Positions 1 through 64,000 are shown, numbered from the stretch's first letter. The stretch: DNA of 64,000 nt from Mycobacterium sp. Z3061 (GCF_031583025.1 NZ_CP134062.1:248001-312000), one strand, 5' to 3'. Notes: generated by a model from the sequence alone, not told the origin. Numbers and translations are program-made.

Positions 1-9
1 TGGAAAAGG

Positions 10-642
10 TCATGGCTTGACTCCTGGGTTTCGGGGTGTGCGGTAATGCGTAAGGACGCTGACGGTCTGGTTGACCCAGGCCTCGAAATAACGTTCTTCG
101 TCGATGTTTCCGGGCAGGCGCCCGGTGAGTGCCTGCAGTGTGGCGGCGTAGGACAACGAGCCGATGGCGTTGGCCGCCATCGCATCCGGATCGGGAATCT
201 GGGTGCGGCCGGACCGATTCGACGCGGTCAGTTCGTCGGCGAACCGTTGGTATGCGTTGTCGGTGATGACCTGCCAGGTTTTCTCGTCGAGATCGCCGAG
301 CTCGTCGGGCTCGCGCAGCATCACCTTGAGCAGGTCCTCGCTCTGCTTGAAATTGCCCCAGATGAGCTGACCGGCCGTGCGCACCGCGTCCTCGACGCTG
401 GTCGGCTCTTCCGCGTCGTACTGCTCGCGCGCGGCGACGATGCGGTCGATCCGGTGCGTCACCGCCGCTTCGAGGAGTTCACGCTTGGAGCCGAAGTGTT
501 TGTACAGCGCGCCCGACCCGGGGGCCAGGCCGGCGGCGCGCTGGATGTCGGCCACCGATGTCGCCGCGTAGCCCTTGGCGGCGAACAGCTTCAGCGCCTC
601 GGCCAGCAGCCGGTCACGTCCGCGACTGGGTTCCGTGACCAT
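10..642 (-). CDS. TetR/AcrR family transcriptional regulator
   Basis: A 210-residue one-domain regulator. Residues about 13-60 form the TetR helix-turn-helix, with the recognition helix around GLAPGSGALYKHFGSK; the rest is a helical ligand domain. I chose ATG at 642, not the GTG 12 codons upstream, because TACTCT (654-649) sits exactly 6 bases before it, the spacing of a leaderless mycobacterial transcript. A 20-bp near-perfect palindrome at 644-663 covers that -10 box, so the protein probably represses itself. The FAD oxidase gene ends 50 bases upstream on the same strand. The ligand is unknown. Confidence 0.88.
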   Translation of the reverse strand: MVTEPSRGRDRLLAEALKLFAAKGYAATSVADIQRAAGLAPGSGALYKHFGSKRELLEAAVTHRIDRIVAAREQYDAEEPTSVEDAVRTAGQLIWGNFKQSEDLLKVMLREPDELGDLDEKTWQVITDNAYQRFADELTASNRSGRTQIPDPDAMAANAIGSLSYAATLQALTGRLPGNIDEERYFEAWVNQTVSVLTHYRTPRNPGVKP

Positions 643-643
643 G

Positions 644-663
644 GTGAGAGAGTACTCACTCAC
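644..663 (-). promoter_or_regulatory. TetR operator overlapping a leaderless -10 box
   Basis: GTGAGAGAGTACTCACTCAC matches its own reverse complement at 18 of 20 positions. It ends one base before the ATG at 642 and contains the -10 hexamer TACTCT on the minus strand. It is the natural autoregulatory site for the adjacent TetR protein. Confidence 0.75.
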
Positions 664-692
664 CACCTGAGGCGACAAATCTGCAGGTGAAG

Positions 693-1634
693 TCAGACGG
701 CGAGCTCGGCCGGCATTTCCTCGTCGAGGACGGCCTGCGACAGCAGTTCGCCGAGCAGCGGCCCGAACTTCATCAGGTTGGCGCCCACGAAGGCCAGGAC
801 GCGGCCGCGTTGTGCCACGGTCCAGCCGTCGCCGCCGTCGTCAAGCCACGCCGCGCGGGCCGTCACGCAATTTACCCGGCCCACCGGCGTCAACGACGGG
901 AACAGCTTCCGCACGACGGCGGGATCGGGGTCGTCCTGGCCGAACGCCCAGCGGCCGGTACTGCCGATCGGCAGTCCATAGCCCTCGGGCGCCGAAAGAC
1001 ACGCCGAACCCGAAGCGGATCCGCCCTCGTAGGTGAAGCGGGTGTGGGGGGAGAACTCGATACCGAGCGGACCGAACAGGTCCTGGGTGTGTGTCCCCGC
1101 GCAGATGAGCACCCGGTCGGCGCGCAGCACGGTCCCGTCCGCCAGCGTGGTCGAGCCGTCGTCGGCAACGGCCAGAACCTCATCGCGCCGGAGTTCCACG
1201 CGGGCAGACAGGGCACCCAGCGCGCGGCGGATGCGCAGGCTGCCGCCCTCGGGATCGAAAAGCCCGGTTTCCCAGGGAGTTTGCAGGAAGGGGATACGCG
1301 CCGTGATCTGGCCTCGGTCGAGCCGGGAGAAAGCGGCATCGGCTTCGGCCATGGCCGATGTGACGGCGTCGACGGCACCGGCGGCGATGAATCCCTCCGT
1401 ACCCAGCAGGGTGAGTCCGAATTCGGATTCCCAACGCAGCCAACCGGATCGGGCGCGCTGAGCCAGCCGGCACAGCTGTGGTCGCCGATGCGCGATGCGG
1501 AAGATCCGTGCCAGTCCCGCGGACTGTTCGGCAAACGGTTCGCCGCGCTCGATGACGACGGAAGGCACACCGCGCCGGGCCAGTTCGTAGGCTGTCGCAA
1601 GTCCGGAGATGCCGGCGCCGACGATCAGGATCAT
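693..1634 (-). CDS. FAD-dependent amino-acid/amine oxidase-like oxidoreductase (DAO family)
   Basis: A 313-residue flavoenzyme. The N-terminus carries the FAD-binding GAGISG (residues 6-11) followed by a Glu-ended strand (VVIERGEPF), and the C-terminal stretch FVGANLMKFGPLLGELL resembles the second FAD contact of sarcosine/D-amino-acid oxidases. It is somewhat shorter than the usual 370-390 residues. It is the last gene of a four-gene minus-strand operon and starts 2 bases after the acetyltransferase stop, so it is co-translated. It probably oxidises a C-N bond to an imine with release of hydrogen peroxide; the substrate cannot be told. Confidence 0.8.
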   Translation of the reverse strand: MILIVGAGISGLATAYELARRGVPSVVIERGEPFAEQSAGLARIFRIAHRRPQLCRLAQRARSGWLRWESEFGLTLLGTEGFIAAGAVDAVTSAMAEADAAFSRLDRGQITARIPFLQTPWETGLFDPEGGSLRIRRALGALSARVELRRDEVLAVADDGSTTLADGTVLRADRVLICAGTHTQDLFGPLGIEFSPHTRFTYEGGSASGSACLSAPEGYGLPIGSTGRWAFGQDDPDPAVVRKLFPSLTPVGRVNCVTARAAWLDDGGDGWTVAQRGRVLAFVGANLMKFGPLLGELLSQAVLDEEMPAELAV

Positions 1635-1636
1635 GG

Positions 1637-2845
1637 TCAGAAGTAGAAGCCGGCGTACGGCGCTTGAGGCACCGCGAACAGCCGGTCGGCGGCGGCGAGC
1701 ACGGCAGGATCCTCAGCCCGGGCCAGGCCCGCGACGGCGAGGCCTCGCCAGGTCGCGCCGCCGAGCAGCACGGTGCCAAGTCCTTCGATGCCGACCTGTA
1801 ATTGGGGACGCCGGTCGGTCGGCGCTGCGCCGGCGCCGGTGATGGCAAACGTTGCCGAATTATCTTGCAGCAGTGGGTCGGTGACCGAAACGACGATGGT
1901 CTCCTCGGCAGCGTAGGTGCGTGCCGCTAGAGCCCGATGCACGTCGATGACACGCAACCAGGTCTCGTCGTGTACGGCGGTGACTTTCGCCGCGCGCGGA
2001 TCCAGGAGGATCAGGGGCAGCGGATCGTCAACCGGGAGCATCCAGAAGATCACCCGGTCAATGAGATCGAGCCCGAACAGGAAGCGGAGCAAACCGAGAT
2101 AGGCATCGACGGTAGGTGCGAAGAAGTCTTCGACCACGATGGTGCGCTGGTCGCTGATGAACCACTTGTCGATGTCGACCGGACGGTATCGGGCAAACCC
2201 GGATTCTGAACCGGGCATCCCGTGTACGGCCACATACTCGGGCCCGGGCGACGATTCGCTGCGCAGCCGGCGTGCGTGCCACCACACCGGGGGCCGGTCG
2301 ATGGTGCCCGGACGTGCCGGTCGATGTTCAGAGTAGATGCGGGACAGGGTTTCCCAGGCTTCGTCGAGCAGTCGCACCGGGCCGCCGGTCGCGACGTCCG
2401 GCCGCAACGCCGCCCGCGCGGTCTGGACTTCCACGCTCTGGGTCGAACTCGCCACGCCGTAGCCGTAGCGACCGTAGATCGTCGCTTCTGAAGCGCGCAG
2501 CGTGGCGACCACCTCACCGCGCGCGGCGAAGTCGCGCAATTGGTGGCGGACCAGGTCGTTGGCCAGGCCGCGGCGGGTGAAGGACGGCAGCACGCCGATG
2601 TGGGTAACCGCGGCGTGGCTGACGATGGCCCCGCCCGGCAGGGTCAGCCGACTGGTGACCGCGTCCGCCGTGCCGACGAGTTGATCCTCGACGAATGCGC
2701 CGATAGTGCGGCCGGGTTCGACCAGTGCGGTGATCTGCTCGGGTGTCAGGTCCAGTCGGGGGAATCCGACCATCGCGGTGCGAAACACGTTCAGCGCGGC
2801 AAGAAGATCCTCGTCGCGCTCGAGCACGCGGATGTCAGAGCCCAT
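1637..2845 (-). CDS. Eis-like GNAT N-acetyltransferase
   Basis: A 402-residue protein with the Eis layout of two GNAT lobes plus a sterol-carrier-like C-terminal region. The acetyl-CoA loop is IGVLPSFTRRGLAN (about residues 83-96). The chain ends GFYF; in the Eis family the C-terminal carboxylate of a final aromatic residue is part of the active site, and both length and ending match. The start ATG overlaps the preceding TAA stop by one base (TAATG). Eis enzymes acetylate amino groups of many amines, including aminoglycosides. Here the neighbours are a monooxygenase and an amine-oxidase-like protein, so acetylation of an amine metabolite is a reasonable guess. Confidence 0.85.
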   Translation of the reverse strand: MGSDIRVLERDEDLLAALNVFRTAMVGFPRLDLTPEQITALVEPGRTIGAFVEDQLVGTADAVTSRLTLPGGAIVSHAAVTHIGVLPSFTRRGLANDLVRHQLRDFAARGEVVATLRASEATIYGRYGYGVASSTQSVEVQTARAALRPDVATGGPVRLLDEAWETLSRIYSEHRPARPGTIDRPPVWWHARRLRSESSPGPEYVAVHGMPGSESGFARYRPVDIDKWFISDQRTIVVEDFFAPTVDAYLGLLRFLFGLDLIDRVIFWMLPVDDPLPLILLDPRAAKVTAVHDETWLRVIDVHRALAARTYAAEETIVVSVTDPLLQDNSATFAITGAGAAPTDRRPQLQVGIEGLGTVLLGGATWRGLAVAGLARAEDPAVLAAADRLFAVPQAPYAGFYF

Positions 2846-4353
2846 TAAGCCATCATGCCGCCTCGGTGGTTCGAGTCTGCGGCTGTGGCGGTCCCCACTC
2901 GAACTTCTCCGCCCGCAGCGCAGAGTGAACCGGTCCACGTCGTAAGCGCAGCGGACCAACCCGTCCGGTCGGACGAAGCGCCGGCCCAGCCGATGTAGCC
3001 GTCGGGCCGCACCAGTACCGCGGGCCCATGATCGGACCGCTGCGCCTGAGCCAGCTCGGTGTCCAGCAGCACAGCTCCGCGCTCGCGAACCAGCAGAAAG
3101 CCCGGGGAACGCTGCAACTCGGTGACGCGGCCCTGCGTCAGCGGAATCTGCGTGGCGCGCGTGCCCACGAGCGGGCTTTCCCCACGGCGGTGCCCATACC
3201 GCAACGTCGTTCCCGCGAAGCTCCCGGCCACCGCATCTCGAACCAGCGGGACCCGAAGCAGTCTGGGCGCCAGAAAGTTTCGCAGCGCGCGCGCCGGGCG
3301 GGGATGCAGCGTCACGCCCCGTGCCAGCAGACCGGACTGGAACAGCACGCGTTTGGCGATCGGATGGCGCTCGTCGTGGTAGGTGTCCAGGACGGCGTCG
3401 TCGGCACCGCCCAGCACGGCGTCGATCTTCCAGGCCAGGTTCACGGCGTCCTGAATGCCGGTGTTCATCCCTTGCCCACCCATCGGCGAGTGCACGTGCG
3501 CGGCGTCACCGGCGAGGAATACCCGGCCGTGCCGGTAGCGTCTGACTTGCCTTTCGTCGCAATGGAACCGCGATTTCCAGGTCACCTCGAGCACGCCGAG
3601 ATCTACTCCCATCGCGTGAGCAAGAATGCTCACGATCTCGTCGTTGGTCACCGACTCGGTGTCGGGCACCTGATGGTTGCGGTCCCACACCATTGCGCGG
3701 TACCACGAGCCGTCGGCGTCGCGGCGACTGTAGGGAGCCAGGAACGCGAACGTGTCTCGCGTGCTGCCCACCTTCAACCCCTCGCCGGCCGGCGCATGCG
3801 CGAGCTTGACATCGGCCAGCACGATCGACGACAGGATCGTCTTGCCCGGGAAGTCGACACCGATCAGCCTGCGGACGGTGCTGTGCGCGCCGTCCGCGCC
3901 GACGACATACCGGGCCCGCCAACGGTCATCATCGCCAGTCATCACGGTCACCCCGCAGTCATCCCGGGAGAGCCCGGTGACCTCGACACCGCGCCGGATG
4001 TCGGCGCCCTGCGCAACGGCGTAACTACGCAGCGCCGCATCGACTTTGGTCTGCGGTGTGACCATCACGAACGGGTACGGCGAAGCAAGGTGGGTGAGGT
4101 CGATCCGCGCGCCGCCGAAGATGGTGACGCCCGGCGCCCGGTAGGCATCGGCGAGCAGGCCTTCGGCCAGTCCACGAGCGTCCAGCACCTCGAGGGTGCG
4201 CGCCAGGGTGGCGAACGCCCGACTGGCCTGGCTCACCGACGGGCGGCGTTCCAGCGCCGTCACCGAACGTCCGGCCCGGGCCAGGTCGCCCGCGGCCGTC
4301 AGTCCGGTCGGACCGGCACCGACAACGACGACGTCAACGTCGTGAACGGTCAT
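2845..4353 (-). CDS. FAD-dependent aromatic monooxygenase (PHBH fold)
   Basis: A 502-residue class A flavoprotein hydroxylase. It shows GAGPTG (residues 12-17), the DG motif GADGAHSTVR (about 152-161) and the GD motif AGDAAHVHSPMGGQGMNTG (281-299), in the order and spacing of p-hydroxybenzoate-type and polyketide (RdmE/rifampicin-type) hydroxylases. The C-terminal thioredoxin-like extension is retained. The ATG at 4353 overlaps the upstream stop in ATGA. Members hydroxylate phenolic rings or polyketides using NAD(P)H and oxygen. Pairing with an acetyltransferase suggests modification or detoxification of a foreign aromatic compound. Confidence 0.88.
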   Translation of the reverse strand: MTVHDVDVVVVGAGPTGLTAAGDLARAGRSVTALERRPSVSQASRAFATLARTLEVLDARGLAEGLLADAYRAPGVTIFGGARIDLTHLASPYPFVMVTPQTKVDAALRSYAVAQGADIRRGVEVTGLSRDDCGVTVMTGDDDRWRARYVVGADGAHSTVRRLIGVDFPGKTILSSIVLADVKLAHAPAGEGLKVGSTRDTFAFLAPYSRRDADGSWYRAMVWDRNHQVPDTESVTNDEIVSILAHAMGVDLGVLEVTWKSRFHCDERQVRRYRHGRVFLAGDAAHVHSPMGGQGMNTGIQDAVNLAWKIDAVLGGADDAVLDTYHDERHPIAKRVLFQSGLLARGVTLHPRPARALRNFLAPRLLRVPLVRDAVAGSFAGTTLRYGHRRGESPLVGTRATQIPLTQGRVTELQRSPGFLLVRERGAVLLDTELAQAQRSDHGPAVLVRPDGYIGWAGASSDRTGWSAALTTWTGSLCAAGGEVRVGTATAADSNHRGGMMA

Positions 4354-4751
4354 CGCGCCACCGCCTCCGGGTACCAGCGACGGATGTCGTCGGGGGTGGA
4401 CTGAGCGCCGCGGTTGAAGACGAACCGGCATCCCGGTTGGGTCACGTGGGCCGCGTTGACAATCGACTCGAACAGCAACGTGTTGCCGGCGACCAGGCGG
4501 ACGCCGGCGCCGATGAGGACCGCGTCGTAGTGGTTGGCTTCCAGCCAGCGACGGGCCTTGTCGGCTCCCGGCGCGCCGAAGTCGATCAGGCAGTTGTCGA
4601 CCTGGTAACCGGCCGCCCGGAGCGCGGCGAGGTTGTCATCGTTGGCGGTTCGCAGCGTCTCTTTGGTCAGTCCGAAGAACTGCGCGAAATCCGGTGAGGA
4701 GTAGTCGATCACCTCGGGGTCGAGTCCGATCTGGATGGCTGTGACGGCCAT
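4350..4751 (-). CDS. Small conserved protein of unknown function
   Basis: A 133-residue soluble protein opening with MAVTAIQIGLDPEVIDYSS. I recall similar uncharacterised proteins in actinobacteria and proteobacteria but know no function. A central stretch (YDAVLIGAGVRLV) has the look of a Rossmann-like strand and loop. The ATG at 4751 is preceded by GGGAGG at good spacing, so this is a leadered start. It is the first gene of the operon running down to 693, and its promoter lies between the two TTCAAC-type palindromes shared with the divergent TetR gene. Confidence 0.7.
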   Translation of the reverse strand: MAVTAIQIGLDPEVIDYSSPDFAQFFGLTKETLRTANDDNLAALRAAGYQVDNCLIDFGAPGADKARRWLEANHYDAVLIGAGVRLVAGNTLLFESIVNAAHVTQPGCRFVFNRGAQSTPDDIRRWYPEAVAR

Positions 4752-4773
4752 GGCTGTGACCTCCCGTCGTGGG

Positions 4774-4834
4774 TTCAACAACTGTTGAAATCAACGCTAG
4801 ACCCCGCGCCGTAGTGATGTCAACAGTCGTTGAA
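4774..4834. promoter_or_regulatory. Paired TetR operators in a divergent promoter
   Basis: TTCAACAACTGTTGAA (4774-4789) and GTCAACAGTCGTTGAA (4819-4834) are two copies of a TCAAC-N6-GTTGA palindrome, with start positions 45 bases apart. The second abuts the TACAAT -10 box (4835-4840) of the TetR gene, and the first lies just upstream of the minus-strand operon that starts at 4751. Both directions are therefore probably repressed by the TetR protein at 4847. Confidence 0.75.
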
Positions 4835-4840
4835 TACAAT
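4835..4840 (+). promoter_or_regulatory. -10 box of leaderless TetR mRNA
   Basis: TACAAT followed by exactly 6 bases and then ATG at 4847. This fits the mycobacterial leaderless arrangement, in which transcription starts on the A of the start codon. Confidence 0.7.
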
Positions 4841-4846
4841 GCCCGG

Positions 4847-5413
4847 ATGTCCCCTAAAGTGCGTGACGGCGAGACCACCCGAGCCGCGATCCTGGCGATC
4901 GCGCGTGCGCAGTTCGGCGACCATGGCTTTGAGCGCACCACCATTCGTTCGGTCGCCTCGGCGGCCGGTGTGGACCCGGCACTGGTCATGCACTACTTCG
5001 GTAGCAAGGCCGAATTGTTCGCTGCCGCTTCACGATTCGACGTGACGTTTCCGGACCTCGCCGATGTGGCGCCGGACCGGATCGCCGAGATCCTGCTGCC
5101 GCTGTTCGTCTCGGTCTGGGGTCCGCAGGGTCCCTTCCTGCCACTGCTGCGCGCCGCCGCCACCAACAAGGCCGCGGCGGCGGCGCTGCTGGAGGTGTTC
5201 GTCGACCGGGTCGCCCCGGCCCTGGCCGCCGCCGTCCCGGACCGCCCCGCCGAGCGGGCCGCGCTGGTGGGCGCGCAGGTGTTGGGGCTGGCGACGGCGC
5301 GCTACATCCTGTGCATACCGGCGCTGGCCGAGATGGACGACGCGCAGCTCATCGAATGGCTGCGACCCGTGCTCGCGCACTACCTGACCGGCTCGGTCAG
5401 CGGCGGTGCCTGA
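4847..5413 (+). CDS. TetR family transcriptional regulator
   Basis: A 188-residue regulator whose first 55 residues are a typical TetR helix-turn-helix (TIRSVASAAGVDPALVMHYF). ATG 4847 was preferred over in-frame starts at 4769 and 4820 because it gives the family's normal length and sits 6 bases after TACAAT. It is divergent from the monooxygenase operon and flanked by two palindromes, so it most likely controls that operon and itself in response to an aromatic effector. Its 3' end overlaps the convergent LysR gene by 17 bases. Confidence 0.88.
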   Translation: MSPKVRDGETTRAAILAIARAQFGDHGFERTTIRSVASAAGVDPALVMHYFGSKAELFAAASRFDVTFPDLADVAPDRIAEILLPLFVSVWGPQGPFLPLLRAAATNKAAAAALLEVFVDRVAPALAAAVPDRPAERAALVGAQVLGLATARYILCIPALAEMDDAQLIEWLRPVLAHYLTGSVSGGA

Positions 5414-6293
5414 TGTGTTCGTGCACGCACTGGATGAATGCCCGGGTAGCCGCGGATTGGAGCTGGACCTGCGGCGCTACCAGGTGAACCTCGCGCCGCA
5501 GGTCCGCGTTCTGCACGGGCAGTAACACCAGCGTCGGATTCGTCTGCGCCCGGCTGCGTGCCACCGATTCGGGCAGCAATGCCACGCCGAGGTCCTCGCA
5601 GACGAAGTGGATCACCTCGTCCACGCGGGTGACCTCGAACGCCACCCGGCGTTTGACCGCGGCGAACCCCCGATCGGTCTCGCGCCGCAGCCCGTAACCA
5701 GGCGGGAAGTCGATGAACGGAAGCGCCGCCAGCTCGTCGAGCGTGACCGAGGACTTCCCGGCCAGTGCATGCGTCACCGGCAGGACGGCGACCAGCGATT
5801 CGGAGAACAGGTGCTCGCAAGCCAGGTCGGTCGATCGTGCGGTGTTGGAGCCGACGATCGCGACGTCGAGCTTGCGTTCCCGGGTGGCTTGGACCAGCAG
5901 GTCGCTGCCGCCGCTGCGCAGGGTCACGGTGACATCGGGGTACCGGGCATGAAAAGTCGCCATCAGCGCGGCGACGTCCAGGCTCTCCGACGGAATTTCC
6001 ATCATCCCGACCGTGAGCCGTCCGGTCACGGTGCCGCGCAGCGCTTGGGCATCGACGGCGAGTTGGTCCACCCCGGCGATGACCTGGCGCATCAACGGCG
6101 TCAGGGCCTCGCCGGCCGGCGTCAGCGAGACCGACCGGGTGGTGCGGTTGAAGATCGGCACGCCGAGCTCGTCTTCGAGTTTGCGCACCTGTTGACTCAG
6201 CGCGGACTGCACCACGAACAGTCCGTCCGCCGCGCGGGTGAAGCTCCGGGTCTCCGCCACGGCAAGGACGTAACGCAGCTGCTGCAAATTCAT
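5397..6293 (-). CDS. LysR family transcriptional regulator
   Basis: A 298-residue LysR protein. It has an N-terminal winged helix-turn-helix (residues 1-58, with the typical SFTRAADGLFVVQSALSQQV) and a periplasmic-binding-protein-like effector domain. ATG 6293 is used; a TTG two codons upstream is the alternative. It is divergent from the PHP hydrolase and ABC transporter operon, and the 78-base gap holds a perfect 10-bp inverted repeat with a 7-base spacer. It is the likely activator of that operon. If the operon handles organosulfur, this would be a CysB/Cbl-like role, which is an inference. Confidence 0.9.
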   Translation of the reverse strand: MNLQQLRYVLAVAETRSFTRAADGLFVVQSALSQQVRKLEDELGVPIFNRTTRSVSLTPAGEALTPLMRQVIAGVDQLAVDAQALRGTVTGRLTVGMMEIPSESLDVAALMATFHARYPDVTVTLRSGGSDLLVQATRERKLDVAIVGSNTARSTDLACEHLFSESLVAVLPVTHALAGKSSVTLDELAALPFIDFPPGYGLRRETDRGFAAVKRRVAFEVTRVDEVIHFVCEDLGVALLPESVARSRAQTNPTLVLLPVQNADLRREVHLVAPQVQLQSAATRAFIQCVHEHIRHRR

Positions 6294-6319
6294 GATCAAT
6301 CACTTTCCATGATTGATCA
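6293..6319. promoter_or_regulatory. LysR-type operator, perfect inverted repeat
   Basis: TGATCAATCA (6293-6302) and TGATTGATCA (6310-6319) are exact reverse complements separated by 7 bases. The left arm overlaps the start codon region of the LysR gene. On the plus-strand side the repeat is followed by an AT-rich stretch (ATCATATCTA, 6321-6330) that may contain the operon's -10 element. Confidence 0.8.
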
Positions 6320-6371
6320 GATCATATCTATGCGCTGGACGGCTAAGTGCTGGTCACCGAGAATTGTCGGC

Positions 6372-8684
6372 ATGTCTGTCGTCGTGCGCCCCACCGGTGA
6401 GTTCAGGGCCAACGACTGCTCATCGGTCGAGGTCCGGGACCGGATCAACGCCGAGTTCGCGACGCTGCCTTTTCTCGGCACCCTGACCTGCGGGACACAG
6501 CGGGTGGTGGCCGGGTCCGTCGAAGAACTCGTCTTCACCTACACCGTCGGGCAAGCCGGCATCGCGGACAGCGGCTGGCTCAAGCTGTGCTTCCGCTATT
6601 ACTCCGACTGGGATCTACAGACTTCCGAGCCCGGTGGGCGCGACTACGCCTCGGCGTCCGTGGTCAGCCGGTCGCTGCTGGGCGGCGCCTCCGAACAGGG
6701 AACCGTTCGGCTGCTCGCGATCCGCTATGACGTCAAGGGCGGTGAGCGGCCGTTCCAGAAGTCCCTGCTGGTGCATGTGGTGGACGGCTTCCTGCGGCCC
6801 GGCGACGTCATCGAGATCAGGTTCGGGGATCGGCGTTTCGGTGGGCCGGGCACCCGCGTGCAGACCTTCGTCGAAGACGACTTCGAGGTGCATCTGTTCG
6901 TGGATCCTCTCGGGACTTCGCGGATGGCCCACGCGGGTGTCGTCACGATGGCGGTCGTCCCCGGACCGCCAACGAATCTGGTGGTGCACGGACCGCGCGT
7001 GGTAGCCCCCGGCACCACGGTGACGCGGCTGCGCGCCCACCTGCAGGACCGCTGGGGGAATGTCTGCCGCGATGTCGCCGCGACGGTTCGGGCCGACGCA
7101 GACGGCGAAAACCTCACCAGCACAACGACGCCGACCAACGGGTGGGCGCACGCCAGTTTGGAAGTGCCGGCCCGTGCGGGCGCCATCGAGGTCAGCGCAC
7201 AAGCCGGTGCCACCCGCTTCGGACCCACCGTCGCACTGGTCGACGTGGTCGCGGATCTCCCTGCGCGACAGGGTTATTTCGCTGACCTGCACGTCCATTC
7301 CAACGACACCGTCGGAACGCAGAGCACCGACTGGAACCTGCGCTACGGCCGGGACATCGGCGGCCTGGACATTCTCGGATACACCGCCAACGACTTTCAG
7401 ATCACCGACGGCGCCTGGGCCGACGTGGTGGCCGCTTGTCGCGCCGCCAACGAAGACGGCGGGTTCGTGTGTTTTCCCGGCGTCGAGTGGTGTGGCACCG
7501 CGGGCGTGGGCGGCGACCACAATGTGGTGTTCCTCGGCGAGGACACCACCATCGCGCGGTCCCTGGAGTGGCGGCAGGGCATGACCGCCACCGCGCCGAC
7601 CCCGCAGACCTGGCCGATCACCGAGCTGTATGCGGCGTACGAGAAAGAGCCTGAGTCTTACCTTTTGATCCCCCATGTCGGAGGCCGGCGCGCCATCCTG
7701 GACTGGCACCATCCCGAACTCGAGCGGCTCATCGAGGTGCACTCCACCTGGGGCAGCAGCCCCTGGTTCCTGGAGGACGCACTGGCCCGCGGCCTCAAGG
7801 TCGGCGCCAGCGCGGCCAGCGACGAACACCGCGGCCGCCCGGGCGGCGGTGCGCCCGGAGCTAACATCTTCGGCGGGTTCGGCGGCCTGACCGGCGTGCT
7901 CGCCGACAACCTGAACTCCGAACACGTCGGCCAGGCACTGCGCGCCCGCCGCACCTGGGCGACCACCGGCACCAGGTCGGTTGCGCTGTTGCGCAGTGGC
8001 AGCAACTGGATGGGCGACGAAATCCTCACCGCGGCGGACGAATTCCGGGCCGAGTACGGGTTGTACGGCACCACCGGCTGGGAAGAACTGGTTCTCCATG
8101 ACGCGCGGGGGCCGCTGTGGGGGCGCGACCTGAATGCGGAGGTCGGCCTCTCGGAATCGCTGGTGCGGATTCGCTGGGGTGGCGCGCGGCACCGGGACCG
8201 CTACCGGTGGGCGACCTGGGCCGGCCAGTTGCGTGTCACCGGCAGCACTGTAGCTTCGGTAACACCCTGGGCGGCAAGTCATCCCGAGCAGGTCATCGAG
8301 AGCGACGGCGCGGTGATCAACTGGCGCACCACGACCTACGGCTCGGACATCGGCTTCCTGGTCAAGCTCGGCGATCTCTCGCGAGCGCGGTTCGATATCG
8401 GGGCAACGGTTCTCGAGGACGACCATCGCGCCACCATGACCGTGACCGGCCCGGAACTGATCGCGCACTCGTTTCGCGAGGAACCCTGCGGAGGGTTGAA
8501 TCTGCGCATCCGCGCCGAACGCGTGGCCGAACCGTCGGCGTTGCCCAGCACCGTCGGAGGCAGCGTGAACTTGGGTCTGCCGGGCGAACACAGTGCGGTG
8601 TATCTGCGGGCCAGGCAGTCTGACGGACATCAGGTCTGGACCAGCCCGCTGTTCTTCGCCCGGCCGCAGGCGGAGCCGCGATGA
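6372..8684 (+). CDS. PHP/DUF3604-type metal-dependent hydrolase
   Basis: A large protein of about 770 residues. Near residue 302 it carries YFADLHVHSND, the opening metal-binding motif of the PHP superfamily in the form typical of DUF3604 proteins (YFGDLHVHT). Further metal-ligand candidates follow (PGVEW, HNVVF, HVGGR, ASDEHRG). The first 280 residues look beta-rich, with no signal peptide. The start is uncertain: 6372 begins the well-formed sequence, but ATGs at 6309 and 6330 are also open. It is the first gene of a plus-strand operon; its stop overlaps the leader-peptide ATG. The substrate is unknown; a phosphate or sulfate ester is possible. Confidence 0.75.
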   Translation: MSVVVRPTGEFRANDCSSVEVRDRINAEFATLPFLGTLTCGTQRVVAGSVEELVFTYTVGQAGIADSGWLKLCFRYYSDWDLQTSEPGGRDYASASVVSRSLLGGASEQGTVRLLAIRYDVKGGERPFQKSLLVHVVDGFLRPGDVIEIRFGDRRFGGPGTRVQTFVEDDFEVHLFVDPLGTSRMAHAGVVTMAVVPGPPTNLVVHGPRVVAPGTTVTRLRAHLQDRWGNVCRDVAATVRADADGENLTSTTTPTNGWAHASLEVPARAGAIEVSAQAGATRFGPTVALVDVVADLPARQGYFADLHVHSNDTVGTQSTDWNLRYGRDIGGLDILGYTANDFQITDGAWADVVAACRAANEDGGFVCFPGVEWCGTAGVGGDHNVVFLGEDTTIARSLEWRQGMTATAPTPQTWPITELYAAYEKEPESYLLIPHVGGRRAILDWHHPELERLIEVHSTWGSSPWFLEDALARGLKVGASAASDEHRGRPGGGAPGANIFGGFGGLTGVLADNLNSEHVGQALRARRTWATTGTRSVALLRSGSNWMGDEILTAADEFRAEYGLYGTTGWEELVLHDARGPLWGRDLNAEVGLSESLVRIRWGGARHRDRYRWATWAGQLRVTGSTVASVTPWAASHPEQVIESDGAVINWRTTTYGSDIGFLVKLGDLSRARFDIGATVLEDDHRATMTVTGPELIAHSFREEPCGGLNLRIRAERVAEPSALPSTVGGSVNLGLPGEHSAVYLRARQSDGHQVWTSPLFFARPQAEPR

Positions 8685-8770
8685 CAGGCCACACCGCGCT
8701 GACCCGGCGGCGCCACGTCGACTTCGGTCGGGTCACCCGCGCGGCGTGTCCGCCTCCACACGACGGCTGA
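8681..8770 (+). CDS. Cysteine-type regulatory leader peptide
   Basis: A 29-codon reading frame, ATGA-coupled to the preceding stop. It encodes MTGHTALTRRRHVDFGRV, then TRAAC and a short proline tail. The core RRRHVDxxRV followed by an Ala-Cys is, to my knowledge, the signature of putative cysteine-responsive leader peptides found in front of sulfur-metabolism genes across actinobacteria. It ends 53 bases before the transporter lipoprotein gene. It should slow or terminate downstream expression according to Cys-tRNA supply. It is too short for ordinary gene callers. Confidence 0.72.
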   Translation: MTGHTALTRRRHVDFGRVTRAACPPPHDG

Positions 8771-8823
8771 CGTATCGCGCCGTCCCCGCGGCCCCCTGTC
8801 TCGTGACCCCATCGGGAGAACCC

Positions 8824-9846
8824 ATGTCCATCTCCAGGTTTGCCTATGCGGCAACCATTTCCGTCCTCACCCTGACCGCCGCACTCGCCGGATGTGCCGG
8901 GAACAACCCGACGTCGAAGTCCTCCGGTGTCACGCTGCGGCTGGGCTATCTGACGCGGATCACGCACGCCTCAGCCCTGATCGGCATCGACAACGGCGCG
9001 TTCGCCAGGAATCTCGGGCCGCAGGTCAAGTTCGAACCGCAGCCGTTCAGTCAGGGCACCGCCGAGACCACCGCGTTGTTGTCCGGCCAACTCGATGCGG
9101 CGTTCGTGGGCCCCAACCCTGCGTTCAACGCCTGGCAGCGGTCGAATGGCACTGCGATCAAGATCATTTCGGGTTCGGCGACCGGCGGCACCTCGATGGT
9201 GGTCAAGCCCGGCATCAATTCCGCGGAGGACCTGCGCGGCAAGACGGTCGCGGACCCGGCGCTCGGCGGCGCCCAGGACGTCAGCGTCCGGGACTGGCTG
9301 CTGAAGAACGGGTTGAAGACCAACGCGCAGGGCGGTGGCGACGTCTCCATCAAACCGACCACCCCCGAATCGGCTATCGTGCAACAGTTCACCAGCAACC
9401 AGATCGCCGGCGCGATCGTCTCCGCCCCCTACGATGTGCAGTTGGTGAACGCCGGCGGTACCAGGCTGTGGTCGGACCCGAACACGATCACCATCCTGGT
9501 GGTACGTCAGGAATTTCTGGCGGCCCATCCAGATGTGGTTGCAGGCCTGGTACGCGGCCAGATCCAGTCCAACGAGGTCATCCACACCGACCCCGACGCC
9601 GCAGCGCGTTCGGCCAACGCCACGCTGACCAAGGCGTTAGGTTCCGGGCTCGCGCCCGACGTGCTCACCGCCTCGTTCCAGGAGACGATCTTCACCAACG
9701 ACCCTGGGGTGCAGTCACTCAACGATCAGGTACGCAAGGCGGTTTCGGTGGGCCTGCTCCAGCCCCTGAACCTGGACGGCATTTTCGACCTCAGCCTGCT
9801 CAACCGTGAACTCGCGGCGGTGGGCCAGCCGCCGGTGGCGGCGTGA
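8824..9846 (+). CDS. ABC transporter substrate-binding lipoprotein (sulfonate/nitrate type)
   Basis: A 340-residue exported protein. Residues 1-20 form a signal peptide ending in the lipobox LAGC, with Cys24 as the lipidated residue. The mature part begins with VTLRLGYLTRITHAS and has the two-lobed SsuA/TauA/NMT1 layout (GQLDAAFVGPNPAF, TATGGTSM-like loop). ATG 8824 follows GGGAGA. The gene sits immediately behind a cysteine-type leader peptide and is translationally coupled (GTGA) to the ATPase gene. It captures the substrate outside the membrane, most likely an aliphatic sulfonate or other organosulfur compound, judging mainly by the leader peptide. Confidence 0.85.
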   Translation: MSISRFAYAATISVLTLTAALAGCAGNNPTSKSSGVTLRLGYLTRITHASALIGIDNGAFARNLGPQVKFEPQPFSQGTAETTALLSGQLDAAFVGPNPAFNAWQRSNGTAIKIISGSATGGTSMVVKPGINSAEDLRGKTVADPALGGAQDVSVRDWLLKNGLKTNAQGGGDVSIKPTTPESAIVQQFTSNQIAGAIVSAPYDVQLVNAGGTRLWSDPNTITILVVRQEFLAAHPDVVAGLVRGQIQSNEVIHTDPDAAARSANATLTKALGSGLAPDVLTASFQETIFTNDPGVQSLNDQVRKAVSVGLLQPLNLDGIFDLSLLNRELAAVGQPPVAA

Positions 9847-10637
9847 CGACCGCCGCCTGGCACGGGGTCGTGTTGCCGGACCTACCCGACGCCGCCCCGG
9901 CGATCAGGCTCGACGAGGTAGCCAAGCGCTTCGGCAAAGGCCGGGCCCGCACCGCGGCACTGGGCCCCCTGTCCTTGACCGTCGGCGTCGGCGAGTTCGT
10001 CTGTGTGGTAGGAGTTTCCGGCTGCGGCAAGAGCACGTTGCTCTCGCTTGTCGCGGGGCTGGACAAACCGACCTCAGGCCAGGTGGAGACCGGCGAGCAC
10101 CGCATCGCAATGATGTTCCAGGAGCCGGCCCTGTTCCCCTGGTTGAGCGCCCTCGGCAATGTGGAACTGGCGCTGCGGGCCCGGGCCACTCCCCGCCGCC
10201 AACGGCGCGCCAGGGCCCTCGAGCTGCTGGGCACCGTGGGGCTGTCAGACTTCGCCGACCGGCGGCCGCACCAGTTGTCCGGTGGCATGCAACAGCGGGT
10301 GGCTCTCGCCCGTGCCCTCGCCCAGGACGCGGACGTGCTCCTGATGGACGAACCGTTCGCCGCCCTGGATGCGTTGACGCGCGACCGACTACAGGGCGAG
10401 CTGGAACGAATCGTCGCCTCGCGCAACCTCACCGTGGTCTTCGTCACCCACAACGTGCGCGAGGCGGTGCGCCTGGCGGACCGCGTGGTGTTGTTGAGCG
10501 CCCGGCCCGCGCGTGTGGTCGAGGAGTTCACCGTCGCGCTGCCCCGGCCACGCGACATCAACACCGCGGAAGTCGCGGAACTGGCCGCGCACATCACCGA
10601 GCAACTCAATCGGAGCGCGCATGTCGACGAAAGTTGA
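9843..10637 (+). CDS. ABC transporter ATPase (sulfonate/nitrate type)
   Basis: A 264-residue nucleotide-binding subunit with all motifs: Walker A GVSGCGKST (57-65), Q-loop MMFQEP, signature LSGGMQQR (145-152), Walker B VLLMDEPF (165-172) and the switch His in FVTHN. It belongs to the SsuB/TauB/NrtD group. The GTG start overlaps the lipoprotein stop in GTGA, and the end overlaps the permease start by 17 bases, so the three subunits are made together. Confidence 0.93.
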   Translation: MTTAAWHGVVLPDLPDAAPAIRLDEVAKRFGKGRARTAALGPLSLTVGVGEFVCVVGVSGCGKSTLLSLVAGLDKPTSGQVETGEHRIAMMFQEPALFPWLSALGNVELALRARATPRRQRRARALELLGTVGLSDFADRRPHQLSGGMQQRVALARALAQDADVLLMDEPFAALDALTRDRLQGELERIVASRNLTVVFVTHNVREAVRLADRVVLLSARPARVVEEFTVALPRPRDINTAEVAELAAHITEQLNRSAHVDES

Positions 10638-11442
10638 TCCGCCCCGCGTAGGCGCGACACACCGCATCGCCGGCTCTCTGTGGCCAAAACTCCTGGGTGT
10701 CAGCACGATTGTCGCCATCTGGCAGCTGGTCGCACTGAGCGGCTGGAAGCCGTCGTACGTACTGCCGGGCCCCGCGGCCGTGGCCGAGAATCTCTGGCAC
10801 CAGATGCAGGGAGCGCTGCTGTGGGATGCCGTGGTAACCACGATGGGACGCGCGGTAACCGGTTTCGCCCTGGCCGCGGTAATCGGGACGGTGATCGGCG
10901 CGCTGATAGCGCGTAACCCGCTGCTACGGGCGGCGTTCGGCCCGTTGATCACCGGCCTGCAGACCATGCCGGCGATCGCGTGGTTTCCGTTCGCCATCAT
11001 CTTCTTCGGTCTCGATACCTCGGCGATCCTGTTCGTCATCGTGATCGGCGCCGTTCCGGCCGTGGCGCTCGGGGTCATCTCCGGCGTGGACCACATCTCC
11101 CCGGTGTTGCTGCGCGCCGCAGCGACATTGCAATTGCGGTCGATCGCGCTCTACCGGCATGTGATCCTGCCTGCCGCGCTACCGATGTTCGTCGCGGGTA
11201 TCAAGCAGGGGTGGGCCTTCGCCTGGCGCAGCCTGATGGCCGGTGAACTCGTCGTGTTGGTCGCCAACACCTCCTCCATCGGAGTGCTGCTGGAGAACGC
11301 GCAGAACCTCAGCGACATGCCTTCTGCGATCGCCGTGATGATCGTCATCCTGGCGCTGGGGATCTTCGTCGACGCCCTGTTCAGCTGGCTGGACCGGCAG
11401 GTCTGCCGGCGGTGGGGACTGCTGGACGACCGCGATGCCTGA
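10621..11442 (+). CDS. ABC transporter permease (SsuC/TauC type)
   Basis: A 273-residue membrane protein with about six hydrophobic segments. The cytoplasmic coupling loop is recognisable around residues 185-200 of the translation (AATLQLRSIALYRHVILPAA). The stretch GLQTMPAIAWFPF is typical of the sulfonate/nitrate/taurine permease family. ATG 10621 lies inside the ATPase reading frame, and the last 8 bases overlap the metallophosphoesterase start. Confidence 0.92.
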   Translation: MSTKVDPPRVGATHRIAGSLWPKLLGVSTIVAIWQLVALSGWKPSYVLPGPAAVAENLWHQMQGALLWDAVVTTMGRAVTGFALAAVIGTVIGALIARNPLLRAAFGPLITGLQTMPAIAWFPFAIIFFGLDTSAILFVIVIGAVPAVALGVISGVDHISPVLLRAAATLQLRSIALYRHVILPAALPMFVAGIKQGWAFAWRSLMAGELVVLVANTSSIGVLLENAQNLSDMPSAIAVMIVILALGIFVDALFSWLDRQVCRRWGLLDDRDA

Positions 11443-12520
11443 CGACCGGCCGTTTCGGTTGTGGGCCTTCGGCGATGCGCACGTGGGCACCGACCGGCAA
11501 CACGGCCGAGACAGTCTGGCGGAAGCCATCATCCACACCGAATGTGGCGGACGCGACGGCGGCCCGCCGTTCGAGTGGGATCTCGCCATCGACGTCGGTG
11601 ACATGTCGGGTGCTCATCACAGCCTGCCCGACGACGCCGAAGGGCAGGAAGTGCGAAGGCAATTCGGCGCGCTGCGCCGGCACCGGCGCGAGGACGTGTA
11701 CAGCGTGTGCGGCAATCACGACCGCAGCGGACTCGACGAGGCCGAAGCCTGGTGGTGGCGCAAGTGGATAGATCCGCTCGGTGAGCACCCCGAAAGCTCG
11801 GGAGTGGACGCGCGGTCGCGTCGCTACCCGATCACCGGAAGCTGGGAGCGTTACTCGTTTCAGGTGGGCAACCTGCTGTTCCTGATGATGAGTGACCGCA
11901 ACGAGCCGACCCAGCAGGTGGGCCGCGGCACTTTGGGCGGCAACCCGGGCGGCGTGGTCAGTGGTGAGACTTTCCGGTGGTGGAAGGACATGGTCGCGGC
12001 GCACCCCGACCTCAACGTCGTCTCGGTGCACCACTATGTCCTGAAGGACACCACCGTTGCCTCGGGGGAATGGGAAGGTGTCCGCAAGGGTGCCGACGGG
12101 CAGTGGCACGAGCACTACCACCGCCCTTTCCCGGAAGGCACGCCGCAGGGCGCATCGTTTCTCTACTGGGTGGACAGCCGGCCCGACTCGGGGCAGTTCG
12201 AGTCGTTTCTCGCCGAGCGGCCCGGACGGGTGGCGATGTGGCTCGCCGGCCACACCCACACCCATCCCGATGATGACCACGGGGCGAAGACACATGTCGA
12301 AAACCGTTGGGGGACCTGGTTTCTCAACGTCGCTTCGCTGAGCCGGCACCACATGCCGATCACCACCCTACCGCTCAGCAGGCTGCTGACCTTCACCCCC
12401 GGCAGCAACGAAGTCCGCGTGCAGTGCTATCTGCACACCGACCAGCACGCCGCCCAAGGCTGGTATCCGCCCGCGGAGCGGACGATCACTCTGCCCCAAC
12501 CCTTCCGGTGGCCGGCCTGA
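11435..12520 (+). CDS. Calcineurin-like metallophosphoesterase
   Basis: A 361-residue soluble enzyme with the full dinuclear-metal signature: GDAH (13-16), DVGDMSG (53-59), GNHD (93-96), the middle histidine in SVHHYVLKD, and GHTHTH near residue 274. It has no signal peptide. It is the last gene of the transporter operon and overlaps the permease by 8 bases. Together with the PHP/DUF3604 protein it gives the operon two predicted phospho- or ester-hydrolases, suggesting that the imported compound is an ester or becomes one. The 3' end overlaps the convergent monooxygenase by 35 bases. Confidence 0.88.
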   Translation: MPDDRPFRLWAFGDAHVGTDRQHGRDSLAEAIIHTECGGRDGGPPFEWDLAIDVGDMSGAHHSLPDDAEGQEVRRQFGALRRHRREDVYSVCGNHDRSGLDEAEAWWWRKWIDPLGEHPESSGVDARSRRYPITGSWERYSFQVGNLLFLMMSDRNEPTQQVGRGTLGGNPGGVVSGETFRWWKDMVAAHPDLNVVSVHHYVLKDTTVASGEWEGVRKGADGQWHEHYHRPFPEGTPQGASFLYWVDSRPDSGQFESFLAERPGRVAMWLAGHTHTHPDDDHGAKTHVENRWGTWFLNVASLSRHHMPITTLPLSRLLTFTPGSNEVRVQCYLHTDQHAAQGWYPPAERTITLPQPFRWPA

Positions 12521-13961
12521 TATCGAAGTGCGCCGCTTCCGGCGCGGCCAGCATCGACGTCAAGGTCGCGCGGTCCCACGGCCACAGGTCGATCGTGTTG
12601 CTGTCGGTGAGGTACCAGGAGTTACAGCCGGTGTTCCAGACGGTTGGCGTCATAGCCTCTGCCACAGCGGCATTGAACTCGTCGGTGGCTTCCTCGGTCA
12701 CCTCGACCGATGACGCGGCGCCGTCACGCAGCATCTCCAGGAACCGTGCGATGTAGTGAGCTGTCCGCTCGGCCGAGTACTGCAGCGAGATGGATCCAGT
12801 CGGAGAGTTGGGACCCAGCACCGTGAACAGGTTGGGAAAGCCCGGAATTGCGGTCATTCGATAGGCCCGCGGGCCGCCGGCCCAGGCCTTGTCGATGGTG
12901 AGGCCGTCGCGTCCGGTGATCTCCATGGGCCGCATGTAGTTGTGTGCCTGGAATCCGGTGGCCAGCACGATGACATCGGCGAGGCGGTGCCGGCCATCCG
13001 CGGTGCGGATTCCGGTCGGGGTCACTTCGGCGATCCGGTCGGTCACCAGCTCCGCATTGCCGGATTGGATTGCGCGGTAGTAGCTTCCGGATACCACCTG
13101 CCGCTTGCACAGCGGCTGGTAGTCCGGTGTCAGCTTCTCCCGCAACGCCTCGTCGCGCACCTGTAGCCGCAGGCACAGCCGGGCATAGCTCTGCACCATG
13201 CGGCGCCGCCACGATGGACGAGTGGTGACGTCGGCGAGAATTCCCGACGCCCACAACAGCGTTCGATACATCCGATCGTGCCCGCCCGGAAAACGCTTCA
13301 GTGCCGCGCCGAGAAACGCGCTCTGCCGCAGCGACATCGGTGCCCACAGCACCCACTGCGGCGACCGGACGTAGTGGGCGATCGAGGCGGCACCCGGTTG
13401 CAGGGCGGAGATGACCTGCACGCCGGTAGAACCCGTCCCGATCACCGCGATGTGCTTGCCACGAGTGTCAACGGAGTCGTCCCAGCGCGCGGTGTGCACC
13501 ACCGGGCCGCGAAATTCGTCGAGACCCGGGATGTCGGGCACCGCGGGATGGTGCAGGACCCCGGTGGCGCACACCAGCACGTCCGCGTCGATCTCCTGAC
13601 CGTCGGCGGTGGCCAGCGCCCAGCTGCAGCTACTCTCAATCCATTGTGCGGCAACGACTTCAGTGTCCAGCCGGATCCGGTTGCCGAGTCCGAATGAGTC
13701 CACCACGCCGCGGTGATATTGCTGGATGTCGCTTCCCTCGGCCCAGATGTGTGACCAGTCGGGTTTCGGTGCCCAGCCGAACTGGTAGAGCTGCGACGGG
13801 ACGTCGCAGCGAAGACCCGGATAACGGTTCCAGTGCCACACCCCGCCGACGTCGGATGCCTTTTCCAGCACAGTGACATCCGTGAAACCTCGTTGGGTGA
13901 AGACGTGCAGTGCGGTGATGCCCGCAAGTCCCGCGCCGACGATCACGACGCGCGGGTTCAT
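12486..13961 (-). CDS. Flavin-containing monooxygenase, Baeyer-Villiger type
   Basis: A 491-residue class B flavoprotein. It has GAGLAG (9-14) for FAD, GTGSTG (175-180) for NADPH, and between them FRGPVVHTARWD (150-161), which fits the Baeyer-Villiger fingerprint FxGxxxHxxxWP/D. Such enzymes insert oxygen next to a carbonyl, giving esters or lactones. The ATG overlaps the patatin stop (ATGA), so a predicted ester-forming enzyme and a predicted esterase are co-translated. Confidence 0.9.
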   Translation of the reverse strand: MNPRVVIVGAGLAGITALHVFTQRGFTDVTVLEKASDVGGVWHWNRYPGLRCDVPSQLYQFGWAPKPDWSHIWAEGSDIQQYHRGVVDSFGLGNRIRLDTEVVAAQWIESSCSWALATADGQEIDADVLVCATGVLHHPAVPDIPGLDEFRGPVVHTARWDDSVDTRGKHIAVIGTGSTGVQVISALQPGAASIAHYVRSPQWVLWAPMSLRQSAFLGAALKRFPGGHDRMYRTLLWASGILADVTTRPSWRRRMVQSYARLCLRLQVRDEALREKLTPDYQPLCKRQVVSGSYYRAIQSGNAELVTDRIAEVTPTGIRTADGRHRLADVIVLATGFQAHNYMRPMEITGRDGLTIDKAWAGGPRAYRMTAIPGFPNLFTVLGPNSPTGSISLQYSAERTAHYIARFLEMLRDGAASSVEVTEEATDEFNAAVAEAMTPTVWNTGCNSWYLTDSNTIDLWPWDRATLTSMLAAPEAAHFDIRPATGRVGAE

Positions 13962-14899
13962 GCGTGAATCTCGCTGTCCGTCAGGGCCTGACGCACAGTG
14001 GCAGGTGCGGTGGTCATCGCCGCCTCGAACGCCTCCCGGCGGCGGGCACGGTTCATGAAGTTGGCGCCGAGGCCGGCAAGGTCGGCGACCGTCGGCACGA
14101 TGGGGACCACGCGTTGACCCCGCGCCCGCGCGGTGGTGATTTCGGACCACAACCCGGACGACATCGGGCGGCGCAACAGTCGGTCCTCGAGCACGCCGCC
14201 GAATCCCGGGACGCGCACGCCGGGTACCGAGGCCATCGGCGCGATCACGTAGATGACGTTGGCGTCCTCGGGCCTGACGAGATCCACTGACGCCGTCGAG
14301 CCCGCCCCGCCGTCGACGTAGGTGCGGCCCCCGATCGACACCGGCGGCATCCAGCCTGGGATGGCCCAGGACGCTCGAAGCGCTTCTCCGACGGTAGCTT
14401 TCGGAGACCCGGGTGCGCCGAAGGCGACCCGCCGGCCGGCGCGGACGTCGTAGGCGACCATCCGGGTGTCCGGATGCGACAGTCGGCCCGCCGATTCGAA
14501 TCCGTCGGCCAACCGCTGTAGCCAGCCGGCGTCACCGCGGCCGGTCGGCGCGATCCCGGTCAGCGCGGCCAGGCCGGATTGCGACCGTAGCAAAGCCGGG
14601 TTGAGCAGCCGTGGGCGCGGCAGCGGCGGTAGGCCCGGTGGCGTGTCGTGAAGGTGGCGGCGCAGCCTTTCGTCGGATGCCTGCCCGCGGTGCATCGCGA
14701 CCAGGTCGGCGATGGTGGCGCCACCGCCGAGCATGGTGACGATCTCGGCGCCCGCCGAGGTCCCCTGCAGGATGTCCGCTTTCGCGGGTTCACTTCCGGT
14801 CTGCTCGGCCAGTGCATGCAGAACGGCGACGATCCACGCGCCGCCGATCGTGCCGCCGCAACCGATGACCAAAGCCGTTTTGGGGGCTTTCTTCGTCAC
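13958..14899 (-). CDS. Patatin-like phospholipase/esterase
   Basis: A 313-residue lipid acyl hydrolase. The oxyanion loop is GCGGTIGG (13-20), the nucleophile elbow GTSAG (46-50, Ser48), and the catalytic aspartate lies in VDGGAG. GTG 14899 follows GAGGAG. It lies between the PadR gene (24 bases upstream) and the Baeyer-Villiger-type gene (4-base overlap) in one minus-strand operon. It may hydrolyse the ester or lactone made by that monooxygenase. Confidence 0.88.
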   Translation of the reverse strand: MTKKAPKTALVIGCGGTIGGAWIVAVLHALAEQTGSEPAKADILQGTSAGAEIVTMLGGGATIADLVAMHRGQASDERLRRHLHDTPPGLPPLPRPRLLNPALLRSQSGLAALTGIAPTGRGDAGWLQRLADGFESAGRLSHPDTRMVAYDVRAGRRVAFGAPGSPKATVGEALRASWAIPGWMPPVSIGGRTYVDGGAGSTASVDLVRPEDANVIYVIAPMASVPGVRVPGFGGVLEDRLLRRPMSSGLWSEITTARARGQRVVPIVPTVADLAGLGANFMNRARRREAFEAAMTTAPATVRQALTDSEIHA

Positions 14900-14923
14900 G
14901 GGTCTCCTCGTGTGCCGGGCTGG

Positions 14924-15487
14924 TTACGCCCGTGCCGGCAACCTGCGTTCGATGATCTTCAGCGCACGCTCGGCCCAGCGGATGTTTTCCTGCTCGAAAG
15001 ATATGCCACGCAGCAAGGTCAGGTAAGGACCGACCCGTTCGGCGTCGGTCACGAACTCCTCCTCGCTGCGGCCGGCGAGCAGGCGGGTCCGCAGCCGCTC
15101 GTAGCGTTCGAGTTTGGCCTGGGCCCACTGCAAGCGTTCGGCGATCGAGTCGCGAACGGCTCGGGTGTCGCCGGCGTCGGCGGCGGCAACCTTGATCATC
15201 AGGTCGTCGCGCATCATCGACGGCTTGGGCGCCCGGGCGGTGAGTTGTTGAATCGCTTCGCGTCCCGCGTCGGTCAGCGAGAACATGCGCTTATTGGGAC
15301 GACGCTCCTGGTGAACAACCCGCGCCTGAATCAGGCCCTGCTCGGCCAGCCGGTCGAGTTCGCGGTAGAGCTGCTGGGGTGTGGCCATCCAGAAGTTGGC
15401 GACCGAGGCGTCGAACTCCTTGGCCAGGTCGTATCCCGAGTACTCGCGCTCGAGGAGTGCGGTCAGCACGGCATCACGCAGCGACAT
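14924..15487 (-). CDS. PadR family transcriptional regulator
   Basis: A 187-residue PadR protein: an N-terminal winged helix (MSLRDAVLTALLEREYSGYDLA onward, residues 1-75) and a C-terminal coiled dimerisation domain. The start at 15487 is supported by TACTAT (15499-15494) exactly 6 bases upstream, a leaderless start. It heads the patatin-monooxygenase operon. The divergent region contains a 25-bp direct repeat, one copy on each side, suggesting that it represses both its own operon and the NTF2/luciferase-like operon. Confidence 0.88.
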   Translation of the reverse strand: MSLRDAVLTALLEREYSGYDLAKEFDASVANFWMATPQQLYRELDRLAEQGLIQARVVHQERRPNKRMFSLTDAGREAIQQLTARAPKPSMMRDDLMIKVAAADAGDTRAVRDSIAERLQWAQAKLERYERLRTRLLAGRSEEEFVTDAERVGPYLTLLRGISFEQENIRWAERALKIIERRLPARA

Positions 15488-15493
15488 CCGCCG

Positions 15494-15499
15494 ATAGTA
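15494..15499 (-). promoter_or_regulatory. -10 box of leaderless PadR mRNA
   Basis: On the minus strand this reads TACTAT, followed by 6 bases and the ATG of the PadR gene. Confidence 0.7.
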
Positions 15500-15505
15500 C
15501 AACGA

Positions 15506-15595
15506 TGCACCTATTCAACAAAGTGATTATTTGCCTATAGACATACAGCCGGCCAGCCCTTAGCGTCGAGTGCATCTACTCAACAAATTGACTAC
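15506..15595. repeat. 25-bp direct repeat, candidate PadR operators
   Basis: The segments 15506-15530 and 15571-15595 match at about 20 of 25 positions; their common core is CTANTCAACAAANTGANTA. The first lies just upstream of the PadR -10 box and the second just upstream of the NTF2-like gene. Starts are 65 bases apart. It differs from the ATGT-N8-ACAT consensus of classic PadR sites. Confidence 0.6.
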
Positions 15596-15608
15596 TGCGA
15601 GGTTTCTC

Positions 15609-16031
15609 ATGCACCCCTTCCGTAAAGCCGTCGAGGCGCACGACGTGGAAGCCGTCGAGGCAATGCTGGCCGATGACGTGGTGTTCACGAGCCCCATCGT
15701 GTTCAAGCCGTACGTCGGCAAGCCGATGACCAGGGCGCTGCTGCGCGGGGTGTTGCGGGTGTTCGAGGACTTCCGGTACGTCCGGGAGATCCACGACGAG
15801 AACGGCCGCGACCACGCGTTCGTGTTCGAGGCGATGGCGGGCGGCAAGCAGGTCACCGGATGCGACTTCCTGCACTTCAACGAGGACGGCCTGATCGACG
15901 ACTTCATGGTGATGGTGCGGCCGCTGTCCGCCGCCATGGCCCTGCAGCAGTCGATGGGCGCACAGTTCGACCGGATCACCGAAGAGGCACTCGAGTTCGC
16001 CTCCGAACCGAGCCGAGTGCAGGCGGGCTGA
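15609..16031 (+). CDS. NTF2/SnoaL-like protein
   Basis: A 140-residue single-domain protein with the cone-shaped NTF2-like fold signature (MHPFRKAVEAHDVEAVEAMLADD, then VVFTSP and FHFN-type strands). ATG 15609 has GAGG 6 bases upstream; a GTG at 15570 would add 13 residues but would run through the candidate operator. Members are small-molecule binders or isomerases/cyclases. It is the first gene of a two-gene operon with the luciferase-like oxidoreductase, 2 bases apart. Confidence 0.75.
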   Translation: MHPFRKAVEAHDVEAVEAMLADDVVFTSPIVFKPYVGKPMTRALLRGVLRVFEDFRYVREIHDENGRDHAFVFEAMAGGKQVTGCDFLHFNEDGLIDDFMVMVRPLSAAMALQQSMGAQFDRITEEALEFASEPSRVQAG

Positions 16032-16033
16032 CC

Positions 16034-17074
16034 ATGCGGATCGGATTGGCGATCAACTATGCCGGCGGTTTCAGGGAAGTCGCCGCGGAAGTGGCCGACC
16101 TGGAACGCGCCGGGTTGGACATTGTCTTTGTGCCCGAGGCGTATTCGTTCGACGCGGTGAGCGCGTTGGGTTATCTGGCGGCCTGCACCGACCGGGTGGA
16201 GTTGGCCTCGGGCATCTTGCAGCTCTACACCCGAACCCCCACCCTGACGGCGATGACCGCCGCCGGCCTCGACTATGTCTCCGACGGCCGCTTCACGCTC
16301 GGGCTGGGCGCGTCGGGACCGCAGGTGATCGAGGGTTTCCACGGAGTGCCCTACGACGCGCCGATCGGGCGCACCCGCGAAGTCATCGAGATCTGCCGTC
16401 AGGTGTGGCGCCGCGAGACGCTGAAATACCAGGGGAAGTACTACACGGTGCCACTGCCGCCCGAGCAGGGCACCGGCCTGGGCAAGCCGCTGAAGCTCAT
16501 CAATCACCCGGTGCGGGAACGCATCCCGATCCTCATCGCCGCGCTGGGCCCGAAGAACGTCGAATTGGCCGCCGAACTGGCCGAAGGCTGGCAGCCGATC
16601 TTCTATCTGCCGGAGAAGGCGCAGGACGTGTGGGGCGACGCCCTGGCGGCCGGGAAGTCCAAGCGTGATCCGGCCCTGGGCGACCTTGAGGTGTATGCCG
16701 GACCGACCCTGGCGATCGGCGAAAACGTGGAACCGCTAAGGGAATTCGTCAAGCCCCACCTGGCGCTCTACATCGGCGGCATGGGAGCCAAGGGCAAGAA
16801 CTTCTATCACACCCTGGCCACCAGGTACGGATACGGGCCGCAGGCCGACCGCATCCAGGAGCTGTATCTCTCCGGTGACAAGGAAGGCGCCGCCAAGGCG
16901 GTACCCGACGAACTGGTGCGCGACGTCAACCTGATCGGCACCAGGGAATTCGTCAAGGAACGCGTGGCCGCGTTTCGCGCGGCGGGGGTGACGACGCTGA
17001 ATGTCGTACCCATCGCGGGGACGGCCGCGGAGCGGGTCAAGCTGATCGAGGAGCTGCGCGGGCTGGTCGACTGA
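16034..17074 (+). CDS. LLM-class (probably F420-dependent) oxidoreductase
   Basis: A 346-residue TIM-barrel enzyme of the bacterial luciferase superfamily. The start MRIGLAINYAGGF, the LGLGASGPQVIEGF loop and the RTREVIEICRQVWRRE helix are characteristic of mycobacterial F420-dependent oxidoreductases. ATG follows the NTF2-like stop by 2 bases. It probably catalyses a hydride transfer on the same compound handled by the divergent Baeyer-Villiger/patatin pair. Confidence 0.88.
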   Translation: MRIGLAINYAGGFREVAAEVADLERAGLDIVFVPEAYSFDAVSALGYLAACTDRVELASGILQLYTRTPTLTAMTAAGLDYVSDGRFTLGLGASGPQVIEGFHGVPYDAPIGRTREVIEICRQVWRRETLKYQGKYYTVPLPPEQGTGLGKPLKLINHPVRERIPILIAALGPKNVELAAELAEGWQPIFYLPEKAQDVWGDALAAGKSKRDPALGDLEVYAGPTLAIGENVEPLREFVKPHLALYIGGMGAKGKNFYHTLATRYGYGPQADRIQELYLSGDKEGAAKAVPDELVRDVNLIGTREFVKERVAAFRAAGVTTLNVVPIAGTAAERVKLIEELRGLVD

Positions 17075-17081
17075 GCCCCGC

Positions 17082-17756
17082 TCAAGACGCCGAACGGCGT
17101 CGGGAGGAAGTCGGAGTGGCCGCGACTCCGGTCATCGACGTCATCGCTTCGGCGAAACGCGGGTAGATGATGGCGGGCCCGATCCACCGCGCCAGAAAGC
17201 GGCGCAGGTCGGTGCCCCGGCGTGGGGGTTGTCCGCGGTCGACGACAAACGAATGCAGTATCCGCAGACAGAACTCGGAGAGCTCGTCCAGCGCGGCGTC
17301 GTCGAAACCGTTTGCGTCCCAGTCGACGTCGTAGCGGTGGAGCATGGCGCGGCTGAACGTCACCGCCGTTTCGGACGAGATCGAGGGAACCGCACCACCC
17401 TGCTGCCGCTTGGTGAGGATGAGCCGGATGCGATCGTCGGCGGCCAGGTTCTCGATCGCGAACGCCAGGCCCTCCACCATCGCCCCGACCGGATGGGTCT
17501 GACCGCGGACGTGTTCGGCCAACTGCCCGAGGAATCCGTCGCCGGATCGCATGGCGGTGGCCAGCAACAGCGCCTCGGTGCCCGGGAAGTAGCGGTAGAC
17601 GGTCTGGCGCGTCACACCGAGATCCCGTGCGACGTCGGCGATGCGCATAGCGGACCCGCGTTCGGCCACGATCGCGTCGGCCGCGTCCAGGATGCGGGTG
17701 ATCGCGTCTTCGTCGGAAGCGGGCGGATTGCCCGCCCAACCGTGACTACGCGCCAC
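17082..17756 (-). CDS. TetR family transcriptional regulator
   Basis: A 224-residue regulator with a TetR helix-turn-helix at about residues 20-62 (DVARDLGVTRQTVYRYFPGTEALL). The GTG start at 17756 is the only reasonable one. The C-terminal tail is rich in Ser and Arg. It lies 65 bases downstream of the metal-hydrolase gene on the same strand and convergent with the luciferase-like gene. No clear palindrome was seen beside it. Confidence 0.85.
   Translation of the reverse strand: MARSHGWAGNPPASDEDAITRILDAADAIVAERGSAMRIADVARDLGVTRQTVYRYFPGTEALLLATAMRSGDGFLGQLAEHVRGQTHPVGAMVEGLAFAIENLAADDRIRLILTKRQQGGAVPSISSETAVTFSRAMLHRYDVDWDANGFDDAALDELSEFCLRILHSFVVDRGQPPRRGTDLRRFLARWIGPAIIYPRFAEAMTSMTGVAATPTSSRRRSAS
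17086..17101. terminator. Hairpin between convergent genes
   Basis: GACGCC-GAAC-GGCGTC forms a 6-bp stem with a 4-base loop at the junction of the convergent luciferase-like and TetR genes. It lies in the last codons of the TetR gene. There is no U-run, which is common in mycobacterial terminators. Confidence 0.4.
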
Positions 17757-17821
17757 TACCGGCTCGCCCGTGCCGCTGACATGCCGCGATCATAACGGGC
17801 GCAGCGCGTTGTGCGGCCGCG

Positions 17822-18748
17822 TCAGAGGTGTGCGGCACCAGTCGAGTACCAGTGTGCGGCGCTCTTCGGTTCTTCCGCATATCGGTCGAACCAGAGTCCG
17901 GCGAACGGGGGGATCTTCTCGTAGGCGGGGTCGTGGCCGGGACCTTGGGAACGGATCAAGCCGGCCAGCATCGCCGCCAGTTCGCGTTTCGCGACACCGG
18001 CATACGTGCCCTGGCCGGGGCGCGTCAGCTCACGGGCTGCGCGCACCGAAGCGTAGAAAGCCTTGGGAGACAGGCCTTCAGGTATCAGACGGCCGTATGA
18101 CCCACCGTCTGCTGCCGGCACGTGTTTACGAAATCCCTGCGCGATGATCCGCAGTATTTCGTCGATGTGACGGGCCACACCGGCGATGGTCTTGAGTCGG
18201 TAGGGGTAGCTGTCATGGACGGCGTCATACACCTTCAGCGCCGAACTGCGGTGCTCGATCTCCTCCACGAAGTGCCAAAGGAACAGTGACGCAACGCGTT
18301 CGTCGCCAGGTGCGAACAGCTTGTCTTCGTGGTCGAGAAACACCTTGAAGTAGGGAGTGAACGTCGCCTCCACAGCTGCCACGTACCCGAGTCGCCAGGC
18401 CAATGGTTTGGTTGCGGTCAGGCGATCGAAGGAGGCCACCACTTGGTCCATCGTCTCCTGTAGTCCGGGCCAGCGGCGGGCCAGTGCGCGATAGTGGCTC
18501 AGGTGCGCGGCCGAATGTTGTGCCTCCTGGCGCAGATAGGCGTTGGCTTCTTCGGCAATCTCCGGATCGCGTATCAGCGGCATGGCTTCGCGCGTCGCTT
18601 CGACGATGAACTTCTCGAAACCTGGCGCGAAAAACGTGATGACGTTGCACTGCATGGCAAAAGCCGGGCGCTCGGGTTGCCAGTTGAACGGTATGTCGGA
18701 GCCCGCGAAGTCGAAGCGGACTCGCCGCACTTGAATATCTGTCGTCAC
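17822..18748 (-). CDS. Ferritin-like metal-dependent hydrolase (PF10118 type)
   Basis: A 308-residue mainly helical protein. The two metal motifs are EAQH (75-78) and EEIEH (162-166), with further His residues between (HLSHYRAL), as in the metal-dependent hydrolase family PF10118. That family is poorly characterised. GTG 18748 is preceded by AAGGCGG. It is divergent from the Baeyer-Villiger-type gene at 18852, with 103 bases between, so the two may share regulation. Confidence 0.8.
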   Translation of the reverse strand: MTTDIQVRRVRFDFAGSDIPFNWQPERPAFAMQCNVITFFAPGFEKFIVEATREAMPLIRDPEIAEEANAYLRQEAQHSAAHLSHYRALARRWPGLQETMDQVVASFDRLTATKPLAWRLGYVAAVEATFTPYFKVFLDHEDKLFAPGDERVASLFLWHFVEEIEHRSSALKVYDAVHDSYPYRLKTIAGVARHIDEILRIIAQGFRKHVPAADGGSYGRLIPEGLSPKAFYASVRAARELTRPGQGTYAGVAKRELAAMLAGLIRSQGPGHDPAYEKIPPFAGLWFDRYAEEPKSAAHWYSTGAAHL

Positions 18749-18839
18749 GCGCCCGCCTTTTCGTTCGGCCCCCCGGAGTGACTCGCTGACAACGCTAGTG
18801 GGCGCGCGGATACCTTGGCAATACGCTCTGTACGAAATG

Positions 18840-18845
18840 TATGGT
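18840..18845 (+). promoter_or_regulatory. -10 box of leaderless monooxygenase mRNA
   Basis: TATGGT, then 6 bases, then ATG 18852. A TTGGCA at 18815-18820 is a possible -35 with a rather long 19-base spacer. Confidence 0.6.
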
Positions 18846-18851
18846 GGTGCG

Positions 18852-20795
18852 ATGGGTTACTCGCCCGTGGGCGCCACTTTGCTCGGCCTGCCGTTCGACG
18901 ATCCCGACCACGTCATCCGGGACGCCGTGGCTCAGGCCAGTGTTCCCGCGCTGCTGATGTCGATGGTCCACATGACCGGCGACACAGGCCTTCTCGCCGA
19001 ACTACCGCGGCCGTTTGCGCTGATCGCGATGGACCTGCAGGGCGCGATGAGCGAGCCCGACAAGGACGCGGTGCGTGAGCGTGCCTTCGACGTGATCCGC
19101 GACTACCGTGACCGCGGCTGCCCGCCGCCCTATGTGCCGGGTCCCGAGCAGATGCGGGCAATGCTCGACGTGATTTCGGCGGGGACGGTGACCGAGGAAT
19201 ACGTGGACTATGTCGCCGCTGACCTACGGTTCACCGACGCCGACCAGAACGGTCCGGTCCTCAGGTCATCACCGGAGCAGCGCGCTGACTTCCCGGTCGT
19301 CGTCATCGGGTGCGGCGAGGCCGGACTGTTGGCCGGGATCAAACTGAAAGCGGCCGGCATCCCCTTCACCATCATCGAAAAGCAAGCGGGGGCGGGCGGA
19401 ACGTGGTTGGTCAACCGCTACCCGGGCTGCCGGGTGGACATTGCCAATCAGTACTACGCCTACTCGTTCGAACCGACGGACCACTGGACCCATTACTACT
19501 CCGAGCAGCCCGAGATTCTGCAATACCTCACCGACGTGGCGGCCCGGCACGACATCGAACCCCACGCGCGATTCAACACCGAGGTGACCGGGGCGACGTG
19601 GGACGAGGTCTCGGCGACGTGGCAGGTGCGCGTTCGCGAAGCCGATGGGCGGGCCGAGACGCTCACCGCGCGAGCACTGATCTGCGCGGTCGGCCAATTC
19701 AGCAACCCGGTGATCCCAGAGATCATGGGCGCCAACAAGTTTCGTGGACCCTCGTTCCACACGGCGGACTGGTGCGACGACGTCGACCTGACCGGCAAGC
19801 GGTTGGCGGTGATCGGTGCCGGTGCCAGCGGATTCCAGCTCGTGCCCGCCATCGCCGACACCACGCGACACGTCGACGTCTATCAGCGCACGCCGCAGTG
19901 GATGGCGCCCAACCCGATGTACCACGACGCCGTGCCCGACGGCGCGAGATGGGCGATCCGTCACCTGCCCTACTACGGCCGATGGCTGCGGTTCGTATCG
20001 TGGTGGCCGCTGGCCGACGCGCTCGACGAGCAGGTGCGCATCGATCCGGACTGGGACAACGGTGGGCTCTCGTGCAACGCGTCCAACCACGCCATCCGGG
20101 AGATGTTCATCGCATGGATGCGGGCCTTCTGCCAAGACAGGGAACTCCTGGACAAAGTCACCCCGAAATACCCGCCGATGGGCAAGCGGACATTGCAGGA
20201 CAACGGAACCTGGTTGACAACGCTGCAACGCGATGACGTCGAGCTGGTCGCCGACGGCATCGCCGAGATCTCCGAAGACGGGATCACCACCGTCGACGGT
20301 ATCCATCGGCCGGCGGACGTGCTGGTGTGGGCCACCGGTTTCGACGTCAACCACCAACTCGGACCGATCGACATCCGCGGACTCAACGGACGCGACCTCA
20401 ACACCGTCTGGGGCGACTCCGCCTTCGCCTACCTCGGCATCACGGTTCCGGGATTTCCGAATTTCTTCTGCATGTACGGGCCGGGTACCAACGGCGTCAA
20501 CGGTGCCAGCATCATCTACAACTCGGAGTGCCAGATGCGCTACATCATGGGATGTATCGACATGGTGCTGGCAAGCGGTTGTCGCTCGGCGATGCCGCGC
20601 GCAGAAGTGTGCGGCGACTACAACCGCCGCAACCAGGAACGGCTGAAGACCATGGTGTACAGCCACCCGGCGGTCAGCAGCAGCTACTACAAGAACGCCG
20701 CGGGAGAGTTGCCGACGCTGTACGGATTCCGCATCTTCGACTATTGGAGATGGACAAGCCGCGTGAATCCGCAGGACTACGAACTGCGGCCGTGA
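18852..20795 (+). CDS. Baeyer-Villiger-type monooxygenase with N-terminal extension
   Basis: A 647-residue flavoprotein. GCGEAG (153-158) binds FAD, FRGPSFHTADWC (297-308) fits the Baeyer-Villiger fingerprint, and GAGASG binds NADPH. About 145 residues precede the first Rossmann fold, far more than the 10-20 of the compact enzymes; similar extensions occur in phenylacetone- and steroid-type relatives. I chose ATG 18852 because TATGGT lies 6 bases upstream, but GTG 18798 or ATG 18837 are possible. It probably oxidises a cyclic or long-chain ketone at the edge of the catabolic island. Confidence 0.88.
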   Translation: MGYSPVGATLLGLPFDDPDHVIRDAVAQASVPALLMSMVHMTGDTGLLAELPRPFALIAMDLQGAMSEPDKDAVRERAFDVIRDYRDRGCPPPYVPGPEQMRAMLDVISAGTVTEEYVDYVAADLRFTDADQNGPVLRSSPEQRADFPVVVIGCGEAGLLAGIKLKAAGIPFTIIEKQAGAGGTWLVNRYPGCRVDIANQYYAYSFEPTDHWTHYYSEQPEILQYLTDVAARHDIEPHARFNTEVTGATWDEVSATWQVRVREADGRAETLTARALICAVGQFSNPVIPEIMGANKFRGPSFHTADWCDDVDLTGKRLAVIGAGASGFQLVPAIADTTRHVDVYQRTPQWMAPNPMYHDAVPDGARWAIRHLPYYGRWLRFVSWWPLADALDEQVRIDPDWDNGGLSCNASNHAIREMFIAWMRAFCQDRELLDKVTPKYPPMGKRTLQDNGTWLTTLQRDDVELVADGIAEISEDGITTVDGIHRPADVLVWATGFDVNHQLGPIDIRGLNGRDLNTVWGDSAFAYLGITVPGFPNFFCMYGPGTNGVNGASIIYNSECQMRYIMGCIDMVLASGCRSAMPRAEVCGDYNRRNQERLKTMVYSHPAVSSSYYKNAAGELPTLYGFRIFDYWRWTSRVNPQDYELRP

Positions 20796-20880
20796 CCGAG
20801 CATCAGGCGACCGCAAGAAATCGTGCGCACGGGCCCGGTGCAGTCCCACGTCTACGGTGAGGCGGCGGTTGGGCCACGCC

Positions 20881-20911
20881 TTGACCACACACTGGAAAAT
20901 AACTGTATTGT
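20881..20911 (+). promoter_or_regulatory. Possible promoter with no gene behind it
   Basis: TTGACC (20881-20886), 19 bases, then TATTGT (20906-20911) points rightward, into the 3' end of the Rieske gene on the opposite strand. The sequence GGAAAATAACTGTATTGT resembles the -10 region used at 36346-36355. It could make an antisense RNA or be an unused relic. Nothing else is visible in the 20796-20969 gap except the hairpin listed next. Confidence 0.35.
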
Positions 20912-20940
20912 GGGCCGGACGGGCGGAGTCCACCCAGACT

Positions 20941-20962
20941 GCGGCGGCTGTGTACCCGCCGC
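20941..20962. terminator. GC-rich hairpin between convergent genes
   Basis: GCGGCGG-CTGTGTAC-CCGCCGC forms a 7-bp stem with an 8-base loop, 7 bases beyond the Rieske stop codon. It lacks a U-run. It could end both the Rieske operon and the rightward transcript. Confidence 0.5.
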
Positions 20963-20969
20963 CGCGACG

Positions 20970-22370
20970 CTAGCGGAATTCCCTCGGGTGCGCGGCGTCA
21001 GCCGGGAAGAGAAATCTGTCGGCGATTGCGTGCTCGTTGCGAATTGACATCTCTTGCGCCGTGTTGAGCCACAACCCGTCGAAGCCGGCAGAATGCATGC
21101 CGGCGTGAATCGCGGCGATGTTTCTCAAGTCTTGCGAAGGTAACTCGCCCCAACCATCGTGGTCCTGCCACCGCTCGAAGACCTGCCATTGAGTGTCGGG
21201 TACCTGGCCCGGTGCGAAGTGCTCGAGCGAAAACATCTCGAACAGGCTCCTGTTCGGGTCCTCGGCGTCGGGCAACATGCGATACCCCAGCAGGCAGGAC
21301 TTCTCGACCAGGATCACCATGCTCGGAAAAACGTGCCAATCACCGTTTCCCGCGAAATACTGCTCCATCGACATCTGCGGGAAGTCGACGCCCTCGGCGC
21401 GGGCAAGTTCTTCGCACATCTGGTGATAGAGCACAAAAGGTGGCACGTCGCCAGGCTCCAGGGTCGCTAGTTGCTGGGCGGCGCGAAAGTCGCGTTCGGT
21501 GACCAGAGATCCCACCTCGAGGTATTGGTACTGCATAGAATTCGCGAACACCTCAGGTCTGGCCGCCAGTTCCTGACGGCCGCTGTCGCGGTCGGAGTGC
21601 TCTGGTCGCTGGGTGTAGACGAAGCGGGAGTGGTTCTTGTAGGTGATGGTCGGCGTGTAAGGGGCGTAGGCGTATTCCTGTGGTGGGGCGGGCTCGGCCG
21701 ACGGCCGCGGACCCTGCGCTGACCGCATGGTCTGCGGGTGGGTGCCTGGGGTGTGGTAGCCCTCGATGAACGCGTCGATCACGGTCTTCCAATTGGCCGG
21801 TAGATACGTGCGCTTCCGCCAGCGATAACGCATGTCCTGCAGCCGGAATGGAGCCAGCGCAGTGGGCAGCGGATCCAGCCAGTCCAGCAGATCCGGTGGC
21901 TCTTGCGCCGTGGAGACGAACACCCATCCACCCCAGGTGCCGACCGCCACCGGACGCAGCCCCCACTGTTCACGCGGTCGCGAGGCGAATTCCTCACGGC
22001 ACGGAACGAACGAAGAACGGCCGTCCAACGCATATCGCCAACCGTGGAATTCACATCGGAACTCGTTGTCCTGCAGGCATCCGTTCTCTCGGGCGATCTT
22101 CATTCCGCGGTGTGAACAGGTGTTGTGGAACCCTTTGATTCCGCCGTCCTTCTGGCGTACCACGACGATGGATTGCCGTCCGATCGTGTATTCGTAAAAG
22201 CAGCCCGAATCGGGTATCTCCTCTTCGCGACAGGCAGGTTGCCAGACCTGAGCAAATAACCGGTCCAACTCGAGCTGCAAGAACGCAGGGTCGGTGTATC
22301 GGCTCTTCGGAACGAAGGTATCGCCGCAGGAATACTTCTCGGGCACGCGGCCGGTGAGGGTCTCGGTCAT
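20970..22370 (-). CDS. Rieske aromatic-ring/steroid hydroxylase, oxygenase subunit
   Basis: A 466-residue terminal oxygenase. The Rieske cluster ligands are Cys85-x-His87 and Cys106-x2-His109. The mononuclear iron site is in DAFIEGYHTPGTHP (His206, His211) with a C-terminal acidic ligand. ATG 22370 follows AAGGACC. It is the last gene of a crotonase, SDR, Rieske operon. No ferredoxin, ferredoxin reductase or small beta subunit is encoded in the window, so electron transfer must come from elsewhere. It probably hydroxylates a ring or alicycle in the island's pathway. Confidence 0.9.
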   Translation of the reverse strand: MTETLTGRVPEKYSCGDTFVPKSRYTDPAFLQLELDRLFAQVWQPACREEEIPDSGCFYEYTIGRQSIVVVRQKDGGIKGFHNTCSHRGMKIARENGCLQDNEFRCEFHGWRYALDGRSSFVPCREEFASRPREQWGLRPVAVGTWGGWVFVSTAQEPPDLLDWLDPLPTALAPFRLQDMRYRWRKRTYLPANWKTVIDAFIEGYHTPGTHPQTMRSAQGPRPSAEPAPPQEYAYAPYTPTITYKNHSRFVYTQRPEHSDRDSGRQELAARPEVFANSMQYQYLEVGSLVTERDFRAAQQLATLEPGDVPPFVLYHQMCEELARAEGVDFPQMSMEQYFAGNGDWHVFPSMVILVEKSCLLGYRMLPDAEDPNRSLFEMFSLEHFAPGQVPDTQWQVFERWQDHDGWGELPSQDLRNIAAIHAGMHSAGFDGLWLNTAQEMSIRNEHAIADRFLFPADAAHPREFR

Positions 22371-22380
22371 CACAGGTCCT

Positions 22381-23298
22381 TCAGTCGGCGGACGGCCTGT
22401 CGAAGATGTTCGGGTACAGCACCGCTTCCTTGAACGACGTTTCGATCTCCGAGAAGGCGGTCGGGATGTCCCAAGTTCCGGAGGCCGAGACAATCTCTCG
22501 CTCCACGACCGGATTCGACATCAGGCTTATGCGGCCGTTGCCGGCGAAGATGACCCGCCGGTTGAGCCAATCCGACTGCAGGCTAGCCAGATACACGACC
22601 GGAGGTACGCAGTTCTGTGGCGATAGTCGGACGTTGGAGTCGGAGTAGTCCATGCTCCCGCCGCCTTTGATGCCCTGGGTCATGCGGGTGCCGGCGATGG
22701 GTGCGATGGCATTGGCTCGTACCCCGTAATTGCGCAAGGCATTGGCGCACGAGAACGTCAGCCCGACGATCCCCATCTTGGCCGCCGCATAGTTGGGCTG
22801 GCTCGGCGCACCCTGGAGTCCGGACATCGAGGTGAAGGTGATCAGCCGGTACTGCCCGCCCCGGTTGGCCCGCCACCATGCTGCCGCATGACGCGTGATG
22901 TTGAACGTGCCTTTGAGATGCACAGAAATGACCGTGTCCCAATCCTGCTCGCTCATCTTGAACACCATGCCGTCACGCAGGATCCCGGCGGCGTTCACGA
23001 CGATATCCAGGCCGCCCAACGTTTCGGCTGCGCGACCCACGAGGTCGGCACATGCGCTGAAGTCGGTGATATCGGTCGTGTCGGCGAATGCCTTACCGCC
23101 CCGGCTGGTGATCGTGGCGGTAACGGCCTCGGCAGGACCAGCGTCGTGACCGGTGCCGTCGACGCTGACACCGGCGTCGGAGACGAATACCGTTGCGCCC
23201 TCGGCTGCGAGTCCCTCGGCGACCGCCGCTCCGATACCCCGCCCGGCACCCGTTACCAGTGCAGTCCGTCCCTCGAGTACACCCATGGGGCTCAGCAT
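22381..23298 (-). CDS. Short-chain dehydrogenase (hydroxyacyl-CoA type)
   Basis: A 305-residue SDR. GAGRGIG (17-23) binds NAD, NAAG follows, and the catalytic Ser is in TFTSMSG with Tyr-x3-Lys in YAAAK. It resembles the 3-hydroxyacyl-CoA dehydrogenase domain of peroxisomal MFE-2, with an extra C-terminal tail of about 40 residues. ATG 23298 lies 8 bases after TATGAC; a second ATG at 23286 would remove MLSP. Ten bases separate it from the Rieske gene. Likely role: oxidation of a hydroxyl made by the Rieske enzyme or a crotonase. Confidence 0.85.
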   Translation of the reverse strand: MLSPMGVLEGRTALVTGAGRGIGAAVAEGLAAEGATVFVSDAGVSVDGTGHDAGPAEAVTATITSRGGKAFADTTDITDFSACADLVGRAAETLGGLDIVVNAAGILRDGMVFKMSEQDWDTVISVHLKGTFNITRHAAAWWRANRGGQYRLITFTSMSGLQGAPSQPNYAAAKMGIVGLTFSCANALRNYGVRANAIAPIAGTRMTQGIKGGGSMDYSDSNVRLSPQNCVPPVVYLASLQSDWLNRRVIFAGNGRISLMSNPVVEREIVSASGTWDIPTAFSEIETSFKEAVLYPNIFDRPSAD

Positions 23299-23300
23299 AC

Positions 23301-23340
23301 AGAACAGTCATACAACATATGTATATGTGTCGACTGTGCT
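23301..23340. promoter_or_regulatory. Long imperfect palindrome at the SDR promoter
   Basis: AGAACAGTC (23301-23309) and GACTGTGCT (23332-23340) are complementary at 8 of 9 positions, spaced by 22 bases that contain ACAACATATGTATATGT. The left part AACAGTCATACA matches the AACAGTAATACA at 48752-48763 with one difference. It fills the short gap between the crotonase and SDR genes. Confidence 0.55.
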
Positions 23341-24244
23341 ATTCGAAGCCCCACTCTTGGTAGCGGCGTTCCAGCTCGGCCATCGCCGCACGTCCCCCGC
23401 GTTTGCTTCGTTCCTTCATGAAGTTGTACTCGTCCTCGCGCCAGGAGAGGTTGCTGAAGACGCTGTGCGCCATCGGAACCCAGTCGCCGAACTGGGCCAT
23501 GCCAACCGCGTGCCAGAACGTGATCAGCGCGTGTTTGCCCACCATCAAGCCGTCCGCGGAGTGGTGGGCGATGGCGCGCGCGTAGCGCATCGCCTCATCA
23601 CGGAGTGCGTCCGCGGCTACCACTGATGCAGCGACGCCCCAGTCGTGAAGCTCCGCCGCCGAGACTCTCCGGCCGGTGATCATCGCCTCGTACCCACGAT
23701 TAGGCCCGAGCTTGAGCAGGGCGAGCGGCATCGCGGTGGAGAAGCCGGCGAACCCGATGCGAGCCTGCGGTCGGGCCAGGTACATGTCTTCGGAAGCAAT
23801 CAGGATGTCAGCGGCAAGCGCAAGATTCATTCCGGCGCCAAGTGTCGCACCCTGGCACGCGACGATGACGGTCTTGGGGAACTCCAGCCAATTCGTCAGG
23901 TGCCGGTGCAGTCTCCGGGCATTGCCCATGCGCGCGGTCTGCGGCATTCGCTTGCCTGTGCGTAAACCCGCTTCCTCCACGGGGAGTCGCCGCACGTCGT
24001 CACCGCTGCTGAAATCCTTGCCCTCGGCAACCACAACCACGACTTTGACATCGTCGTCGTCTTCGGCGCGGGTCAGACGTTCCTTGAACATGTTGTGCAT
24101 GTCCGGCGACAGGATGGCGTTGCGGCGGTCCGGGCGGTTAATGGTGATCTGCGCGATGTGCGGTTCGACCACCTGGTAGCGGACCCAGTCTTCTGTCACT
24201 TCAGCGGGGTCGAAGTCGCCGCCGGCGGTCGCGTCGGTGTCCAT
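23339..24244 (-). CDS. Enoyl-CoA hydratase/isomerase family protein
   Basis: A 301-residue crotonase-fold protein. Oxyanion-hole loops are FSSGDDV and GATLGAGMNLAL. The usual second catalytic glutamate loop reads RPQARIGFAGF, without an obvious Glu, so the chemistry may differ from plain hydration. ATG 24244 follows AAGGAGG, which excludes the much longer open frame upstream. The N-terminal 30 residues are an acidic extension. It is the first gene of the crotonase, SDR, Rieske operon and divergent from the SRPBCC gene. Confidence 0.85.
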   Translation of the reverse strand: MDTDATAGGDFDPAEVTEDWVRYQVVEPHIAQITINRPDRRNAILSPDMHNMFKERLTRAEDDDDVKVVVVVAEGKDFSSGDDVRRLPVEEAGLRTGKRMPQTARMGNARRLHRHLTNWLEFPKTVIVACQGATLGAGMNLALAADILIASEDMYLARPQARIGFAGFSTAMPLALLKLGPNRGYEAMITGRRVSAAELHDWGVAASVVAADALRDEAMRYARAIAHHSADGLMVGKHALITFWHAVGMAQFGDWVPMAHSVFSNLSWREDEYNFMKERSKRGGRAAMAELERRYQEWGFE

Positions 24245-24320
24245 CCCGGCCTCCTTCACTGGGTGCGGTGGCCATGCGATACATAAGTACACTAGACGAT
24301 TAGTTGTTACACAGCAGTGG

Positions 24321-24326
24321 TACCGT
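24321..24326 (+). promoter_or_regulatory. -10 box of leaderless SRPBCC mRNA
   Basis: TACCGT, then 6 bases, then ATG 24333. Confidence 0.55.
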
Positions 24327-24332
24327 CGGCCG

Positions 24333-24761
24333 ATGCCGACCATCGCGATCCGAAAGCAACTGGGCGTGTCTGCGGGAGCAGTGTGGGCGACGCTCGCCGA
24401 CTTCGGCAATGTCGAGTGGATCCCGGGGGCAGGTGACGTCGTTGTCGAGGGTGACGGACCGGGCATGCAGCGGGTTCTCGCCGGCGGCGGGCCAACTCCC
24501 ATCGTGGAGAAGCTGCTGTGGATCGAACACGCGACGCGGAAGCTGTGCTACGAGATCACCGACAATCCATTGCCGGTCGGGCGTTTTGTGGCCGTCGCGA
24601 CGGTTTCGGACGGCGGGACCGATTCCGGGGGGTCCACCGTGGCCTGGGAAGTCGACTTCGAACCGGATGGCGATGAGGATGCCGCGCGGGGTGCCATCGA
24701 AGCGGTGTACGGCCTGATGGCGGGCTGGATCGAAGACTACGTGCGCGCCGCCGACCAATAG
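24333..24761 (+). CDS. SRPBCC (polyketide cyclase/PYR-like) protein
   Basis: A 142-residue helix-grip protein. MPTIAIRKQLGVSAGAVWAT, then the conserved Gly-Asn-x-x-x-W (FGNVEWIPG) and the long C-terminal helix (GAIEAVYGLMAGWIEDYVRA), is the PYR/polyketide-cyclase pattern. Such proteins bind hydrophobic ligands. ATG 24333 gives the family length and a leaderless promoter. It lies 41 bases before the amidohydrolase operon, which has its own promoter. Confidence 0.8.
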   Translation: MPTIAIRKQLGVSAGAVWATLADFGNVEWIPGAGDVVVEGDGPGMQRVLAGGGPTPIVEKLLWIEHATRKLCYEITDNPLPVGRFVAVATVSDGGTDSGGSTVAWEVDFEPDGDEDAARGAIEAVYGLMAGWIEDYVRAADQ

Positions 24762-24796
24762 AACACTTAGACACAATCTGTTTAGTAGTTTAAAAT
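24757..24796 (+). promoter_or_regulatory. Island motif AATAGAAC plus leaderless -10
   Basis: AATAGAAC at 24757-24764 is followed by ACACAATCTGTTTA (24771-24784) and the -10 box TAAAAT (24791-24796), exactly 6 bases before GTG 24803. It drives the long operon 24803-31803. Confidence 0.65.
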
Positions 24797-24802
24797 TCAG
24801 GT

Positions 24803-26113
24803 GTGATTGATCCTCTCGATCTGGTACTGATCAGTGTCGACGACCACACCATCGAGCCACCCGACATGTTCGCCGGACGCGTGCCGAGTCGCTTCGCCGA
24901 CCTCGCGCCGCGCATCGTCGAGGACACCGATGGCGTGTGCTACTGGGAATACGACGGTCTGCGGCTGCCCAACATCGGGCTGAACGCGGTTGCCGGCCGG
25001 CCTAACGACGAGTGGGGTTTCGAGCCGTCCCGCTTCGACGACATGAGAGCGGGGTGCTACGACATCGACGCCCGGGTGAACGACATGGACGCCTCCGGCG
25101 TCCTGGCGTCGGTATGTTTCCCGTCGTTTCCGACCATCTCGGGTGCGTTGTTCACCTACCAGGGCGACCGTGAGGTGTCGGAGGTGATGGTTCGCGCATA
25201 CAACGACTGGCACATTGAGGACTGGTGCGGCCGCCATCCGGACCGCTTCATCCCGATGGGCATCCTGCCGCTCTGGGACCCGACGCTGGCCGCCGCGGAG
25301 GTGCATCGTCTTGCGGGACTGGGTTGTCGGGCGGTGACCGCTCCGCAGCACATCGGTAGCTACGGACAGCCGCCGTGGCAGGACCCACACTGGGATCCGC
25401 TGTGGGAGGCGCTGTGCGAAGAGAACACCGTGGTGAATATTCACATCGGCACGGGCGGCGGCGTGCCCGTGCCGTCCGATCAGACCACCTACCTTGCTTA
25501 CAACTCGATGCTGCCAATCGATACGCAACGGTTCACGGCGGACCTGTTGTTCTCGCCGATCCTGATCAAATTTCCCACCATCAAGTTTTCACTCTCCGAA
25601 GGGGGCATCGGCTGGATTCCGTTCCTGCTCGAGAGGTTCGAGGACATCTACGCGCGTCAGCGGGCCTGGACGGGTGACGATCTCGGTGGCGGTCTGACCC
25701 CCACCCAGGTATATCGCCGCAACTTCATGTCCTGTTTCATCCGGGATCGGGTGGGCATCGAAATGCGGGACCGAATCGGTGTCGAGACCATTTGTTGGGA
25801 AATGGATTACCCGCACTCCGACAGCAGCTGGCCCGACGCGCCGGAGCAACTGGCTGCCCAGCTGGACGGCTGCACTGCGGCAGAGGTCGAGGCGATCACG
25901 TGGCAGAACGCTGCGCGGGCGTTCGGCTACACCGGTGTCGACCGGCTCGGCCGGTCGAACTGCACGGTTGGGGCACTGCGACAGAGAATCGTCGACCTGG
26001 ATCTGTCCGCACCCAAGGTAGATGCCGGCCGAGCACCCAAGGCCGGCGCCACCGCAATCACCTACGGCGAGATGAAACTGCGGATGGCATCGATCCTTCG
26101 TGGTGGGGCGTGA
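24803..26113 (+). CDS. Amidohydrolase-family TIM-barrel hydrolase (ring-cleavage candidate)
   Basis: A 436-residue amidohydrolase-2/ACMSD-like protein. LISVDDHTIEPP at the N-terminus carries the first metal residues; further ligand candidates are the His in NIHIGTGG and the Asp/His pair in EMDYPHSDSSWP. It is a clear paralogue of the protein at 43021. GTG 24803 is set by a -10 box 6 bases upstream. First gene of a six-gene operon with two acyl-CoA dehydrogenases, a fused CoA-transferase and an aldolase-like pair. It may hydrolyse a ring C-C bond or decarboxylate a CoA intermediate. Confidence 0.83.
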   Translation: MIDPLDLVLISVDDHTIEPPDMFAGRVPSRFADLAPRIVEDTDGVCYWEYDGLRLPNIGLNAVAGRPNDEWGFEPSRFDDMRAGCYDIDARVNDMDASGVLASVCFPSFPTISGALFTYQGDREVSEVMVRAYNDWHIEDWCGRHPDRFIPMGILPLWDPTLAAAEVHRLAGLGCRAVTAPQHIGSYGQPPWQDPHWDPLWEALCEENTVVNIHIGTGGGVPVPSDQTTYLAYNSMLPIDTQRFTADLLFSPILIKFPTIKFSLSEGGIGWIPFLLERFEDIYARQRAWTGDDLGGGLTPTQVYRRNFMSCFIRDRVGIEMRDRIGVETICWEMDYPHSDSSWPDAPEQLAAQLDGCTAAEVEAITWQNAARAFGYTGVDRLGRSNCTVGALRQRIVDLDLSAPKVDAGRAPKAGATAITYGEMKLRMASILRGGA

Positions 26114-27303
26114 CCGAGCCGGACTACGGGGTCGTCCTCAGCGATGCCGACCGCGCATTCCGCGACGAGGTGCGCGAGTTCCTTGCCGCGGCGCTGACCT
26201 CCGACCTGCGGGGGCGCGGCCATGACAAGACCGACCATCTGGTTCGAATGCGGCTGTGGCAGGAGCGACTTCATGAGGCCGGCCTGGCTGCCATCTCGTG
26301 GCCGAAACAGTTTGGCGGCCGCGGCGCCGGTCCGGTTCAGCAGCTGATTTTCAACGCCGAGATGGCTGCCGCACACGCCCCCGAACCCATCAACCGCAGC
26401 GCGATCAACCAGCTGGGGCCGACCATCATTCAGTGGGGCTCCGAGGAGCAGCGCGCCAATTACCTGCCGAGGATTCTGTCTGGCGCAGATGTCTGGTGCC
26501 AGGGTTTCAGTGAACCTGAGGCGGGTAGCGACCTGGCCGCATTGAGGACGAAGGCCGAGATCGACGGTGACGAGTTGGTGGTCACCGGGCAGAAGACCTG
26601 GACTTCCAAAGCTGAGTATGCGGACTGGATCTACATTTTGGCTCGTACCGACCCAGCGGCGGAGAAGCACGCGGGTATCAGTTGCGTTCTGGTGCCTTTG
26701 AGTTCGCCGGGAATCGAGATCCGTCCCATCCGGCAGATCACCGGGCAGGCGGAGTTCAACGAGGTGTTCTTCGATTCGGTACGGGTGCCGCGAGCGAACG
26801 TGGTCGGCCCGTTGCATGGCGGATGGCGGGTGGCCAAGTCGACTCTCGGCTACGAACGCGTCGGCCAGAGCCGCACTCACCGCATCGAGCGACGACTGGC
26901 AATTCTGGTCAAGATGGCCCAGGACGACAACGCGCTGACCCGGGATGGGTTGGACGACAGCTATGTCGCCGATCGCATCGCTGGTTTCGCCGCGCGGGTT
27001 GAGGCGCTGCGCCAGATCTCGGCGCAGGCCACCGCCGCCGGTGTCCGCGGTGTGAGTCCCGGACCCGAGGCCTCGGTGGCCAAACTGTTGACCTCCGAAG
27101 TCGACCAGGAGATGGCTAACTTCGGGCTGGACCTCGCGGGGCCATCTGGAATCCTGGATGGCAACTCGATCGGCACTGCGAAGAGTGGCAACGTCGCTCA
27201 GAGCTACCTGCTGATGCGGGCAGCGACGTTCGGCGCGGGCACCTCAGAAGTGCAACGCAACGTGATCGCGGAGAAACTACTGGGGTTGCCACGTGACCCT
27301 TGA
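26110..27303 (+). CDS. Acyl-CoA dehydrogenase, first subunit of a pair
   Basis: A 397-residue FAD enzyme with the usual signatures: CQGFSEPEAGSDLAAL (FAD/acyl contact), GQKTWTS, and near the C-terminus GAGTSEVQRNVIAEKLLGLP. GTG overlaps the amidohydrolase stop (GTGA), and the last 11 bases overlap the next acyl-CoA dehydrogenase. This adjacent full-length plus shorter arrangement is that of the heterotetrameric steroid enzymes (ChsE1-ChsE2 type), which act on bulky ring-containing acyl-CoAs. Confidence 0.92.
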   Translation: MTEPDYGVVLSDADRAFRDEVREFLAAALTSDLRGRGHDKTDHLVRMRLWQERLHEAGLAAISWPKQFGGRGAGPVQQLIFNAEMAAAHAPEPINRSAINQLGPTIIQWGSEEQRANYLPRILSGADVWCQGFSEPEAGSDLAALRTKAEIDGDELVVTGQKTWTSKAEYADWIYILARTDPAAEKHAGISCVLVPLSSPGIEIRPIRQITGQAEFNEVFFDSVRVPRANVVGPLHGGWRVAKSTLGYERVGQSRTHRIERRLAILVKMAQDDNALTRDGLDDSYVADRIAGFAARVEALRQISAQATAAGVRGVSPGPEASVAKLLTSEVDQEMANFGLDLAGPSGILDGNSIGTAKSGNVAQSYLLMRAATFGAGTSEVQRNVIAEKLLGLPRDP

Positions 27304-28372
27304 CTCAGCCCGTGGGTTGGACAACATCGCCGACACGGCCGAAGAACTTGCAGCTCTGCGGGATTCGGCTGATGAGGTGCTGCGCCGATCGTGGTCGCTC
27401 GTCGCTTTCCGGGACATGCTTGAAGGCTCGGTATTCGAGCCGGGGTTATGGCGGACGGTCGCCGAGCTGGGTTGGCCGGACGTGCTGGTGACCGAGAACC
27501 GCGGAGGGGGAGGCGGAGTCCTGCGCGAGTTGTGTGTGCTGGCCGAGGCGGCCGGCGCCGCGGCAGCCCCAATTCCGCTGGCGGGGGTGGCTGCCGCTGC
27601 CTGGTGCGCGGACCGCTGCGTCGACGGCGTTGTTCTACTACTGCCAACACTTGGCGAGCGCACCGGCGTCGGTGTCTCGGGAGTGTGGCCGGTGGTGCCC
27701 TACGCGGTGGTGGCCGGCGCCTTGCTGGTGTGCGCGGGTGCGGGTGACCAGGCCGTGCTGGGGTTGGTCGACATCAATGGGGTGGGGGTCAAGATCGAGC
27801 CGCTGACACCGCTGGATCACAACCCCGCCGCGCGAATCTCATTGCAGGAAGCACCAATCGACGTCCTAGCCGAAGGCCGGCACGCCGAGTCACGCCACCG
27901 TGGGGCAGTGCTGCGTGCACAGATCGCCCAAGTGTCCGAACTGGTCGGCATTGCGGCGGCCGCCAACGACGCTGCAACCGAATACGCGAAGATACGTCGA
28001 GCCTTCGGCCGGCCGATCGGCGCGTACCAGGCGATCAAGCATCGTTTGGTTGACCAGAGGTGTGCGATCGAGATCGGTCGGGCGCTGGTCAGTAGGGCCG
28101 CTGATGCGTGCCAGGACGACCATCCCGATGCCGCCGCGCTGACGTCGCTAGCAGCGTTCTGGGGGATCGATGCGCTGCGTCCAGTGGCCGAAGGCGCCAC
28201 GCAAGTCTTCGGCGGCATCGCCTTCACGTGGGAGCACGACGCGCATGTGCACCTTCGCCGGGCAGCCACCTCCGCTGCCTTGCTCGGTTCCCGCGCCTAT
28301 CACCGCCAAGCGGTGACGCGCTGGCTAGGGGCGGGTAACCGTCTCACCCGTGAGGGGACTGCCGGCGCATGA
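27293..28372 (+). CDS. Acyl-CoA dehydrogenase-like, second subunit of a pair
   Basis: A 359-residue degenerate acyl-CoA dehydrogenase. The N-terminal and beta domains are weakly conserved, but the C-terminal part keeps RRAFGRPIGAYQAIKHRLVD and GATQVFGGIAFTWEHDAH. It lacks the EPEAGSD and GTSEIQR motifs of its partner, as do FadE28-type subunits. GTG 27293 overlaps the first subunit by 11 bases. It very probably forms an alpha2-beta2 enzyme with the product of 26110. Confidence 0.88.
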   Translation: MTLDSARGLDNIADTAEELAALRDSADEVLRRSWSLVAFRDMLEGSVFEPGLWRTVAELGWPDVLVTENRGGGGGVLRELCVLAEAAGAAAAPIPLAGVAAAAWCADRCVDGVVLLLPTLGERTGVGVSGVWPVVPYAVVAGALLVCAGAGDQAVLGLVDINGVGVKIEPLTPLDHNPAARISLQEAPIDVLAEGRHAESRHRGAVLRAQIAQVSELVGIAAAANDAATEYAKIRRAFGRPIGAYQAIKHRLVDQRCAIEIGRALVSRAADACQDDHPDAAALTSLAAFWGIDALRPVAEGATQVFGGIAFTWEHDAHVHLRRAATSAALLGSRAYHRQAVTRWLGAGNRLTREGTAGA

Positions 28373-30465
28373 CGCACTTCCTATCCGGTGTGACCGTCTT
28401 GCAGCTTGGCGACGGCATTGCAGGAGCGGCTGCGTCGGCACTGCTGGCCAGCCTCGGCGCTCGGGTCAGCCGGGTCCCTCGTGGTGAAGTGCCTGGCCGT
28501 GCCGGTCCGATCATCCGCGGAAAGGCCGGTCCCATCGCCGCCGTCGATCTGATCCTTGATCGGGGCAAGCGGATCATTGTGCCGGCTGACGAGTCTTTGC
28601 CATTGATAACGGGTTTCGACATCGTGGTCGTGGACCACGACCGGGTGGTCGAACCGCCGGCAGCCGAACACGCCGTGGTGGTGTGCATCACCCCATTCGG
28701 GTTGCACGGACCGCGGTCTGGGCAACCGGGCGGCGAGCTTGTCGCCCAGGCCGCGGGGGGAATGCTCGCGACGATCGAAGATGCCGATGGAACACCGGTG
28801 CCGGCACCGGGCTATGTGGCACTCAAGGCGGCCGGAGCGGTCGCCGCCCTCGCGGCGCTGCACGGCCTGGACGAACGCAACAACACGCAAGCTCCGGTCC
28901 TGGTCGACGTGTCGGTGCAGGAGGCGGTTACTTTCGCCGCCGCCCTGCCGGAGTGCGCCCATGTGCTCTACTCCTGCCCCGGCAGGGCCGGCAGCGGCCG
29001 CTATCTCGCGCCGTCCGGACTATTCCGGAGCTCTGACGGCCTGGTGCGCATCACCGCGGTGGAGAACCACCAGTGGCGCGGTTTGATTGCCGCGCTGGGT
29101 CATCCGGGATGGGCCGAGGGGCTCGATGAGCGAGACGCCCGCATCGAGCACTCGGACCTGATAAACCAGCACGTGACCAGGTGGGCCGAAACTCGCGACA
29201 AAGAGGGATGCGCAGCACTGTTGCAGGCGCACGGCGTGCCTTCCACGCCAGTGAACACCCCACGGGAGATTCTGACTTCGCCCCAGTTCATTTCGCGCCG
29301 AGCGGTGTCGGAGGCAGACCTGGCGGGGACTGTGTTATCGGTGCTCGCGCCGCCATGGCTGGTGACAACTGCAGGGCGGATCGGCCGGCATCGGACCGGG
29401 CGCCTCAGGGATCTGCGGATCGTCGAGCTGACCCATGTGCTTGCGGGTCCGATCATCGGTGCGCTGCTCGGTGGCATGGGGGCTCAGGTGCTGAGGGTCG
29501 AGGATGCGGAACGCCTCGACATCTACCGGCGCACCGGCCCTTTCGCCAACGGCGAGCCGGGCGTCGAGCGGGGCGCCTACTTTGCGGTGTCCAACCACTC
29601 CAAACAGAGCCTGCTCATCGAGCCCGCGAGCGCCACTGCCGAAGTGGCTGCCGTGTTGATGGATTCCGACGTCCTCATCGAGAATGTCGGTGGGTCGCGT
29701 TTGAAGCGCCTGGGTGTCAACCCCGACGCGATCGCGGGTTCCGGCCGGCTCGCGGTGCGGGTTTCAGGCTTCGGTGCGACGGGTCCGATGGCCGGATATC
29801 GGGTGTATGCCAACAACGTTCAGTCCTACGGCGGCTTGGCCGGGCTGACGATCGGGCCCGACGGCTCCCCGGCACGGCTGGGTACGGTTCTTGCCGACCC
29901 GTTGTCGTCGATCGTGGCCGCCGCAGTGATTGCAGCCTGGGCCGTCGGGCCGCAGCGCGACAGCGGCGCCCTGATCGATCTCTCCATGGCCGAGGTGGTC
30001 GCTTTCACTGTGGCCGAGTACGTGGCCGCAGCTTCGGCGCCCGATGCGATCGGTGACAACCCGACACCGCCGCACCGCGGCGTGTACCAGGCCTCTGACG
30101 GTCGTTGGGTGGCAGTCGAACTCATTGATCCGGAAGACTGGGTGCGCCTGGCTGCAATAACTTCCGACGCTCGGCAGCTGCCCGATTTGGTCGCCGCAGC
30201 GCCGGCCCACGACGTGGCGGCCCACTTCACGGCCGCTGGGCTGCGCGCCGCCGTGGTACAGCGCGCGGAGGACCTGGTGGCTGACCCGCATCTGGCTGCG
30301 CGCGGCTTCTTTCCCGAAATCGCCCATCCCGATCCCTCGATCGGAACGGCGCGTCTCGTCGGTTTGCCATGGCGATTCGCGGGGCGTGGTCCGGTTAGGT
30401 TGGCGCCGCCACCGGCGCTGGGCAGCGCGAACACTCGTCACGAAAGGATCACCAGTGCAACCTGA
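28369..30465 (+). CDS. Tandem-fused class III CoA-transferase (CaiB/BaiF)
   Basis: A 698-residue fusion of two CaiB/BaiF domains; the second begins near residue 345 (LRDLRIVELTHVLAGPIIGALLGGMGAQV). In class III transferases a conserved Asp carries the acyl group. The second half has a candidate at that position (GTVLADPLSS), whereas the first half reads APGYVALKAAG with no Asp, so only one half is likely to be catalytic. ATG overlaps the preceding stop (ATGA). It moves CoA between an acyl-CoA donor and a carboxylate of the pathway. Confidence 0.9.
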   Translation: MTHFLSGVTVLQLGDGIAGAAASALLASLGARVSRVPRGEVPGRAGPIIRGKAGPIAAVDLILDRGKRIIVPADESLPLITGFDIVVVDHDRVVEPPAAEHAVVVCITPFGLHGPRSGQPGGELVAQAAGGMLATIEDADGTPVPAPGYVALKAAGAVAALAALHGLDERNNTQAPVLVDVSVQEAVTFAAALPECAHVLYSCPGRAGSGRYLAPSGLFRSSDGLVRITAVENHQWRGLIAALGHPGWAEGLDERDARIEHSDLINQHVTRWAETRDKEGCAALLQAHGVPSTPVNTPREILTSPQFISRRAVSEADLAGTVLSVLAPPWLVTTAGRIGRHRTGRLRDLRIVELTHVLAGPIIGALLGGMGAQVLRVEDAERLDIYRRTGPFANGEPGVERGAYFAVSNHSKQSLLIEPASATAEVAAVLMDSDVLIENVGGSRLKRLGVNPDAIAGSGRLAVRVSGFGATGPMAGYRVYANNVQSYGGLAGLTIGPDGSPARLGTVLADPLSSIVAAAVIAAWAVGPQRDSGALIDLSMAEVVAFTVAEYVAAASAPDAIGDNPTPPHRGVYQASDGRWVAVELIDPEDWVRLAAITSDARQLPDLVAAAPAHDVAAHFTAAGLRAAVVQRAEDLVADPHLAARGFFPEIAHPDPSIGTARLVGLPWRFAGRGPVRLAPPPALGSANTRHERITSAT

Positions 30466-30688
30466 CTCGCACCCGGCGACGGTGTGGGCCGCGACATTCG
30501 TCCCTTCGAAGTCGCCGATCCCCGGATACGGCATGGACGGTTACAGCGTCGCCTGGGTCGACACCAGCGACGGCCGCCTGCAAGTGCTCGTATCCGGGCC
30601 GCGTCCAACACCCGGGACTGTCGGCAGGCTGATCGAACGCGAGCTGAATGAAACGAAAACCCGTTTTTTCGAGGCGGATCCGACGTGA
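30455..30688 (+). CDS. Small OB-fold (DUF35-like) partner of thiolase-fold protein
   Basis: A 77-residue protein. PIPGYGMDGYSVAWVDTSDG followed by a strand and PTPGTVGRLIE resembles the OB-fold half of DUF35 proteins; the zinc-ribbon half is absent. GTG 30455 follows GAAAGGA. It overlaps the CoA-transferase by 11 bases and the thiolase-fold gene by 4. Its position directly before a thiolase-fold gene is the main support, since DUF35 proteins act as essential partners of thiolase-fold aldolases and lipid-transfer proteins. Confidence 0.6.
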   Translation: MQPDSHPATVWAATFVPSKSPIPGYGMDGYSVAWVDTSDGRLQVLVSGPRPTPGTVGRLIERELNETKTRFFEADPT

Positions 30689-31803
30689 CCGGCACATACA
30701 TCGCGGGTATCGGCCTCACTCCTTTCGGTCGGCACTCCGATCACCCGCTGGCCGACCTCGGCGTTCTGGCGGCCAGAAAGGCGCTCACCGACGCAGCTCT
30801 CGACTATGACGCCGTCGGCGAGGTCTTCACCTCGTCGTCGATGGCGCCGCCCCAGACCGGCTTGAGAGTTGCACACCAGCTCGGCCGCACCGGAATTGCG
30901 GTTACCGCGATCGAAAGCGCCTCAGCCGGCGGGATGGTCGCGTTACGACACGCCGTCTGGGCTGTCAGCTCCGGCCGGTGCAGCACCGCGTTGGCCATCG
31001 GCTACGAAAAGACCACCGCGCTGGAACCGGGCGGAGTAGTGCCGGTGGCTGTCGATTTCTGGGACCGCTTTCCGCCACAGGTGCACTACGCCATCGAGGC
31101 AGCCCGGTGGCTGCACGACTCCGACAGCAAAGCTGAGGTGATCGGCGCCGTCGCGGCCAAGTCCTACAACCAGGCGCGGCTGAATCCGATGGCCGCGCGG
31201 CGCAACGAGAACGAGGTCACCATCGAGCAGGTCATGTCCTCCCGAACGGTAGCCGAGCCGCTGACGAAGATGATGTGCCACGCCTCGGTGGATGGCGGCG
31301 CTGCAATCGTCGTTACCCGGCAACCCCATTCGCGATCTGTGCCCGTTGCCGCAATCGAGCAGACCAGCTGGCCGAGTGACCCGTCCTGGCCGCTAGCCGG
31401 ACCGTGCGTGGGCCCGCCCTCGCAGATCACCCTGACCGCCAACCGGGCGTACCAACATGCCGGAGTCGCACCCGCCGACGTGGGCATCGTATCGCTGCAC
31501 GACATGTGCGCCAGCGAAGAAATCACCGCTCTGATCGCACTCGGCCTCGCTGACGTCCGCGGGGTCGCGGAGCTGGCCGGCACCGGGGAGCTGGCCAGTG
31601 GGGGCCGGTTGCCGACGAACACGGACGGCGGGTGCCTGGCCCGCGGTCATGCCTTTGGGGCGACCGGCCTGGCCCAGGTGGCAGAGGTCGTCAGTCAGCT
31701 TCGCGGCGAGGCGGATTCGCGGCAGGTCGCGGATCCGCGTATGGGCTTGGCACAGGCGATGGGTGGCGGTGGCTCATGTGTTGTCGCCGTGCTGGGCCGG
31801 TGA
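30685..31803 (+). CDS. Thiolase-fold protein lacking the nucleophilic Cys (aldolase-like)
   Basis: A 372-residue SCP-x/Ltp-type thiolase homologue. The position of the acyl-accepting cysteine (normally near ACASG) reads IESASAGGM, with Ser in its place, while the GHAFGATG loop and the C-terminal GGGGSCVVAVL are kept. Ltp2-type aldolases of steroid side-chain breakdown likewise lack the cysteine and need a DUF35 partner. Here a small OB-fold protein precedes it with a 4-base overlap. Retro-aldol cleavage of a beta-hydroxyacyl-CoA is the best guess. Last gene of the operon. Confidence 0.85.
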   Translation: MTGTYIAGIGLTPFGRHSDHPLADLGVLAARKALTDAALDYDAVGEVFTSSSMAPPQTGLRVAHQLGRTGIAVTAIESASAGGMVALRHAVWAVSSGRCSTALAIGYEKTTALEPGGVVPVAVDFWDRFPPQVHYAIEAARWLHDSDSKAEVIGAVAAKSYNQARLNPMAARRNENEVTIEQVMSSRTVAEPLTKMMCHASVDGGAAIVVTRQPHSRSVPVAAIEQTSWPSDPSWPLAGPCVGPPSQITLTANRAYQHAGVAPADVGIVSLHDMCASEEITALIALGLADVRGVAELAGTGELASGGRLPTNTDGGCLARGHAFGATGLAQVAEVVSQLRGEADSRQVADPRMGLAQAMGGGGSCVVAVLGR

Positions 31804-31813
31804 TCTGAATTGG

Positions 31814-32365
31814 TCAAGCGTTGCTGAATGACGAACTCACAAAGCGCTCCACCATTTTTCGTTCAGCCACCGGGTCTTTGAGTGGCCAGCACCAGAGCGA
31901 CAGAAAGACGTGAATAAGCCACTGTTCGGCGAGGGGGTCACGCTGGTTTAGTCCGAGCATCTCAGCGGCGAAGACAGCTATGGAGGGTGTCGATGTCAGC
32001 CATTCATTGCCGGGCGCCAACCGTACCGAGCGCATGAGCTGGACCAAGGGATCTGCTCGCATACGTTGCAGGGCAACGATTGTGGCGGTGACGACGCGGT
32101 CCGTCCCGGTGAGATCCCGGATCGCATCGCGCACCGCCTCCAGAATGCGGGTAGCTTGCTGGGTGACGACGGCGTCGCGGATAGCCGCCTTGCCCCCGGC
32201 CCGCCGGTAGATCGTTGCCGGTGAGCAATGAACTTTGGCCGCCAGGTCCTCGATGCTGAACGCCTCGTAGCCGGCTTCGGTGATGAGTTCAGCGGCCGCG
32301 CTGTAAATGCGTTTGGCCGCTTCATTGTTCCGGTCCCCGCCTAGCAACCAGTCGTCATGTGGCAT
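31814..32365 (-). CDS. TetR family transcriptional regulator
   Basis: A 183-residue regulator. The helix-turn-helix lies at about residues 30-68 (SIEDLAAKVHCSPATIYRRAGGK). The N-terminus MPHDDWLLGGDRNNEAAKRI shares PHDDW and a following EAAxR with the small protein at 42726. It is divergent from a P450 gene across 193 bases that contain two GAGAATTT repeats 20 bases apart, and convergent with the aldolase-like gene. It is one of three TetR genes in the island and a candidate pathway regulator. Confidence 0.87.
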   Translation of the reverse strand: MPHDDWLLGGDRNNEAAKRIYSAAAELITEAGYEAFSIEDLAAKVHCSPATIYRRAGGKAAIRDAVVTQQATRILEAVRDAIRDLTGTDRVVTATIVALQRMRADPLVQLMRSVRLAPGNEWLTSTPSIAVFAAEMLGLNQRDPLAEQWLIHVFLSLWCWPLKDPVAERKMVERFVSSSFSNA

Positions 32366-32395
32366 GGAAGCACCGCCTATCGAACGTGCAGAGCA

Positions 32396-32427
32396 GAGAA
32401 TTTATCTCGCACCGTGAGAATTTCTGG
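32396..32427. promoter_or_regulatory. Two TetR-operator-like repeats
   Basis: GAGAATTTATCTC (32396-32408) and GAGAATTTCTGG (32416-32427) share GAGAATTT, and each is partly palindromic around ATTT. Their starts are exactly 20 bases apart, two helical turns. They lie between the TetR gene and the divergent P450. No other signal was seen in the 193-base gap. Confidence 0.6.
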
Positions 32428-32558
32428 TGACATTTATCAGTCTAATCCGCTGGTGTTCGGGTGCGAGCCGGGGTGGCGGCCCGGCCGGTGAAACAGATCG
32501 ATTATCAACATTGTGGCCGCGCGTTGACGACTCGCTTGGGCGAGGTCAGCCTGAGTCA

Positions 32559-33773
32559 ATGACCGTTCTAGCTGATCCGACCAGTTTCTTCGGGGCTGAG
32601 TCGCTGCAGGATCCGTATCCACTGTACGACCGGATGCGTGCGCAGGCGCCGGTGCACCGGATCGGTGACTCGGAGTTCTACGCCGTCTGCGGCTGGGATG
32701 CGATAGTCGACGCGGTCAACCGAGTGGACGACTTCTCGTCCAACCTCACCGCGACCATGGTTTATCACGCGGACGGTCGCGTCAGCGCTCTGCCGATGAT
32801 GGAGGCGGGAAGTCCATCGCACGCGTTGGCTACCGCTGACGACCCAGCGCACGCGGTACATCGCAAGATCTTGTTGCCGCACTTGTCCGCGAAAAGGGTT
32901 CACATCATTGAGGAATATGCGCGCAGTGTCGCGAATCGTCTGTGGGAGGAGAACTTGGCCGACGGGCAGATCGAGTGGATGAGCGCCCTGGCGAATCGGC
33001 TGCCCATGATGGTGGTTGCCGAACTCCTGGGTCTGCCCGATGCCGATGTCGACGATCTGATCCGTCTGGGCTTTGCCACGACAACGTTGCTCGACGGGGT
33101 GGTTTCGCAGGCTCAACTGGAGGCGGCGGGGGTTGCCGCCTTCGAATTGTCCGCCTACGTCATGGAACATTTCGAAAAGTCCAGCGGTGCTGACGAACAC
33201 GGGCTGATCCCGGACCTGGCCGCGCGATACGCCTCCGGTGAAGTAGACCAGACCGTGGCCATGGGAATCATGCTGACACTGTTCAGTGCCGCGGGGGAGT
33301 CCACCGCATCACTGTTGGGTAGTGCAGCGTGGATCCTTGCCGATCGTCCCGAGATCCAGCAGCAGTTGCGCGCGAACCCTGATCTGTTGAACGCATTTCT
33401 CGAAGAGGCACTGCGCTACGAGCCGCCGTTTCGCGGACACTACCGGCACGTCTGGCGCGACACCACGCTGGGAGGTGTTGAGGTGCCTGCCAACGGCCAT
33501 CTGTTGTTGATGTGGGGAGCGGCCAATCGTGATCCCGCGCATTTCGAAACACCCGATCAGTTCCGTCTCGATCGGGCCGGAGCGCGAGGTCATGTGACCT
33601 TTGGCAAGGGTGTGCACTTCTGCGTCGGTGCGGCACTGGCGCGATTGGAGGCGCAGATCGTGTTCCGGATGCTTTTGGAGCGGACCAGTTGGATCGAAGC
33701 GACTGATGTCGGCGAGTGGCTGCCCAGCATTCTGGTCAGACGGCTGGACCGTCTCCAGCTGAATACCTGCTGA
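32559..33773 (+). CDS. Cytochrome P450
   Basis: A 404-residue soluble P450. I-helix AAGESTAS, ExxR helix FLEEALRYEPP, and the haem loop FGKGVHFCVG with Cys355. The first conserved block (SLQDPYPLYDRMRAQAPVHRI) supports ATG 32559; longer frames upstream lack P450 sequence. The ribosome site is weak (GAGG at long spacing). It is a single gene divergent from a TetR, probably under its control. It would hydroxylate a hydrophobic substrate with electrons from a ferredoxin not encoded here. Confidence 0.92.
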   Translation: MTVLADPTSFFGAESLQDPYPLYDRMRAQAPVHRIGDSEFYAVCGWDAIVDAVNRVDDFSSNLTATMVYHADGRVSALPMMEAGSPSHALATADDPAHAVHRKILLPHLSAKRVHIIEEYARSVANRLWEENLADGQIEWMSALANRLPMMVVAELLGLPDADVDDLIRLGFATTTLLDGVVSQAQLEAAGVAAFELSAYVMEHFEKSSGADEHGLIPDLAARYASGEVDQTVAMGIMLTLFSAAGESTASLLGSAAWILADRPEIQQQLRANPDLLNAFLEEALRYEPPFRGHYRHVWRDTTLGGVEVPANGHLLLMWGAANRDPAHFETPDQFRLDRAGARGHVTFGKGVHFCVGAALARLEAQIVFRMLLERTSWIEATDVGEWLPSILVRRLDRLQLNTC

Positions 33774-33783
33774 CTTAACGGCT

Positions 33784-33800
33784 TTGCCGGCGGCCGGCAA
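33784..33800. terminator. Hairpin between convergent genes
   Basis: TTGCCGG-CGG-CCGGCAA is a 7-bp perfect stem with a 3-base loop, placed between the P450 stop (33773) and the CoA-transferase stop (33816). It could serve both strands. Confidence 0.5.
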
Positions 33801-33815
33801 CAGTCGCTGAGCCGG

Positions 33816-35036
33816 TCAGCCGATTGCTCCACTGTCCTTGAGCGCGAGGATCCGGTCCCAGTCTCCACCGAGTTCAAGCACCAGTTGTTCGGTGTGTTCG
33901 GCGAACTCCGGTGCCGGTTGCAGCTGCAGAGGTGTCTCATCGAACATCACCGGGCTGGCGACCAGATCGAATGACTCGCCATCGCGTTCGATCGCCACGA
34001 TTCCTCCGTTAGCACGCACCTGGGGGTCGGCAGCCACCTCCGCTGTGTTGAGCACCGGTGCCCACTGACCGTCGAAGTCCGCCAATGCCTTTCGCCAGTA
34101 CTCCAACGGCTGCGCGGCAATCGCGGCGCGGAACCGCTCGGTCGCTTGCACGGCATTCGTCGCCAGCGACTCGTGACTGGCGAACCGGTCGTCAGCGGCG
34201 AGCTCGGGAAGTCCGACGCGTGCGCAGAAGTCGGCGAAGTAGCGAAATGCCTGCAGCGTCGACAATCCCAGGAACCGGCCGTCGCTGGTGCGGTAGAAGC
34301 CGGTGAGCGGATTGTGTGGAGTCACATTCGCGCCGGCCGGACTGGCCACCCACGGCTGCCCACTCATCAGGGCGGCATTGACGGCCACTCCCATCGCCCA
34401 GACGCCGACTCCGAGCAGGGAGATGTCCACGGTTCGGGCCAGACCTGTCCGTTCGCGCTCGAACAACGCAGCAGCGATGCCACCGGCGATGGTCATACCA
34501 CCGATCGAATCCCCATACGCCGGGCCCGGTTGGGCGACAACGCCATCGAGGTCGCTCGGAGTGGTGCTAGCGGCGCCGGCGGCGCGACTCCAGAACCCGG
34601 TCATGTCGTAGCCGCCCTTGCCGCCTTCGTCACCCAGCGGACCGTAGGCACTGCCGCGCGCATAAATGATGCGGGGATTGGCGGCTCGCACGTCGTCGAC
34701 GTCAATCTTGAGCCTGGTGCGCGCATCGGGCAGGAAATTGGTCAAGAACACGTCGCTGGTGCGCACCAGGTCCATCAGCAGCGTGTGCCCGTCCGGTGTC
34801 GAAATATCCAGTGCGATTGATCTTTTGCCACGATTAGCGTGTTCCATCACCGGATTGCGCGCACCTTCGACGGTGATGTTGCCGAGTTGACGCAAACCGC
34901 GCTGGGAGTCCCCGCTGCGCGGGTGCTCGACCTTCACTACATCGGCACCCCAGTCTGCCAGTACCGCTCCTGCCGCCGGGACGAACGTCCACTGGGCAAC
35001 CTCCAGAACGCGCACACCGTCCATTGGTCCACTCAT
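33816..35036 (-). CDS. Class III CoA-transferase (CaiB/BaiF)
   Basis: A 406-residue single-domain CoA-transferase. The start MSGPMDGVRVLEVAQWTF and the loop AYGDSIGGMTIAGG, which holds the conserved acyl-accepting Asp, are intact, so this copy should be active alone as the usual interlocked homodimer. ATG 35036 follows GAGGGG. It lies 14 bases behind the P450 gene in a two-gene operon, suggesting that it activates the carboxylate formed by P450 oxidation without spending ATP. Confidence 0.9.
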   Translation of the reverse strand: MSGPMDGVRVLEVAQWTFVPAAGAVLADWGADVVKVEHPRSGDSQRGLRQLGNITVEGARNPVMEHANRGKRSIALDISTPDGHTLLMDLVRTSDVFLTNFLPDARTRLKIDVDDVRAANPRIIYARGSAYGPLGDEGGKGGYDMTGFWSRAAGAASTTPSDLDGVVAQPGPAYGDSIGGMTIAGGIAAALFERERTGLARTVDISLLGVGVWAMGVAVNAALMSGQPWVASPAGANVTPHNPLTGFYRTSDGRFLGLSTLQAFRYFADFCARVGLPELAADDRFASHESLATNAVQATERFRAAIAAQPLEYWRKALADFDGQWAPVLNTAEVAADPQVRANGGIVAIERDGESFDLVASPVMFDETPLQLQPAPEFAEHTEQLVLELGGDWDRILALKDSGAIG

Positions 35037-35050
35037 ATCGGCATGGCCCC

Positions 35051-36256
35051 TCAGCGGTAGTTCAGCACGACCGGGAGGTGGTCGTGTGTATGCACCAATG
35101 CGGATGCGCGTGGCACGCGCTCGCCGGTCACGTGAAGACCGCTGGCGCGCTTGACGATCTCTTCCAGCAATAGCCGCGCCTCGCGCCGAGCGAGCGCGGC
35201 TCCCATGCAGAAGTGCTCTCCGACGCCGAATCCCAGGTGACCCGCGGCATCCTGGCGAGTGATGTCGAACTGTTCGGCGCTGTCACCCCAGTGATCGGGG
35301 TCGCGGTTCGCGGATGCGTAGGCAAGGAGCAGTCCGTCACCTGCCTTGATGGTGGCGCCGCGCATCTCGACGTCGTGGGCGGCCTGCCGAGCCATGCTCA
35401 TCACCGGTGTCCAGTACCGCAGGACTTCTTCGACCGCGTTGCCGGCGAGACCCGGATCGGCGAACAACCTGTCGGCCTGTTCAGGCTGCGCATCAAGGCA
35501 ATCGGCGATGCCGGCGATCAGGCTCTGGGTCGTCTCGCTGCCCGCCGCCAGCAGTGTCAGCGCGTAGATCATGACCTGCGCATCGTTGAAGGGCTCGCCG
35601 CCGACCGTCACTTGCGAAAGCATCGTGAGCAGGTCGTCCTGAGGGTTGCTCTTGCGCTCAGCCGCCAGGCTCAGGAGATATGGACCGATCTGGTCGAAAA
35701 TCAACGTCATGTCGTCGTCCGTGGCCAACCCGCTGCCCACGTTGGCGATGGTGGTCGCCCAACCTGCGACCTTGGGCCAATCCTCTTCGGGGACCCCCAG
35801 CAGGTAGGCGAATACGAATACCGGAATGGGCTCGGCAATGCGCTCTATCCAGTCGAATTCGCCGTTCGGCAGGTCGTCCAGGGCCTCATTGACGACTTGG
35901 CGCACCCGCGCCTCCATCTTTGCGACGGCCGCCGGCGTGAACCGGACGCCGATCGCCTTGCGGTGCGCGCGATGCTCGGGCGGATCCATGAACATGATGC
36001 CCCGGGTCTGGTAGCCCTGTGGATCTCTTCCTTCCCGGTGCGCGATCAGGTCCATCATGATGCCGATCCGTTCGGACTTGAACCTTTCCGGGCGTGCCGA
36101 GATCCCCTTGATATCTTCGTATTTGGTGATGACCCAGAATTTCCCCTCGTCATACCAGTGGACCGGATCGGTGGCACGCAACTCCGCAAAGGTCGCATTG
36201 GGTTCGCCGAGATAGAAGTCCGGGTCGTCGAAACGGGCGGCCGCGATCGTCACCAT
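35051..36256 (-). CDS. Cytochrome P450
   Basis: A 401-residue P450 with AAGSETTQ (I helix), AVEEVLRYWTP (ExxR) and FGVGEHFCMG (Cys350). ATG 36256 is 8 bases after TATTGT on the minus strand, an almost leaderless transcript. The longer open frame upstream has no P450 character. The promoter carries the island motif AATAGAAC at 36267-36274. It is divergent from a CoA-transferase pair and operonic with another CoA-transferase. Confidence 0.92.
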   Translation of the reverse strand: MVTIAAARFDDPDFYLGEPNATFAELRATDPVHWYDEGKFWVITKYEDIKGISARPERFKSERIGIMMDLIAHREGRDPQGYQTRGIMFMDPPEHRAHRKAIGVRFTPAAVAKMEARVRQVVNEALDDLPNGEFDWIERIAEPIPVFVFAYLLGVPEEDWPKVAGWATTIANVGSGLATDDDMTLIFDQIGPYLLSLAAERKSNPQDDLLTMLSQVTVGGEPFNDAQVMIYALTLLAAGSETTQSLIAGIADCLDAQPEQADRLFADPGLAGNAVEEVLRYWTPVMSMARQAAHDVEMRGATIKAGDGLLLAYASANRDPDHWGDSAEQFDITRQDAAGHLGFGVGEHFCMGAALARREARLLLEEIVKRASGLHVTGERVPRASALVHTHDHLPVVLNYR

Positions 36257-36264
36257 AGAGGTAA

Positions 36265-36355
36265 ACAATAGAACATCGAGTGTCGATCTGCGAACTACCG
36301 ACCCGCTGCAGCCGCCGCAAGAGGAGTAGCAGCAGAACAAAATCTGTTTTATTGT
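36265..36355. promoter_or_regulatory. Divergent promoter with two island-motif copies
   Basis: Leftward: GTTCTATT (complement of 36267-36274) overlapping the -10 TATTGT (36270-36265) for the P450. Rightward: GTTTTATT (36346-36353, one mismatch) overlapping the -10 TATTGT (36350-36355), exactly 6 bases before ATG 36362. A small palindrome ATCGA-GTG-TCGAT (36275-36287) follows the left copy. Confidence 0.7.
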
Positions 36356-36361
36356 TGCATA

Positions 36362-37597
36362 ATGACTGGTGCCCTGTCTCACCTCCGGGTGTGCGACCTG
36401 GGTGGGCAACTGGCCGGTGCGGGCGCCACGAAGATCCTGGCGGCGTTCGGCGCCGAGGTGATCCGCGTGGAGGACCCGGCGACCCGCGGGATGTGGGACG
36501 CGCTACGTGGCGTAGGGCCGTTCGTCGACGATCGCCGAGGCGTCAACCTCGGCGCAGGCTTCAACAACCACAACGTCGGAAAGCTCGGGGTCACGATCAA
36601 TCTTCGCGCCGATGCCGGAAAGGAGTTGTTACGCGAGCTGATTGAGGTGTCAGACATCGTCTGTGAGAACTTCGCCGCCGGAGTCATGGCGAGAATGGGC
36701 TTCGGCTACGACGAGCTGCGTCGGATCAAACCCGACATCGTCTACGTCTCGAACTGCGGGTTCGGCCACACGGGACCCTACCGTGACTTCAAGACCTGGG
36801 GCCCTATCGTCCAGGCACTCAGCGGCCTGACCTTCTCGGTCGGGCTGCCCGACACCGAACCTGCTGGATGGGGGTTCTCCTATATGGACCATGTCGCCGC
36901 TTACTACATGACAATCGCCATCCTGGCCGCGGTCCACTACCGGGAAGAGACCGGCAAAGGCCAGCATGTCGACCTGGCCACGGTCCCGGCCGGTGTCGCC
37001 ATGCTGCCGACTGAGGTACTCGACTGGACTGTGAACCACCGACCCGCCCGCCGGCCGGGCAATCCCGCCGGCAATCGCGCCGACTTCGGTGAGATGGCGC
37101 CGCACGATATCTTTCCCTGCCTCGGGGACGACCGATGGATCGCCATCGCGTGCCGCGACGACCGCGACGTCACGCTGCTGGCGAAGGTATTGGACGAGCC
37201 GGAACTCACCGCCGACCGATTCGCCACACTCCAGGAACGGCTAATCGGCGCAGACGAACTAGCGGGGCTGATCAGCGCACGCACGCGGACCAGGGAAGCC
37301 GCGGTTCTGGCAGGCGAACTCGCTGCCGCCGGCGTGCCGGCCAGCGTCGTGAAATCTCCACGAGAACGGATCGACGAGGATCCCGACCTCGCCGCGTGGG
37401 GCCTGTTTCCCACCGTCGTGCACCCGGAGATCGGGACGGTTCGCGTCGAGGGATTACCGATACGGCTGTCCGCCACAACGTGGAACATCTCGCGTGCCGC
37501 GCCGTGCCTGAGCGAACACAACCGGAAGGTATTGGGTGGTCTGCTCGGGCACAGTGATGTCGAGTTGGCCGAGCTGACGAAGCAGGGTGTGATCTGA
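36362..37597 (+). CDS. Class III CoA-transferase (CaiB/BaiF), likely catalytic partner
   Basis: A 411-residue CaiB/BaiF protein. The N-terminal HLRVCDLGGQLAGAGATKIL and the loop FSYMDHVAAYYMTIAI, with the conserved Asp, are present. ATG 36362 lies 6 bases after TATTGT, a leaderless start. The stop overlaps the start of a second CoA-transferase gene whose Asp is replaced by Glu, so the two probably form a heterodimer in which this one carries the acyl group. Confidence 0.9.
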   Translation: MTGALSHLRVCDLGGQLAGAGATKILAAFGAEVIRVEDPATRGMWDALRGVGPFVDDRRGVNLGAGFNNHNVGKLGVTINLRADAGKELLRELIEVSDIVCENFAAGVMARMGFGYDELRRIKPDIVYVSNCGFGHTGPYRDFKTWGPIVQALSGLTFSVGLPDTEPAGWGFSYMDHVAAYYMTIAILAAVHYREETGKGQHVDLATVPAGVAMLPTEVLDWTVNHRPARRPGNPAGNRADFGEMAPHDIFPCLGDDRWIAIACRDDRDVTLLAKVLDEPELTADRFATLQERLIGADELAGLISARTRTREAAVLAGELAAAGVPASVVKSPRERIDEDPDLAAWGLFPTVVHPEIGTVRVEGLPIRLSATTWNISRAAPCLSEHNRKVLGGLLGHSDVELAELTKQGVI

Positions 37598-38817
37598 ACG
37601 CGTTAGCCGGAATTCGCGTCGTCGAGTTCAGCGACCAGTTCACCGCCATCGGTGCTCGCCTGCTGGCCGAGCTTGGTGCTGACGTGATAGTCGTTGAGCC
37701 ACCGGAAGGTTCGGCGCATCGACGGCGACCTCCTTTTGTGGGTGGCGAAGCGGACCCGGATTTCAGCCTGCGGTGGTGGAGCGGTAACGCCGGCAAGCGG
37801 TCGGTGACTGTCGACGTCGACATCGACGGGCCGGTCAGACTGCGACGACTGATCAGTACGGCCGACATCGTCATCTCGGGAGCAGGCACGGTCAGTGTGG
37901 GACCGCTCAGCTACGACAAGTGCGCACTCGACCACCCAGGCCTGATCTGGGTTGCGGTTACTCCGTTCGGATTGGACAGCGTCCGGGCAGGCCAACCCGT
38001 CACCGACCTCACCATGCTGGCCGGTGGAGGTCCGGTGTGGAACTGCGGATACGACGACCATTCGCTGCCGCCGATTCGCGGAGCGGGTGAGCAATCGGCC
38101 AATCTCGCCGGCCTGAACTGCGCGATCGGAGCCCTGGTTGCGTTGGCGCACCGGGATCAGACGGGTACGGGGCAGCTCGTCGAAGTGAACGTCAATGCTG
38201 CGTGCAATGTCAGTTCGGAGCAGACGACCTACCACTGGCTGGTCAACAACGAGACGTGCGTTCGGCAAACCGGCCGGCACGCCTACTTCACGCCCAGCCA
38301 GCCGACGCAGGTGTTGTGTGCAGACGGCGCTTACGCCAGTACCGGCGTGCTGCCGCGCAAACCCCTGGAGTATGCCAATCTGCTCGCCTGGCTCGACGAT
38401 CTCGAGCTGCGCGACGAGATCCCCGAGGCCGTCTTTCTCGAGATGGCCGCCTCTCGTGACGTGCCGGTGGATATCGCGATGATCGGCGCCGACGACGAGA
38501 CCACCGCGATCTTGACCGCAGCCCGGGATGCGATCACGTTGATCGCCAGCCGGATGCCGGCGAAGCAATACTTCCTTGAGAGTCAACGGCGTGGGTTTCC
38601 CGCCGGCGCAGTGTTGTCACCCGAGGAGGCCTTTGACGACGAACATACCGCGGCCCGGGGATTCAGGGTTCCGGTGAGCCATCCGGAACTGGACGCGACG
38701 GTCGACTATCCCGGTGTGCCATATATTTTCACTGCCAGTCCGGCCGTACCCCCGTCGAGGCCACCGCTACTCGGCGAACACAACGAGTTACTCGATCAAC
38801 TTCCCGACCGAAGCTGA
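37594..38817 (+). CDS. Class III CoA-transferase (CaiB/BaiF), second partner, CTG start
   Basis: A 407-residue CaiB/BaiF protein. The frame is open from 37558, but no ATG, GTG or TTG occurs before GTG 37684. Starting there would lose the conserved first strand and helix (GIRVVEFSDQFTAIGARLLA), so I place the start at CTG 37594, which overlaps the previous stop as CTGA. At the catalytic Asp position the sequence is AGEQSANLAG (Glu instead of Asp), unlike its neighbour. A catalytically weak or regulatory subunit of a heterodimer is likely. Confidence 0.8.
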   Translation: MNALAGIRVVEFSDQFTAIGARLLAELGADVIVVEPPEGSAHRRRPPFVGGEADPDFSLRWWSGNAGKRSVTVDVDIDGPVRLRRLISTADIVISGAGTVSVGPLSYDKCALDHPGLIWVAVTPFGLDSVRAGQPVTDLTMLAGGGPVWNCGYDDHSLPPIRGAGEQSANLAGLNCAIGALVALAHRDQTGTGQLVEVNVNAACNVSSEQTTYHWLVNNETCVRQTGRHAYFTPSQPTQVLCADGAYASTGVLPRKPLEYANLLAWLDDLELRDEIPEAVFLEMAASRDVPVDIAMIGADDETTAILTAARDAITLIASRMPAKQYFLESQRRGFPAGAVLSPEEAFDDEHTAARGFRVPVSHPELDATVDYPGVPYIFTASPAVPPSRPPLLGEHNELLDQLPDRS

Positions 38818-38857
38818 TCGGAGACATCGTGCAGGCACCTATCGAGGGGAGCTTCGG

Positions 38858-39286
38858 TTGAGCCGCCTCACTCACATCGGACTGTGCGTCTCGGACCTGC
38901 AACAGTCCGTCGAGTTCTACTGCACCGCACTCGATTTCCAGGAGATCGGCCGGATGCACGTGGCCGGCGAGCAGACTGCGCAGTTGCTGGACGTGCCAGG
39001 GCTGATCCTTGATCTGGTCTACCTACAGCGCGATGGCTTCCGCCTGGAATTGTTGAGTTACACCGACCCCGGGGTCGACGGCGAGGGGAGCCCCCGGCGG
39101 CTGAATGCGCTGGGCCTGAGCCATCTTTCGTTTCGCGTTGCTGACGCCGACGAATTGATCGCGAGGATCGAGCGCTGCGGCGGGCACGTTTGGCCGGAGC
39201 GGACGGTGAAATTCGACCGTGGCAACCGTGGCTTGATGGCAACCGACCCGGATGGCACGTGGATCGAACTGATCGAGACCGGCTAG
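38858..39286 (+). CDS. VOC (glyoxalase/bleomycin-resistance) family protein
   Basis: A 142-residue vicinal-oxygen-chelate protein with two beta-alpha-beta-beta modules. Metal-ligand candidates are His in LTHIGLCV, Glu in FRLELLSY, His in LSHLSFRV and Glu in WIELIETG, an intact set as in methylmalonyl-CoA epimerase or extradiol enzymes. TTG 38858 is chosen because GAGGGGAG lies 6 bases upstream. Third gene after the CoA-transferase pair, 40 bases on. It could epimerise a 2-methylacyl-CoA or similar. Confidence 0.8.
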   Translation: MSRLTHIGLCVSDLQQSVEFYCTALDFQEIGRMHVAGEQTAQLLDVPGLILDLVYLQRDGFRLELLSYTDPGVDGEGSPRRLNALGLSHLSFRVADADELIARIERCGGHVWPERTVKFDRGNRGLMATDPDGTWIELIETG

Positions 39287-39311
39287 TCAACTAGGCATCA
39301 AACGTCCGATT

Positions 39312-39332
39312 GTTCTATTGGAATGATAGAGT
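39312..39332 (+). promoter_or_regulatory. Island motif plus leaderless -10 for P450 operon
   Basis: GTTCTATT at 39312-39319, then the -10 TAGAGT (39327-39332), then 6 bases and GTG 39339. Confidence 0.65.
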
Positions 39333-39338
39333 TTCCGT

Positions 39339-40532
39339 GTGCCCGCTACCAGCGAGTTGGTGTACTCGCCGTTCTCGAAGGAGATCTTCGACGACCCCTA
39401 TCCGGTCTACCGGCGCTTGCGTGACGAGGCGCCGGTATATCGCGACCCGGAGGACCGCTGGTGGGTGCTGTCGAGGTTCGATGACGTGGCACCGGCACTG
39501 CGCGACTGGGAGACGTTCTCGTCCAAATCTGGTCCGGCGCCCGAGAATCCGGACAACGACGGCCGCAAGTACTCGGTGATCTCGATGGATCCGCCGCGCC
39601 ACGACCGGATTCGCGGCGTGCTCAAGGGTTTCTTCACCCCCAGAGCGGTGGCCGCGCTGGAATCTGCCTTGCAGCGGGTCGTGAACACGCACCTGGGTCG
39701 GTTACGGCCAGGCACGACCGTGGACGCCATGGAGGCATTTGCCTTCTCGGTACCCACGGACGTGATCGGTGACCTGCTCGGCGTGCCGCACGCCGACCGT
39801 GAGCAGCTGCGCGTCTGGTGGGAAGCCTTCCTCACCCGCGTGGAAGGCGAAGTCGCCATGCCGTCCAGCGCAATCGAGGCCAGCCGCATGATCAGTCACT
39901 ACATCGGCGAGCTGATCGAACGGCGGAGGACCGATCCGGGCGACGATCTGATCAGCATCGTGCTGCAGGCCACCTTCCATGACCCCGAGGCCGGTGCGCA
40001 CCGCTCGCTGACCCCCCACGAAGTGCTGATGTTCTGCAATCTGTTATCCGCAGCGGGGTCGGAGACGACCCAGAAGCTGATCTCCAACGGTCTTGTCGCG
40101 CTGGCTGAGCATCCCGACCAATGGCGGCGAATCGTCATGGATCGCAGCACCATTCCGGCCGCGGTGAACGAGGCCCTGCGCTATGACACACCAAGCCACT
40201 GGGTGGCCCGCACGCTGACGCGGCCTGTCGAGCGCCACGGGATCACCATGGACGCGGGTGACTGGGTGTTGCTGCTGTTAGGTAGCGCCAACCGCGACGA
40301 GCGCCGCTACAGCGACCCCGACCGCTTCATCATCGACAGGCCGCGGGGCACCGACGTCTATTTCGGCTGGGGTATTCATATCTGTCTGGGCCAATGGCTG
40401 GCCCGGCGGGAAGCGCAGCTGGTTTTCGACTATGTCGCGCAAAAATTTCCGAACTACACCGTCGGAGCACGCGAACGGGTGCTCACCGCCACTGTGCGTG
40501 GCTACACCAGCGTGGAGATGACCCTGCGCTGA
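39339..40532 (+). CDS. Cytochrome P450
   Basis: A 397-residue P450: AAGSETTQ, AVNEALRYDTP and FGWGIHICLG with Cys349. Leaderless GTG 39339 is supported by TAGAGT 6 bases upstream. It is followed after 2 bases by two acyl-CoA dehydrogenase genes in the same operon. The arrangement suggests oxidation of an alkyl terminus that later enters beta-oxidation. Confidence 0.93.
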   Translation: MPATSELVYSPFSKEIFDDPYPVYRRLRDEAPVYRDPEDRWWVLSRFDDVAPALRDWETFSSKSGPAPENPDNDGRKYSVISMDPPRHDRIRGVLKGFFTPRAVAALESALQRVVNTHLGRLRPGTTVDAMEAFAFSVPTDVIGDLLGVPHADREQLRVWWEAFLTRVEGEVAMPSSAIEASRMISHYIGELIERRRTDPGDDLISIVLQATFHDPEAGAHRSLTPHEVLMFCNLLSAAGSETTQKLISNGLVALAEHPDQWRRIVMDRSTIPAAVNEALRYDTPSHWVARTLTRPVERHGITMDAGDWVLLLLGSANRDERRYSDPDRFIIDRPRGTDVYFGWGIHICLGQWLARREAQLVFDYVAQKFPNYTVGARERVLTATVRGYTSVEMTLR

Positions 40533-40534
40533 TC

Positions 40535-41587
40535 ATGGACATCGCTTTCACCGACGAGCAGCAATTGCTGCAGGACACGGTCGCAAGACTGGCAGCCACC
40601 CTCGCGGTCGCCGGCCCCGGGGCGATTCCCTCTGGTGCGGCGCTGGACACGCAGTGGCATCGCATCGTGGAACTTGGTGTTCCGGCCCTGCGTGCTCCGT
40701 CATTGAGCGGATTGGAAGCCAGTGGCGTCGAGACGGCGATCGTCATCGAACAACTGGCCAGGGTCCTCAGCGCTGTTCCGGTGGTCGGCCAAGCAGTACT
40801 GGCCACCGAACTGCTGGACGCGGCCGGTGCTGGGAAGGAGCTGGCCCTCGTGGCAGCAGGCGCCCTTCGGGTGGCGCCCGCGCTGGCCACAGATTTGACG
40901 CGATTCTCCTCGACGGACGAACCCGGTGTGGTGTTCGACGCGGCCGGCGCGACGCACGCGCTGGGTATGTCACGCACTGACGGGCAGCGCCGGCTTGTCT
41001 GCGTCCCACTTGACACTGACAAGCGCGAGATCACCGAAGGTCTCGACCTCACCCGCGCAATCCGGAAAGTGCGGGTGGATCCGGCCGATCCCGGCCGCCT
41101 CATCGGGGGCCCGATCGGTGACGAGCGGTGGAGTCGCGTTGAGGCATTGGGGATGACCGCTGTCGCGGCTGATCTCCTCGGCGTCATGCAGGGCGCGTTG
41201 GACGAAGCCGTGCGCTACGCCGGCGAACGCACCCAGTTCGGCGTGAAGATCGGTTCCTTCCAAGCCGTCCAGCATCTGCTCGCCGATGCCTTGGTACAGG
41301 TGGAAGGTGCCCGCAGCTGTTTATGGCACGCGGCCTGGGCGATCGACCACCTGCCAGTCGCCGAGGCACGCCTGGCTGCAATGGCCGCCAAGGCGTACGC
41401 TTCAGCGGCCGGCCGGGAGGTCGTCGAAGCCGGCGCGCAGGTATTCGGCGGCATCGCAATCACCTGGGAGCACGTCTCTCATCTGAGGATGCGTCGAATG
41501 CTGCTGGACCGCCGGCTCTTCGGTGATGAAACCGAGCACTACGAAGCCATCGCGGCCCTGCGGTTGTCGAACCGGGAGATGGCGTAG
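40535..41587 (+). CDS. Acyl-CoA dehydrogenase-like, shorter subunit of a pair
   Basis: A 350-residue FadE28-type protein. MDIAFTDEQQLLQDTVARLA starts the helical domain; the C-terminal domain keeps RTQFGVKIGSFQAVQHLLAD and AGAQVFGGIAITWEHVSH, while the EPEAGSD and GTSEIQR motifs are missing. The next gene, 2 bases on, is the full-length partner. ATG 40535 lies 2 bases after the P450 stop. Heterotetramer with 41590 is expected. Confidence 0.88.
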   Translation: MDIAFTDEQQLLQDTVARLAATLAVAGPGAIPSGAALDTQWHRIVELGVPALRAPSLSGLEASGVETAIVIEQLARVLSAVPVVGQAVLATELLDAAGAGKELALVAAGALRVAPALATDLTRFSSTDEPGVVFDAAGATHALGMSRTDGQRRLVCVPLDTDKREITEGLDLTRAIRKVRVDPADPGRLIGGPIGDERWSRVEALGMTAVAADLLGVMQGALDEAVRYAGERTQFGVKIGSFQAVQHLLADALVQVEGARSCLWHAAWAIDHLPVAEARLAAMAAKAYASAAGREVVEAGAQVFGGIAITWEHVSHLRMRRMLLDRRLFGDETEHYEAIAALRLSNREMA

Positions 41588-41589
41588 CA

Positions 41590-42729
41590 GTGGACTTCAA
41601 TGACAGTGCGAACGAAGCGCAGTTCCGCGCGCAGTTGCGGCAGTGGCTTGCCGACCATGCGACCGATGCCGCAGTTCCAGACGATCCGGCCGCCCGCGCC
41701 GATGCGCAGAATGCCTGGCACCGAACTCTTTACGAAGCCGGCTATATCGGCCTGTCCTTCCCGGTCGAGGATGGTGGCCACGGTAAGGCACCGATCTACG
41801 AGGCCATCCTCAACGACGAGCTCGGGCGGGCCGGCGCCCCGCCAATCGAGGGTGTCGGTCACCTCAGCAATGCGCTTCGTCTCTTCGGCAGTGCCCAGCA
41901 GCGGGAGGAATTGTTGCCTGGCCTGTTGTCCGGTCAGGTGCGTTGGTGCCAGGGATTTTCCGAGCCGGAGGCGGGATCGGACCTGGCCTCCCTGAAGACC
42001 CGCGCCGAGCCGGTCCACGGGCCGGGCGGCCAGGTCTTCCGGGTCAACGGCCGCAAGATCTGGACCAGTTTCGGCGCGGTCGCCGACTGGTGTTTTCTCC
42101 TGTGCCGCACCGAGTTCGACGTATCTAAGCATGCCGGAATCTCGGTGCTGCTGGTACCGATGTCGAGCCCGGGCATCGACGTGCGACCCATTGTCAACGC
42201 GGCACGCAACCGCGAGTTCACCGAGATCACCTTCGACGACGTCGACGTGCCGGTGGCCAATCTGCTCGGCGAGCGGGGACAGGGCTGGTCCATCGCAAAC
42301 CAGTTGCTTGCCTACGAGCGTGGCCCCAGCGACATCAACTGGATCAGCCGACTCTGGACACAGTTCCGGCGCCTGGAAGACGACGTCCGTACCGGCTGGC
42401 TCGAAGACTCGCCGACGGCCCGGGCGTCGCTGGGCCGTGCTTATGTCGAGCTCCGTGCACTGCAGATCAAGGTCCAGCGGTCGCTCACCGACCGGCAACG
42501 CGGAAGACTTCCCGGCCCTGAGGGATCGGTCGACAAGCTGCTGATGACACGCGCCGATCAAGTCTTCGGACACACGATGATGGACCTACGCGCGAGCGGC
42601 CCCGTTCTCGCCGAAGGGCTGGAATGGGACATCTATGTATGGTCGCGGGCAGCGGGAATCTACGGCGGCACCGCGCAGATTCAGCGCAATATCGTGGCGC
42701 AGCGGGTGCTGGGGCTGCCCCGCGGTTAA
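41590..42729 (+). CDS. Acyl-CoA dehydrogenase, full-length subunit of a pair
   Basis: A 379-residue acyl-CoA dehydrogenase with CQGFSEPEAGSDLASL, GRKIWTSFGAVADW and a C-terminal IYGGTAQIQRNIVAQRVLG. The usual Ser-Glu of GTSEIQ is Ala-Gln here, a visible departure from its relatives at 26110 and 49625. The GTG start lies 2 bases after the shorter subunit's stop. The 3' end overlaps the convergent small gene by 4 bases. Confidence 0.9.
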   Translation: MDFNDSANEAQFRAQLRQWLADHATDAAVPDDPAARADAQNAWHRTLYEAGYIGLSFPVEDGGHGKAPIYEAILNDELGRAGAPPIEGVGHLSNALRLFGSAQQREELLPGLLSGQVRWCQGFSEPEAGSDLASLKTRAEPVHGPGGQVFRVNGRKIWTSFGAVADWCFLLCRTEFDVSKHAGISVLLVPMSSPGIDVRPIVNAARNREFTEITFDDVDVPVANLLGERGQGWSIANQLLAYERGPSDINWISRLWTQFRRLEDDVRTGWLEDSPTARASLGRAYVELRALQIKVQRSLTDRQRGRLPGPEGSVDKLLMTRADQVFGHTMMDLRASGPVLAEGLEWDIYVWSRAAGIYGGTAQIQRNIVAQRVLGLPRG

Positions 42730-42938
42730 CCGCTCTCGGTATAACGCCGGTGGGCCTCCCTGAGTCCGTTCAGTCGCCGTTCCATCAACTCGCGTTCTGC
42801 GGCAGAACGCACGCCGCCCGCGCTGAGTTTCGCGGTGACCTCGGCGATCTCTATCGAAAGGCGTTCGGCTGCCTCGCTTTTAGTGAGTAGGTCCTGGTCG
42901 GCCCAGTCGTCGTGCGGAATACGCTCGTGGGATTCCAC
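42726..42938 (-). CDS. Small conserved protein with PHDDW motif
   Basis: A 70-residue charged, helical protein with no membrane segment. It contains ERIPHDDWADQDLLTKSEAA followed by an amphipathic helix. The PHDDW and EAAxR elements recur at the N-terminus of the TetR protein at 31814. GTG 42938 has AGGAGG close upstream; TTG 42941 is the alternative. It stands alone between an acyl-CoA dehydrogenase and the divergent amidohydrolase. I do not know its function. Confidence 0.6.
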   Translation of the reverse strand: MESHERIPHDDWADQDLLTKSEAAERLSIEIAEVTAKLSAGGVRSAAERELMERRLNGLREAHRRYTESG

Positions 42939-42974
42939 CAACCCTCCTCGAGATGTTCAAATGGTCATAAAGTG

Positions 42975-42980
42975 TATAGT
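42975..42980 (+). promoter_or_regulatory. -10 box of the amidohydrolase gene
   Basis: TATAGT, about 40 bases before ATG 43021. The same hexamer is used at 48771. A weak ribosome site (GAGGA) precedes the ATG, so this transcript has a leader. Confidence 0.5.
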
Positions 42981-43020
42981 TGTACCGTACCCTAATGCCC
43001 ATAGATGTGAGGACCGGCCG

Positions 43021-44319
43021 ATGCCGTTGCAACCGTCGATGAAGCTGCTGTCCGTGGACGACCATCTCATCGAGCCGCCGCATGTCTGGGCGGATCGATT
43101 ACCGAAAAAGTACCTCGAACAGGGGCCGCGGATCGCGGACTTCCCGCGAAGTGGCGCGCCGCCCATGCAGCAGTGGGTTTATGAGGGCCGGACTTATCCG
43201 AACATCGGCCTCAACGCCGTCGCCGGCAAGTCTCCGGAGGAGTTCGGGGTGGACCCGATCCGCTACGCCGACATGATCCCCGGTTGTTACGACCCGAAGG
43301 CGCGACTGGCCGACATGGACATCGACGGTGTGCATGCGATGCTGTGCTTCCCGTCGTTCCCGCGCTTCTGCGGCACGGTGTTTCTCGAGGGGCAGGACAA
43401 AGAACTTGCCCTGTTGAGTGTGAAGGCGTGGAACGATTTTTCACTCGACGAGTGGTGTGCCACCGACCCCGCCCGATTCATCCCTATGGCGATTACCCCG
43501 CTGTGGGATCCGGCGCTCATCGTGGCCGAGATAGAGCGGGTTGCAGCCAAGGGCGCACGAGCGATCGGTTTGCCGGACAACCCGACCAACCTGCAGCTGC
43601 CCAGTTATCACACCGCTTACTGGGAGCCGGTCTGGTCGGCGCTGGAGGAGACAAACCTGACCGCGGTCATGCACTTCGGCAGCGGCGGATTCCCGCCGCA
43701 GACGGCGCCCGAGGCGCCGTTCGCGGTGATGATCACGTTGATGGGTACCACTTCGATGGCGGCCGCCACAGAACTCATCTTCTCGCCCGTGTTCCATAAG
43801 CACCCGAATCTCAAGGTGGCGTTCTCCGAAGGCGGTGTGGGATGGATGCCCTACCTGGTGGAGCGCGCCGATTACGTGTGGCGCAAGCACAAGTACTACC
43901 AGAACATCCATCCGACCGTCGCGCCGTCGGAACTGTTCCGGCGCAACATCTCCGGCTGTTTCATCGAAGACGAGGTGGGGATGTCGATGCGTCATGCCAT
44001 CGGAATCGACAACATCACCTGGGAGTGCGACTATCCGCACTCTGACTCGTTCTGGCCGAAAAGCCGGGCACGCGCCGAGGAGATGCTCGCCGATGTCCCC
44101 GATGCGGAAGCGGCGAAGATCGTCGAACTAAATGCCCGTCGCTGGTACGCCTTTCCGGAAGAGGGATTCAAGAGCTGTACGGCCGACGGCGGATGGCGGC
44201 CTAATGACGGCGATCCGCCCGCCTACGACTACGACGAGGTGATGGCGGGTCACGGTGGTGTCGGTTTGGCGGCCTTCTTGAACAACATTGAAGAACAGAA
44301 GGCGCAGAAGGCCACGTAA
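43021..44319 (+). CDS. Amidohydrolase-family TIM-barrel hydrolase (second paralogue)
   Basis: A 432-residue amidohydrolase-2 protein closely similar in layout to 24803: LLSVDDHLIEPP at the start, PNIGLNAVAGKSPEEFG, MHFGSGG in the barrel and ECDYPHSDSFWP near the end carry the likely metal and catalytic residues. ATG 43021 gives the same N-terminus as the paralogue; the open frame continues upstream without similarity. Single-gene unit. It probably acts on a different ring intermediate of the same pathway. Confidence 0.85.
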   Translation: MPLQPSMKLLSVDDHLIEPPHVWADRLPKKYLEQGPRIADFPRSGAPPMQQWVYEGRTYPNIGLNAVAGKSPEEFGVDPIRYADMIPGCYDPKARLADMDIDGVHAMLCFPSFPRFCGTVFLEGQDKELALLSVKAWNDFSLDEWCATDPARFIPMAITPLWDPALIVAEIERVAAKGARAIGLPDNPTNLQLPSYHTAYWEPVWSALEETNLTAVMHFGSGGFPPQTAPEAPFAVMITLMGTTSMAAATELIFSPVFHKHPNLKVAFSEGGVGWMPYLVERADYVWRKHKYYQNIHPTVAPSELFRRNISGCFIEDEVGMSMRHAIGIDNITWECDYPHSDSFWPKSRARAEEMLADVPDAEAAKIVELNARRWYAFPEEGFKSCTADGGWRPNDGDPPAYDYDEVMAGHGGVGLAAFLNNIEEQKAQKAT

Positions 44320-44320
44320 A

Positions 44321-45259
44321 TCAAGTGACCGGGTGTAGCCGGCTGTGCCAGTCCGCGACCGCGATCAGCCGGCCTGTCGAGGCGAGCGTCATGAATAGCG
44401 TTCGCCCATCGGCACTTAAGGCCACGTTGGTGGTCATCGGGTCGTCGGCGGGTATCGCCCCCAACATCGCACCCGTGGGAGAGAAAACCGTGACACCGCC
44501 CGTACCGAGCGTGGCGACCAGAATCCGGCCCGCGTCATCGACGCACACTCCGTCAGCGCCACCGACGTTGAGCGGTCCGCCGGCGGGCACCGTGGCCAGC
44601 CCTCGTGAGCGGCCCACCACGCCGGGAGCTTCGAGCTCGAAGTGCCATATGCGACGGGTGCGCGTCTCGGCCACATACAGCGAACCACCGTCGGGTGACA
44701 GTGCGACACCGTTGGGCATCTCCAACGGGTAGACGATCTCTCGCAAGCCACCGTCCACGGTTCCGTAGAGCAGTCCGGTCACCGTGCGGCTGCGACCACG
44801 GGTCGTCCCACCATCGGTCAGGTAGAAGCCGCCATGGGCGTCGACGCAGATGTCGCTGGGCCTTACCAGCGCGTGGGTATTGCCGGAACGTGAGGTGAAC
44901 TCGGTGGCAAGGGTGGTCACGACCCCGGTGGCGTCGACAATCTGTAGCCCGGGGGTGACGGGGTGCTCTGGCGGCCCGACCGGCCGGAAAAGCCTTACAC
45001 AGCCCTCGAAGTCGTAGGGCCACGGCGCCAGCCCGAAGCGCGAGCCGCCATTCTGGCAGACGACCAGCCGTCCGTCGGGAAGCGCCGCGATGCCGTTGGG
45101 TCCGCCTCCGGTAAGGGCGAACGGCCGGCAGATCCCATCCGGGTCAACCCGGGTGACCCGCCCACCCGCGATCTCAGATACCAGAACTGAGCCGTCGTTC
45201 ATCGGCAGCGGACTCTCCGGAAAGGCGAGTCCTTCGGCGAGGCAACGGACGCCGTTCAT
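44321..45259 (-). CDS. SMP-30/gluconolactonase-like protein
   Basis: A 312-residue six-bladed beta-propeller. The calcium ligands of the SMP-30 family are visible as Glu in AFPESPL, Asn in GGPNGIAAL, Asn in EMPNGVALSPDG and Asp in GGADGVCVDD. Members hydrolyse lactones. ATG 45259 overlaps the stop of the NTF2-like gene (ATGA). It ends one base from the convergent amidohydrolase. A lactone made by ring oxidation could be the substrate. Confidence 0.88.
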   Translation of the reverse strand: MNGVRCLAEGLAFPESPLPMNDGSVLVSEIAGGRVTRVDPDGICRPFALTGGGPNGIAALPDGRLVVCQNGGSRFGLAPWPYDFEGCVRLFRPVGPPEHPVTPGLQIVDATGVVTTLATEFTSRSGNTHALVRPSDICVDAHGGFYLTDGGTTRGRSRTVTGLLYGTVDGGLREIVYPLEMPNGVALSPDGGSLYVAETRTRRIWHFELEAPGVVGRSRGLATVPAGGPLNVGGADGVCVDDAGRILVATLGTGGVTVFSPTGAMLGAIPADDPMTTNVALSADGRTLFMTLASTGRLIAVADWHSRLHPVT

Positions 45260-45786
45260 GGCCGAGCGTCTTCCCACCAATCGAGGAACCCCGGCTCTGC
45301 CAGGGGCAGGTCACCCACACCGATCTGGCGGTGCGGCCACTGGGCGGCCGGTTGCGTCAGCGGTGACGGCTGCCGGAGCACACCGTAGTACAGCCGATGC
45401 CGTCGCCGCCTGAATCGCCAGACGCCCGAGTGCTTTTCGTAGCGGTCATCGTACCTGATGAGTTGTTCGACGAATCCCGTGGTCATCTGGGCGAAACACT
45501 GAGCCCAGACCTGGCCCGTGGCGTGCTGAGCATCGTCGATCTCTATCAAGTGGTTTGCCACCAGGATCACCACGAACACGGTGTTCTCCAGGCTTTGCGC
45601 CATCAGTCGTCGGATGCCGTCGGGTCCGGTGCCGTGGTCGCCGAACCGAGCGTGGGGGACGAATAGCTCAACCATCGCCTCGACGTCGGAGCTTTCCAGC
45701 GCGGCGGCATACCGGTAAGGCAGCTGCCGTATCTCGTCACGCGCCAACATGTTCCGGACCGCAACGTCGAGCGCGTCGTCGTCCAC
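45256..45786 (-). CDS. NTF2/SnoaL-like protein (ring-hydroxylase small-subunit fold)
   Basis: A 176-residue protein. AVRNMLARDEIRQLPYRYAAALESSDVEAM is the opening helix pair of SnoaL-like-4 proteins, followed by a beta sheet. GTG 45786 has GGAGGGAAG upstream. Family members are dehydratases, isomerases or structural partners. First gene of a two-gene operon with the lactonase-like protein, divergent from the SDR at 45879. Confidence 0.78.
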   Translation of the reverse strand: MDDDALDVAVRNMLARDEIRQLPYRYAAALESSDVEAMVELFVPHARFGDHGTGPDGIRRLMAQSLENTVFVVILVANHLIEIDDAQHATGQVWAQCFAQMTTGFVEQLIRYDDRYEKHSGVWRFRRRRHRLYYGVLRQPSPLTQPAAQWPHRQIGVGDLPLAEPGFLDWWEDARP

Positions 45787-45838
45787 CGGTCTTCCCTCCG
45801 GGCACGTAGGCGGGTGGGCCTCTACAAGAGTACACAAG

Positions 45839-45851
45839 ATGTATTACTGTT
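45839..45851 (+). promoter_or_regulatory. Shared element ATGTATTACTGTT
   Basis: Identical in 13 of 13 bases to the complement of 48752-48764 and one base off, over 12, from the complement of 23303-23314. It lies 28 bases before the SDR start and in the divergent region of the NTF2-like gene. Confidence 0.5.
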
Positions 45852-45878
45852 AACTCAGACGGCCGGCGAGGAGGACAC

Positions 45879-46736
45879 ATGCAGCGTCTGGGAGGCAAGG
45901 TTGCCGTCATTACGGGGGCGGCGCGCGGCCAAGGAAGAAGCCATGCCGTCCACCTCGCCGACGAGGGCGCCGACATCATCGCTTTGGACATCTGCGACGA
46001 CATCGCCACCAATGGCTATCCCCTGGCCACCAGGGCCGATCTGGACGAGACGGCCAAGCTGGTCGAGAAGTCCGGTCGGCGAGTGATAACGGCGGTTGTC
46101 GATGTTCGAGAACGCATTTCACTGAAGAAGGCCATCGACCAGGCAGTAACCGAACTAGGCGGCCTGCATGTCGTCGTGGCCAACGCCGGGATCTGTCCGC
46201 TCGGCAATCAGGTTCCCTCACGCGGGTTCATCGACGCGTTCGACGTCGACTTCATCGGCGTGGTGAACGCCGTACACGCCAGCTTTGAGCACTTGGGGCC
46301 CGGCGCGTCGGTGATCGTCACGGGTTCGATAGCCGGCTTGGTACCGCAGAAAGACCTGGCCACCGGTGGGGGACCGCAAGGTCCGGGCGGCGCCGGCTAC
46401 GGCCTCGCCAAGAAGATGCTGTGCGAATACACCAAGGGCCTGGCATTGACGCTGGCGCCCGAACAGATCCGCATCAACACCGTGCACCCGACCAACGTCA
46501 ACACCGGCATGCTGCACAACCTTCCGATGTATCGAACTTTTCGTCCAGACCTTGCCGAACCCAGCCGCGAGGACGCGGAACTGGTGTTCCCCATACTGCA
46601 GGCGATGCCGGTACCGTGGATCGAACCGGAGGACGTCTCCCATATGGTGGTGTACCTGGCCTCCGACGAATCACGTTACGTGACTGGGCAACAATTCTTC
46701 ATCGATGCCGGTGCCGGGCTGAAACTCGGCCTGTAG
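45879..46736 (+). CDS. Mycofactocin-type short-chain dehydrogenase
   Basis: A 285-residue SDR. KVAVITGAARGQGRSHAVHL, ALDICDDI and the extra insertion between strands are hallmarks of the mycofactocin-coupled subfamily, whose members hold NAD(H) tightly and pass electrons to mycofactocin. Catalytic residues are Ser in VTGSIAGL and Tyr-x3-Lys in YGLAKK. ATG 45879 follows GAGGAGG. Single-gene unit whose stop abuts the convergent crotonase. It would oxidise an alcohol intermediate. Confidence 0.9.
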   Translation: MQRLGGKVAVITGAARGQGRSHAVHLADEGADIIALDICDDIATNGYPLATRADLDETAKLVEKSGRRVITAVVDVRERISLKKAIDQAVTELGGLHVVVANAGICPLGNQVPSRGFIDAFDVDFIGVVNAVHASFEHLGPGASVIVTGSIAGLVPQKDLATGGGPQGPGGAGYGLAKKMLCEYTKGLALTLAPEQIRINTVHPTNVNTGMLHNLPMYRTFRPDLAEPSREDAELVFPILQAMPVPWIEPEDVSHMVVYLASDESRYVTGQQFFIDAGAGLKLGL

Positions 46737-47534
46737 TCAGCGGCCCCGGAATTGAGGGTCGCGCCGTTCGCCGAAGGCGGCCATCCCCTCGGCGACATCA
46801 TCGGTTCCGGCGACCTGCTCCACCAGCAGGGCTTCCGTTCGGAAAGCCGCGTCACGGTCGACGTCGAGTGCTTGATTGAGCATGGCCTTGGCCGCCGCCA
46901 AGGCGCGGGTCGGTCCCTCCGCGAGCCGCCGGGCCCAAACGGTCGCCGCGTCATTGAGATCGACGTCCGGCACAACCTTGTTGAACAGGCCGATGCGGTG
47001 AGCTTCGGGTGCGGACAGCTCCTCGCCGAAGAAGAGAACTTGTTTGGCGATGTTGAAAGGGACCTTGCGGGCCAGCAGGTACGCGGCGCCCCCGTCAGGG
47101 GCAAGTCCGCGACGTACGAAAAGCTCTATCAGTCGGGCGCTTTCGGCGGCCACGATGAGATCGCACGCGAGCACCATGCTGGCTCCCACGCCGGCCGCGA
47201 CTCCGTTGAGCGCGCACAGCACCGGCTTCTCGCAGTCGAGCAATGCGGACACCACGGCTTGCGATCCAGTACGCAGGATGCGCGCCGCGTCACCCGCCAC
47301 CCGGTCCTTCTTGGGCTGCATGCCAGGGTCGCGGAGATTCGGGCCGGTGCAGAAGTGCTTGTCTCCGCGACCGGTGAGAACGACCGCGCGTATCTCCGGA
47401 TCGTCGGAGGCACGCGTCAACTCCTCGATGAGACTGCGCTGCATGGCCCGGGTCACCGAGTTACCGACGTCCGGCCGGTCCAGAACCAGCCAGCGCACCG
47501 GGCCCTCGGTATGGGTGGCGAGATCCGGGGTCAC
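46737..47534 (-). CDS. Enoyl-CoA hydratase/isomerase family protein
   Basis: A 265-residue crotonase. FCTGPNLRDPG and LNGVAAGVGASMVLACDLI form the oxyanion hole. The active-site loop reads FVRRGLAPDGGAAYLL, the Asp-containing form seen in PaaG/PaaB-type isomerases instead of the double-Glu hydratase. GTG overlaps the P450 stop (GTGA). Confidence 0.88.
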   Translation of the reverse strand: MTPDLATHTEGPVRWLVLDRPDVGNSVTRAMQRSLIEELTRASDDPEIRAVVLTGRGDKHFCTGPNLRDPGMQPKKDRVAGDAARILRTGSQAVVSALLDCEKPVLCALNGVAAGVGASMVLACDLIVAAESARLIELFVRRGLAPDGGAAYLLARKVPFNIAKQVLFFGEELSAPEAHRIGLFNKVVPDVDLNDAATVWARRLAEGPTRALAAAKAMLNQALDVDRDAAFRTEALLVEQVAGTDDVAEGMAAFGERRDPQFRGR

Positions 47535-48730
47535 AGCAGGATCGGCACGCTGGCGGGGCCGCGAACCGTGTTGGTATGGACGTAGGTGACCGCTTCCTCG
47601 TCCACGTGCCAGGTGGGGAACCGTGCCAGCGTCTCTTCCAGCGCTACGCGAGCTTCCAAGCGCGCCAGAGCCGCACCCAGGCAGAAGTGCGAGCCGTGCC
47701 CGAAGCTGACGTGGCGGATTCCGGAGCGCTCGACGTCGAAGGCATCCGCGTTCGGGTACTGGCGTTCGTCGCGACCCGCGGACCCGGTCAACAGCGCGAC
47801 CCGCGAGCCGGCCGGGATTGTGGTCCCGTGATAAACCGTGTCGCGCTTGGAGAATCGACCCTGCACGGGGGATGGGGCGTCGTAACGCAGCAGTTCCTCA
47901 ACCCCGTTGGCGATCAATTCAGGCCGGGCGACGAGTTTGGCCCGCTCCCCGGGATTGCGCGCCAGCGTCAGCGCCGCCCAGCCCAGCAACCGCGCCACCG
48001 TCTCGTTTCCCGCCACGTTGATCATTGCGACGAACATCAATAACTCTCCGTCATCGAGGCGACGGGTTTCGCGACCGGCCTGGGCCAGGTCGGAGGTCAT
48101 CAGATTGCCGACGATGTCGTCGGTCGGAGCCGACCGTCGTCGTTGTATCTGGTCCGCGTAGTAACCCAGCAATTTGACGTTGGCCTCCTGCCCTTCTTCG
48201 CTCAGCTGGGTAGTGCCTTCGTCGCGGTGCAGCTGCGCATCGGACCACTCGCGCAGGTTGTCGTGGTCACGCTCGGGAAAACCGAGTAGCGAGCTGATGA
48301 CCATGACCGGCAGCTTCATGGAGAAGTCGCGGACGTAGTCAAAGCCGCCACCCCCGACGAAGTGGTCCAGGTAATCCCGGCACAGCGTCCGGACGCGTTC
48401 TTCCAACTCCGCGACCTTGGTACGGAAAAACGTGCGGTTGACCATCTTTCGCATACACGTGTGATCGGGGGGATCCATCATGATCATCGCCCTGGGCGGT
48501 GCCCAGGGTTCATCGGTGATCGCATCGAGAGTGATTCCGTGCTCCGACGAGAACGTCTCGGTGTCCAGCGAGGCACTCAGCACATCGTCGAATCTGCTCA
48601 GGGCGTAGAAGCCGTGCTGTTCGTTGTGGTAGACCGGTGCTTCGTCGCGCATCCGCTTCCACACCGCGTACGGATCCGCGTGCAGCGCTCGATCGAAGGG
48701 GTCCCAACGCAAGTCCGTTGTCGCTGTCAT
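47531..48730 (-). CDS. Cytochrome P450
   Basis: A 399-residue P450: NVAGNETVARL (I helix), VEELLRYDAP (ExxR) and FGHGSHFCLG with Cys350. ATG 48730 is preferred over GTG 48736 because AAGGA lies 8 bases before it. It heads a two-gene operon with a crotonase. The promoter contains AACAGTAATACAT (48752-48764), one copy of the second shared element, and is divergent from another crotonase. Confidence 0.92.
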   Translation of the reverse strand: MTATTDLRWDPFDRALHADPYAVWKRMRDEAPVYHNEQHGFYALSRFDDVLSASLDTETFSSEHGITLDAITDEPWAPPRAMIMMDPPDHTCMRKMVNRTFFRTKVAELEERVRTLCRDYLDHFVGGGGFDYVRDFSMKLPVMVISSLLGFPERDHDNLREWSDAQLHRDEGTTQLSEEGQEANVKLLGYYADQIQRRRSAPTDDIVGNLMTSDLAQAGRETRRLDDGELLMFVAMINVAGNETVARLLGWAALTLARNPGERAKLVARPELIANGVEELLRYDAPSPVQGRFSKRDTVYHGTTIPAGSRVALLTGSAGRDERQYPNADAFDVERSGIRHVSFGHGSHFCLGAALARLEARVALEETLARFPTWHVDEEAVTYVHTNTVRGPASVPILL

Positions 48731-48751
48731 CGGCACCGTCCTTTCTTGGAG

Positions 48752-48776
48752 AACAGTAATACATTATCTGTATAGT
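48752..48776. promoter_or_regulatory. Divergent promoter with shared element and TATAGT
   Basis: AACAGTAATACAT (48752-48764) is the complement of ATGTATTACTGTT, also found at 45839. It is followed on the plus strand by the -10 box TATAGT (48771-48776) for the crotonase at 48809. ACAG (48754) and CTGT (48769) form the ends of a possible palindrome with an 11-base spacer. Confidence 0.55.
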
Positions 48777-48808
48777 TGCACTGCTGACCGCTGACAGGAG
48801 GACGAGAC

Positions 48809-49621
48809 GTGGAAACCCGGGAGCTCGAGCACGTCATCTATGAAAAGGATGGCTCAATCGCACGCATCATTCTCAATAATCCGGATGCCGCTAATGCGCA
48901 GACTTCGGAGATGGTGCACAGCTTCGATGCTGCCCTCGAGGACGCGCAGTACGACTACAACATCAAGGTCGTCATCATCAAGGCAAACGGCAGAGGGTTC
49001 TGTTCCGGTCATATCCCGACCGGTGCCTATCCGGAGTTCAAGGCCGAACTCGATGCTTCAGGGAAGGTGTGGCGGTCAGCGGCGCAGCTGTTCCTGTGGC
49101 CCGTCCTGAAACTGTGGGAATTCCCCAAACCGGTGATCGCCCAGGTGCACGGCTATGCCATCGGCGGCGGCACGACCTGGGCACTCATTCCCGAAATCAC
49201 GGTCTGCTCGGAGGACGCCTGGTTCCAGATGCCTCTGGTACCTGGTTTCGGATTGCCCGGCGCCGAGACGATGTTCGAGCCGTGGGTGTTCATGAACTAC
49301 AAACGGGCCGCGGAGTATCTGTACACAGCGCAGCGGCTGACTGCTGCCGAGGCGCTCGATTTCGGGTTGGTCAATCGGGTGGTGCCGGCCGAGCAGCTCG
49401 AGGCCACCGTGGAGGAGCTGGCGGCCAAGATTGCCAAGGCCCCCTTGATCACTCTGCAGGCCACCAAGTCCGGGATCATCCGAGCGTGGGAGACCATGGG
49501 GTTCCGCACGCACCAGCAGGCGACGAACGATCTTCAGGCGATGGTGACCGGCAGTAAGGAGTTCCAGGACTTCATGATCGAGCTGATGAAGAAGAGCTCC
49601 AAGCCCGCCGAACGCACCTGA
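48809..49621 (+). CDS. Enoyl-CoA hydratase/isomerase family protein
   Basis: A 270-residue crotonase of a divergent type: FCSGHIPTG and HGYAIGGGTTWALIPEI form the oxyanion hole, while the following loop FQMPLVPGFGLPGAETMF has no obvious pair of Glu residues. GTG 48809 follows AGGAGGA. Co-transcribed with the acyl-CoA dehydrogenase 3 bases downstream, fitting consecutive beta-oxidation steps. Confidence 0.88.
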   Translation: METRELEHVIYEKDGSIARIILNNPDAANAQTSEMVHSFDAALEDAQYDYNIKVVIIKANGRGFCSGHIPTGAYPEFKAELDASGKVWRSAAQLFLWPVLKLWEFPKPVIAQVHGYAIGGGTTWALIPEITVCSEDAWFQMPLVPGFGLPGAETMFEPWVFMNYKRAAEYLYTAQRLTAAEALDFGLVNRVVPAEQLEATVEELAAKIAKAPLITLQATKSGIIRAWETMGFRTHQQATNDLQAMVTGSKEFQDFMIELMKKSSKPAERT

Positions 49622-49624
49622 ACC

Positions 49625-50821
49625 GTGCGGCCCATCATCAGGTTCGGCGGCGATGAGGACACCGAGGCGCTCCGGGCCTCGGTGCGAGAGTGGCTGGCGG
49701 ACCATCTGCCCGACGAATTCCGGCACACCGCAGCCAATCCCGATTACCTGCCGCGCGATGCCCACGAGCGGGCGGTGTCGTTCTGCCGGGATTTGCACGC
49801 CCAGGGCTGGTTCGTGCCACACTGGCCCGCGCAGTACGAAGGAGGCGGCCGGGGCATCGTCGAACAGGTCGTCATCCGCGAGGAACTCGCCTACGCCGGC
49901 GCGCCTCTGGTGAACACGAATGGTGTCAACATGTTGGCTCCGGTGCTGTTCAAGTTCGGGACAGCCGAACAGAAGGCGCATCATCTACCCGCGATCGCCC
50001 GTTCCGAACGCATGTGGGCCCAGGGCTATTCCGAGCCGGAAGCCGGGTCCGACCTGGCCGCGTTACGCATGACGGCGCGGCGCGACGGAGACTGCTACGT
50101 ACTTGACGGCCAGAAGACATGGACTAGTAACGGTGTACTTGCCGACTGGATCTTTGTATTGGCAAGGACAGCACCGGTCAAGGAGAAGCGCCAAGCGGGA
50201 ATTTCCTTCTTTCTTGTCGATCTGGATTCCCCCGGCATCACGCGTCAGCCTATCCGGTCGATGACGGGTTATCCCACTTTCGCCGAGGAATTCTTCGACG
50301 AGGTGCGGGTGCCTGCCGCCAATCTCGTCGGCGCTGAAGGTGACGGCTGGAAGGTCGGCAAGGCACTGCTGGACGTCGAACGATCCAACGTCACGCGGGC
50401 CGCCCAAGCGCAGCGCTATCTCGACGAATTGATCGACTGGTGCCGCGCGCAACAAGGTTCCGAGCATGACCCCTTGGCCGAGCCCACCAACCGCATCGCG
50501 CTCGCGCACGCTGTCGAACGGGTCGAGGTGGGTCGCGCCCTGTCCTATCGGGTGGCGCATCTGCAGTCAGCCGGTGCCTTGGATCCTGCCCTGCCCTCGT
50601 TGTCGAAGCTCTACCATTCGGAGCTGACGGCAGAATTGCGCGCGCTGGGTGCGCAAATCCTGGGTCCCGCGGGCGAACTCATGCCAGATGATCCCGATGC
50701 CGTGTTGCACGGGCATTTCTCCGAAGGCTTGCTGCTTTCGCTGCTCCACTCCATCGGAGGGGGGACCAGCGAGATCCAGCGTGACCTCATATCCACAACT
50801 GGTCTAGGCCTGCCCCGCTGA
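49625..50821 (+). CDS. Acyl-CoA dehydrogenase
   Basis: A 398-residue acyl-CoA dehydrogenase with AQGYSEPEAGSDLAAL, GQKTWTSNGVLADW and a C-terminal GGGTSEIQRDLISTTGLGL. Unlike the other two full-length copies it has no short partner beside it; it may be a homo-oligomer or borrow a partner. GTG start 3 bases after the crotonase stop. The 3' end overlaps the convergent crotonase by 18 bases. Confidence 0.92.
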   Translation: MRPIIRFGGDEDTEALRASVREWLADHLPDEFRHTAANPDYLPRDAHERAVSFCRDLHAQGWFVPHWPAQYEGGGRGIVEQVVIREELAYAGAPLVNTNGVNMLAPVLFKFGTAEQKAHHLPAIARSERMWAQGYSEPEAGSDLAALRMTARRDGDCYVLDGQKTWTSNGVLADWIFVLARTAPVKEKRQAGISFFLVDLDSPGITRQPIRSMTGYPTFAEEFFDEVRVPAANLVGAEGDGWKVGKALLDVERSNVTRAAQAQRYLDELIDWCRAQQGSEHDPLAEPTNRIALAHAVERVEVGRALSYRVAHLQSAGALDPALPSLSKLYHSELTAELRALGAQILGPAGELMPDDPDAVLHGHFSEGLLLSLLHSIGGGTSEIQRDLISTTGLGLPR

Positions 50822-51583
50822 ATCGCGCTGAGGGTCCTGTCCGAATGCTTGCCGTCCTGTCGCAGCGGCCGAGCGTTGTTGCGCGACGGTCGCCATCGCG
50901 AGTTCAAGGGGATGGAATGCGGCGAGCTGCGCGTTCTCGGCCGAATTGATCAGCCGCTTGGTCATTTCCACCGCCCCGGCGTCGGCTCCGGCCAATTCGG
51001 CCGCCAGTTGCACGGCCGCGTCGATCGCCGATCCCGGCGTGACGACCTCGGTGACGAGGCCGAGTCGCTCGGCCTCGGCGGCAGGGATCCGGTTGCCACG
51101 CAACAACAACGAGGCCGCGCGGTGCCTCCCCAACTGCTGGGTGAAACGCCACGCCAATCCCCCGTCGGGCACTACCGCACGTGCCACGAAGGGAGCGGCG
51201 AAGAAGGCGTCGGAAGCACAAACGACTAGGTCGCAGCACAGGGCCAGACTCCACCCGAGTCCGACGGCGGCACCTTCGACCGCGGATATCGTCGGCATGG
51301 GAAGCCCTCTGAGTTTCTCCATGACCCGCTGCGCGAGTTCGACCCTGCCGGCCGGCCCCATCGCACCATCACCGTGCGCCGGCCCGGATTTCAAATCGCC
51401 TCCTGCGCAGAAGAATCCAGCCGACCCGGCCAGCACGACACCGGATACCCCGGTCAGCTCATCGAGCGCTGCCGCCAACTCCGTCCAGGTTGCGTAGGTC
51501 ATAGCATTGCGTTGTTGCGGACGATTGAGCATGATCACCGCAACGTCGCCGCGGTCCTCGCGCAGAATCAGCGGTGCGTTCAC
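50804..51583 (-). CDS. Enoyl-CoA hydratase/isomerase family protein
   Basis: A 259-residue crotonase. FFCAGGDLKSG and VEGAAVGLGWSLALCCDL form the oxyanion hole; the active loop is FVARAVVPDGGLAWRF, again the Asp-type loop. GTG 51583 overlaps the stop of the preceding crotonase gene (GTGA), so the two are co-translated. A longer frame upstream lies inside that gene and is not used. Confidence 0.88.
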   Translation of the reverse strand: MNAPLILREDRGDVAVIMLNRPQQRNAMTYATWTELAAALDELTGVSGVVLAGSAGFFCAGGDLKSGPAHGDGAMGPAGRVELAQRVMEKLRGLPMPTISAVEGAAVGLGWSLALCCDLVVCASDAFFAAPFVARAVVPDGGLAWRFTQQLGRHRAASLLLRGNRIPAAEAERLGLVTEVVTPGSAIDAAVQLAAELAGADAGAVEMTKRLINSAENAQLAAFHPLELAMATVAQQRSAAATGRQAFGQDPQRDSAGQA

Positions 51584-52377
51584 CGGTTGATAAACTTGTC
51601 GATCGCGGCGCGATGCTCGGGTGTCGTGAAACATTCGGTCTCAGCTGAGATTCCATACTCGAGTATTCCGGTTATCGCTCGCTGGGCGTGCAAGTTGAGC
51701 GTGCGCTTGGTGTCCTGCACGGCGCGTGCGGGCAGCGCTGCAAGCCGGTGCGCGATCGCCAGACCCTCCTGCTTGATATCCGCGTGCGCCACCACGCGGT
51801 TGGCCAGACCAAGCTCGACCGCTTTGTCGGCCTTGATGCGTTCACCCAGCATGAGGTATTCCTTGGCCTTGAGCAGGCTCATCAGCAGCGGCCATAGCAC
51901 TGAGCCGCCGTCGCCGGCCACCAGCCCACTGGCAACGTGCGTGTCGGCGAAAAAGCTGCGGTCTGACATCAGGACGATGTCGCACAACACCGCTATGCTG
52001 CAGCCGAATCCGACCGCCGGCCCGTTGACGGCTGCGACGACCGGCAACGGAAAGTCGATCATGTCGCGCACGATCCGGCGCGCGTCCCGCATGCCGGCAC
52101 GGCGCGTCACCGGGTTGTTGACGTGTGTTTCCAACCACTCCACCAGATTTCCGCCTGCGGAGAAGTGGTCACCGGTGCCGGTGATCAGCACCGCACGAGC
52201 ATCGGCGTCCTCGGCAAGAGCTGTCCACAATCGAGTGAATGCGGTGTGCATCCGATTGTTGACCGCGTTTGCGTTGTCCGGGTTGTTCAAGGTCACGATT
52301 CGCACGGGGCCGTCTTCAGCCACGAGAATCTCCTCGCAGCCGGTCAGCGTCGATGTGCCCTGCGGTAGCTCCGTCAT
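51580..52377 (-). CDS. Enoyl-CoA hydratase/isomerase family protein
   Basis: A 265-residue crotonase with FSAGGNLVEW and VNGPAVGFGCSIAVLCDIV; the active loop HVASGLVAGDGGSVLWPLL contains Asp. ATG 52377 lies 8 bases after TATTAT, which overlaps the island motif. First gene of a two-crotonase operon, divergent from a TetR gene, making that TetR a candidate controller. Confidence 0.88.
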   Translation of the reverse strand: MTELPQGTSTLTGCEEILVAEDGPVRIVTLNNPDNANAVNNRMHTAFTRLWTALAEDADARAVLITGTGDHFSAGGNLVEWLETHVNNPVTRRAGMRDARRIVRDMIDFPLPVVAAVNGPAVGFGCSIAVLCDIVLMSDRSFFADTHVASGLVAGDGGSVLWPLLMSLLKAKEYLMLGERIKADKAVELGLANRVVAHADIKQEGLAIAHRLAALPARAVQDTKRTLNLHAQRAITGILEYGISAETECFTTPEHRAAIDKFINR

Positions 52378-52385
52378 CGATGTAG

Positions 52386-52405
52386 ATAATAGAACACAAT
52401 GTGTG
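52386..52405. promoter_or_regulatory. Island motif with perfect ACACA-A-TGTGT palindrome
   Basis: AATAGAAC (52388-52395) overlaps the minus-strand -10 TATTAT (52391-52386) and runs into ACACAATGTGT (about 52394-52404), a perfect odd palindrome. It sits between a crotonase operon and the TetR gene at 52479. Confidence 0.65.
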
Positions 52406-52478
52406 CAAGTGTCATACGATGGTTGTAGTCGGAGGGCTCGTACCGGCTATCCCTCCGAAGGCGTTACGGTGGTCGGCG

Positions 52479-53087
52479 ATGACGCAGGCGAACGAAGCTG
52501 CTACGGGTCGCGAATTACAGCGCCTTGCGACCCGCGAGCGCGTTTACCAGGCGGCCGTGGATGAGTTCGAACGCTCGGGTGTGGCAGATGCCGACATCAG
52601 CACGATCGTCTCGGCTGCGGGTGTGTCCCGCGGCACCTTCTACTTTCATTTCCCGACCAAGGAACACGCCCTGGCAGAATTTGCGCGGCGCGCGGAAGCC
52701 GGAATCGGAAGCGAGCTGTCCGTAGCGTTGTCGTCGGTCGAAGACCTCGCCACCGCGTTATTGAAGGTCATCCGGCTCGTAGCAGCCGAAGAGGAACGGC
52801 TCGGCCACATCCTGTTTCGCGACGTCCTCAGCCTCTACTTCTCGCCGAGCCAACCCCAACTCAGTGACTCCGGAACCCACCCGCTCGTCCACATCGTGAT
52901 CGAACAGATCGAGCTCGCGCGCGACCGGGGCGAGGTTTACGGCGACGTCGAGGCCGAGTACAGCGGGGTCTTCTTCCTGATCGGCCTGTACGGGCTGCTG
53001 ATCACCAACCGTGACGACGCGGCGGTCCGCATGGGGGTGCTGGAGAAGTACCTGAGCAGCTTCTGCCGGGGCCTGCTGGTCCGATAG
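52479..53087 (+). CDS. TetR family transcriptional regulator, candidate island regulator
   Basis: A 202-residue TetR protein. The helix-turn-helix is DISTIVSAAGVSRGTFYFHFPTKEHALAEF (about residues 40-68), followed by a helical effector domain. ATG 52479 gives a normal N-terminus; in-frame GTG 52401 and ATG 52419 would add an implausible 20-26 residues. TACGGT lies 8 bases before the ATG. It is divergent from a crotonase operon whose promoter contains the island motif and a palindrome, so it is a good candidate for the protein that reads the motif. Confidence 0.87.
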   Translation: MTQANEAATGRELQRLATRERVYQAAVDEFERSGVADADISTIVSAAGVSRGTFYFHFPTKEHALAEFARRAEAGIGSELSVALSSVEDLATALLKVIRLVAAEEERLGHILFRDVLSLYFSPSQPQLSDSGTHPLVHIVIEQIELARDRGEVYGDVEAEYSGVFFLIGLYGLLITNRDDAAVRMGVLEKYLSSFCRGLLVR

Positions 53088-53093
53088 GAGCGG

Positions 53094-53957
53094 TCAGTCG
53101 GCCTGACTCAAACCGTCGGACGGCACCAACCACGCCGGCCGGCGGGTCTCGACGAATGCGTCGCGATCGTGGCCCACCGGCCACTCGGGCGGCCGCTTCT
53201 GCAGGAATGCGGTGAATGCCTCGATCTGCTCGGTGGTGCCGATCGAGGACCAGTAGCCGGTGACGTCGACCGGAGGCAAGGCGCGAGCCATTTCGCGCTT
53301 GACTGCTGCGCGCGCCGCCGGCCCGGTTTTGCGAACTCGTTCCAGCAGCGTGTCCACTTCGGCCTCAAGTGAGTCGTGTGGAACCACCCTGCCGACCAGG
53401 CCCAGTCGCTCGGCCTCCACCGCGTCGATCCAATCATTGCCGTAAATCAGATGATTGGCCCTCAGGGTGCCGAGTCGCTGCGGCAGCCGCGCCGCCACGA
53501 ACGCTTCATACACCCCGCGGGTGAGATCTGGAACCCTGAAGCGGGCCCGGTCGGATGCGATGACCAGGTCTGCGAACAGCGTCATCACCAGGCCTCCGCC
53601 GAGGGCGATGCCGTTGACCGCGCAAACCACCAGTTTGGGTATCTTGCCGAGGGTTTCGAACGGCGTGCCGTCATAGGATTCGGTGAACGCGTCCCATTGC
53701 CGATCGGGGTTACCCACCGCATTCATGTCCCCGCCGGCGCAGAACGTCTCGCCGACACCGGTGATGACCAGAAAACTCAGAGCGGGTTCGTCGGCGACGA
53801 TCATTGCGGCCCGCTTGATGCCGTGATAGCCGTCGGCGCTGACGGCGTTCTTCTTCTCGGGCCGGTTGATGGTGACCGTGAGGGTGTCACCTGTGATGCG
53901 TCCCATCAGCTCCGGCGCACCCAGGTCCACGATGGCCGAGTATGGCAGCGGCGTCAC
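53094..53957 (-). CDS. Enoyl-CoA hydratase/isomerase family protein
   Basis: A 287-residue crotonase. FCAGGDMNAVG and VNGIALGGGLVMTLFADLV form the oxyanion hole; FRVPDLTRGVYEAFVAARL is the active loop, with a Glu displaced from its usual position. GTG overlaps the lipoyl-protein stop (GTGA). It ends an operon headed by the fused E1 component. Confidence 0.87.
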   Translation of the reverse strand: MTPLPYSAIVDLGAPELMGRITGDTLTVTINRPEKKNAVSADGYHGIKRAAMIVADEPALSFLVITGVGETFCAGGDMNAVGNPDRQWDAFTESYDGTPFETLGKIPKLVVCAVNGIALGGGLVMTLFADLVIASDRARFRVPDLTRGVYEAFVAARLPQRLGTLRANHLIYGNDWIDAVEAERLGLVGRVVPHDSLEAEVDTLLERVRKTGPAARAAVKREMARALPPVDVTGYWSSIGTTEQIEAFTAFLQKRPPEWPVGHDRDAFVETRRPAWLVPSDGLSQAD

Positions 53958-54187
53958 TGCTCTCCGATCACAGCAAGCAGTTCGCCTACGTCGTAGGTGT
54001 TTCCGGCTGCTACCTTCCAGCTGACCACCCCACTGGCCGGGGCCTCAATGTCCATCTCGACCTTGTCGGTGGCGATTTGATAGAGACGCTCGCCCGCTGA
54101 TATCGGAGCGCCGTCTTCGACGTACAACTCGGTGAGTTCCGCCTCGGTGATCGCGTCGCCCGGTTTGGGCATCCGGATTTCGATCAC
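53954..54187 (-). CDS. Free-standing lipoyl-domain protein
   Basis: A 77-residue protein that is only a lipoyl domain: MIEIRMPKPGDAITEAELTE, then TDKVEMDIEAPASG with the lipoylated Lys42. It lacks the peripheral-subunit-binding and acyltransferase domains of an E2 protein. GTG overlaps the E1 stop (GTGA). It probably receives the decarboxylated acyl group or electrons from the E1 encoded before it, much as glycine-cleavage H protein does, and passes them on to an acyltransferase or dihydrolipoyl dehydrogenase encoded elsewhere. Confidence 0.88.
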   Translation of the reverse strand: MIEIRMPKPGDAITEAELTELYVEDGAPISAGERLYQIATDKVEMDIEAPASGVVSWKVAAGNTYDVGELLAVIGEQ

Positions 54188-56205
54188 ATCATCCCCCTGA
54201 TCGCCTCGACGAGTCGGCCGGCATCCGGGCGACAGGCCGCTTCGAGGTTGGCCGCGCGGGGCACCGGCGTATAGCTGCCGGCGACACGCTGAATAGGGCT
54301 GGTCAGCACACCGAACAATGCGGTTCCGACGGCGGCCGCGATCTCGGCTCCGGGACCGCAGAATTGAACGGACTCATGCGCCACAATAAGTCGCGTCGTC
54401 TTTCGCACGGACTGCAGCACGGTCTCGAGGTCCAGGGGCACCAACGTCCGCAGGTCGACGACCTCAACCGAAATACCCTCAGTGGCAAGCTGTTTCGCGG
54501 CCTCCAGTGCTGCGTGTACGACGGTACCGTAGGTGCAGATCGTGACATCGGTGCCGGACTGCTTGACGTCGGCCCGGCCGAGGGGGATCGAGTAGTCTGC
54601 AGTTGGCACCGGGCCTTTACCGCCACCGTAGAACAGCTTCATCGACTCGATGAACAGGCACGGATCGTCGTCAGCCAGACAACTATTGAGCAGGCCGACT
54701 GCGTCGGCAGCGGTACTGGGCCATACCACCTTGAGACCTGGTGTGTGCATCGCCCACGCTTCGAACGCTTGCGAATGTTGCGGACCGGCGCCCATGCCGA
54801 CCATGGCGCGGATAACCACCGGAGCACCTTGCCGGCCACCCGACAAATACCGGATCTTCGCCACGTGGTTCGCGATCTGGTCCATGGCGACACCCAGGAA
54901 GTCCATGAACATCAGCTCCGCCACCGGCCGGAGGCCACCCAGCGCGGCCCCGAGCGCAGCACCGACGATCGACGACTCGGCAATCGGGGTATCGCGCACA
55001 CGGCTGGTGCCGTACTTGGTGGACAGCCCGGCCGTAATCCTGAACATCCCGCCGCCCGCCTCGTCGGCGATGTCCTCGCCCAGCAGGATGATCGAATCGT
55101 CTTTCGCCATGGCACGATCGAGCGTGCGGTTGATGGCCTGGACGAGCCCGAGATTCTCGCTCTCGCCGTCCGGTACCGGGGCGTAATGGGTTACCGGTGC
55201 GGCTATTTCGGTGCCACCCGCGGCAAAGACGTCGCGATTGAGTTCGTCGATCTGCGGTGGCTCGGCGTCGCGAGCGGCTACGAATGCTGCGTCGATTTCG
55301 GCGGCCAGATCTGCGTCGACACGGGCGAGTTCGTCTGCCGAGGCCGCGCCGTCGTCGATAAGCCGTTGCCGGAATCTGGCAAAGGGGGGGTCGGCGCGCT
55401 TGGCCGCGAGTTCGGCAGCGTCGGCGTACGACATCTGGTCGCCGAAGTAATGGCCTTGCAGTCGGTATCCGACCGCCTCGACGAACGACGGGCCCTGACC
55501 CGAGCGTGCGCGCTCCACGGCCTCGGCCACCACCTGGTACACCACCACCGGATCGTCACCGTCGACGGTGACCCCGGGGATCGAGTAAGCGGCGGCGCGA
55601 TCGGACAACGGACTCGAGCGGGTGTAGCCGGCTACGGGTGTCGATTCTGCCCAGGCGTTGTTCTGGCAGAAGAAGACCACCGGAAGTGACCACAGCGCCG
55701 CCATGTTCATGGCTTCGTGGACGTACCCGATGCTCGTCGCGCCGTCGCCGAAGCTCACCAACACAACCTGCCCGGTGGCCCTGATCTCGGCGGCCAGCGC
55801 AATGCCGTTGGCGATCAACGGCCCCGCCCCGACGATGCCGGTGGTCCAGGCGATGCCGTGCTCGGGGTCGAAGATTCCCATCGCTCCGGCCTTGCCCTTG
55901 GACAATCCGGTGCCGCGGCCAAGGATCTCGGCGAAATACAGGGGTAGGTCGATTCCCTTGGCGACTACATCCCCGAGCCCGCGGTAGGTGGTGACCAGCT
56001 GGTCCGATTGCGACAACGCCAGAGCCGCTCCGGCCGACATCGCCTCCTGTCCCGTCACAGGCCAGTAGCTCATCGCGATCTCGCCGGACGACAACCCCTT
56101 GCGTACGCGCTGATCGGCGTGGCTCACCCGGCTCATCAAGCGGTAAAGGTCGAGGGCACGTTCGCGGCTCAGCGTCCCGACACCGGCGTCTGACTGCGTG
56201 GTCAT
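54184..56205 (-). CDS. 2-oxoacid dehydrogenase E1, alpha and beta subunits fused
   Basis: A 673-residue thiamine-diphosphate enzyme. The alpha half contains the ThDP motif from GDGATS (153-158) to QNN (181-183). The beta half begins near residue 353 (LGLVQAINRTLDRAMAKDD) and keeps GEDIADEAGG, DTPIAESSIVG and the transketolase C-terminal domain. In most acetoin or branched-chain E1 enzymes these are two proteins. ATG 56205 follows GGAG. It heads an operon with a lone lipoyl protein and a crotonase. Likely role: oxidative decarboxylation of a 2-oxoacid or alpha-cleavage of a diketone produced in the pathway. Confidence 0.9.
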   Translation of the reverse strand: MTTQSDAGVGTLSRERALDLYRLMSRVSHADQRVRKGLSSGEIAMSYWPVTGQEAMSAGAALALSQSDQLVTTYRGLGDVVAKGIDLPLYFAEILGRGTGLSKGKAGAMGIFDPEHGIAWTTGIVGAGPLIANGIALAAEIRATGQVVLVSFGDGATSIGYVHEAMNMAALWSLPVVFFCQNNAWAESTPVAGYTRSSPLSDRAAAYSIPGVTVDGDDPVVVYQVVAEAVERARSGQGPSFVEAVGYRLQGHYFGDQMSYADAAELAAKRADPPFARFRQRLIDDGAASADELARVDADLAAEIDAAFVAARDAEPPQIDELNRDVFAAGGTEIAAPVTHYAPVPDGESENLGLVQAINRTLDRAMAKDDSIILLGEDIADEAGGGMFRITAGLSTKYGTSRVRDTPIAESSIVGAALGAALGGLRPVAELMFMDFLGVAMDQIANHVAKIRYLSGGRQGAPVVIRAMVGMGAGPQHSQAFEAWAMHTPGLKVVWPSTAADAVGLLNSCLADDDPCLFIESMKLFYGGGKGPVPTADYSIPLGRADVKQSGTDVTICTYGTVVHAALEAAKQLATEGISVEVVDLRTLVPLDLETVLQSVRKTTRLIVAHESVQFCGPGAEIAAAVGTALFGVLTSPIQRVAGSYTPVPRAANLEAACRPDAGRLVEAIRGMM

Positions 56206-56241
56206 TGCTACTCCTTCGCGGTGCGCGCCTTGCCAAAGTCT

Positions 56242-56271
56242 ACAATAGAACGGAATGTGTCCAATCGTTCT
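56242..56271. promoter_or_regulatory. Island motif at the E1 promoter
   Basis: AATAGAAC (56244-56251) overlaps the minus-strand -10 TATTGT (56247-56242). AGAACG (56247-56252) and CGTTCT (56266-56271) are perfect inverted repeats separated by 13 bases. The 115-base gap 56206-56320 holds no gene. Confidence 0.65.
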
Positions 56272-56320
56272 GTTGCTGTTCGTTAGCGCCGGGAGGTGTT
56301 AGCCGGTTACCGGCACCGGC

Positions 56321-56707
56321 TCAAGTGAGTAACGCCAGCTGTGCTGCCAGCAGCGTCCGGTCGAAATAGCAGCGTTCCAGAATCAGATCCGGCCCGCGGA
56401 AGCCGAACAGATTGATACTCAACATATCCATCGGCGTGTCCGGCGCGGTGGTGCGCGTTTCGACGATTAGACCGTTGTCGCCGTGGTAGAGCGACGCAGC
56501 CGAATACCGCAGCAGCGGCAGGTCCGTCCACTGCTGTACCAGCATCGCGCGCACCGCGGCATCTCCGTCGAAAACTGCTCCGGTAGGTATGATTTCGTAA
56601 CGAGGGTGAGTGAAGGTAGCCATCACCGCATCGAGATCGCGGGCGTTCTCGGCGGCGACATGTCGCAGCACGAGTTCCTCCCGGTGCCTCTGTAGTTCGG
56701 TAATCAT
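56321..56707 (-). CDS. NTF2/SnoaL-like protein
   Basis: A 128-residue single-domain protein: ELQRHREELVLRHVAAENAR, DLDAVMATFTHPRYEIIP and later strands fit the SnoaL-like fold of small ligand binders or cyclases. ATG 56707 overlaps the DUF35 stop (ATGA). It is the last gene of the five-gene operon starting at 60825. Confidence 0.78.
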   Translation of the reverse strand: MITELQRHREELVLRHVAAENARDLDAVMATFTHPRYEIIPTGAVFDGDAAVRAMLVQQWTDLPLLRYSAASLYHGDNGLIVETRTTAPDTPMDMLSINLFGFRGPDLILERCYFDRTLLAAQLALLT

Positions 56708-57099
56708 CGCGGCTCGAACACCGCCAGATTGCGACCATCGTCCAAGGCCAGCCAGGTCACCCCGACTCTGTCGCCCACCGCGGGTGGTGGCCCGAAGACG
56801 TTGGACATCATGCGTACTCCCTCCGCAAGGTCTACCAGCACAACCGAATACGGCACCTTGTCCGCCAACGCGGGTAGCGCCGGCCGGTGATGCACACTGA
56901 CCGCGTAGACAACACCCGCACCGCTGAGTGTTTCCCAACGCAACCGGGAATCACCGCAGTATGGGCACGCAAATCGCGGATACCAGACCAGACGAGAGCA
57001 GGACTCGCAACGCTGCATGGTGAGCTCGCAACGCCGCGTGGCGTCCCAGAACGGCGCGGAGACAGTACTGGGCGATGGGACAGGCAGCGACTCGGTCAC
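56704..57099 (-). CDS. DUF35 (zinc ribbon plus OB fold) protein
   Basis: A 131-residue protein with the rubredoxin-like zinc ribbon Cys31-x2-Cys34 and Cys45-x2-Cys48 followed by an OB fold (PYSVVLVDLAEGVRMMSNVFG). This is the complete DUF35 layout of ChsH2-type partners. The GTG start overlaps the thiolase-fold stop (GTGA). It should stabilise and activate the thiolase-fold protein and help bind acyl-CoA. Confidence 0.9.
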   Translation of the reverse strand: MTESLPVPSPSTVSAPFWDATRRCELTMQRCESCSRLVWYPRFACPYCGDSRLRWETLSGAGVVYAVSVHHRPALPALADKVPYSVVLVDLAEGVRMMSNVFGPPPAVGDRVGVTWLALDDGRNLAVFEPR

Positions 57100-58265
57100 A
57101 ACGTGGCCTCCGTTCCCAGGATCACGGTCGAGGTCGCCGACAACACCCCGCCGGTACCGTGTGCTACCGCGGTCGCGGCGCCGTCGACCTGGCGGTCACC
57201 GCATTCGCCCCGCAACTGGCGGGCGGCCTCGACAAGCAGGAAGGCGCCGAACGCACCGGGGTGTGTGTAGGCCAGGCCACCTCCGCTCGTCTGTCCGGGC
57301 AGCGCTCCGCCGGGTCCGAGCACTCCTTCGGCGACAAAAGGGCCGCCTTCACCCTTGGGGCAGAACCCGAGGTCTTCGAGCGCGAGCAGCACGGTGATGG
57401 TGAACGAGTCGTAGAGCTGCACGACGTCGATGTCGCGGGGAGACAGCTGAGCGGTTTTGAATGCCGCGGGCCCGGAGACAGATCCGGGTGTGACTGTCAG
57501 ATCAGGCATCTGGGAGATCATCGCGTGCGAGGCCGCCGACGCGGCGCCCAGGACCATCACAGGCTGGGTGGCCAACGCGCGTGCCCGTCCGGTGCTGGTG
57601 ATCACGATCGCCGCGGCTCCGTCGGTGACCAGGCAACACTCCAATTTGTGCAGCGGCTCGGCAATGAAGCCCGAGCTCAACACGTCATCCACCGTGATCG
57701 CTTCGCGCAGATGCGCACGCGGATTCAAGGCGGCCCATCGTCTGGTGTCTACCGCGATTTGAGCCAATTGCGCTGCGGTGGTTCCGTACTCGGCCATATG
57801 TCGGCTGGCGGCCAGCGCGTACGCGCTGATCGGCAACATCACCCCGTACGGAGTCTCCCATTCCAGTCGCTCGGGAGTGGCGAAGACGCCCAGTCCTTTC
57901 TCGCCACGCCGGCGGGCCGCTCGTGGCGTCGAGGCGTACACGATCACGACCGTTTCGGCCGCACCGGCGGCGATGGCAGCAGCGGCATGCTCGACATACA
58001 GCCCGTAGCTCGCCCCGCCGGTCTGAGTAGAGTCGGTGAACCGCGGTGCGATTCCCAGATACTCGGCAAGTTCCACGGCGTGCATCAGGGTTCCGCCGGT
58101 ACAACAGCATAACCCGTCCACATCACGCAGCGACATACCCGCGTCAGCCAGGGCCGCACTGACGACACGCGCCTCCAGCTCCCGCAGCGGAACGTCGATC
58201 ACGCCGGTGGGCGAAACCTCCTCGGCAACACCGACGATGGCGGCCGCTCCTCGAATCGTCGTCAC
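57096..58265 (-). CDS. Thiolase-fold protein lacking the nucleophilic Cys (Ltp2-like)
   Basis: A 389-residue thiolase homologue. At the position of the nucleophilic Cys the sequence is STQTGGASYGLYV, with no Cys. YDSFT in the middle and the C-terminal GGGLAYTHPGAFG loop are those of the lipid-transfer/Ltp2 branch, where tyrosines do retro-aldol chemistry. It is coupled by 4-base overlaps to a ligase before it and a DUF35 protein after it. Best guess: side-chain aldolase of a CoA-activated, branched or ring-bearing acid. Confidence 0.87.
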   Translation of the reverse strand: MTTIRGAAAIVGVAEEVSPTGVIDVPLRELEARVVSAALADAGMSLRDVDGLCCCTGGTLMHAVELAEYLGIAPRFTDSTQTGGASYGLYVEHAAAAIAAGAAETVVIVYASTPRAARRRGEKGLGVFATPERLEWETPYGVMLPISAYALAASRHMAEYGTTAAQLAQIAVDTRRWAALNPRAHLREAITVDDVLSSGFIAEPLHKLECCLVTDGAAAIVITSTGRARALATQPVMVLGAASAASHAMISQMPDLTVTPGSVSGPAAFKTAQLSPRDIDVVQLYDSFTITVLLALEDLGFCPKGEGGPFVAEGVLGPGGALPGQTSGGGLAYTHPGAFGAFLLVEAARQLRGECGDRQVDGAATAVAHGTGGVLSATSTVILGTEATL

Positions 58266-59755
58266 CGGTACACCCCTTCGAACAGGGCACGCAGGCCTGG
58301 TTGACTGACCTTCAGTGATGGCGTGCGGGGCAGCTCGTCAACCACGACGAGCTGCGCCGGAACCTGATATCGACTTACCCGCGCTCGAACGTAGTCCACA
58401 AGCACCTGCGGCTCGACCTGCGCACCTTCAGCCAACTCGACTGCCGCGACAGGCACTTGGCCGAGGCGCTTGTCAGGTACACCGGTCACGCCGGCGTCGC
58501 GCACCGCGGGGTGGGTGCGCAACACGTTGACGATGTCGGTGGGTGTGATCTTGAAGCCACCGCGGATGATCACGTCGTCGGTGCGTCCGTCGATGTAAAC
58601 GAAGCCGTCTGAGTCAATTCGACCGAGGTCGGTCGTCGACACCCAATCCCCGCCCCGAGTCCGTACCTCAATGCGACCGGGCGTTCCGGCCGGTACCTCT
58701 CGACCGTCGTCCGCGGATACGACCCGGATCTCCCGACCTTCGTGCGGCCGACCTACGCTGCCACGTTTTGTTGCTGCCCATTTGCGGTGCAGGGCGAGGT
58801 TCCAGCCGGCCACTCCACCCGCGAATTCGGTTGCCCCGTAGGACGGCAGCACCGCGACTCCGTATCGTCGCTCGAATTGAGCCTGAACGTCGACCGGCAG
58901 GTGTGCGGTTCCCGAGGTAACAACGTCGACGCTGGCGAAGGCCTCTGGTGCTACGGCGGCGTCCAGCACCATCGCCATCGCCGATGGCACCAAACTCACC
59001 GCGCGCGGTCGATGCCGCGAGAGGAGATCTACGAAGTCCGTCACGCTGAATCGCTCCAGTAGCGCGATCTTCCTGCCTTCGCAGATGTTCAGCAGAGTGC
59101 GGAACAAACCGGACATGTGCACCAAGGGAGACGAGACAATGGCCACCCCCGATCGCAACCTGGGAGCCGGAGCGTCAGATGAACCGTAGTGCACGCCAGC
59201 TGCCGCGACCGTATGCTCAAAGTCGCGGTAGGACAGTGGTATACGCTTCGGTGGACCCGTCGTACCACTGGTCAGCATCTCAACCGCGATCCCGGCCGCG
59301 CCGGCCTTGAACGGGCCTGTACCGAGACTTTCGAGTTCCGGTACGGGCTGGCAGGCGGCCGGTTCGGCCACGACTTGCAATCCGATGGCGTCGCTAGCGG
59401 CGTCGACGACGCCGGTACGTCGCCAGTCGGTTGGCACGGCCACCAACACCGGCAGTCTCAGACTGCGGATTTCTTCGGCGAGCGCGTTGTCACCGTGTGC
59501 AGGGTTGATCGTGACGATGCAACCACCGGCCAGCAGCACTCCCAGCATGGCACCGATCATCGCCGGGTCGTTGCGCAGTATCAGCCCCACGGCGGTGCCG
59601 TCACCCAAATTCGCTGTCATCACCCGGTTTTCCACCGATTTGGCGATGGCGGCCAGTGTCCGCCAGTCGGTCCACGTCCCTCGATATTCGATCGCCGGTG
59701 CTGAGGGATCGAGGGTCAGAACCGTGCGGATGCGGTCAACCAGTCCCCCGGTCAA
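58262..59755 (-). CDS. AMP-dependent acyl-CoA ligase
   Basis: A 497-residue ANL-superfamily enzyme. LTSGTTGPPK (161-170) is the phosphate-binding loop, SYGATEFAGG the core motif, DGFVYIDGRTDD the hinge and PSLKVSQPGL carries the catalytic Lys482. No ATG or GTG fits; TTG 59755 overlaps the luciferase-like stop as TTGA and begins exactly at the conserved helix, so it is taken as the start. It is the only ATP-dependent CoA ligase in the window and is a likely entry enzyme. Confidence 0.9.
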   Translation of the reverse strand: MTGGLVDRIRTVLTLDPSAPAIEYRGTWTDWRTLAAIAKSVENRVMTANLGDGTAVGLILRNDPAMIGAMLGVLLAGGCIVTINPAHGDNALAEEIRSLRLPVLVAVPTDWRRTGVVDAASDAIGLQVVAEPAACQPVPELESLGTGPFKAGAAGIAVEMLTSGTTGPPKRIPLSYRDFEHTVAAAGVHYGSSDAPAPRLRSGVAIVSSPLVHMSGLFRTLLNICEGRKIALLERFSVTDFVDLLSRHRPRAVSLVPSAMAMVLDAAVAPEAFASVDVVTSGTAHLPVDVQAQFERRYGVAVLPSYGATEFAGGVAGWNLALHRKWAATKRGSVGRPHEGREIRVVSADDGREVPAGTPGRIEVRTRGGDWVSTTDLGRIDSDGFVYIDGRTDDVIIRGGFKITPTDIVNVLRTHPAVRDAGVTGVPDKRLGQVPVAAVELAEGAQVEPQVLVDYVRARVSRYQVPAQLVVVDELPRTPSLKVSQPGLRALFEGVYR

Positions 59756-60825
59756 ACTGCGGCGGCCGCGAGCTCGGTGGCGGCCGGGATCACCTCTTGA
59801 GCGAACAACTTCATCGACTCGTACACCTTGGTGCGGTCCATCGCACCGCCGCGTGACATGCGCAACATGATGTTGCGCCAACCCATATCCACGACGGTCC
59901 GCATCTTGTCGATGATGCGGTCCGGGTCGCCCATCAACGTCAGGTGAGAGTTGAGTACCTGTTCGTAACTCTGCTTGTCGTGCTTTTCGAACCAGTCCGA
60001 GTAGGCCTTGTAGTCGGCAGGTATCTGCCCGTCTCGCTCGAACGGGTTCGAGTATTGGCGATGGGTCTGGATCGACAGTTCGACGCTGTCGCGGGGATAG
60101 GTGCGGGCAAAAGCGTCGTCTTGGTGGCAGAACGCGTTGAGAAGCGCCCAGACATTTCCGGTTGCTGCTGCGAGGCCTTTCTCGGACTGGACCTTGAGGT
60201 AGATGTCCAACGCTCCCTGCAGGTCCGGGTCCACCTGATAAGGGTTCCCGATAATCGCACCAAATCCCTTGTCGGCCAGCCACTCAAAGCTGGACGGTGT
60301 CTTCATCACCGTGCCCCACACGGGAATCGGTCGCTGCAGTGGCCGCGGATAGATCGTCACGTCCTCGAGCTGGAAGTATCTGCCTTGGTAACTGACGTTT
60401 TCCTCGCTGAGCAGCCGGTGCACGATCTCCACGCACTCCTGGTACCGGCCGGTGGCCTCGTCCATCGAGATACCGAAACCTTTGAATTCGTGCGCCTGAT
60501 ATCCACGGCCGAACCCGGCGTCGAAACGTCCCCCCGACAACACGTCGACAAGTGCAATGCGTTCGGCCAGCTGAATCGGGTCGTGAAACGGCGCGACCAT
60601 GCATGCCGTTCCAATACGAATTCGCTCGGTCTGGGCCGCGATAGCCGCCGCTACCTGGGGTAGGTCAGCGAGCATGCCGTACGGAGAAAAGTGGTGCTCT
60701 GCCAACCAGACTTCGTCGAAGCCGAGTTCCTCCGCCCAGCGCGCCTCCTGCAGCACGTTGGCCAGCACCTCCTGATCGCTGAGGTGATTGGGCTTGTCGC
60801 CGAGGATGAACACACCGAATCTCAT
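59752..60825 (-). CDS. LLM-class flavin or F420-dependent monooxygenase
   Basis: A 357-residue luciferase-like protein. MRFGVFILGDKPNHLSDQEV, WLAEHHFSPYGMLADLP and GRFDAGFGRGYQAHEFKGFG place it with the alpha-type luciferase/alkanal-monooxygenase branch more than with typical F420 reductases. ATG 60825 follows GGGGGCAG. It heads the five-gene operon down to 56321 and is divergent from the MaoC-TetR-SDR operon across a 95-base gap with two palindromes. Confidence 0.88.
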   Translation of the reverse strand: MRFGVFILGDKPNHLSDQEVLANVLQEARWAEELGFDEVWLAEHHFSPYGMLADLPQVAAAIAAQTERIRIGTACMVAPFHDPIQLAERIALVDVLSGGRFDAGFGRGYQAHEFKGFGISMDEATGRYQECVEIVHRLLSEENVSYQGRYFQLEDVTIYPRPLQRPIPVWGTVMKTPSSFEWLADKGFGAIIGNPYQVDPDLQGALDIYLKVQSEKGLAAATGNVWALLNAFCHQDDAFARTYPRDSVELSIQTHRQYSNPFERDGQIPADYKAYSDWFEKHDKQSYEQVLNSHLTLMGDPDRIIDKMRTVVDMGWRNIMLRMSRGGAMDRTKVYESMKLFAQEVIPAATELAAAAV

Positions 60826-60852
60826 TGGGCTGCCCCCTGCTGAAAACTAGTT

Positions 60853-60873
60853 GCAGTTACTGCCAATATATTG
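60853..60873. promoter_or_regulatory. Adjacent palindromes in divergent promoter
   Basis: GCAGT-T-ACTGC (60853-60863) and CAATATATTG (60864-60873) are perfect palindromes lying side by side midway between two divergent operons. TATATT in the second could be a -10 box in either direction. The TetR encoded at 61751 is the obvious candidate binder. Confidence 0.55.
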
Positions 60874-60920
60874 CACGATTGAACACGAAGCGTCAAACCG
60901 TTCATCGCAGGAGGTCGTGC

Positions 60921-61748
60921 GTGAGTCTGTCCGACGCGGTCGTCGGTACCCCGATGACTCCGGCGACCTTTCGGTGGGATGAAACGGACGTCATCCTCTA
61001 CGCGCTGGGTGTCGGTGCCCGGCCCCCCACCGAGCTCCCGTTGCTCAATGAAGCGTGCGGGCCGCAGGTGCTGCCGACCTTCGCGCTCGTCGCGAACTGG
61101 TGGGCGGTCAAGGACCTGCGCAGCGCGCTCGACCTGGGTACGTTTCCGATTGTGCATGCCGCGCAGTCCCTTGACCTGCACCGGCCGATCGCGACCCGCG
61201 GCGAGCTTTCCGTGCGCGCCGAGGTCTCGGCGGTCTGGGACAAGGGCAAGCATGCCGCAGTGGAACTCACCAGTCGGGGCACCGACGACGACGGGCCGGT
61301 CTTCGTCGCTCGGTCACAGACCATGGTGCTCGGCGCCGGAGGTTTCGGCGGGGGCCGCGCTCCGGTGGCAGACCCCGATCCCGAGGGTGAACCGGACGCG
61401 CAGCGTGACGACGTCGTCCGGCCGGAGCAGGCCGCGATCTACCGGTTGTCCGGTGACCGCAACCAACTGCACATCGATCCGGCGGCTGCCCGCAAGTACG
61501 GCTTCGACGACGTCTTCCTCCACGGACTGTGCACGCTCGGATTCGCAGCACGAGCTTTGATCAATGAGTTCGGGCACGGAAACCCAGCCGCGTTGACGTC
61601 ATTGAGCTGTCGGTTCGCCAAGCCGGTGCGCCTCGACGCCGCGGTGCGCACCGAGATGTGGCGATCGGGAGAATCAGTGCGATTCCGGATGCTGCAAGGC
61701 GATGTGCTGGCGTTGAGTTCGGGTTCCGCATCGGTGTCGGGAGGCTGA
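60921..61748 (+). CDS. MaoC-like enoyl-CoA hydratase 2 (double hot-dog)
   Basis: A 275-residue protein with an N-terminal degenerate and a C-terminal catalytic hot-dog domain. The hydratase-2 motif YRLSGDRNQLHIDPAAA keeps the catalytic Asp and His (Gln replaces the usual Pro after Asn). This is the MFE-2/ChsH-like layout for R-specific hydration of bulky enoyl-CoAs. GTG 60921 follows GGAGG. First of three overlapping or touching genes (MaoC, TetR, SDR). Confidence 0.9.
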   Translation: MSLSDAVVGTPMTPATFRWDETDVILYALGVGARPPTELPLLNEACGPQVLPTFALVANWWAVKDLRSALDLGTFPIVHAAQSLDLHRPIATRGELSVRAEVSAVWDKGKHAAVELTSRGTDDDGPVFVARSQTMVLGAGGFGGGRAPVADPDPEGEPDAQRDDVVRPEQAAIYRLSGDRNQLHIDPAAARKYGFDDVFLHGLCTLGFAARALINEFGHGNPAALTSLSCRFAKPVRLDAAVRTEMWRSGESVRFRMLQGDVLALSSGSASVSGG

Positions 61749-61750
61749 AC

Positions 61751-62377
61751 ATGGATCAAAGACGGGCCCGGGGACAGCGCAACAGGCAAGCTCTCATCCA
61801 CGCGGCGATCGACCTGTTCAGCGATCGTGGTTACGAAGCGACGACTATCGAACAGATCTCGGCCGCGGCCGGAGTGGCGCCGCGGACGTTCTTTCACCAC
61901 TTCGCCACCAAGGACGACATCCTGTTCGACGGATACGCCGACCGGCTCGCAGAGGCCACCAGGCGGTTCCGGGCGGCCCACCCCGATTCACTGGCCGAAG
62001 CTCTCGCCGAGGCGTCATCGGCGGTGGCGCAGGCGATCACCGAACAGCCGGAACTGTTCGTGGCGCGCGCGCGGCTGTACCAGAGGGTGCCGGCGCTACG
62101 GGCGACGATGCTCCGGATCAATGAGGACTGGATCGACCAACTCACCGCGGAGGTCGCACGCTGGTTGGGGTGCGAGGGCGGGAATGACCTCCGGCCGCGC
62201 CTTGCCGCGACATTGCTCAACGGGGCCAACCGCGCCGCCATCGATGTGTGGGTCGGCGGCGGCGGTCACGGCGACCTGCCCGGCCTGATTGCCGAATCGG
62301 TTCAGTTGGTGCGGCCGGCGATCTGCGCAATCGAGCAGGCCGGCACCGCCGCCGCGGAGAGTCAACGTGCCGGCTGA
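61751..62377 (+). CDS. TetR family transcriptional regulator
   Basis: A 208-residue TetR protein with helix-turn-helix TIEQISAAAGVAPRTFFHHFATKDDILFDG (about residues 34-64) and the FFxHFxTK form of the MftR-type subgroup. It begins 2 bases after the MaoC stop and overlaps the SDR start by 11 bases, so it is an operon member, not a separate unit. It probably regulates the divergent promoter at 60826-60920. Confidence 0.87.
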   Translation: MDQRRARGQRNRQALIHAAIDLFSDRGYEATTIEQISAAAGVAPRTFFHHFATKDDILFDGYADRLAEATRRFRAAHPDSLAEALAEASSAVAQAITEQPELFVARARLYQRVPALRATMLRINEDWIDQLTAEVARWLGCEGGNDLRPRLAATLLNGANRAAIDVWVGGGGHGDLPGLIAESVQLVRPAICAIEQAGTAAAESQRAG

Positions 62378-63116
62378 ATCACGTCCACTGGCGATCGTCA
62401 CCGGAGGGGCGCGGGGGATCGGTGAGGCCATCGTCGACACGTTGGTGGCCGCCGGACACCGGGTGGCCGCTGTCGACATCAATGCAAAAGCCCTCGAGCG
62501 GATTCGCGCTTCGGAGTACGCGCGATCGGGACAACTCATCCCCGTGCAGCTGTCGATCACCGAGCGTGCAGCGGTGGAGACGGCGGTGCGCGACCTGACC
62601 GACCGTCACGGGCCCATCTGTGCGCTGGTCAACAATGCCGGGATGACCTTGCCCGCAACATTTTTGGATCAGACCGACGATGACTGGGATCAGATCGTGG
62701 AGGTCAATCTCAAGGGCACGTTCGTGGTGTCGCAAGTCGTGGCCCGTTCGATGGTGACCGCAGGTGGCGGTTCGATCGTCAACGTGAGTTCGGTATCGGC
62801 GCACGGGGTGCGTACCGGACCGCCCGCATACGCCGCCGCCAAGTCGGGAGTCGAGGGGCTGAGCAGGCTGATGGCCGTGCAACTGGGCGAGCACGGTGTC
62901 CGGGTCAACACGGTGGTGGTCGGTACGACCGCGACTCCGTGGCTGCTGTCGCGCAAGAGTGAGGCGGAACTTGACCGGATGCGCGCGACGACCCTGACCG
63001 GCCGGCTCGGCGAACCCTCAGACGTTGCGGCCACGGTCGCGTTCCTGTGCTCACCGCAGGCCAAACACGTCACCGGTCAGCTTATTTCGGTCTCGGGTGG
63101 CCAGTGGATACCGTGA
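62367..63116 (+). CDS. Short-chain dehydrogenase (FabG-like)
   Basis: A 249-residue classical SDR: VTGGARGIGEAI, NNAG, catalytic Ser in VNVSSVSAHG, YAAAKSG, and GQLISVSGGQWIP at the end. GTG 62367 overlaps the TetR gene by 11 bases. With the MaoC hydratase two genes upstream it forms a hydration-oxidation pair for beta-oxidation. Confidence 0.9.
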   Translation: MPAESRPLAIVTGGARGIGEAIVDTLVAAGHRVAAVDINAKALERIRASEYARSGQLIPVQLSITERAAVETAVRDLTDRHGPICALVNNAGMTLPATFLDQTDDDWDQIVEVNLKGTFVVSQVVARSMVTAGGGSIVNVSSVSAHGVRTGPPAYAAAKSGVEGLSRLMAVQLGEHGVRVNTVVVGTTATPWLLSRKSEAELDRMRATTLTGRLGEPSDVAATVAFLCSPQAKHVTGQLISVSGGQWIP

Positions 63117-63188
63117 AGCGATCGATAGGACAATGAGACAGAGATTGATATGCTGTTTAGCTGTCGCAGTTCAGTGCCGGGAGATGTC

Positions 63189-63956
63189 GTGGAGTTGAAG
63201 AGAATACTGTTCGAGGTCAGTGAGCAGATCGCGACTATCACGATCAACCGTCCGGACCGGCTCAACGCCACCGACGATCTCACCCGTACCGAGCTGGGTA
63301 TGGCTTGGGCGCAGGTTCGCGACGATCCGAACATCCGGGTAGCCATCATCACCGGTGCCGGTGACCGCGCATTCTCGGCCGGCCAAGACATCCAAGCCAC
63401 CGCCGCGAACGGCATCCGGAACAAAGTGCCGGGCTCCCGTTTGCACCACAATGTGTGGAAGCCGGTCATATGTGCCTTGAATGGCATGGTGGTCGGTGGC
63501 GGCCTGCATCAGGTGGCGGACGCGGACCTGATCATCGCGGCCGAACATGCCGAGCTGATCGACACCCACCTGCGGGTCGGCAACGTCTTCGCCCTCGAGC
63601 CGGCGGTACTGCTGCGCAGGATGCCGCTGTCGATGGTGATGCAGCTCGCGCTGATGACCAAACAGGGTCGCATCAGCGCGCAGCGGGCCTTCGAGATCGG
63701 TTTGATCAACGAGGTCGTACCGGCAGATCAGCTGCAACGGCGCGCACGAGAGATCGCGCTGGAGATCACCAAGCTCTCACCGGCCACCGTCCAGGCTTCC
63801 ATCAAGGCGATGTGGACCAGTCTCGACGTCGGCCTGCACGCGGCCAATGACGTCGCGTACCGGTACGTGCTGCAACACCAGTTGACCCACCCCGACTACC
63901 GGGAGGGAATGGTCGCGTTCGCCGAGAAGCGCGAACCTCGCTGGGTGGTGGAGTAG
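63189..63956 (+). CDS. Enoyl-CoA hydratase/isomerase family protein
   Basis: A 255-residue crotonase. FSAGQDIQAT and LNGMVVGGGLHQVADADLI form the oxyanion hole; the following loop THLRVGNVFALEPAVLL is unlike the standard double-Glu site. GTG 63189 has GGGAG 5 bases upstream and TATGCT (63149-63154) about 35 bases before it; ATG 63150 would add 13 residues but has no ribosome site. It is followed 7 bases later by another gene that runs off the window. Confidence 0.85.
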   Translation: MELKRILFEVSEQIATITINRPDRLNATDDLTRTELGMAWAQVRDDPNIRVAIITGAGDRAFSAGQDIQATAANGIRNKVPGSRLHHNVWKPVICALNGMVVGGGLHQVADADLIIAAEHAELIDTHLRVGNVFALEPAVLLRRMPLSMVMQLALMTKQGRISAQRAFEIGLINEVVPADQLQRRAREIALEITKLSPATVQASIKAMWTSLDVGLHAANDVAYRYVLQHQLTHPDYREGMVAFAEKREPRWVVE

Positions 63957-63963
63957 CGCCGAA

Positions 63964-64000
63964 ATGACGGAATCTGCCCGGGTTTTCAGCTACGATGCGT
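63964..64000 (+). CDS. Start of a further gene, cut by the window end
   Basis: ATG 63964, 7 bases after the crotonase stop, opens a frame of 12 codons reading MTESARVFSYDA to the window end. It is probably the next member of the same operon. Too short to identify. Confidence 0.4.
   Translation, partial: MTESARVFSYDA

Follow-up and report, generated by a model that had tools for sequence, protein, structure and literature searches.

A conserved, discrete and syntenic gene block of environmental mycobacteria, most of whose promoters carry a common long palindrome resembling an operator, begins at position 20970 of the 64,000-nucleotide stretch of Mycobacterium sp. Z3061 DNA analysed here (the window) and overruns it by 11 kb, ending at ~74955 (~54 kb, ~54 genes). 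We read this block, with a probability of roughly 0.6, as one self-contained regulon for the catabolism of a bulky alicyclic substrate, most probably an isoprenoid (for instance an acid or alcohol of the di- or triterpenoid class); it looks like a complete, uncharacterised pathway for a ring-shaped natural compound, probably a terpenoid. The one-pathway reading is well supported, and what is new here is the regulon, whose site differs from those of KstR and KstR2. With the gene set delimited and an operator-like site and one candidate regulator in hand, the substrate can be sought by inducer screening rather than by guessing.

Counterparts were defined as best tblastn matches inside the compared regions (48% identity, half coverage), and on this basis 42 of the 54 genes have one in each of the ten other clusters compared (34 others are known), and 49 in at least nine. 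Three far-apart genes, encoding the E1, the P450 at 39339 and the Rieske enzyme, are present in an identical set of 35 among 297 genus genomes, the E1 at full length and at least 74% identity, and the gene set is partly kept in Williamsia and in an actinomycete MAG. The left edge proposed in an earlier note, 20970, stands, 14 of 16 flanking genes having no counterpart in the ten other regions and the remaining two only one or two. The end at 64000 does not, since synteny counterparts and control sites continue to ~74955, taking in a second acyl-CoA ligase (64027-65589), a sixth acyl-CoA dehydrogenase (66241-67368) and a third thiolase/OB pair (73547/73780), all recognised by Pfam. Because the window edge cuts the unit, the earlier counts of one ligase and five acyl-CoA dehydrogenase genes are right for the window and too low for the unit. 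The term island is apt both for composition (third-position GC 0.77 in the block versus 0.83) and for patchy occurrence.

The remaining inventory was recovered as claimed: one Rieske oxygenase, four P450s, four family III CoA-transferase genes, seven crotonases, one MaoC hydratase, two Amidohydro_2 proteins, one lactonase-like propeller and one fused E1 (Table 1). Two thiolase-fold proteins lacking the usual cysteine were likewise found, the absence being judged by eye, whilst the OB/DUF35 partners ascribed to both are supported by Pfam for 57096 (partner 56707) only; the neighbour of 30685, at 30386-30688, matches no Pfam family, gives a weak profile match to 56707 (probability 4%) and is kept at 49-67% identity in 10/10 other clusters. 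Pfam scans of 50 proteins, which cannot separate KshA from other Rieske enzymes, recognised no KstD, KshAB or HsaA-D, and an NCBIfam scan of 20 proteins gave two above the curated cut-off among the matches listed. A crude motif search of the block found no electron-transfer partner for the P450s or Rieske enzyme, no importer was noticed there, and E2 (PF00198) matches lie at four places in the genome, none of them in the cluster; the pathway leans on genes elsewhere.

Table 1. Genes and operator-like sites of the block within the window. Percentages are identities to counterparts in the other clusters; sites are scored with a matrix built from the other 10 genomes.
Feature	Position	Strand	Basis or remark
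Rieske-type ring-hydroxylating oxygenase, large subunit	20970..22370	-	Pfam Rieske, Ring_hydroxyl_A; Rieske Cys/His motif
Short-chain dehydrogenase	22381..23298	-	Pfam adh_short; 82-93% in 10/10
Operator site	23302..23332	.	23.4; four-box match, no mismatch
Crotonase	23339..24244	-	Pfam ECH_1
Operator site	24279..24309	.	22.3
SRPBCC/polyketide cyclase-like	24333..24761	+	Pfam
Operator site	24761..24791	.	29.4
Amidohydrolase-fold, DitZ-like (suspected CoA thioesterase)	24803..26113	+	Pfam Amidohydro_2; PDB matches
Acyl-CoA dehydrogenase, large partner	26110..27303	+	Three Pfam ACAD domains
Acyl-CoA dehydrogenase, partner without middle-domain match	27293..28372	+	Pfam; IpdE2 NCBIfam match far under cut-off
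Double-length family III CoA-transferase	28369..30465	+	Pfam CoA_transf_3, 3 stretches
Small conserved protein, suspected OB partner of 30685	30386..30688	+	True start probably more downstream
Thiolase-fold without usual Cys (suspected retro-aldolase)	30685..31803	+	Pfam Thiolase_C_1; sequence by eye
TetR regulator, accessory	31814..32365	-	Pfam TetR_N; in 1/10 other clusters
Cytochrome P450, accessory	32559..33773	+	Pfam p450; at least 48% in 4/10 other regions, positions differing
Family III CoA-transferase	33816..35024	-	Pfam
Cytochrome P450, CYP125-like	35051..36256	-	Pfam; best PDB CYP125MRCA, E 1e-72
Operator site	36263..36293	.	19.9
Operator site	36327..36357	.	30.5
Family III CoA-transferase, first of pair	36362..37597	+	Pfam
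Family III CoA-transferase, second of pair	37684..38817	+	Pfam
Small VOC/glyoxalase-fold protein	38858..39286	+	Pfam Glyoxalase, scanned from 38714
Operator site	39285..39315	.	18.3
Cytochrome P450, in every cluster compared	39339..40532	+	Pfam; 84-90% in 10/10
Acyl-CoA dehydrogenase, partner without middle-domain match	40535..41587	+	Pfam
Acyl-CoA dehydrogenase, large partner	41590..42729	+	Pfam
Small conserved ORF	42726..42938	-	Gene call; similar 64-76 aa ORFs in 7/7 clusters listed
Operator site	42955..42985	.	26.8
Amidohydrolase-fold, DitZ-like	43021..44319	+	Pfam; PDB matches
SMP-30/gluconolactonase-like propeller	44321..45259	-	Pfam SGL
SnoaL-like protein	45256..45786	-	Pfam
Operator site	45822..45852	.	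24.1
Mycofactocin-coupled type short-chain dehydrogenase	45879..46736	+	TIGR03971, 329 bits (cut-off 300)
Crotonase	46737..47534	-	Pfam
Cytochrome P450, CYP130-like	47531..48730	-	Best PDB CYP130, E 6.4e-67; haem Cys motif
Operator site	48751..48781	.	29.6
Crotonase	48809..49621	+	Pfam
Acyl-CoA dehydrogenase	49625..50821	+	Pfam
Crotonase	50804..51583	-	Pfam
Crotonase	51580..52377	-	Pfam; 77% in the actinomycete MAG
Operator site	52384..52414	.	26.0
TetR regulator, accessory	52479..53087	+	Pfam; in 2/10 other clusters
Crotonase adjoining lipoyl domain	53094..53957	-	Pfam
Free-standing lipoyl domain, 77 aa	53954..54187	-	Pfam Biotin_lipoyl; DKVE lysine motif (sequence)
Fused alpha+beta E1, thiamine diphosphate dehydrogenase/decarboxylase	54184..56205	-	Pfam E1_dh, Transket_pyr, Transketolase_C
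Operator site	56240..56270	.	30.6
SnoaL-like protein	56321..56671	-	Pfam SnoaL_2
Zn-ribbon/OB protein (ChsH2 C-terminal/DUF35 type)	56707..57099	-	Pfam OB_ChsH2_C, zf-ChsH2
Thiolase-fold without usual Cys (suspected retro-aldolase)	57096..58265	-	Pfam Thiolase_C_1
Acyl-CoA ligase	58262..59755	-	Pfam AMP-binding, scanned as 58262-60283
Luciferase-like flavin monooxygenase	59752..60825	-	Pfam Bac_luciferase
Operator site	60873..60903	.	23.5
MaoC-type hydratase, two hot-dog halves	60921..61748	+	Pfam MaoC_dehydratas, MFE-2_hydrat-2_N
TetR regulator, conserved in mycobacterial clusters	61751..62377	+	PDB TetR-family matches; 10/10
Short-chain dehydrogenase (by eye)	62367..63116	+	Gene call; 10/10
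Operator site	63128..63158	.	23.8
Crotonase, last gene in window; unit continues	63189..63956	+	Pfam; synteny

With a matrix trained on the eleven clusters themselves, the operator-like palindrome, ACA-N5-ACA-N5-TGT-N5-TGT (four boxes, ~31 bp), was found in 91 of their 96 divergent promoters against 3 of 51 controls. When half of the clusters were used for training and half for testing, scores above 10 were obtained in 70/107 and 67/109 intergenic regions, as against 3/161 and 2/161 controls; shuffling the test regions left 4 and 3. A caveat is that the controls are less AT-rich than the intergenic regions of the clusters (GC 0.62 vs 0.57). A matrix trained without this genome matched solely within 23302-72528 of the 124 kb read, and gave no match in five 20-kb controls of the same genome; 10 of the 12 close matches in this genome lie inside the block, and the window holds 12 matches where 0.78 are expected. 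Whole-genome counts were 9-16 in nine genomes with the cluster and 1-4 in ten without it, whilst the 11 matches in Williamsia fall at ten places (0.07 on average after shuffling) and the actinomycete MAG has four (0.045). The full matrix also matched 15 of 39 other loci, many weakly or in AT-rich-looking loci, and a half-site pattern allowing two mismatches was unspecific (46 genome matches, 6 in the block; reversed pattern 8). In genome G089 the two matches do not exceed the largest of 200 shuffles, yet one of them scores 38.1. A similar four-box site adjoins an unrelated tetR.

A TetR gene at 70320-70931, just outside the window and within the block, is present in all 35 cluster genomes and in two others, in both of which cluster genes, or what look like remnants of them, and sites are found nearby; it goes with the operator-like site even in genomes that lack most of the cluster. 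This co-occurrence suggests that TetR 70320 may read the palindrome, although no TetR was called in a 22-kb Williamsia stretch that carries the site. A CoA-thioester as its inducer would be a guess.

In the putative pathway, the P450s, one of them CYP125-like, and the Rieske enzyme would oxygenate the skeleton, the resulting alcohols would be oxidised by the mycofactocin-coupled and other short-chain dehydrogenases, and CoA esters would be made and moved by the two ligases and the CoA-transferases. Beta-oxidation could then proceed through the paired acyl-CoA dehydrogenases, crotonases and MaoC hydratase, with retro-aldol cleavage of hydroxyacyl-CoAs by the thiolase/OB pairs; the luciferase-like flavoenzyme, together with the propeller, may bring about ring opening through Baeyer-Villiger oxidation and lactone hydrolysis, and the fused E1 may load the free lipoyl domain with an acyl group in a decarboxylation or alpha-ketol cleavage. 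Bulky CoA esters would be hydrolysed by the DitZ-like amidohydrolases, whose thioesterase activity is suspected. Both match DitZ best (PDB 8uyr, the closest solved relative; E 1.4e-101 for 24803 and 7.9e-80 for 43021), then PtmU3 (4.3e-30 and 1e-36), the amidohydrolase-fold thioesterase of the platensimycin pathway, a biosynthetic cluster. These matches make a terpenoid the best guess, although with 20 Amidohydro_2 matches in this genome the likeness may reflect the sole close solved relative rather than the substrate. The dit clusters of Pseudomonas and Paraburkholderia, which serve CoA-dependent degradation of a polycyclic diterpenoid, likewise contain a P450 and a Rieske oxygenase. For the dit cluster, DitQ, a ring-cleavage dioxygenase (DitC) and the DitA dioxygenase are named, whereas the only dioxygenase-superfamily member with the DitC-type fold seen in the block is the 142-aa VOC protein. 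Resin-acid-degrading Mycobacterium strains (DhA-55, IpA-13) are tabulated in PMC6891630. The searches made found neither a gene set for mycobacterial resin-acid degradation nor a characterised pathway with the gene content of the block. Of the earlier proposal, one complete pathway distinct from the cholesterol cluster is well supported (synteny, co-distribution, its own operator, no KstR-pattern sites in the island), whilst a polycyclic or terpenoid substrate is plausible, being in keeping with the amidohydrolases and the mycofactocin-type dehydrogenase; the CYP125-like P450 and the Ltp2-like thiolase are further hints to the substrate.

A role in the breakdown of a sterol, bile acid or plant steroid outside the KstR/KstR2 pathway is unlikely. 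The KstR and KstR2 regulons include paired acyl-CoA dehydrogenases, Ltp/OB aldolases and a CYP125 P450, and the block has its own CYP125-like P450 (35051), acyl-CoA dehydrogenase pairs, a weak IpdE2 similarity and, as in the cholesterol cluster, an Ltp2-type thiolase with a ChsH2-type OB partner (57096 with 56707; best PDB match 4u4e, then the lipid-transfer proteins 9myr and 6ok1). Those regulons are also large and TetR-controlled, with sites given as TnnAACnnGTTnnA and AnCAAGnnCTTGnT, unlike the four-box palindrome of the block. None of the 12 KstR-pattern sites in the genome lies in the island (reversed-pattern control, 9), and the island promoters carry a site of another consensus. The amidohydrolases, family III CoA-transferases, E1 and lipoyl protein are additional to the cholesterol regulons, and the Pfam-scanned proteins included no large extradiol dioxygenase and no member of a KstD-type family.

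That the substrate is instead a simpler acid, alicyclic or aromatic, or a pollutant (a naphthenic acid, an alkylated ring) is also doubtful. Pathways for such compounds commonly contain CoA-transferases, acyl-CoA dehydrogenases and crotonases, and clusters of similar make-up occur on Rhodococcus plasmids, one from crude-oil-contaminated soil; that of R. opacus pRop44186_a has, by annotation, an amidohydrolase, a CoA-transferase pair, a mycofactocin dehydrogenase, a P450 and thiolase/OB genes, though like the plasmid clusters of Azospirillum B510 and Paraburkholderia sprentiae (Rieske-E1-lipoyl by annotation) it differs in gene order, is of lower identity and has a gene table that names no pathway. 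For a small molecule, however, the four P450s, three thiolase-fold proteins and six dehydrogenases make a large complement, and a natural substrate is suggested by the conservation of the set among mycobacteria and, in part, in Williamsia and the MAG. It is very improbable that the system serves anabolism or turnover of an endogenous isoprenoid lipid rather than growth on an external compound: the lack of a noticed importer would fit, whereas the degradative enzymes, two ligases, many beta-oxidation genes and presence in just 35 of 297 genus genomes sampled would not. Least probable of all is a chance gathering of unrelated lipid operons, for although genes of this kind abound in the genome (75 acyl-CoA dehydrogenase N-domain matches), the shared operator-like site, common genome distribution and conserved synteny argue against it.

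The strangest part of the block is the Rieske/E1/lipoyl set without a dedicated E2. Acetoin and branched-chain 2-oxo acid dehydrogenase complexes likewise pair an E1 bearing a TPP motif, present in 54184, with a lipoyl domain; unlike them, the block has fused alpha and beta parts, a free-standing lipoyl domain, no E2 catalytic domain and an E1 that shares its regulon with a Rieske enzyme. We consider improbable a new ring-opening device in which an oxygenase (Rieske or P450) would make a cyclic alpha-hydroxyketone and the thiamine enzyme would split the C-C bond, much as acetoin dehydrogenase splits acetoin, passing the acyl group via lipoyl to CoA; such chemistry would be new and, if real, an unrecognised general route for opening alicyclic rings. 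Besides sitting in one regulon here, the Rieske, E1 and lipoyl genes lie a few kb apart in a second locus of one mycobacterium, in an actinomycete MAG, and in Azospirillum, Paraburkholderia and Haliea/Halioglobus relatives, and the crotonase-lipoyl adjacency is kept in Williamsia and in a second locus of mycobacterial genome G039.

The genome is a single contig of 6.79 Mb, of which the window covers bases 248001-312000; genes are named here by their start coordinates within the window. A script based on codon usage served to call genes in the window, the 20 kb upstream and the 40 kb downstream, and the extent of the catabolic block was assessed against the same region of ten other cluster-bearing genomes of the genus (of 34 others known). 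A counterpart was defined as the best tblastn match with at least 48% identity over half of the protein. With misses at the ends of the fetched stretches scored as misses, 42 of the 54 block genes have a counterpart in every one of the other regions and 49 in nine or ten of them; the remaining five are the accessory tetR genes 31814 and 52479, the accessory P450 32559, and genes 67372 and 71002. By the same comparison, 14 of the 16 flanking genes tested lack a counterpart in all ten regions, and the other two are matched in one or two of them. This synteny places the left edge at 20970, as the earlier note had proposed, but moves the right edge from the end of the window to approximately 74955. 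Third-position GC is lower within the block (0.77, 54 genes) than in its flanks (0.83, 61 genes; Mann-Whitney p 2e-13). Rfam gave no match within 20000-64000. Directly to the right of the block lie genes resembling, by eye, those for a formate dehydrogenase and the selenocysteine machinery (SelD, SelA, SelB).

Pfam scanning of 50 proteins, two of which lie outside the block or are spurious ORFs, bore out the counts made previously from the sequence: one Rieske oxygenase, four P450s (that of 47531 resting on PDB matches and its haem motif, the other three on Pfam), four CoA-transferase genes, five acyl-CoA dehydrogenases, seven crotonases, one MaoC protein, two thiolase-fold proteins, two amidohydrolases, one propeller, and one fused E1 with a lipoyl domain. 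Of the OB partners claimed for the two thiolase-fold proteins, Pfam supports one, 56707 beside 57096; the gene next to the second, 30685, is conserved but has no Pfam family, and its profile match to 56707 is weak. Beyond the window the block adds, by Pfam, a further acyl-CoA ligase and acyl-CoA dehydrogenase as well as a third thiolase/OB pair; an SDR, a SnoaL protein, an aldehyde dehydrogenase and a DUF427/thioesterase fusion are also encoded there. Since the acyl-CoA dehydrogenase N-domain has 75 matches genome-wide, genes of this type are by themselves weak evidence. A conserved protein of 64-76 amino acids with an HDDWADQDLL-like motif adjoins amidohydrolase 43021 here and in the seven clusters listed; at the position occupied here by the accessory tetR 52479, five of the seven clusters listed instead have, by eye, a nitronate-monooxygenase-like gene.

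A search for exact-dyad palindromes found nothing over background. A matrix search of the intergenic regions of eleven clusters yielded AACAATWGAACA, and the extended motif is a palindrome of approximately 31 bp, gaACAattgaACAnantnTGTtcaatTGTtc, with four boxes at 8-bp spacing (ACA-N5-ACA-N5-TGT-N5-TGT). Because a first control by mononucleotide shuffling was weak, 20 control stretches and cross-validation were added. In half-split cross-validation, scores above 10 were obtained in 70 of 107 and 67 of 109 cluster intergenic regions (GC 0.57), versus 3 and 2 of the 161 intergenic regions from the controls (GC 0.62) and 4 and 3 shuffled test regions. Divergent promoters carry the site in 91 of 96 cases in the clusters, on which this matrix was itself trained, versus 3 of 51 in controls. 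A matrix built from the ten other genomes gave 18 matches here, at 16 separate places between 23302 and 72528 (one intragenic), none in the 43 kb before, the 31 kb after or five 20-kb controls from this genome, and two in 300 kb of control DNA from other genomes.

The plain four-box pattern occurs with up to two mismatches 12 times in the window versus 0.78 expected, and with up to one mismatch 9-16 times in nine whole genomes with the cluster versus 1-4 times in ten without it (reversed pattern, 0-3 in both groups); this genome has 12 such sites, 10 of them inside the block. The half-site GAACAATWGAACA with two mismatches was discarded as unspecific genome-wide (46 matches here, 6 in the block; reversed, 8), and the four-box pattern was the more suitable for whole genomes. 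Outside the genus, a Williamsia locus has 11 matches at ten places (shuffled mean 0.07) and a locus from an actinomycete metagenome-assembled genome (MAG) has four, all preceding cluster genes (shuffled mean 0.045); of the 39 other loci in that scan (L061-L099), 15 had matches as well, many of them weak, with the highest numbers in loci of AT-rich appearance. The earlier inference that the block constitutes one pathway is well supported by this common site, which the earlier note had not reported. One four-box site elsewhere in this genome lies upstream of an unrelated tetR adjoining a GlpD-like gene, and a similar site recurs, regardless of whether the cluster is present, in at least 11 of the 19 genomes examined.

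We considered which regulator might recognise the site. That it is a KstR site was rejected: the published KstR core, TnnAACnnGTTnnA (PMC1995591), differs, and TAGAACNNGTTCTA, allowing one mismatch, occurs 12 times in the whole genome, six of them at 6.16-6.29 Mb and none in the block (reversed control, 9). The KstR2 site is given as AnCAAGnnCTTGnT (PMC3068626). Two TetR genes of the block, 61751 and 70320, are shared by all ten of the other clusters. At E up to 1e-70, TetR 70320 is found in each of the 35 cluster genomes and additionally in two others. The first of these two, G236, has it close to relatives of P450s 35051 (75%) and 47531 (73%), and the sites there score 25.1 and 23.5; in the second, the 3.2-Mb mycobacterial genome G089, it lies near shortened, remnant-like copies of three cluster genes, apparently a decayed cluster, with a site scoring 38.1. 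A third genome, G039, has the full cluster and also a second small locus containing a relative of TetR 70320 (71%), E1, the lipoyl protein, crotonases 53094 and 48809, P450 47531, an SRPBCC protein and a Rieske gene, together with seven site matches. Shuffles of these three loci gave up to two matches, so the count of two at G089 does not exceed the largest shuffle; its best score is high. The MAG locus encodes a relative of TetR 70320 at 47% identity, nearly identical by eye in the recognition-helix stretch, and a weaker one at 36%. TetR 61751 is disfavoured, having no match in the stretches from G236, G089, the second G039 locus and the MAG (by BLAST in the last), where 70320 does match. No TetR was called in the 22-kb Williamsia locus. 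As it accompanies the sites in the MAG, G236, G089 and the second G039 locus, TetR 70320 is the best candidate for the regulator, as judged from co-occurrence.

Coordinates of individual features (window numbering unless a locus or genome is named)
Feature	Coordinates	Strand	Remark
TetR 70320	L002:6320-6931, outside window	-	in 10/10 other clusters
Neighbour of second thiolase-fold protein	30386-30688		
Small conserved protein	42726-42938		
Accessory tetR 52479	52479-53087		
Formate dehydrogenase and selenocysteine look-alikes	L002:12488-20000, L003:1-1466 (window + 76488-85466)		
Remnant-like locus, G089	L170:6604-10528		
Second small locus, G039	L168/L169, G039:C1:508001-540000		
Four-box site near GlpD-like gene	L166:6111-6137 (G000:C1:4130111-4130137)		
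Second E1 type, example	G045:C1:3117057-3119006		stop codon within match

Some relative of E1 (54184, fused alpha and beta) is present in 165 of 297 genomes of the genus at the limit of the search, and full-length relatives with at least 74% identity in 35 (36 places), with a gap to the next at 52%. One of the genomes searched is of the same species as the present one. The genomes with P450 39339 (E up to 1e-130) and those with the Rieske enzyme (E up to 1e-150) are precisely these 35, the three genes lying 15-33 kb from one another; under random draws of 35-genome sets one such coincidence has a probability below 10^-45, species being non-independent. Named genomes with a close E1 include M. 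gordonae (strain CTRI 14-8773, 99% identity), asiaticum, scrofulaceum, intermedium, colombiense, shimoidei, aurum, vanbaalenii and iranicum; beyond the genus, Williamsia (72%) is followed by the actinomycete MAG K_Offshore_80m (67%). A second E1 type (51-52% identity, 13 places in 13 genomes of the genus), interrupted by a stop codon within the match, probably consists of separate alpha and beta genes.

Both amidohydrolases have as best PDB match 8uyr, named DitZ (E 1.4e-101 and 7.9e-80), and then PtmU3, which we take to be a diterpenoid-CoA thioesterase of platensimycin biosynthesis; the 'Dit' of DitZ presumably denotes diterpenoids. P450s 35051 and 47531 are nearest in the PDB to CYP125MRCA and CYP130 respectively, thiolase 57096 to 4u4e and then to lipid-transfer proteins, presumably of the Ltp2 type, and SDR 45879 scores above the mycofactocin-coupled cut-off. 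Two acyl-CoA dehydrogenase pairs each combine a full-length protein with one lacking a middle-domain match, as is expected of heteromeric enzymes. Small ferredoxin-like ORFs were sought across the block, with no more than three chance-looking matches. Taken together, the predicted enzyme set fits degradation of a bulky hydrophobic ring compound via CoA esters. Of the polycyclic or terpenoid substrate previously suggested, a terpenoid stays the best guess.

Resin-acid-degrading Mycobacterium strains DhA-55 and IpA-13 are tabulated in PMC6891630, and the dit clusters of PMC10710418 and PMC13063091 are from Pseudomonas and Paraburkholderia, 'mycobacter' being absent from the main texts of both. 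The open-licence literature, judged by title and the start of the abstract, yielded no paper on DitZ and no description of the cluster under DitZ, PtmU3, dit/abietane, di-/triterpenoid, lipoyl/Rieske or mycobacterial catabolic clusters. Similar in kind to the block is Rhodococcus opacus plasmid pRop44186_a, annotated with an amidohydrolase, a CoA-transferase pair, a mycofactocin SDR, a ferredoxin, a P450, two thiolase/OB pairs and an LLM enzyme.

The block contains E1 and a free lipoyl domain (53954) without an E2, the E2 catalytic domain having four matches in the genome and none in the block. The boldest reading that we propose for E1, the lipoyl domain and the Rieske enzyme is a module for alpha-ketol ring cleavage; ordinary 2-oxo acid decarboxylation is more likely. 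Related E1 genes adjoin Rieske and lipoyl genes in Azospirillum B510, are close to both in Paraburkholderia sprentiae and lie near a Rieske gene in Rhodococcus ZPP. Amongst 40 listed non-mycobacterial E1 loci, 12 have a Rieske relative inside the fetched stretch, seven of these in the order E1, lipoyl, E2, thiolase, Rieske (Haliea, Halioglobus and others); of the 28 without one, 15 contain an E2 relative and resemble standard dehydrogenase operons. In the MAG locus one gene run comprises, in this order, an amidohydrolase, two CoA-transferases, a double CoA-transferase, SnoaL, E1 and lipoyl genes, and continues past an opposite-strand SDR with Rieske, TetR and SDR genes.
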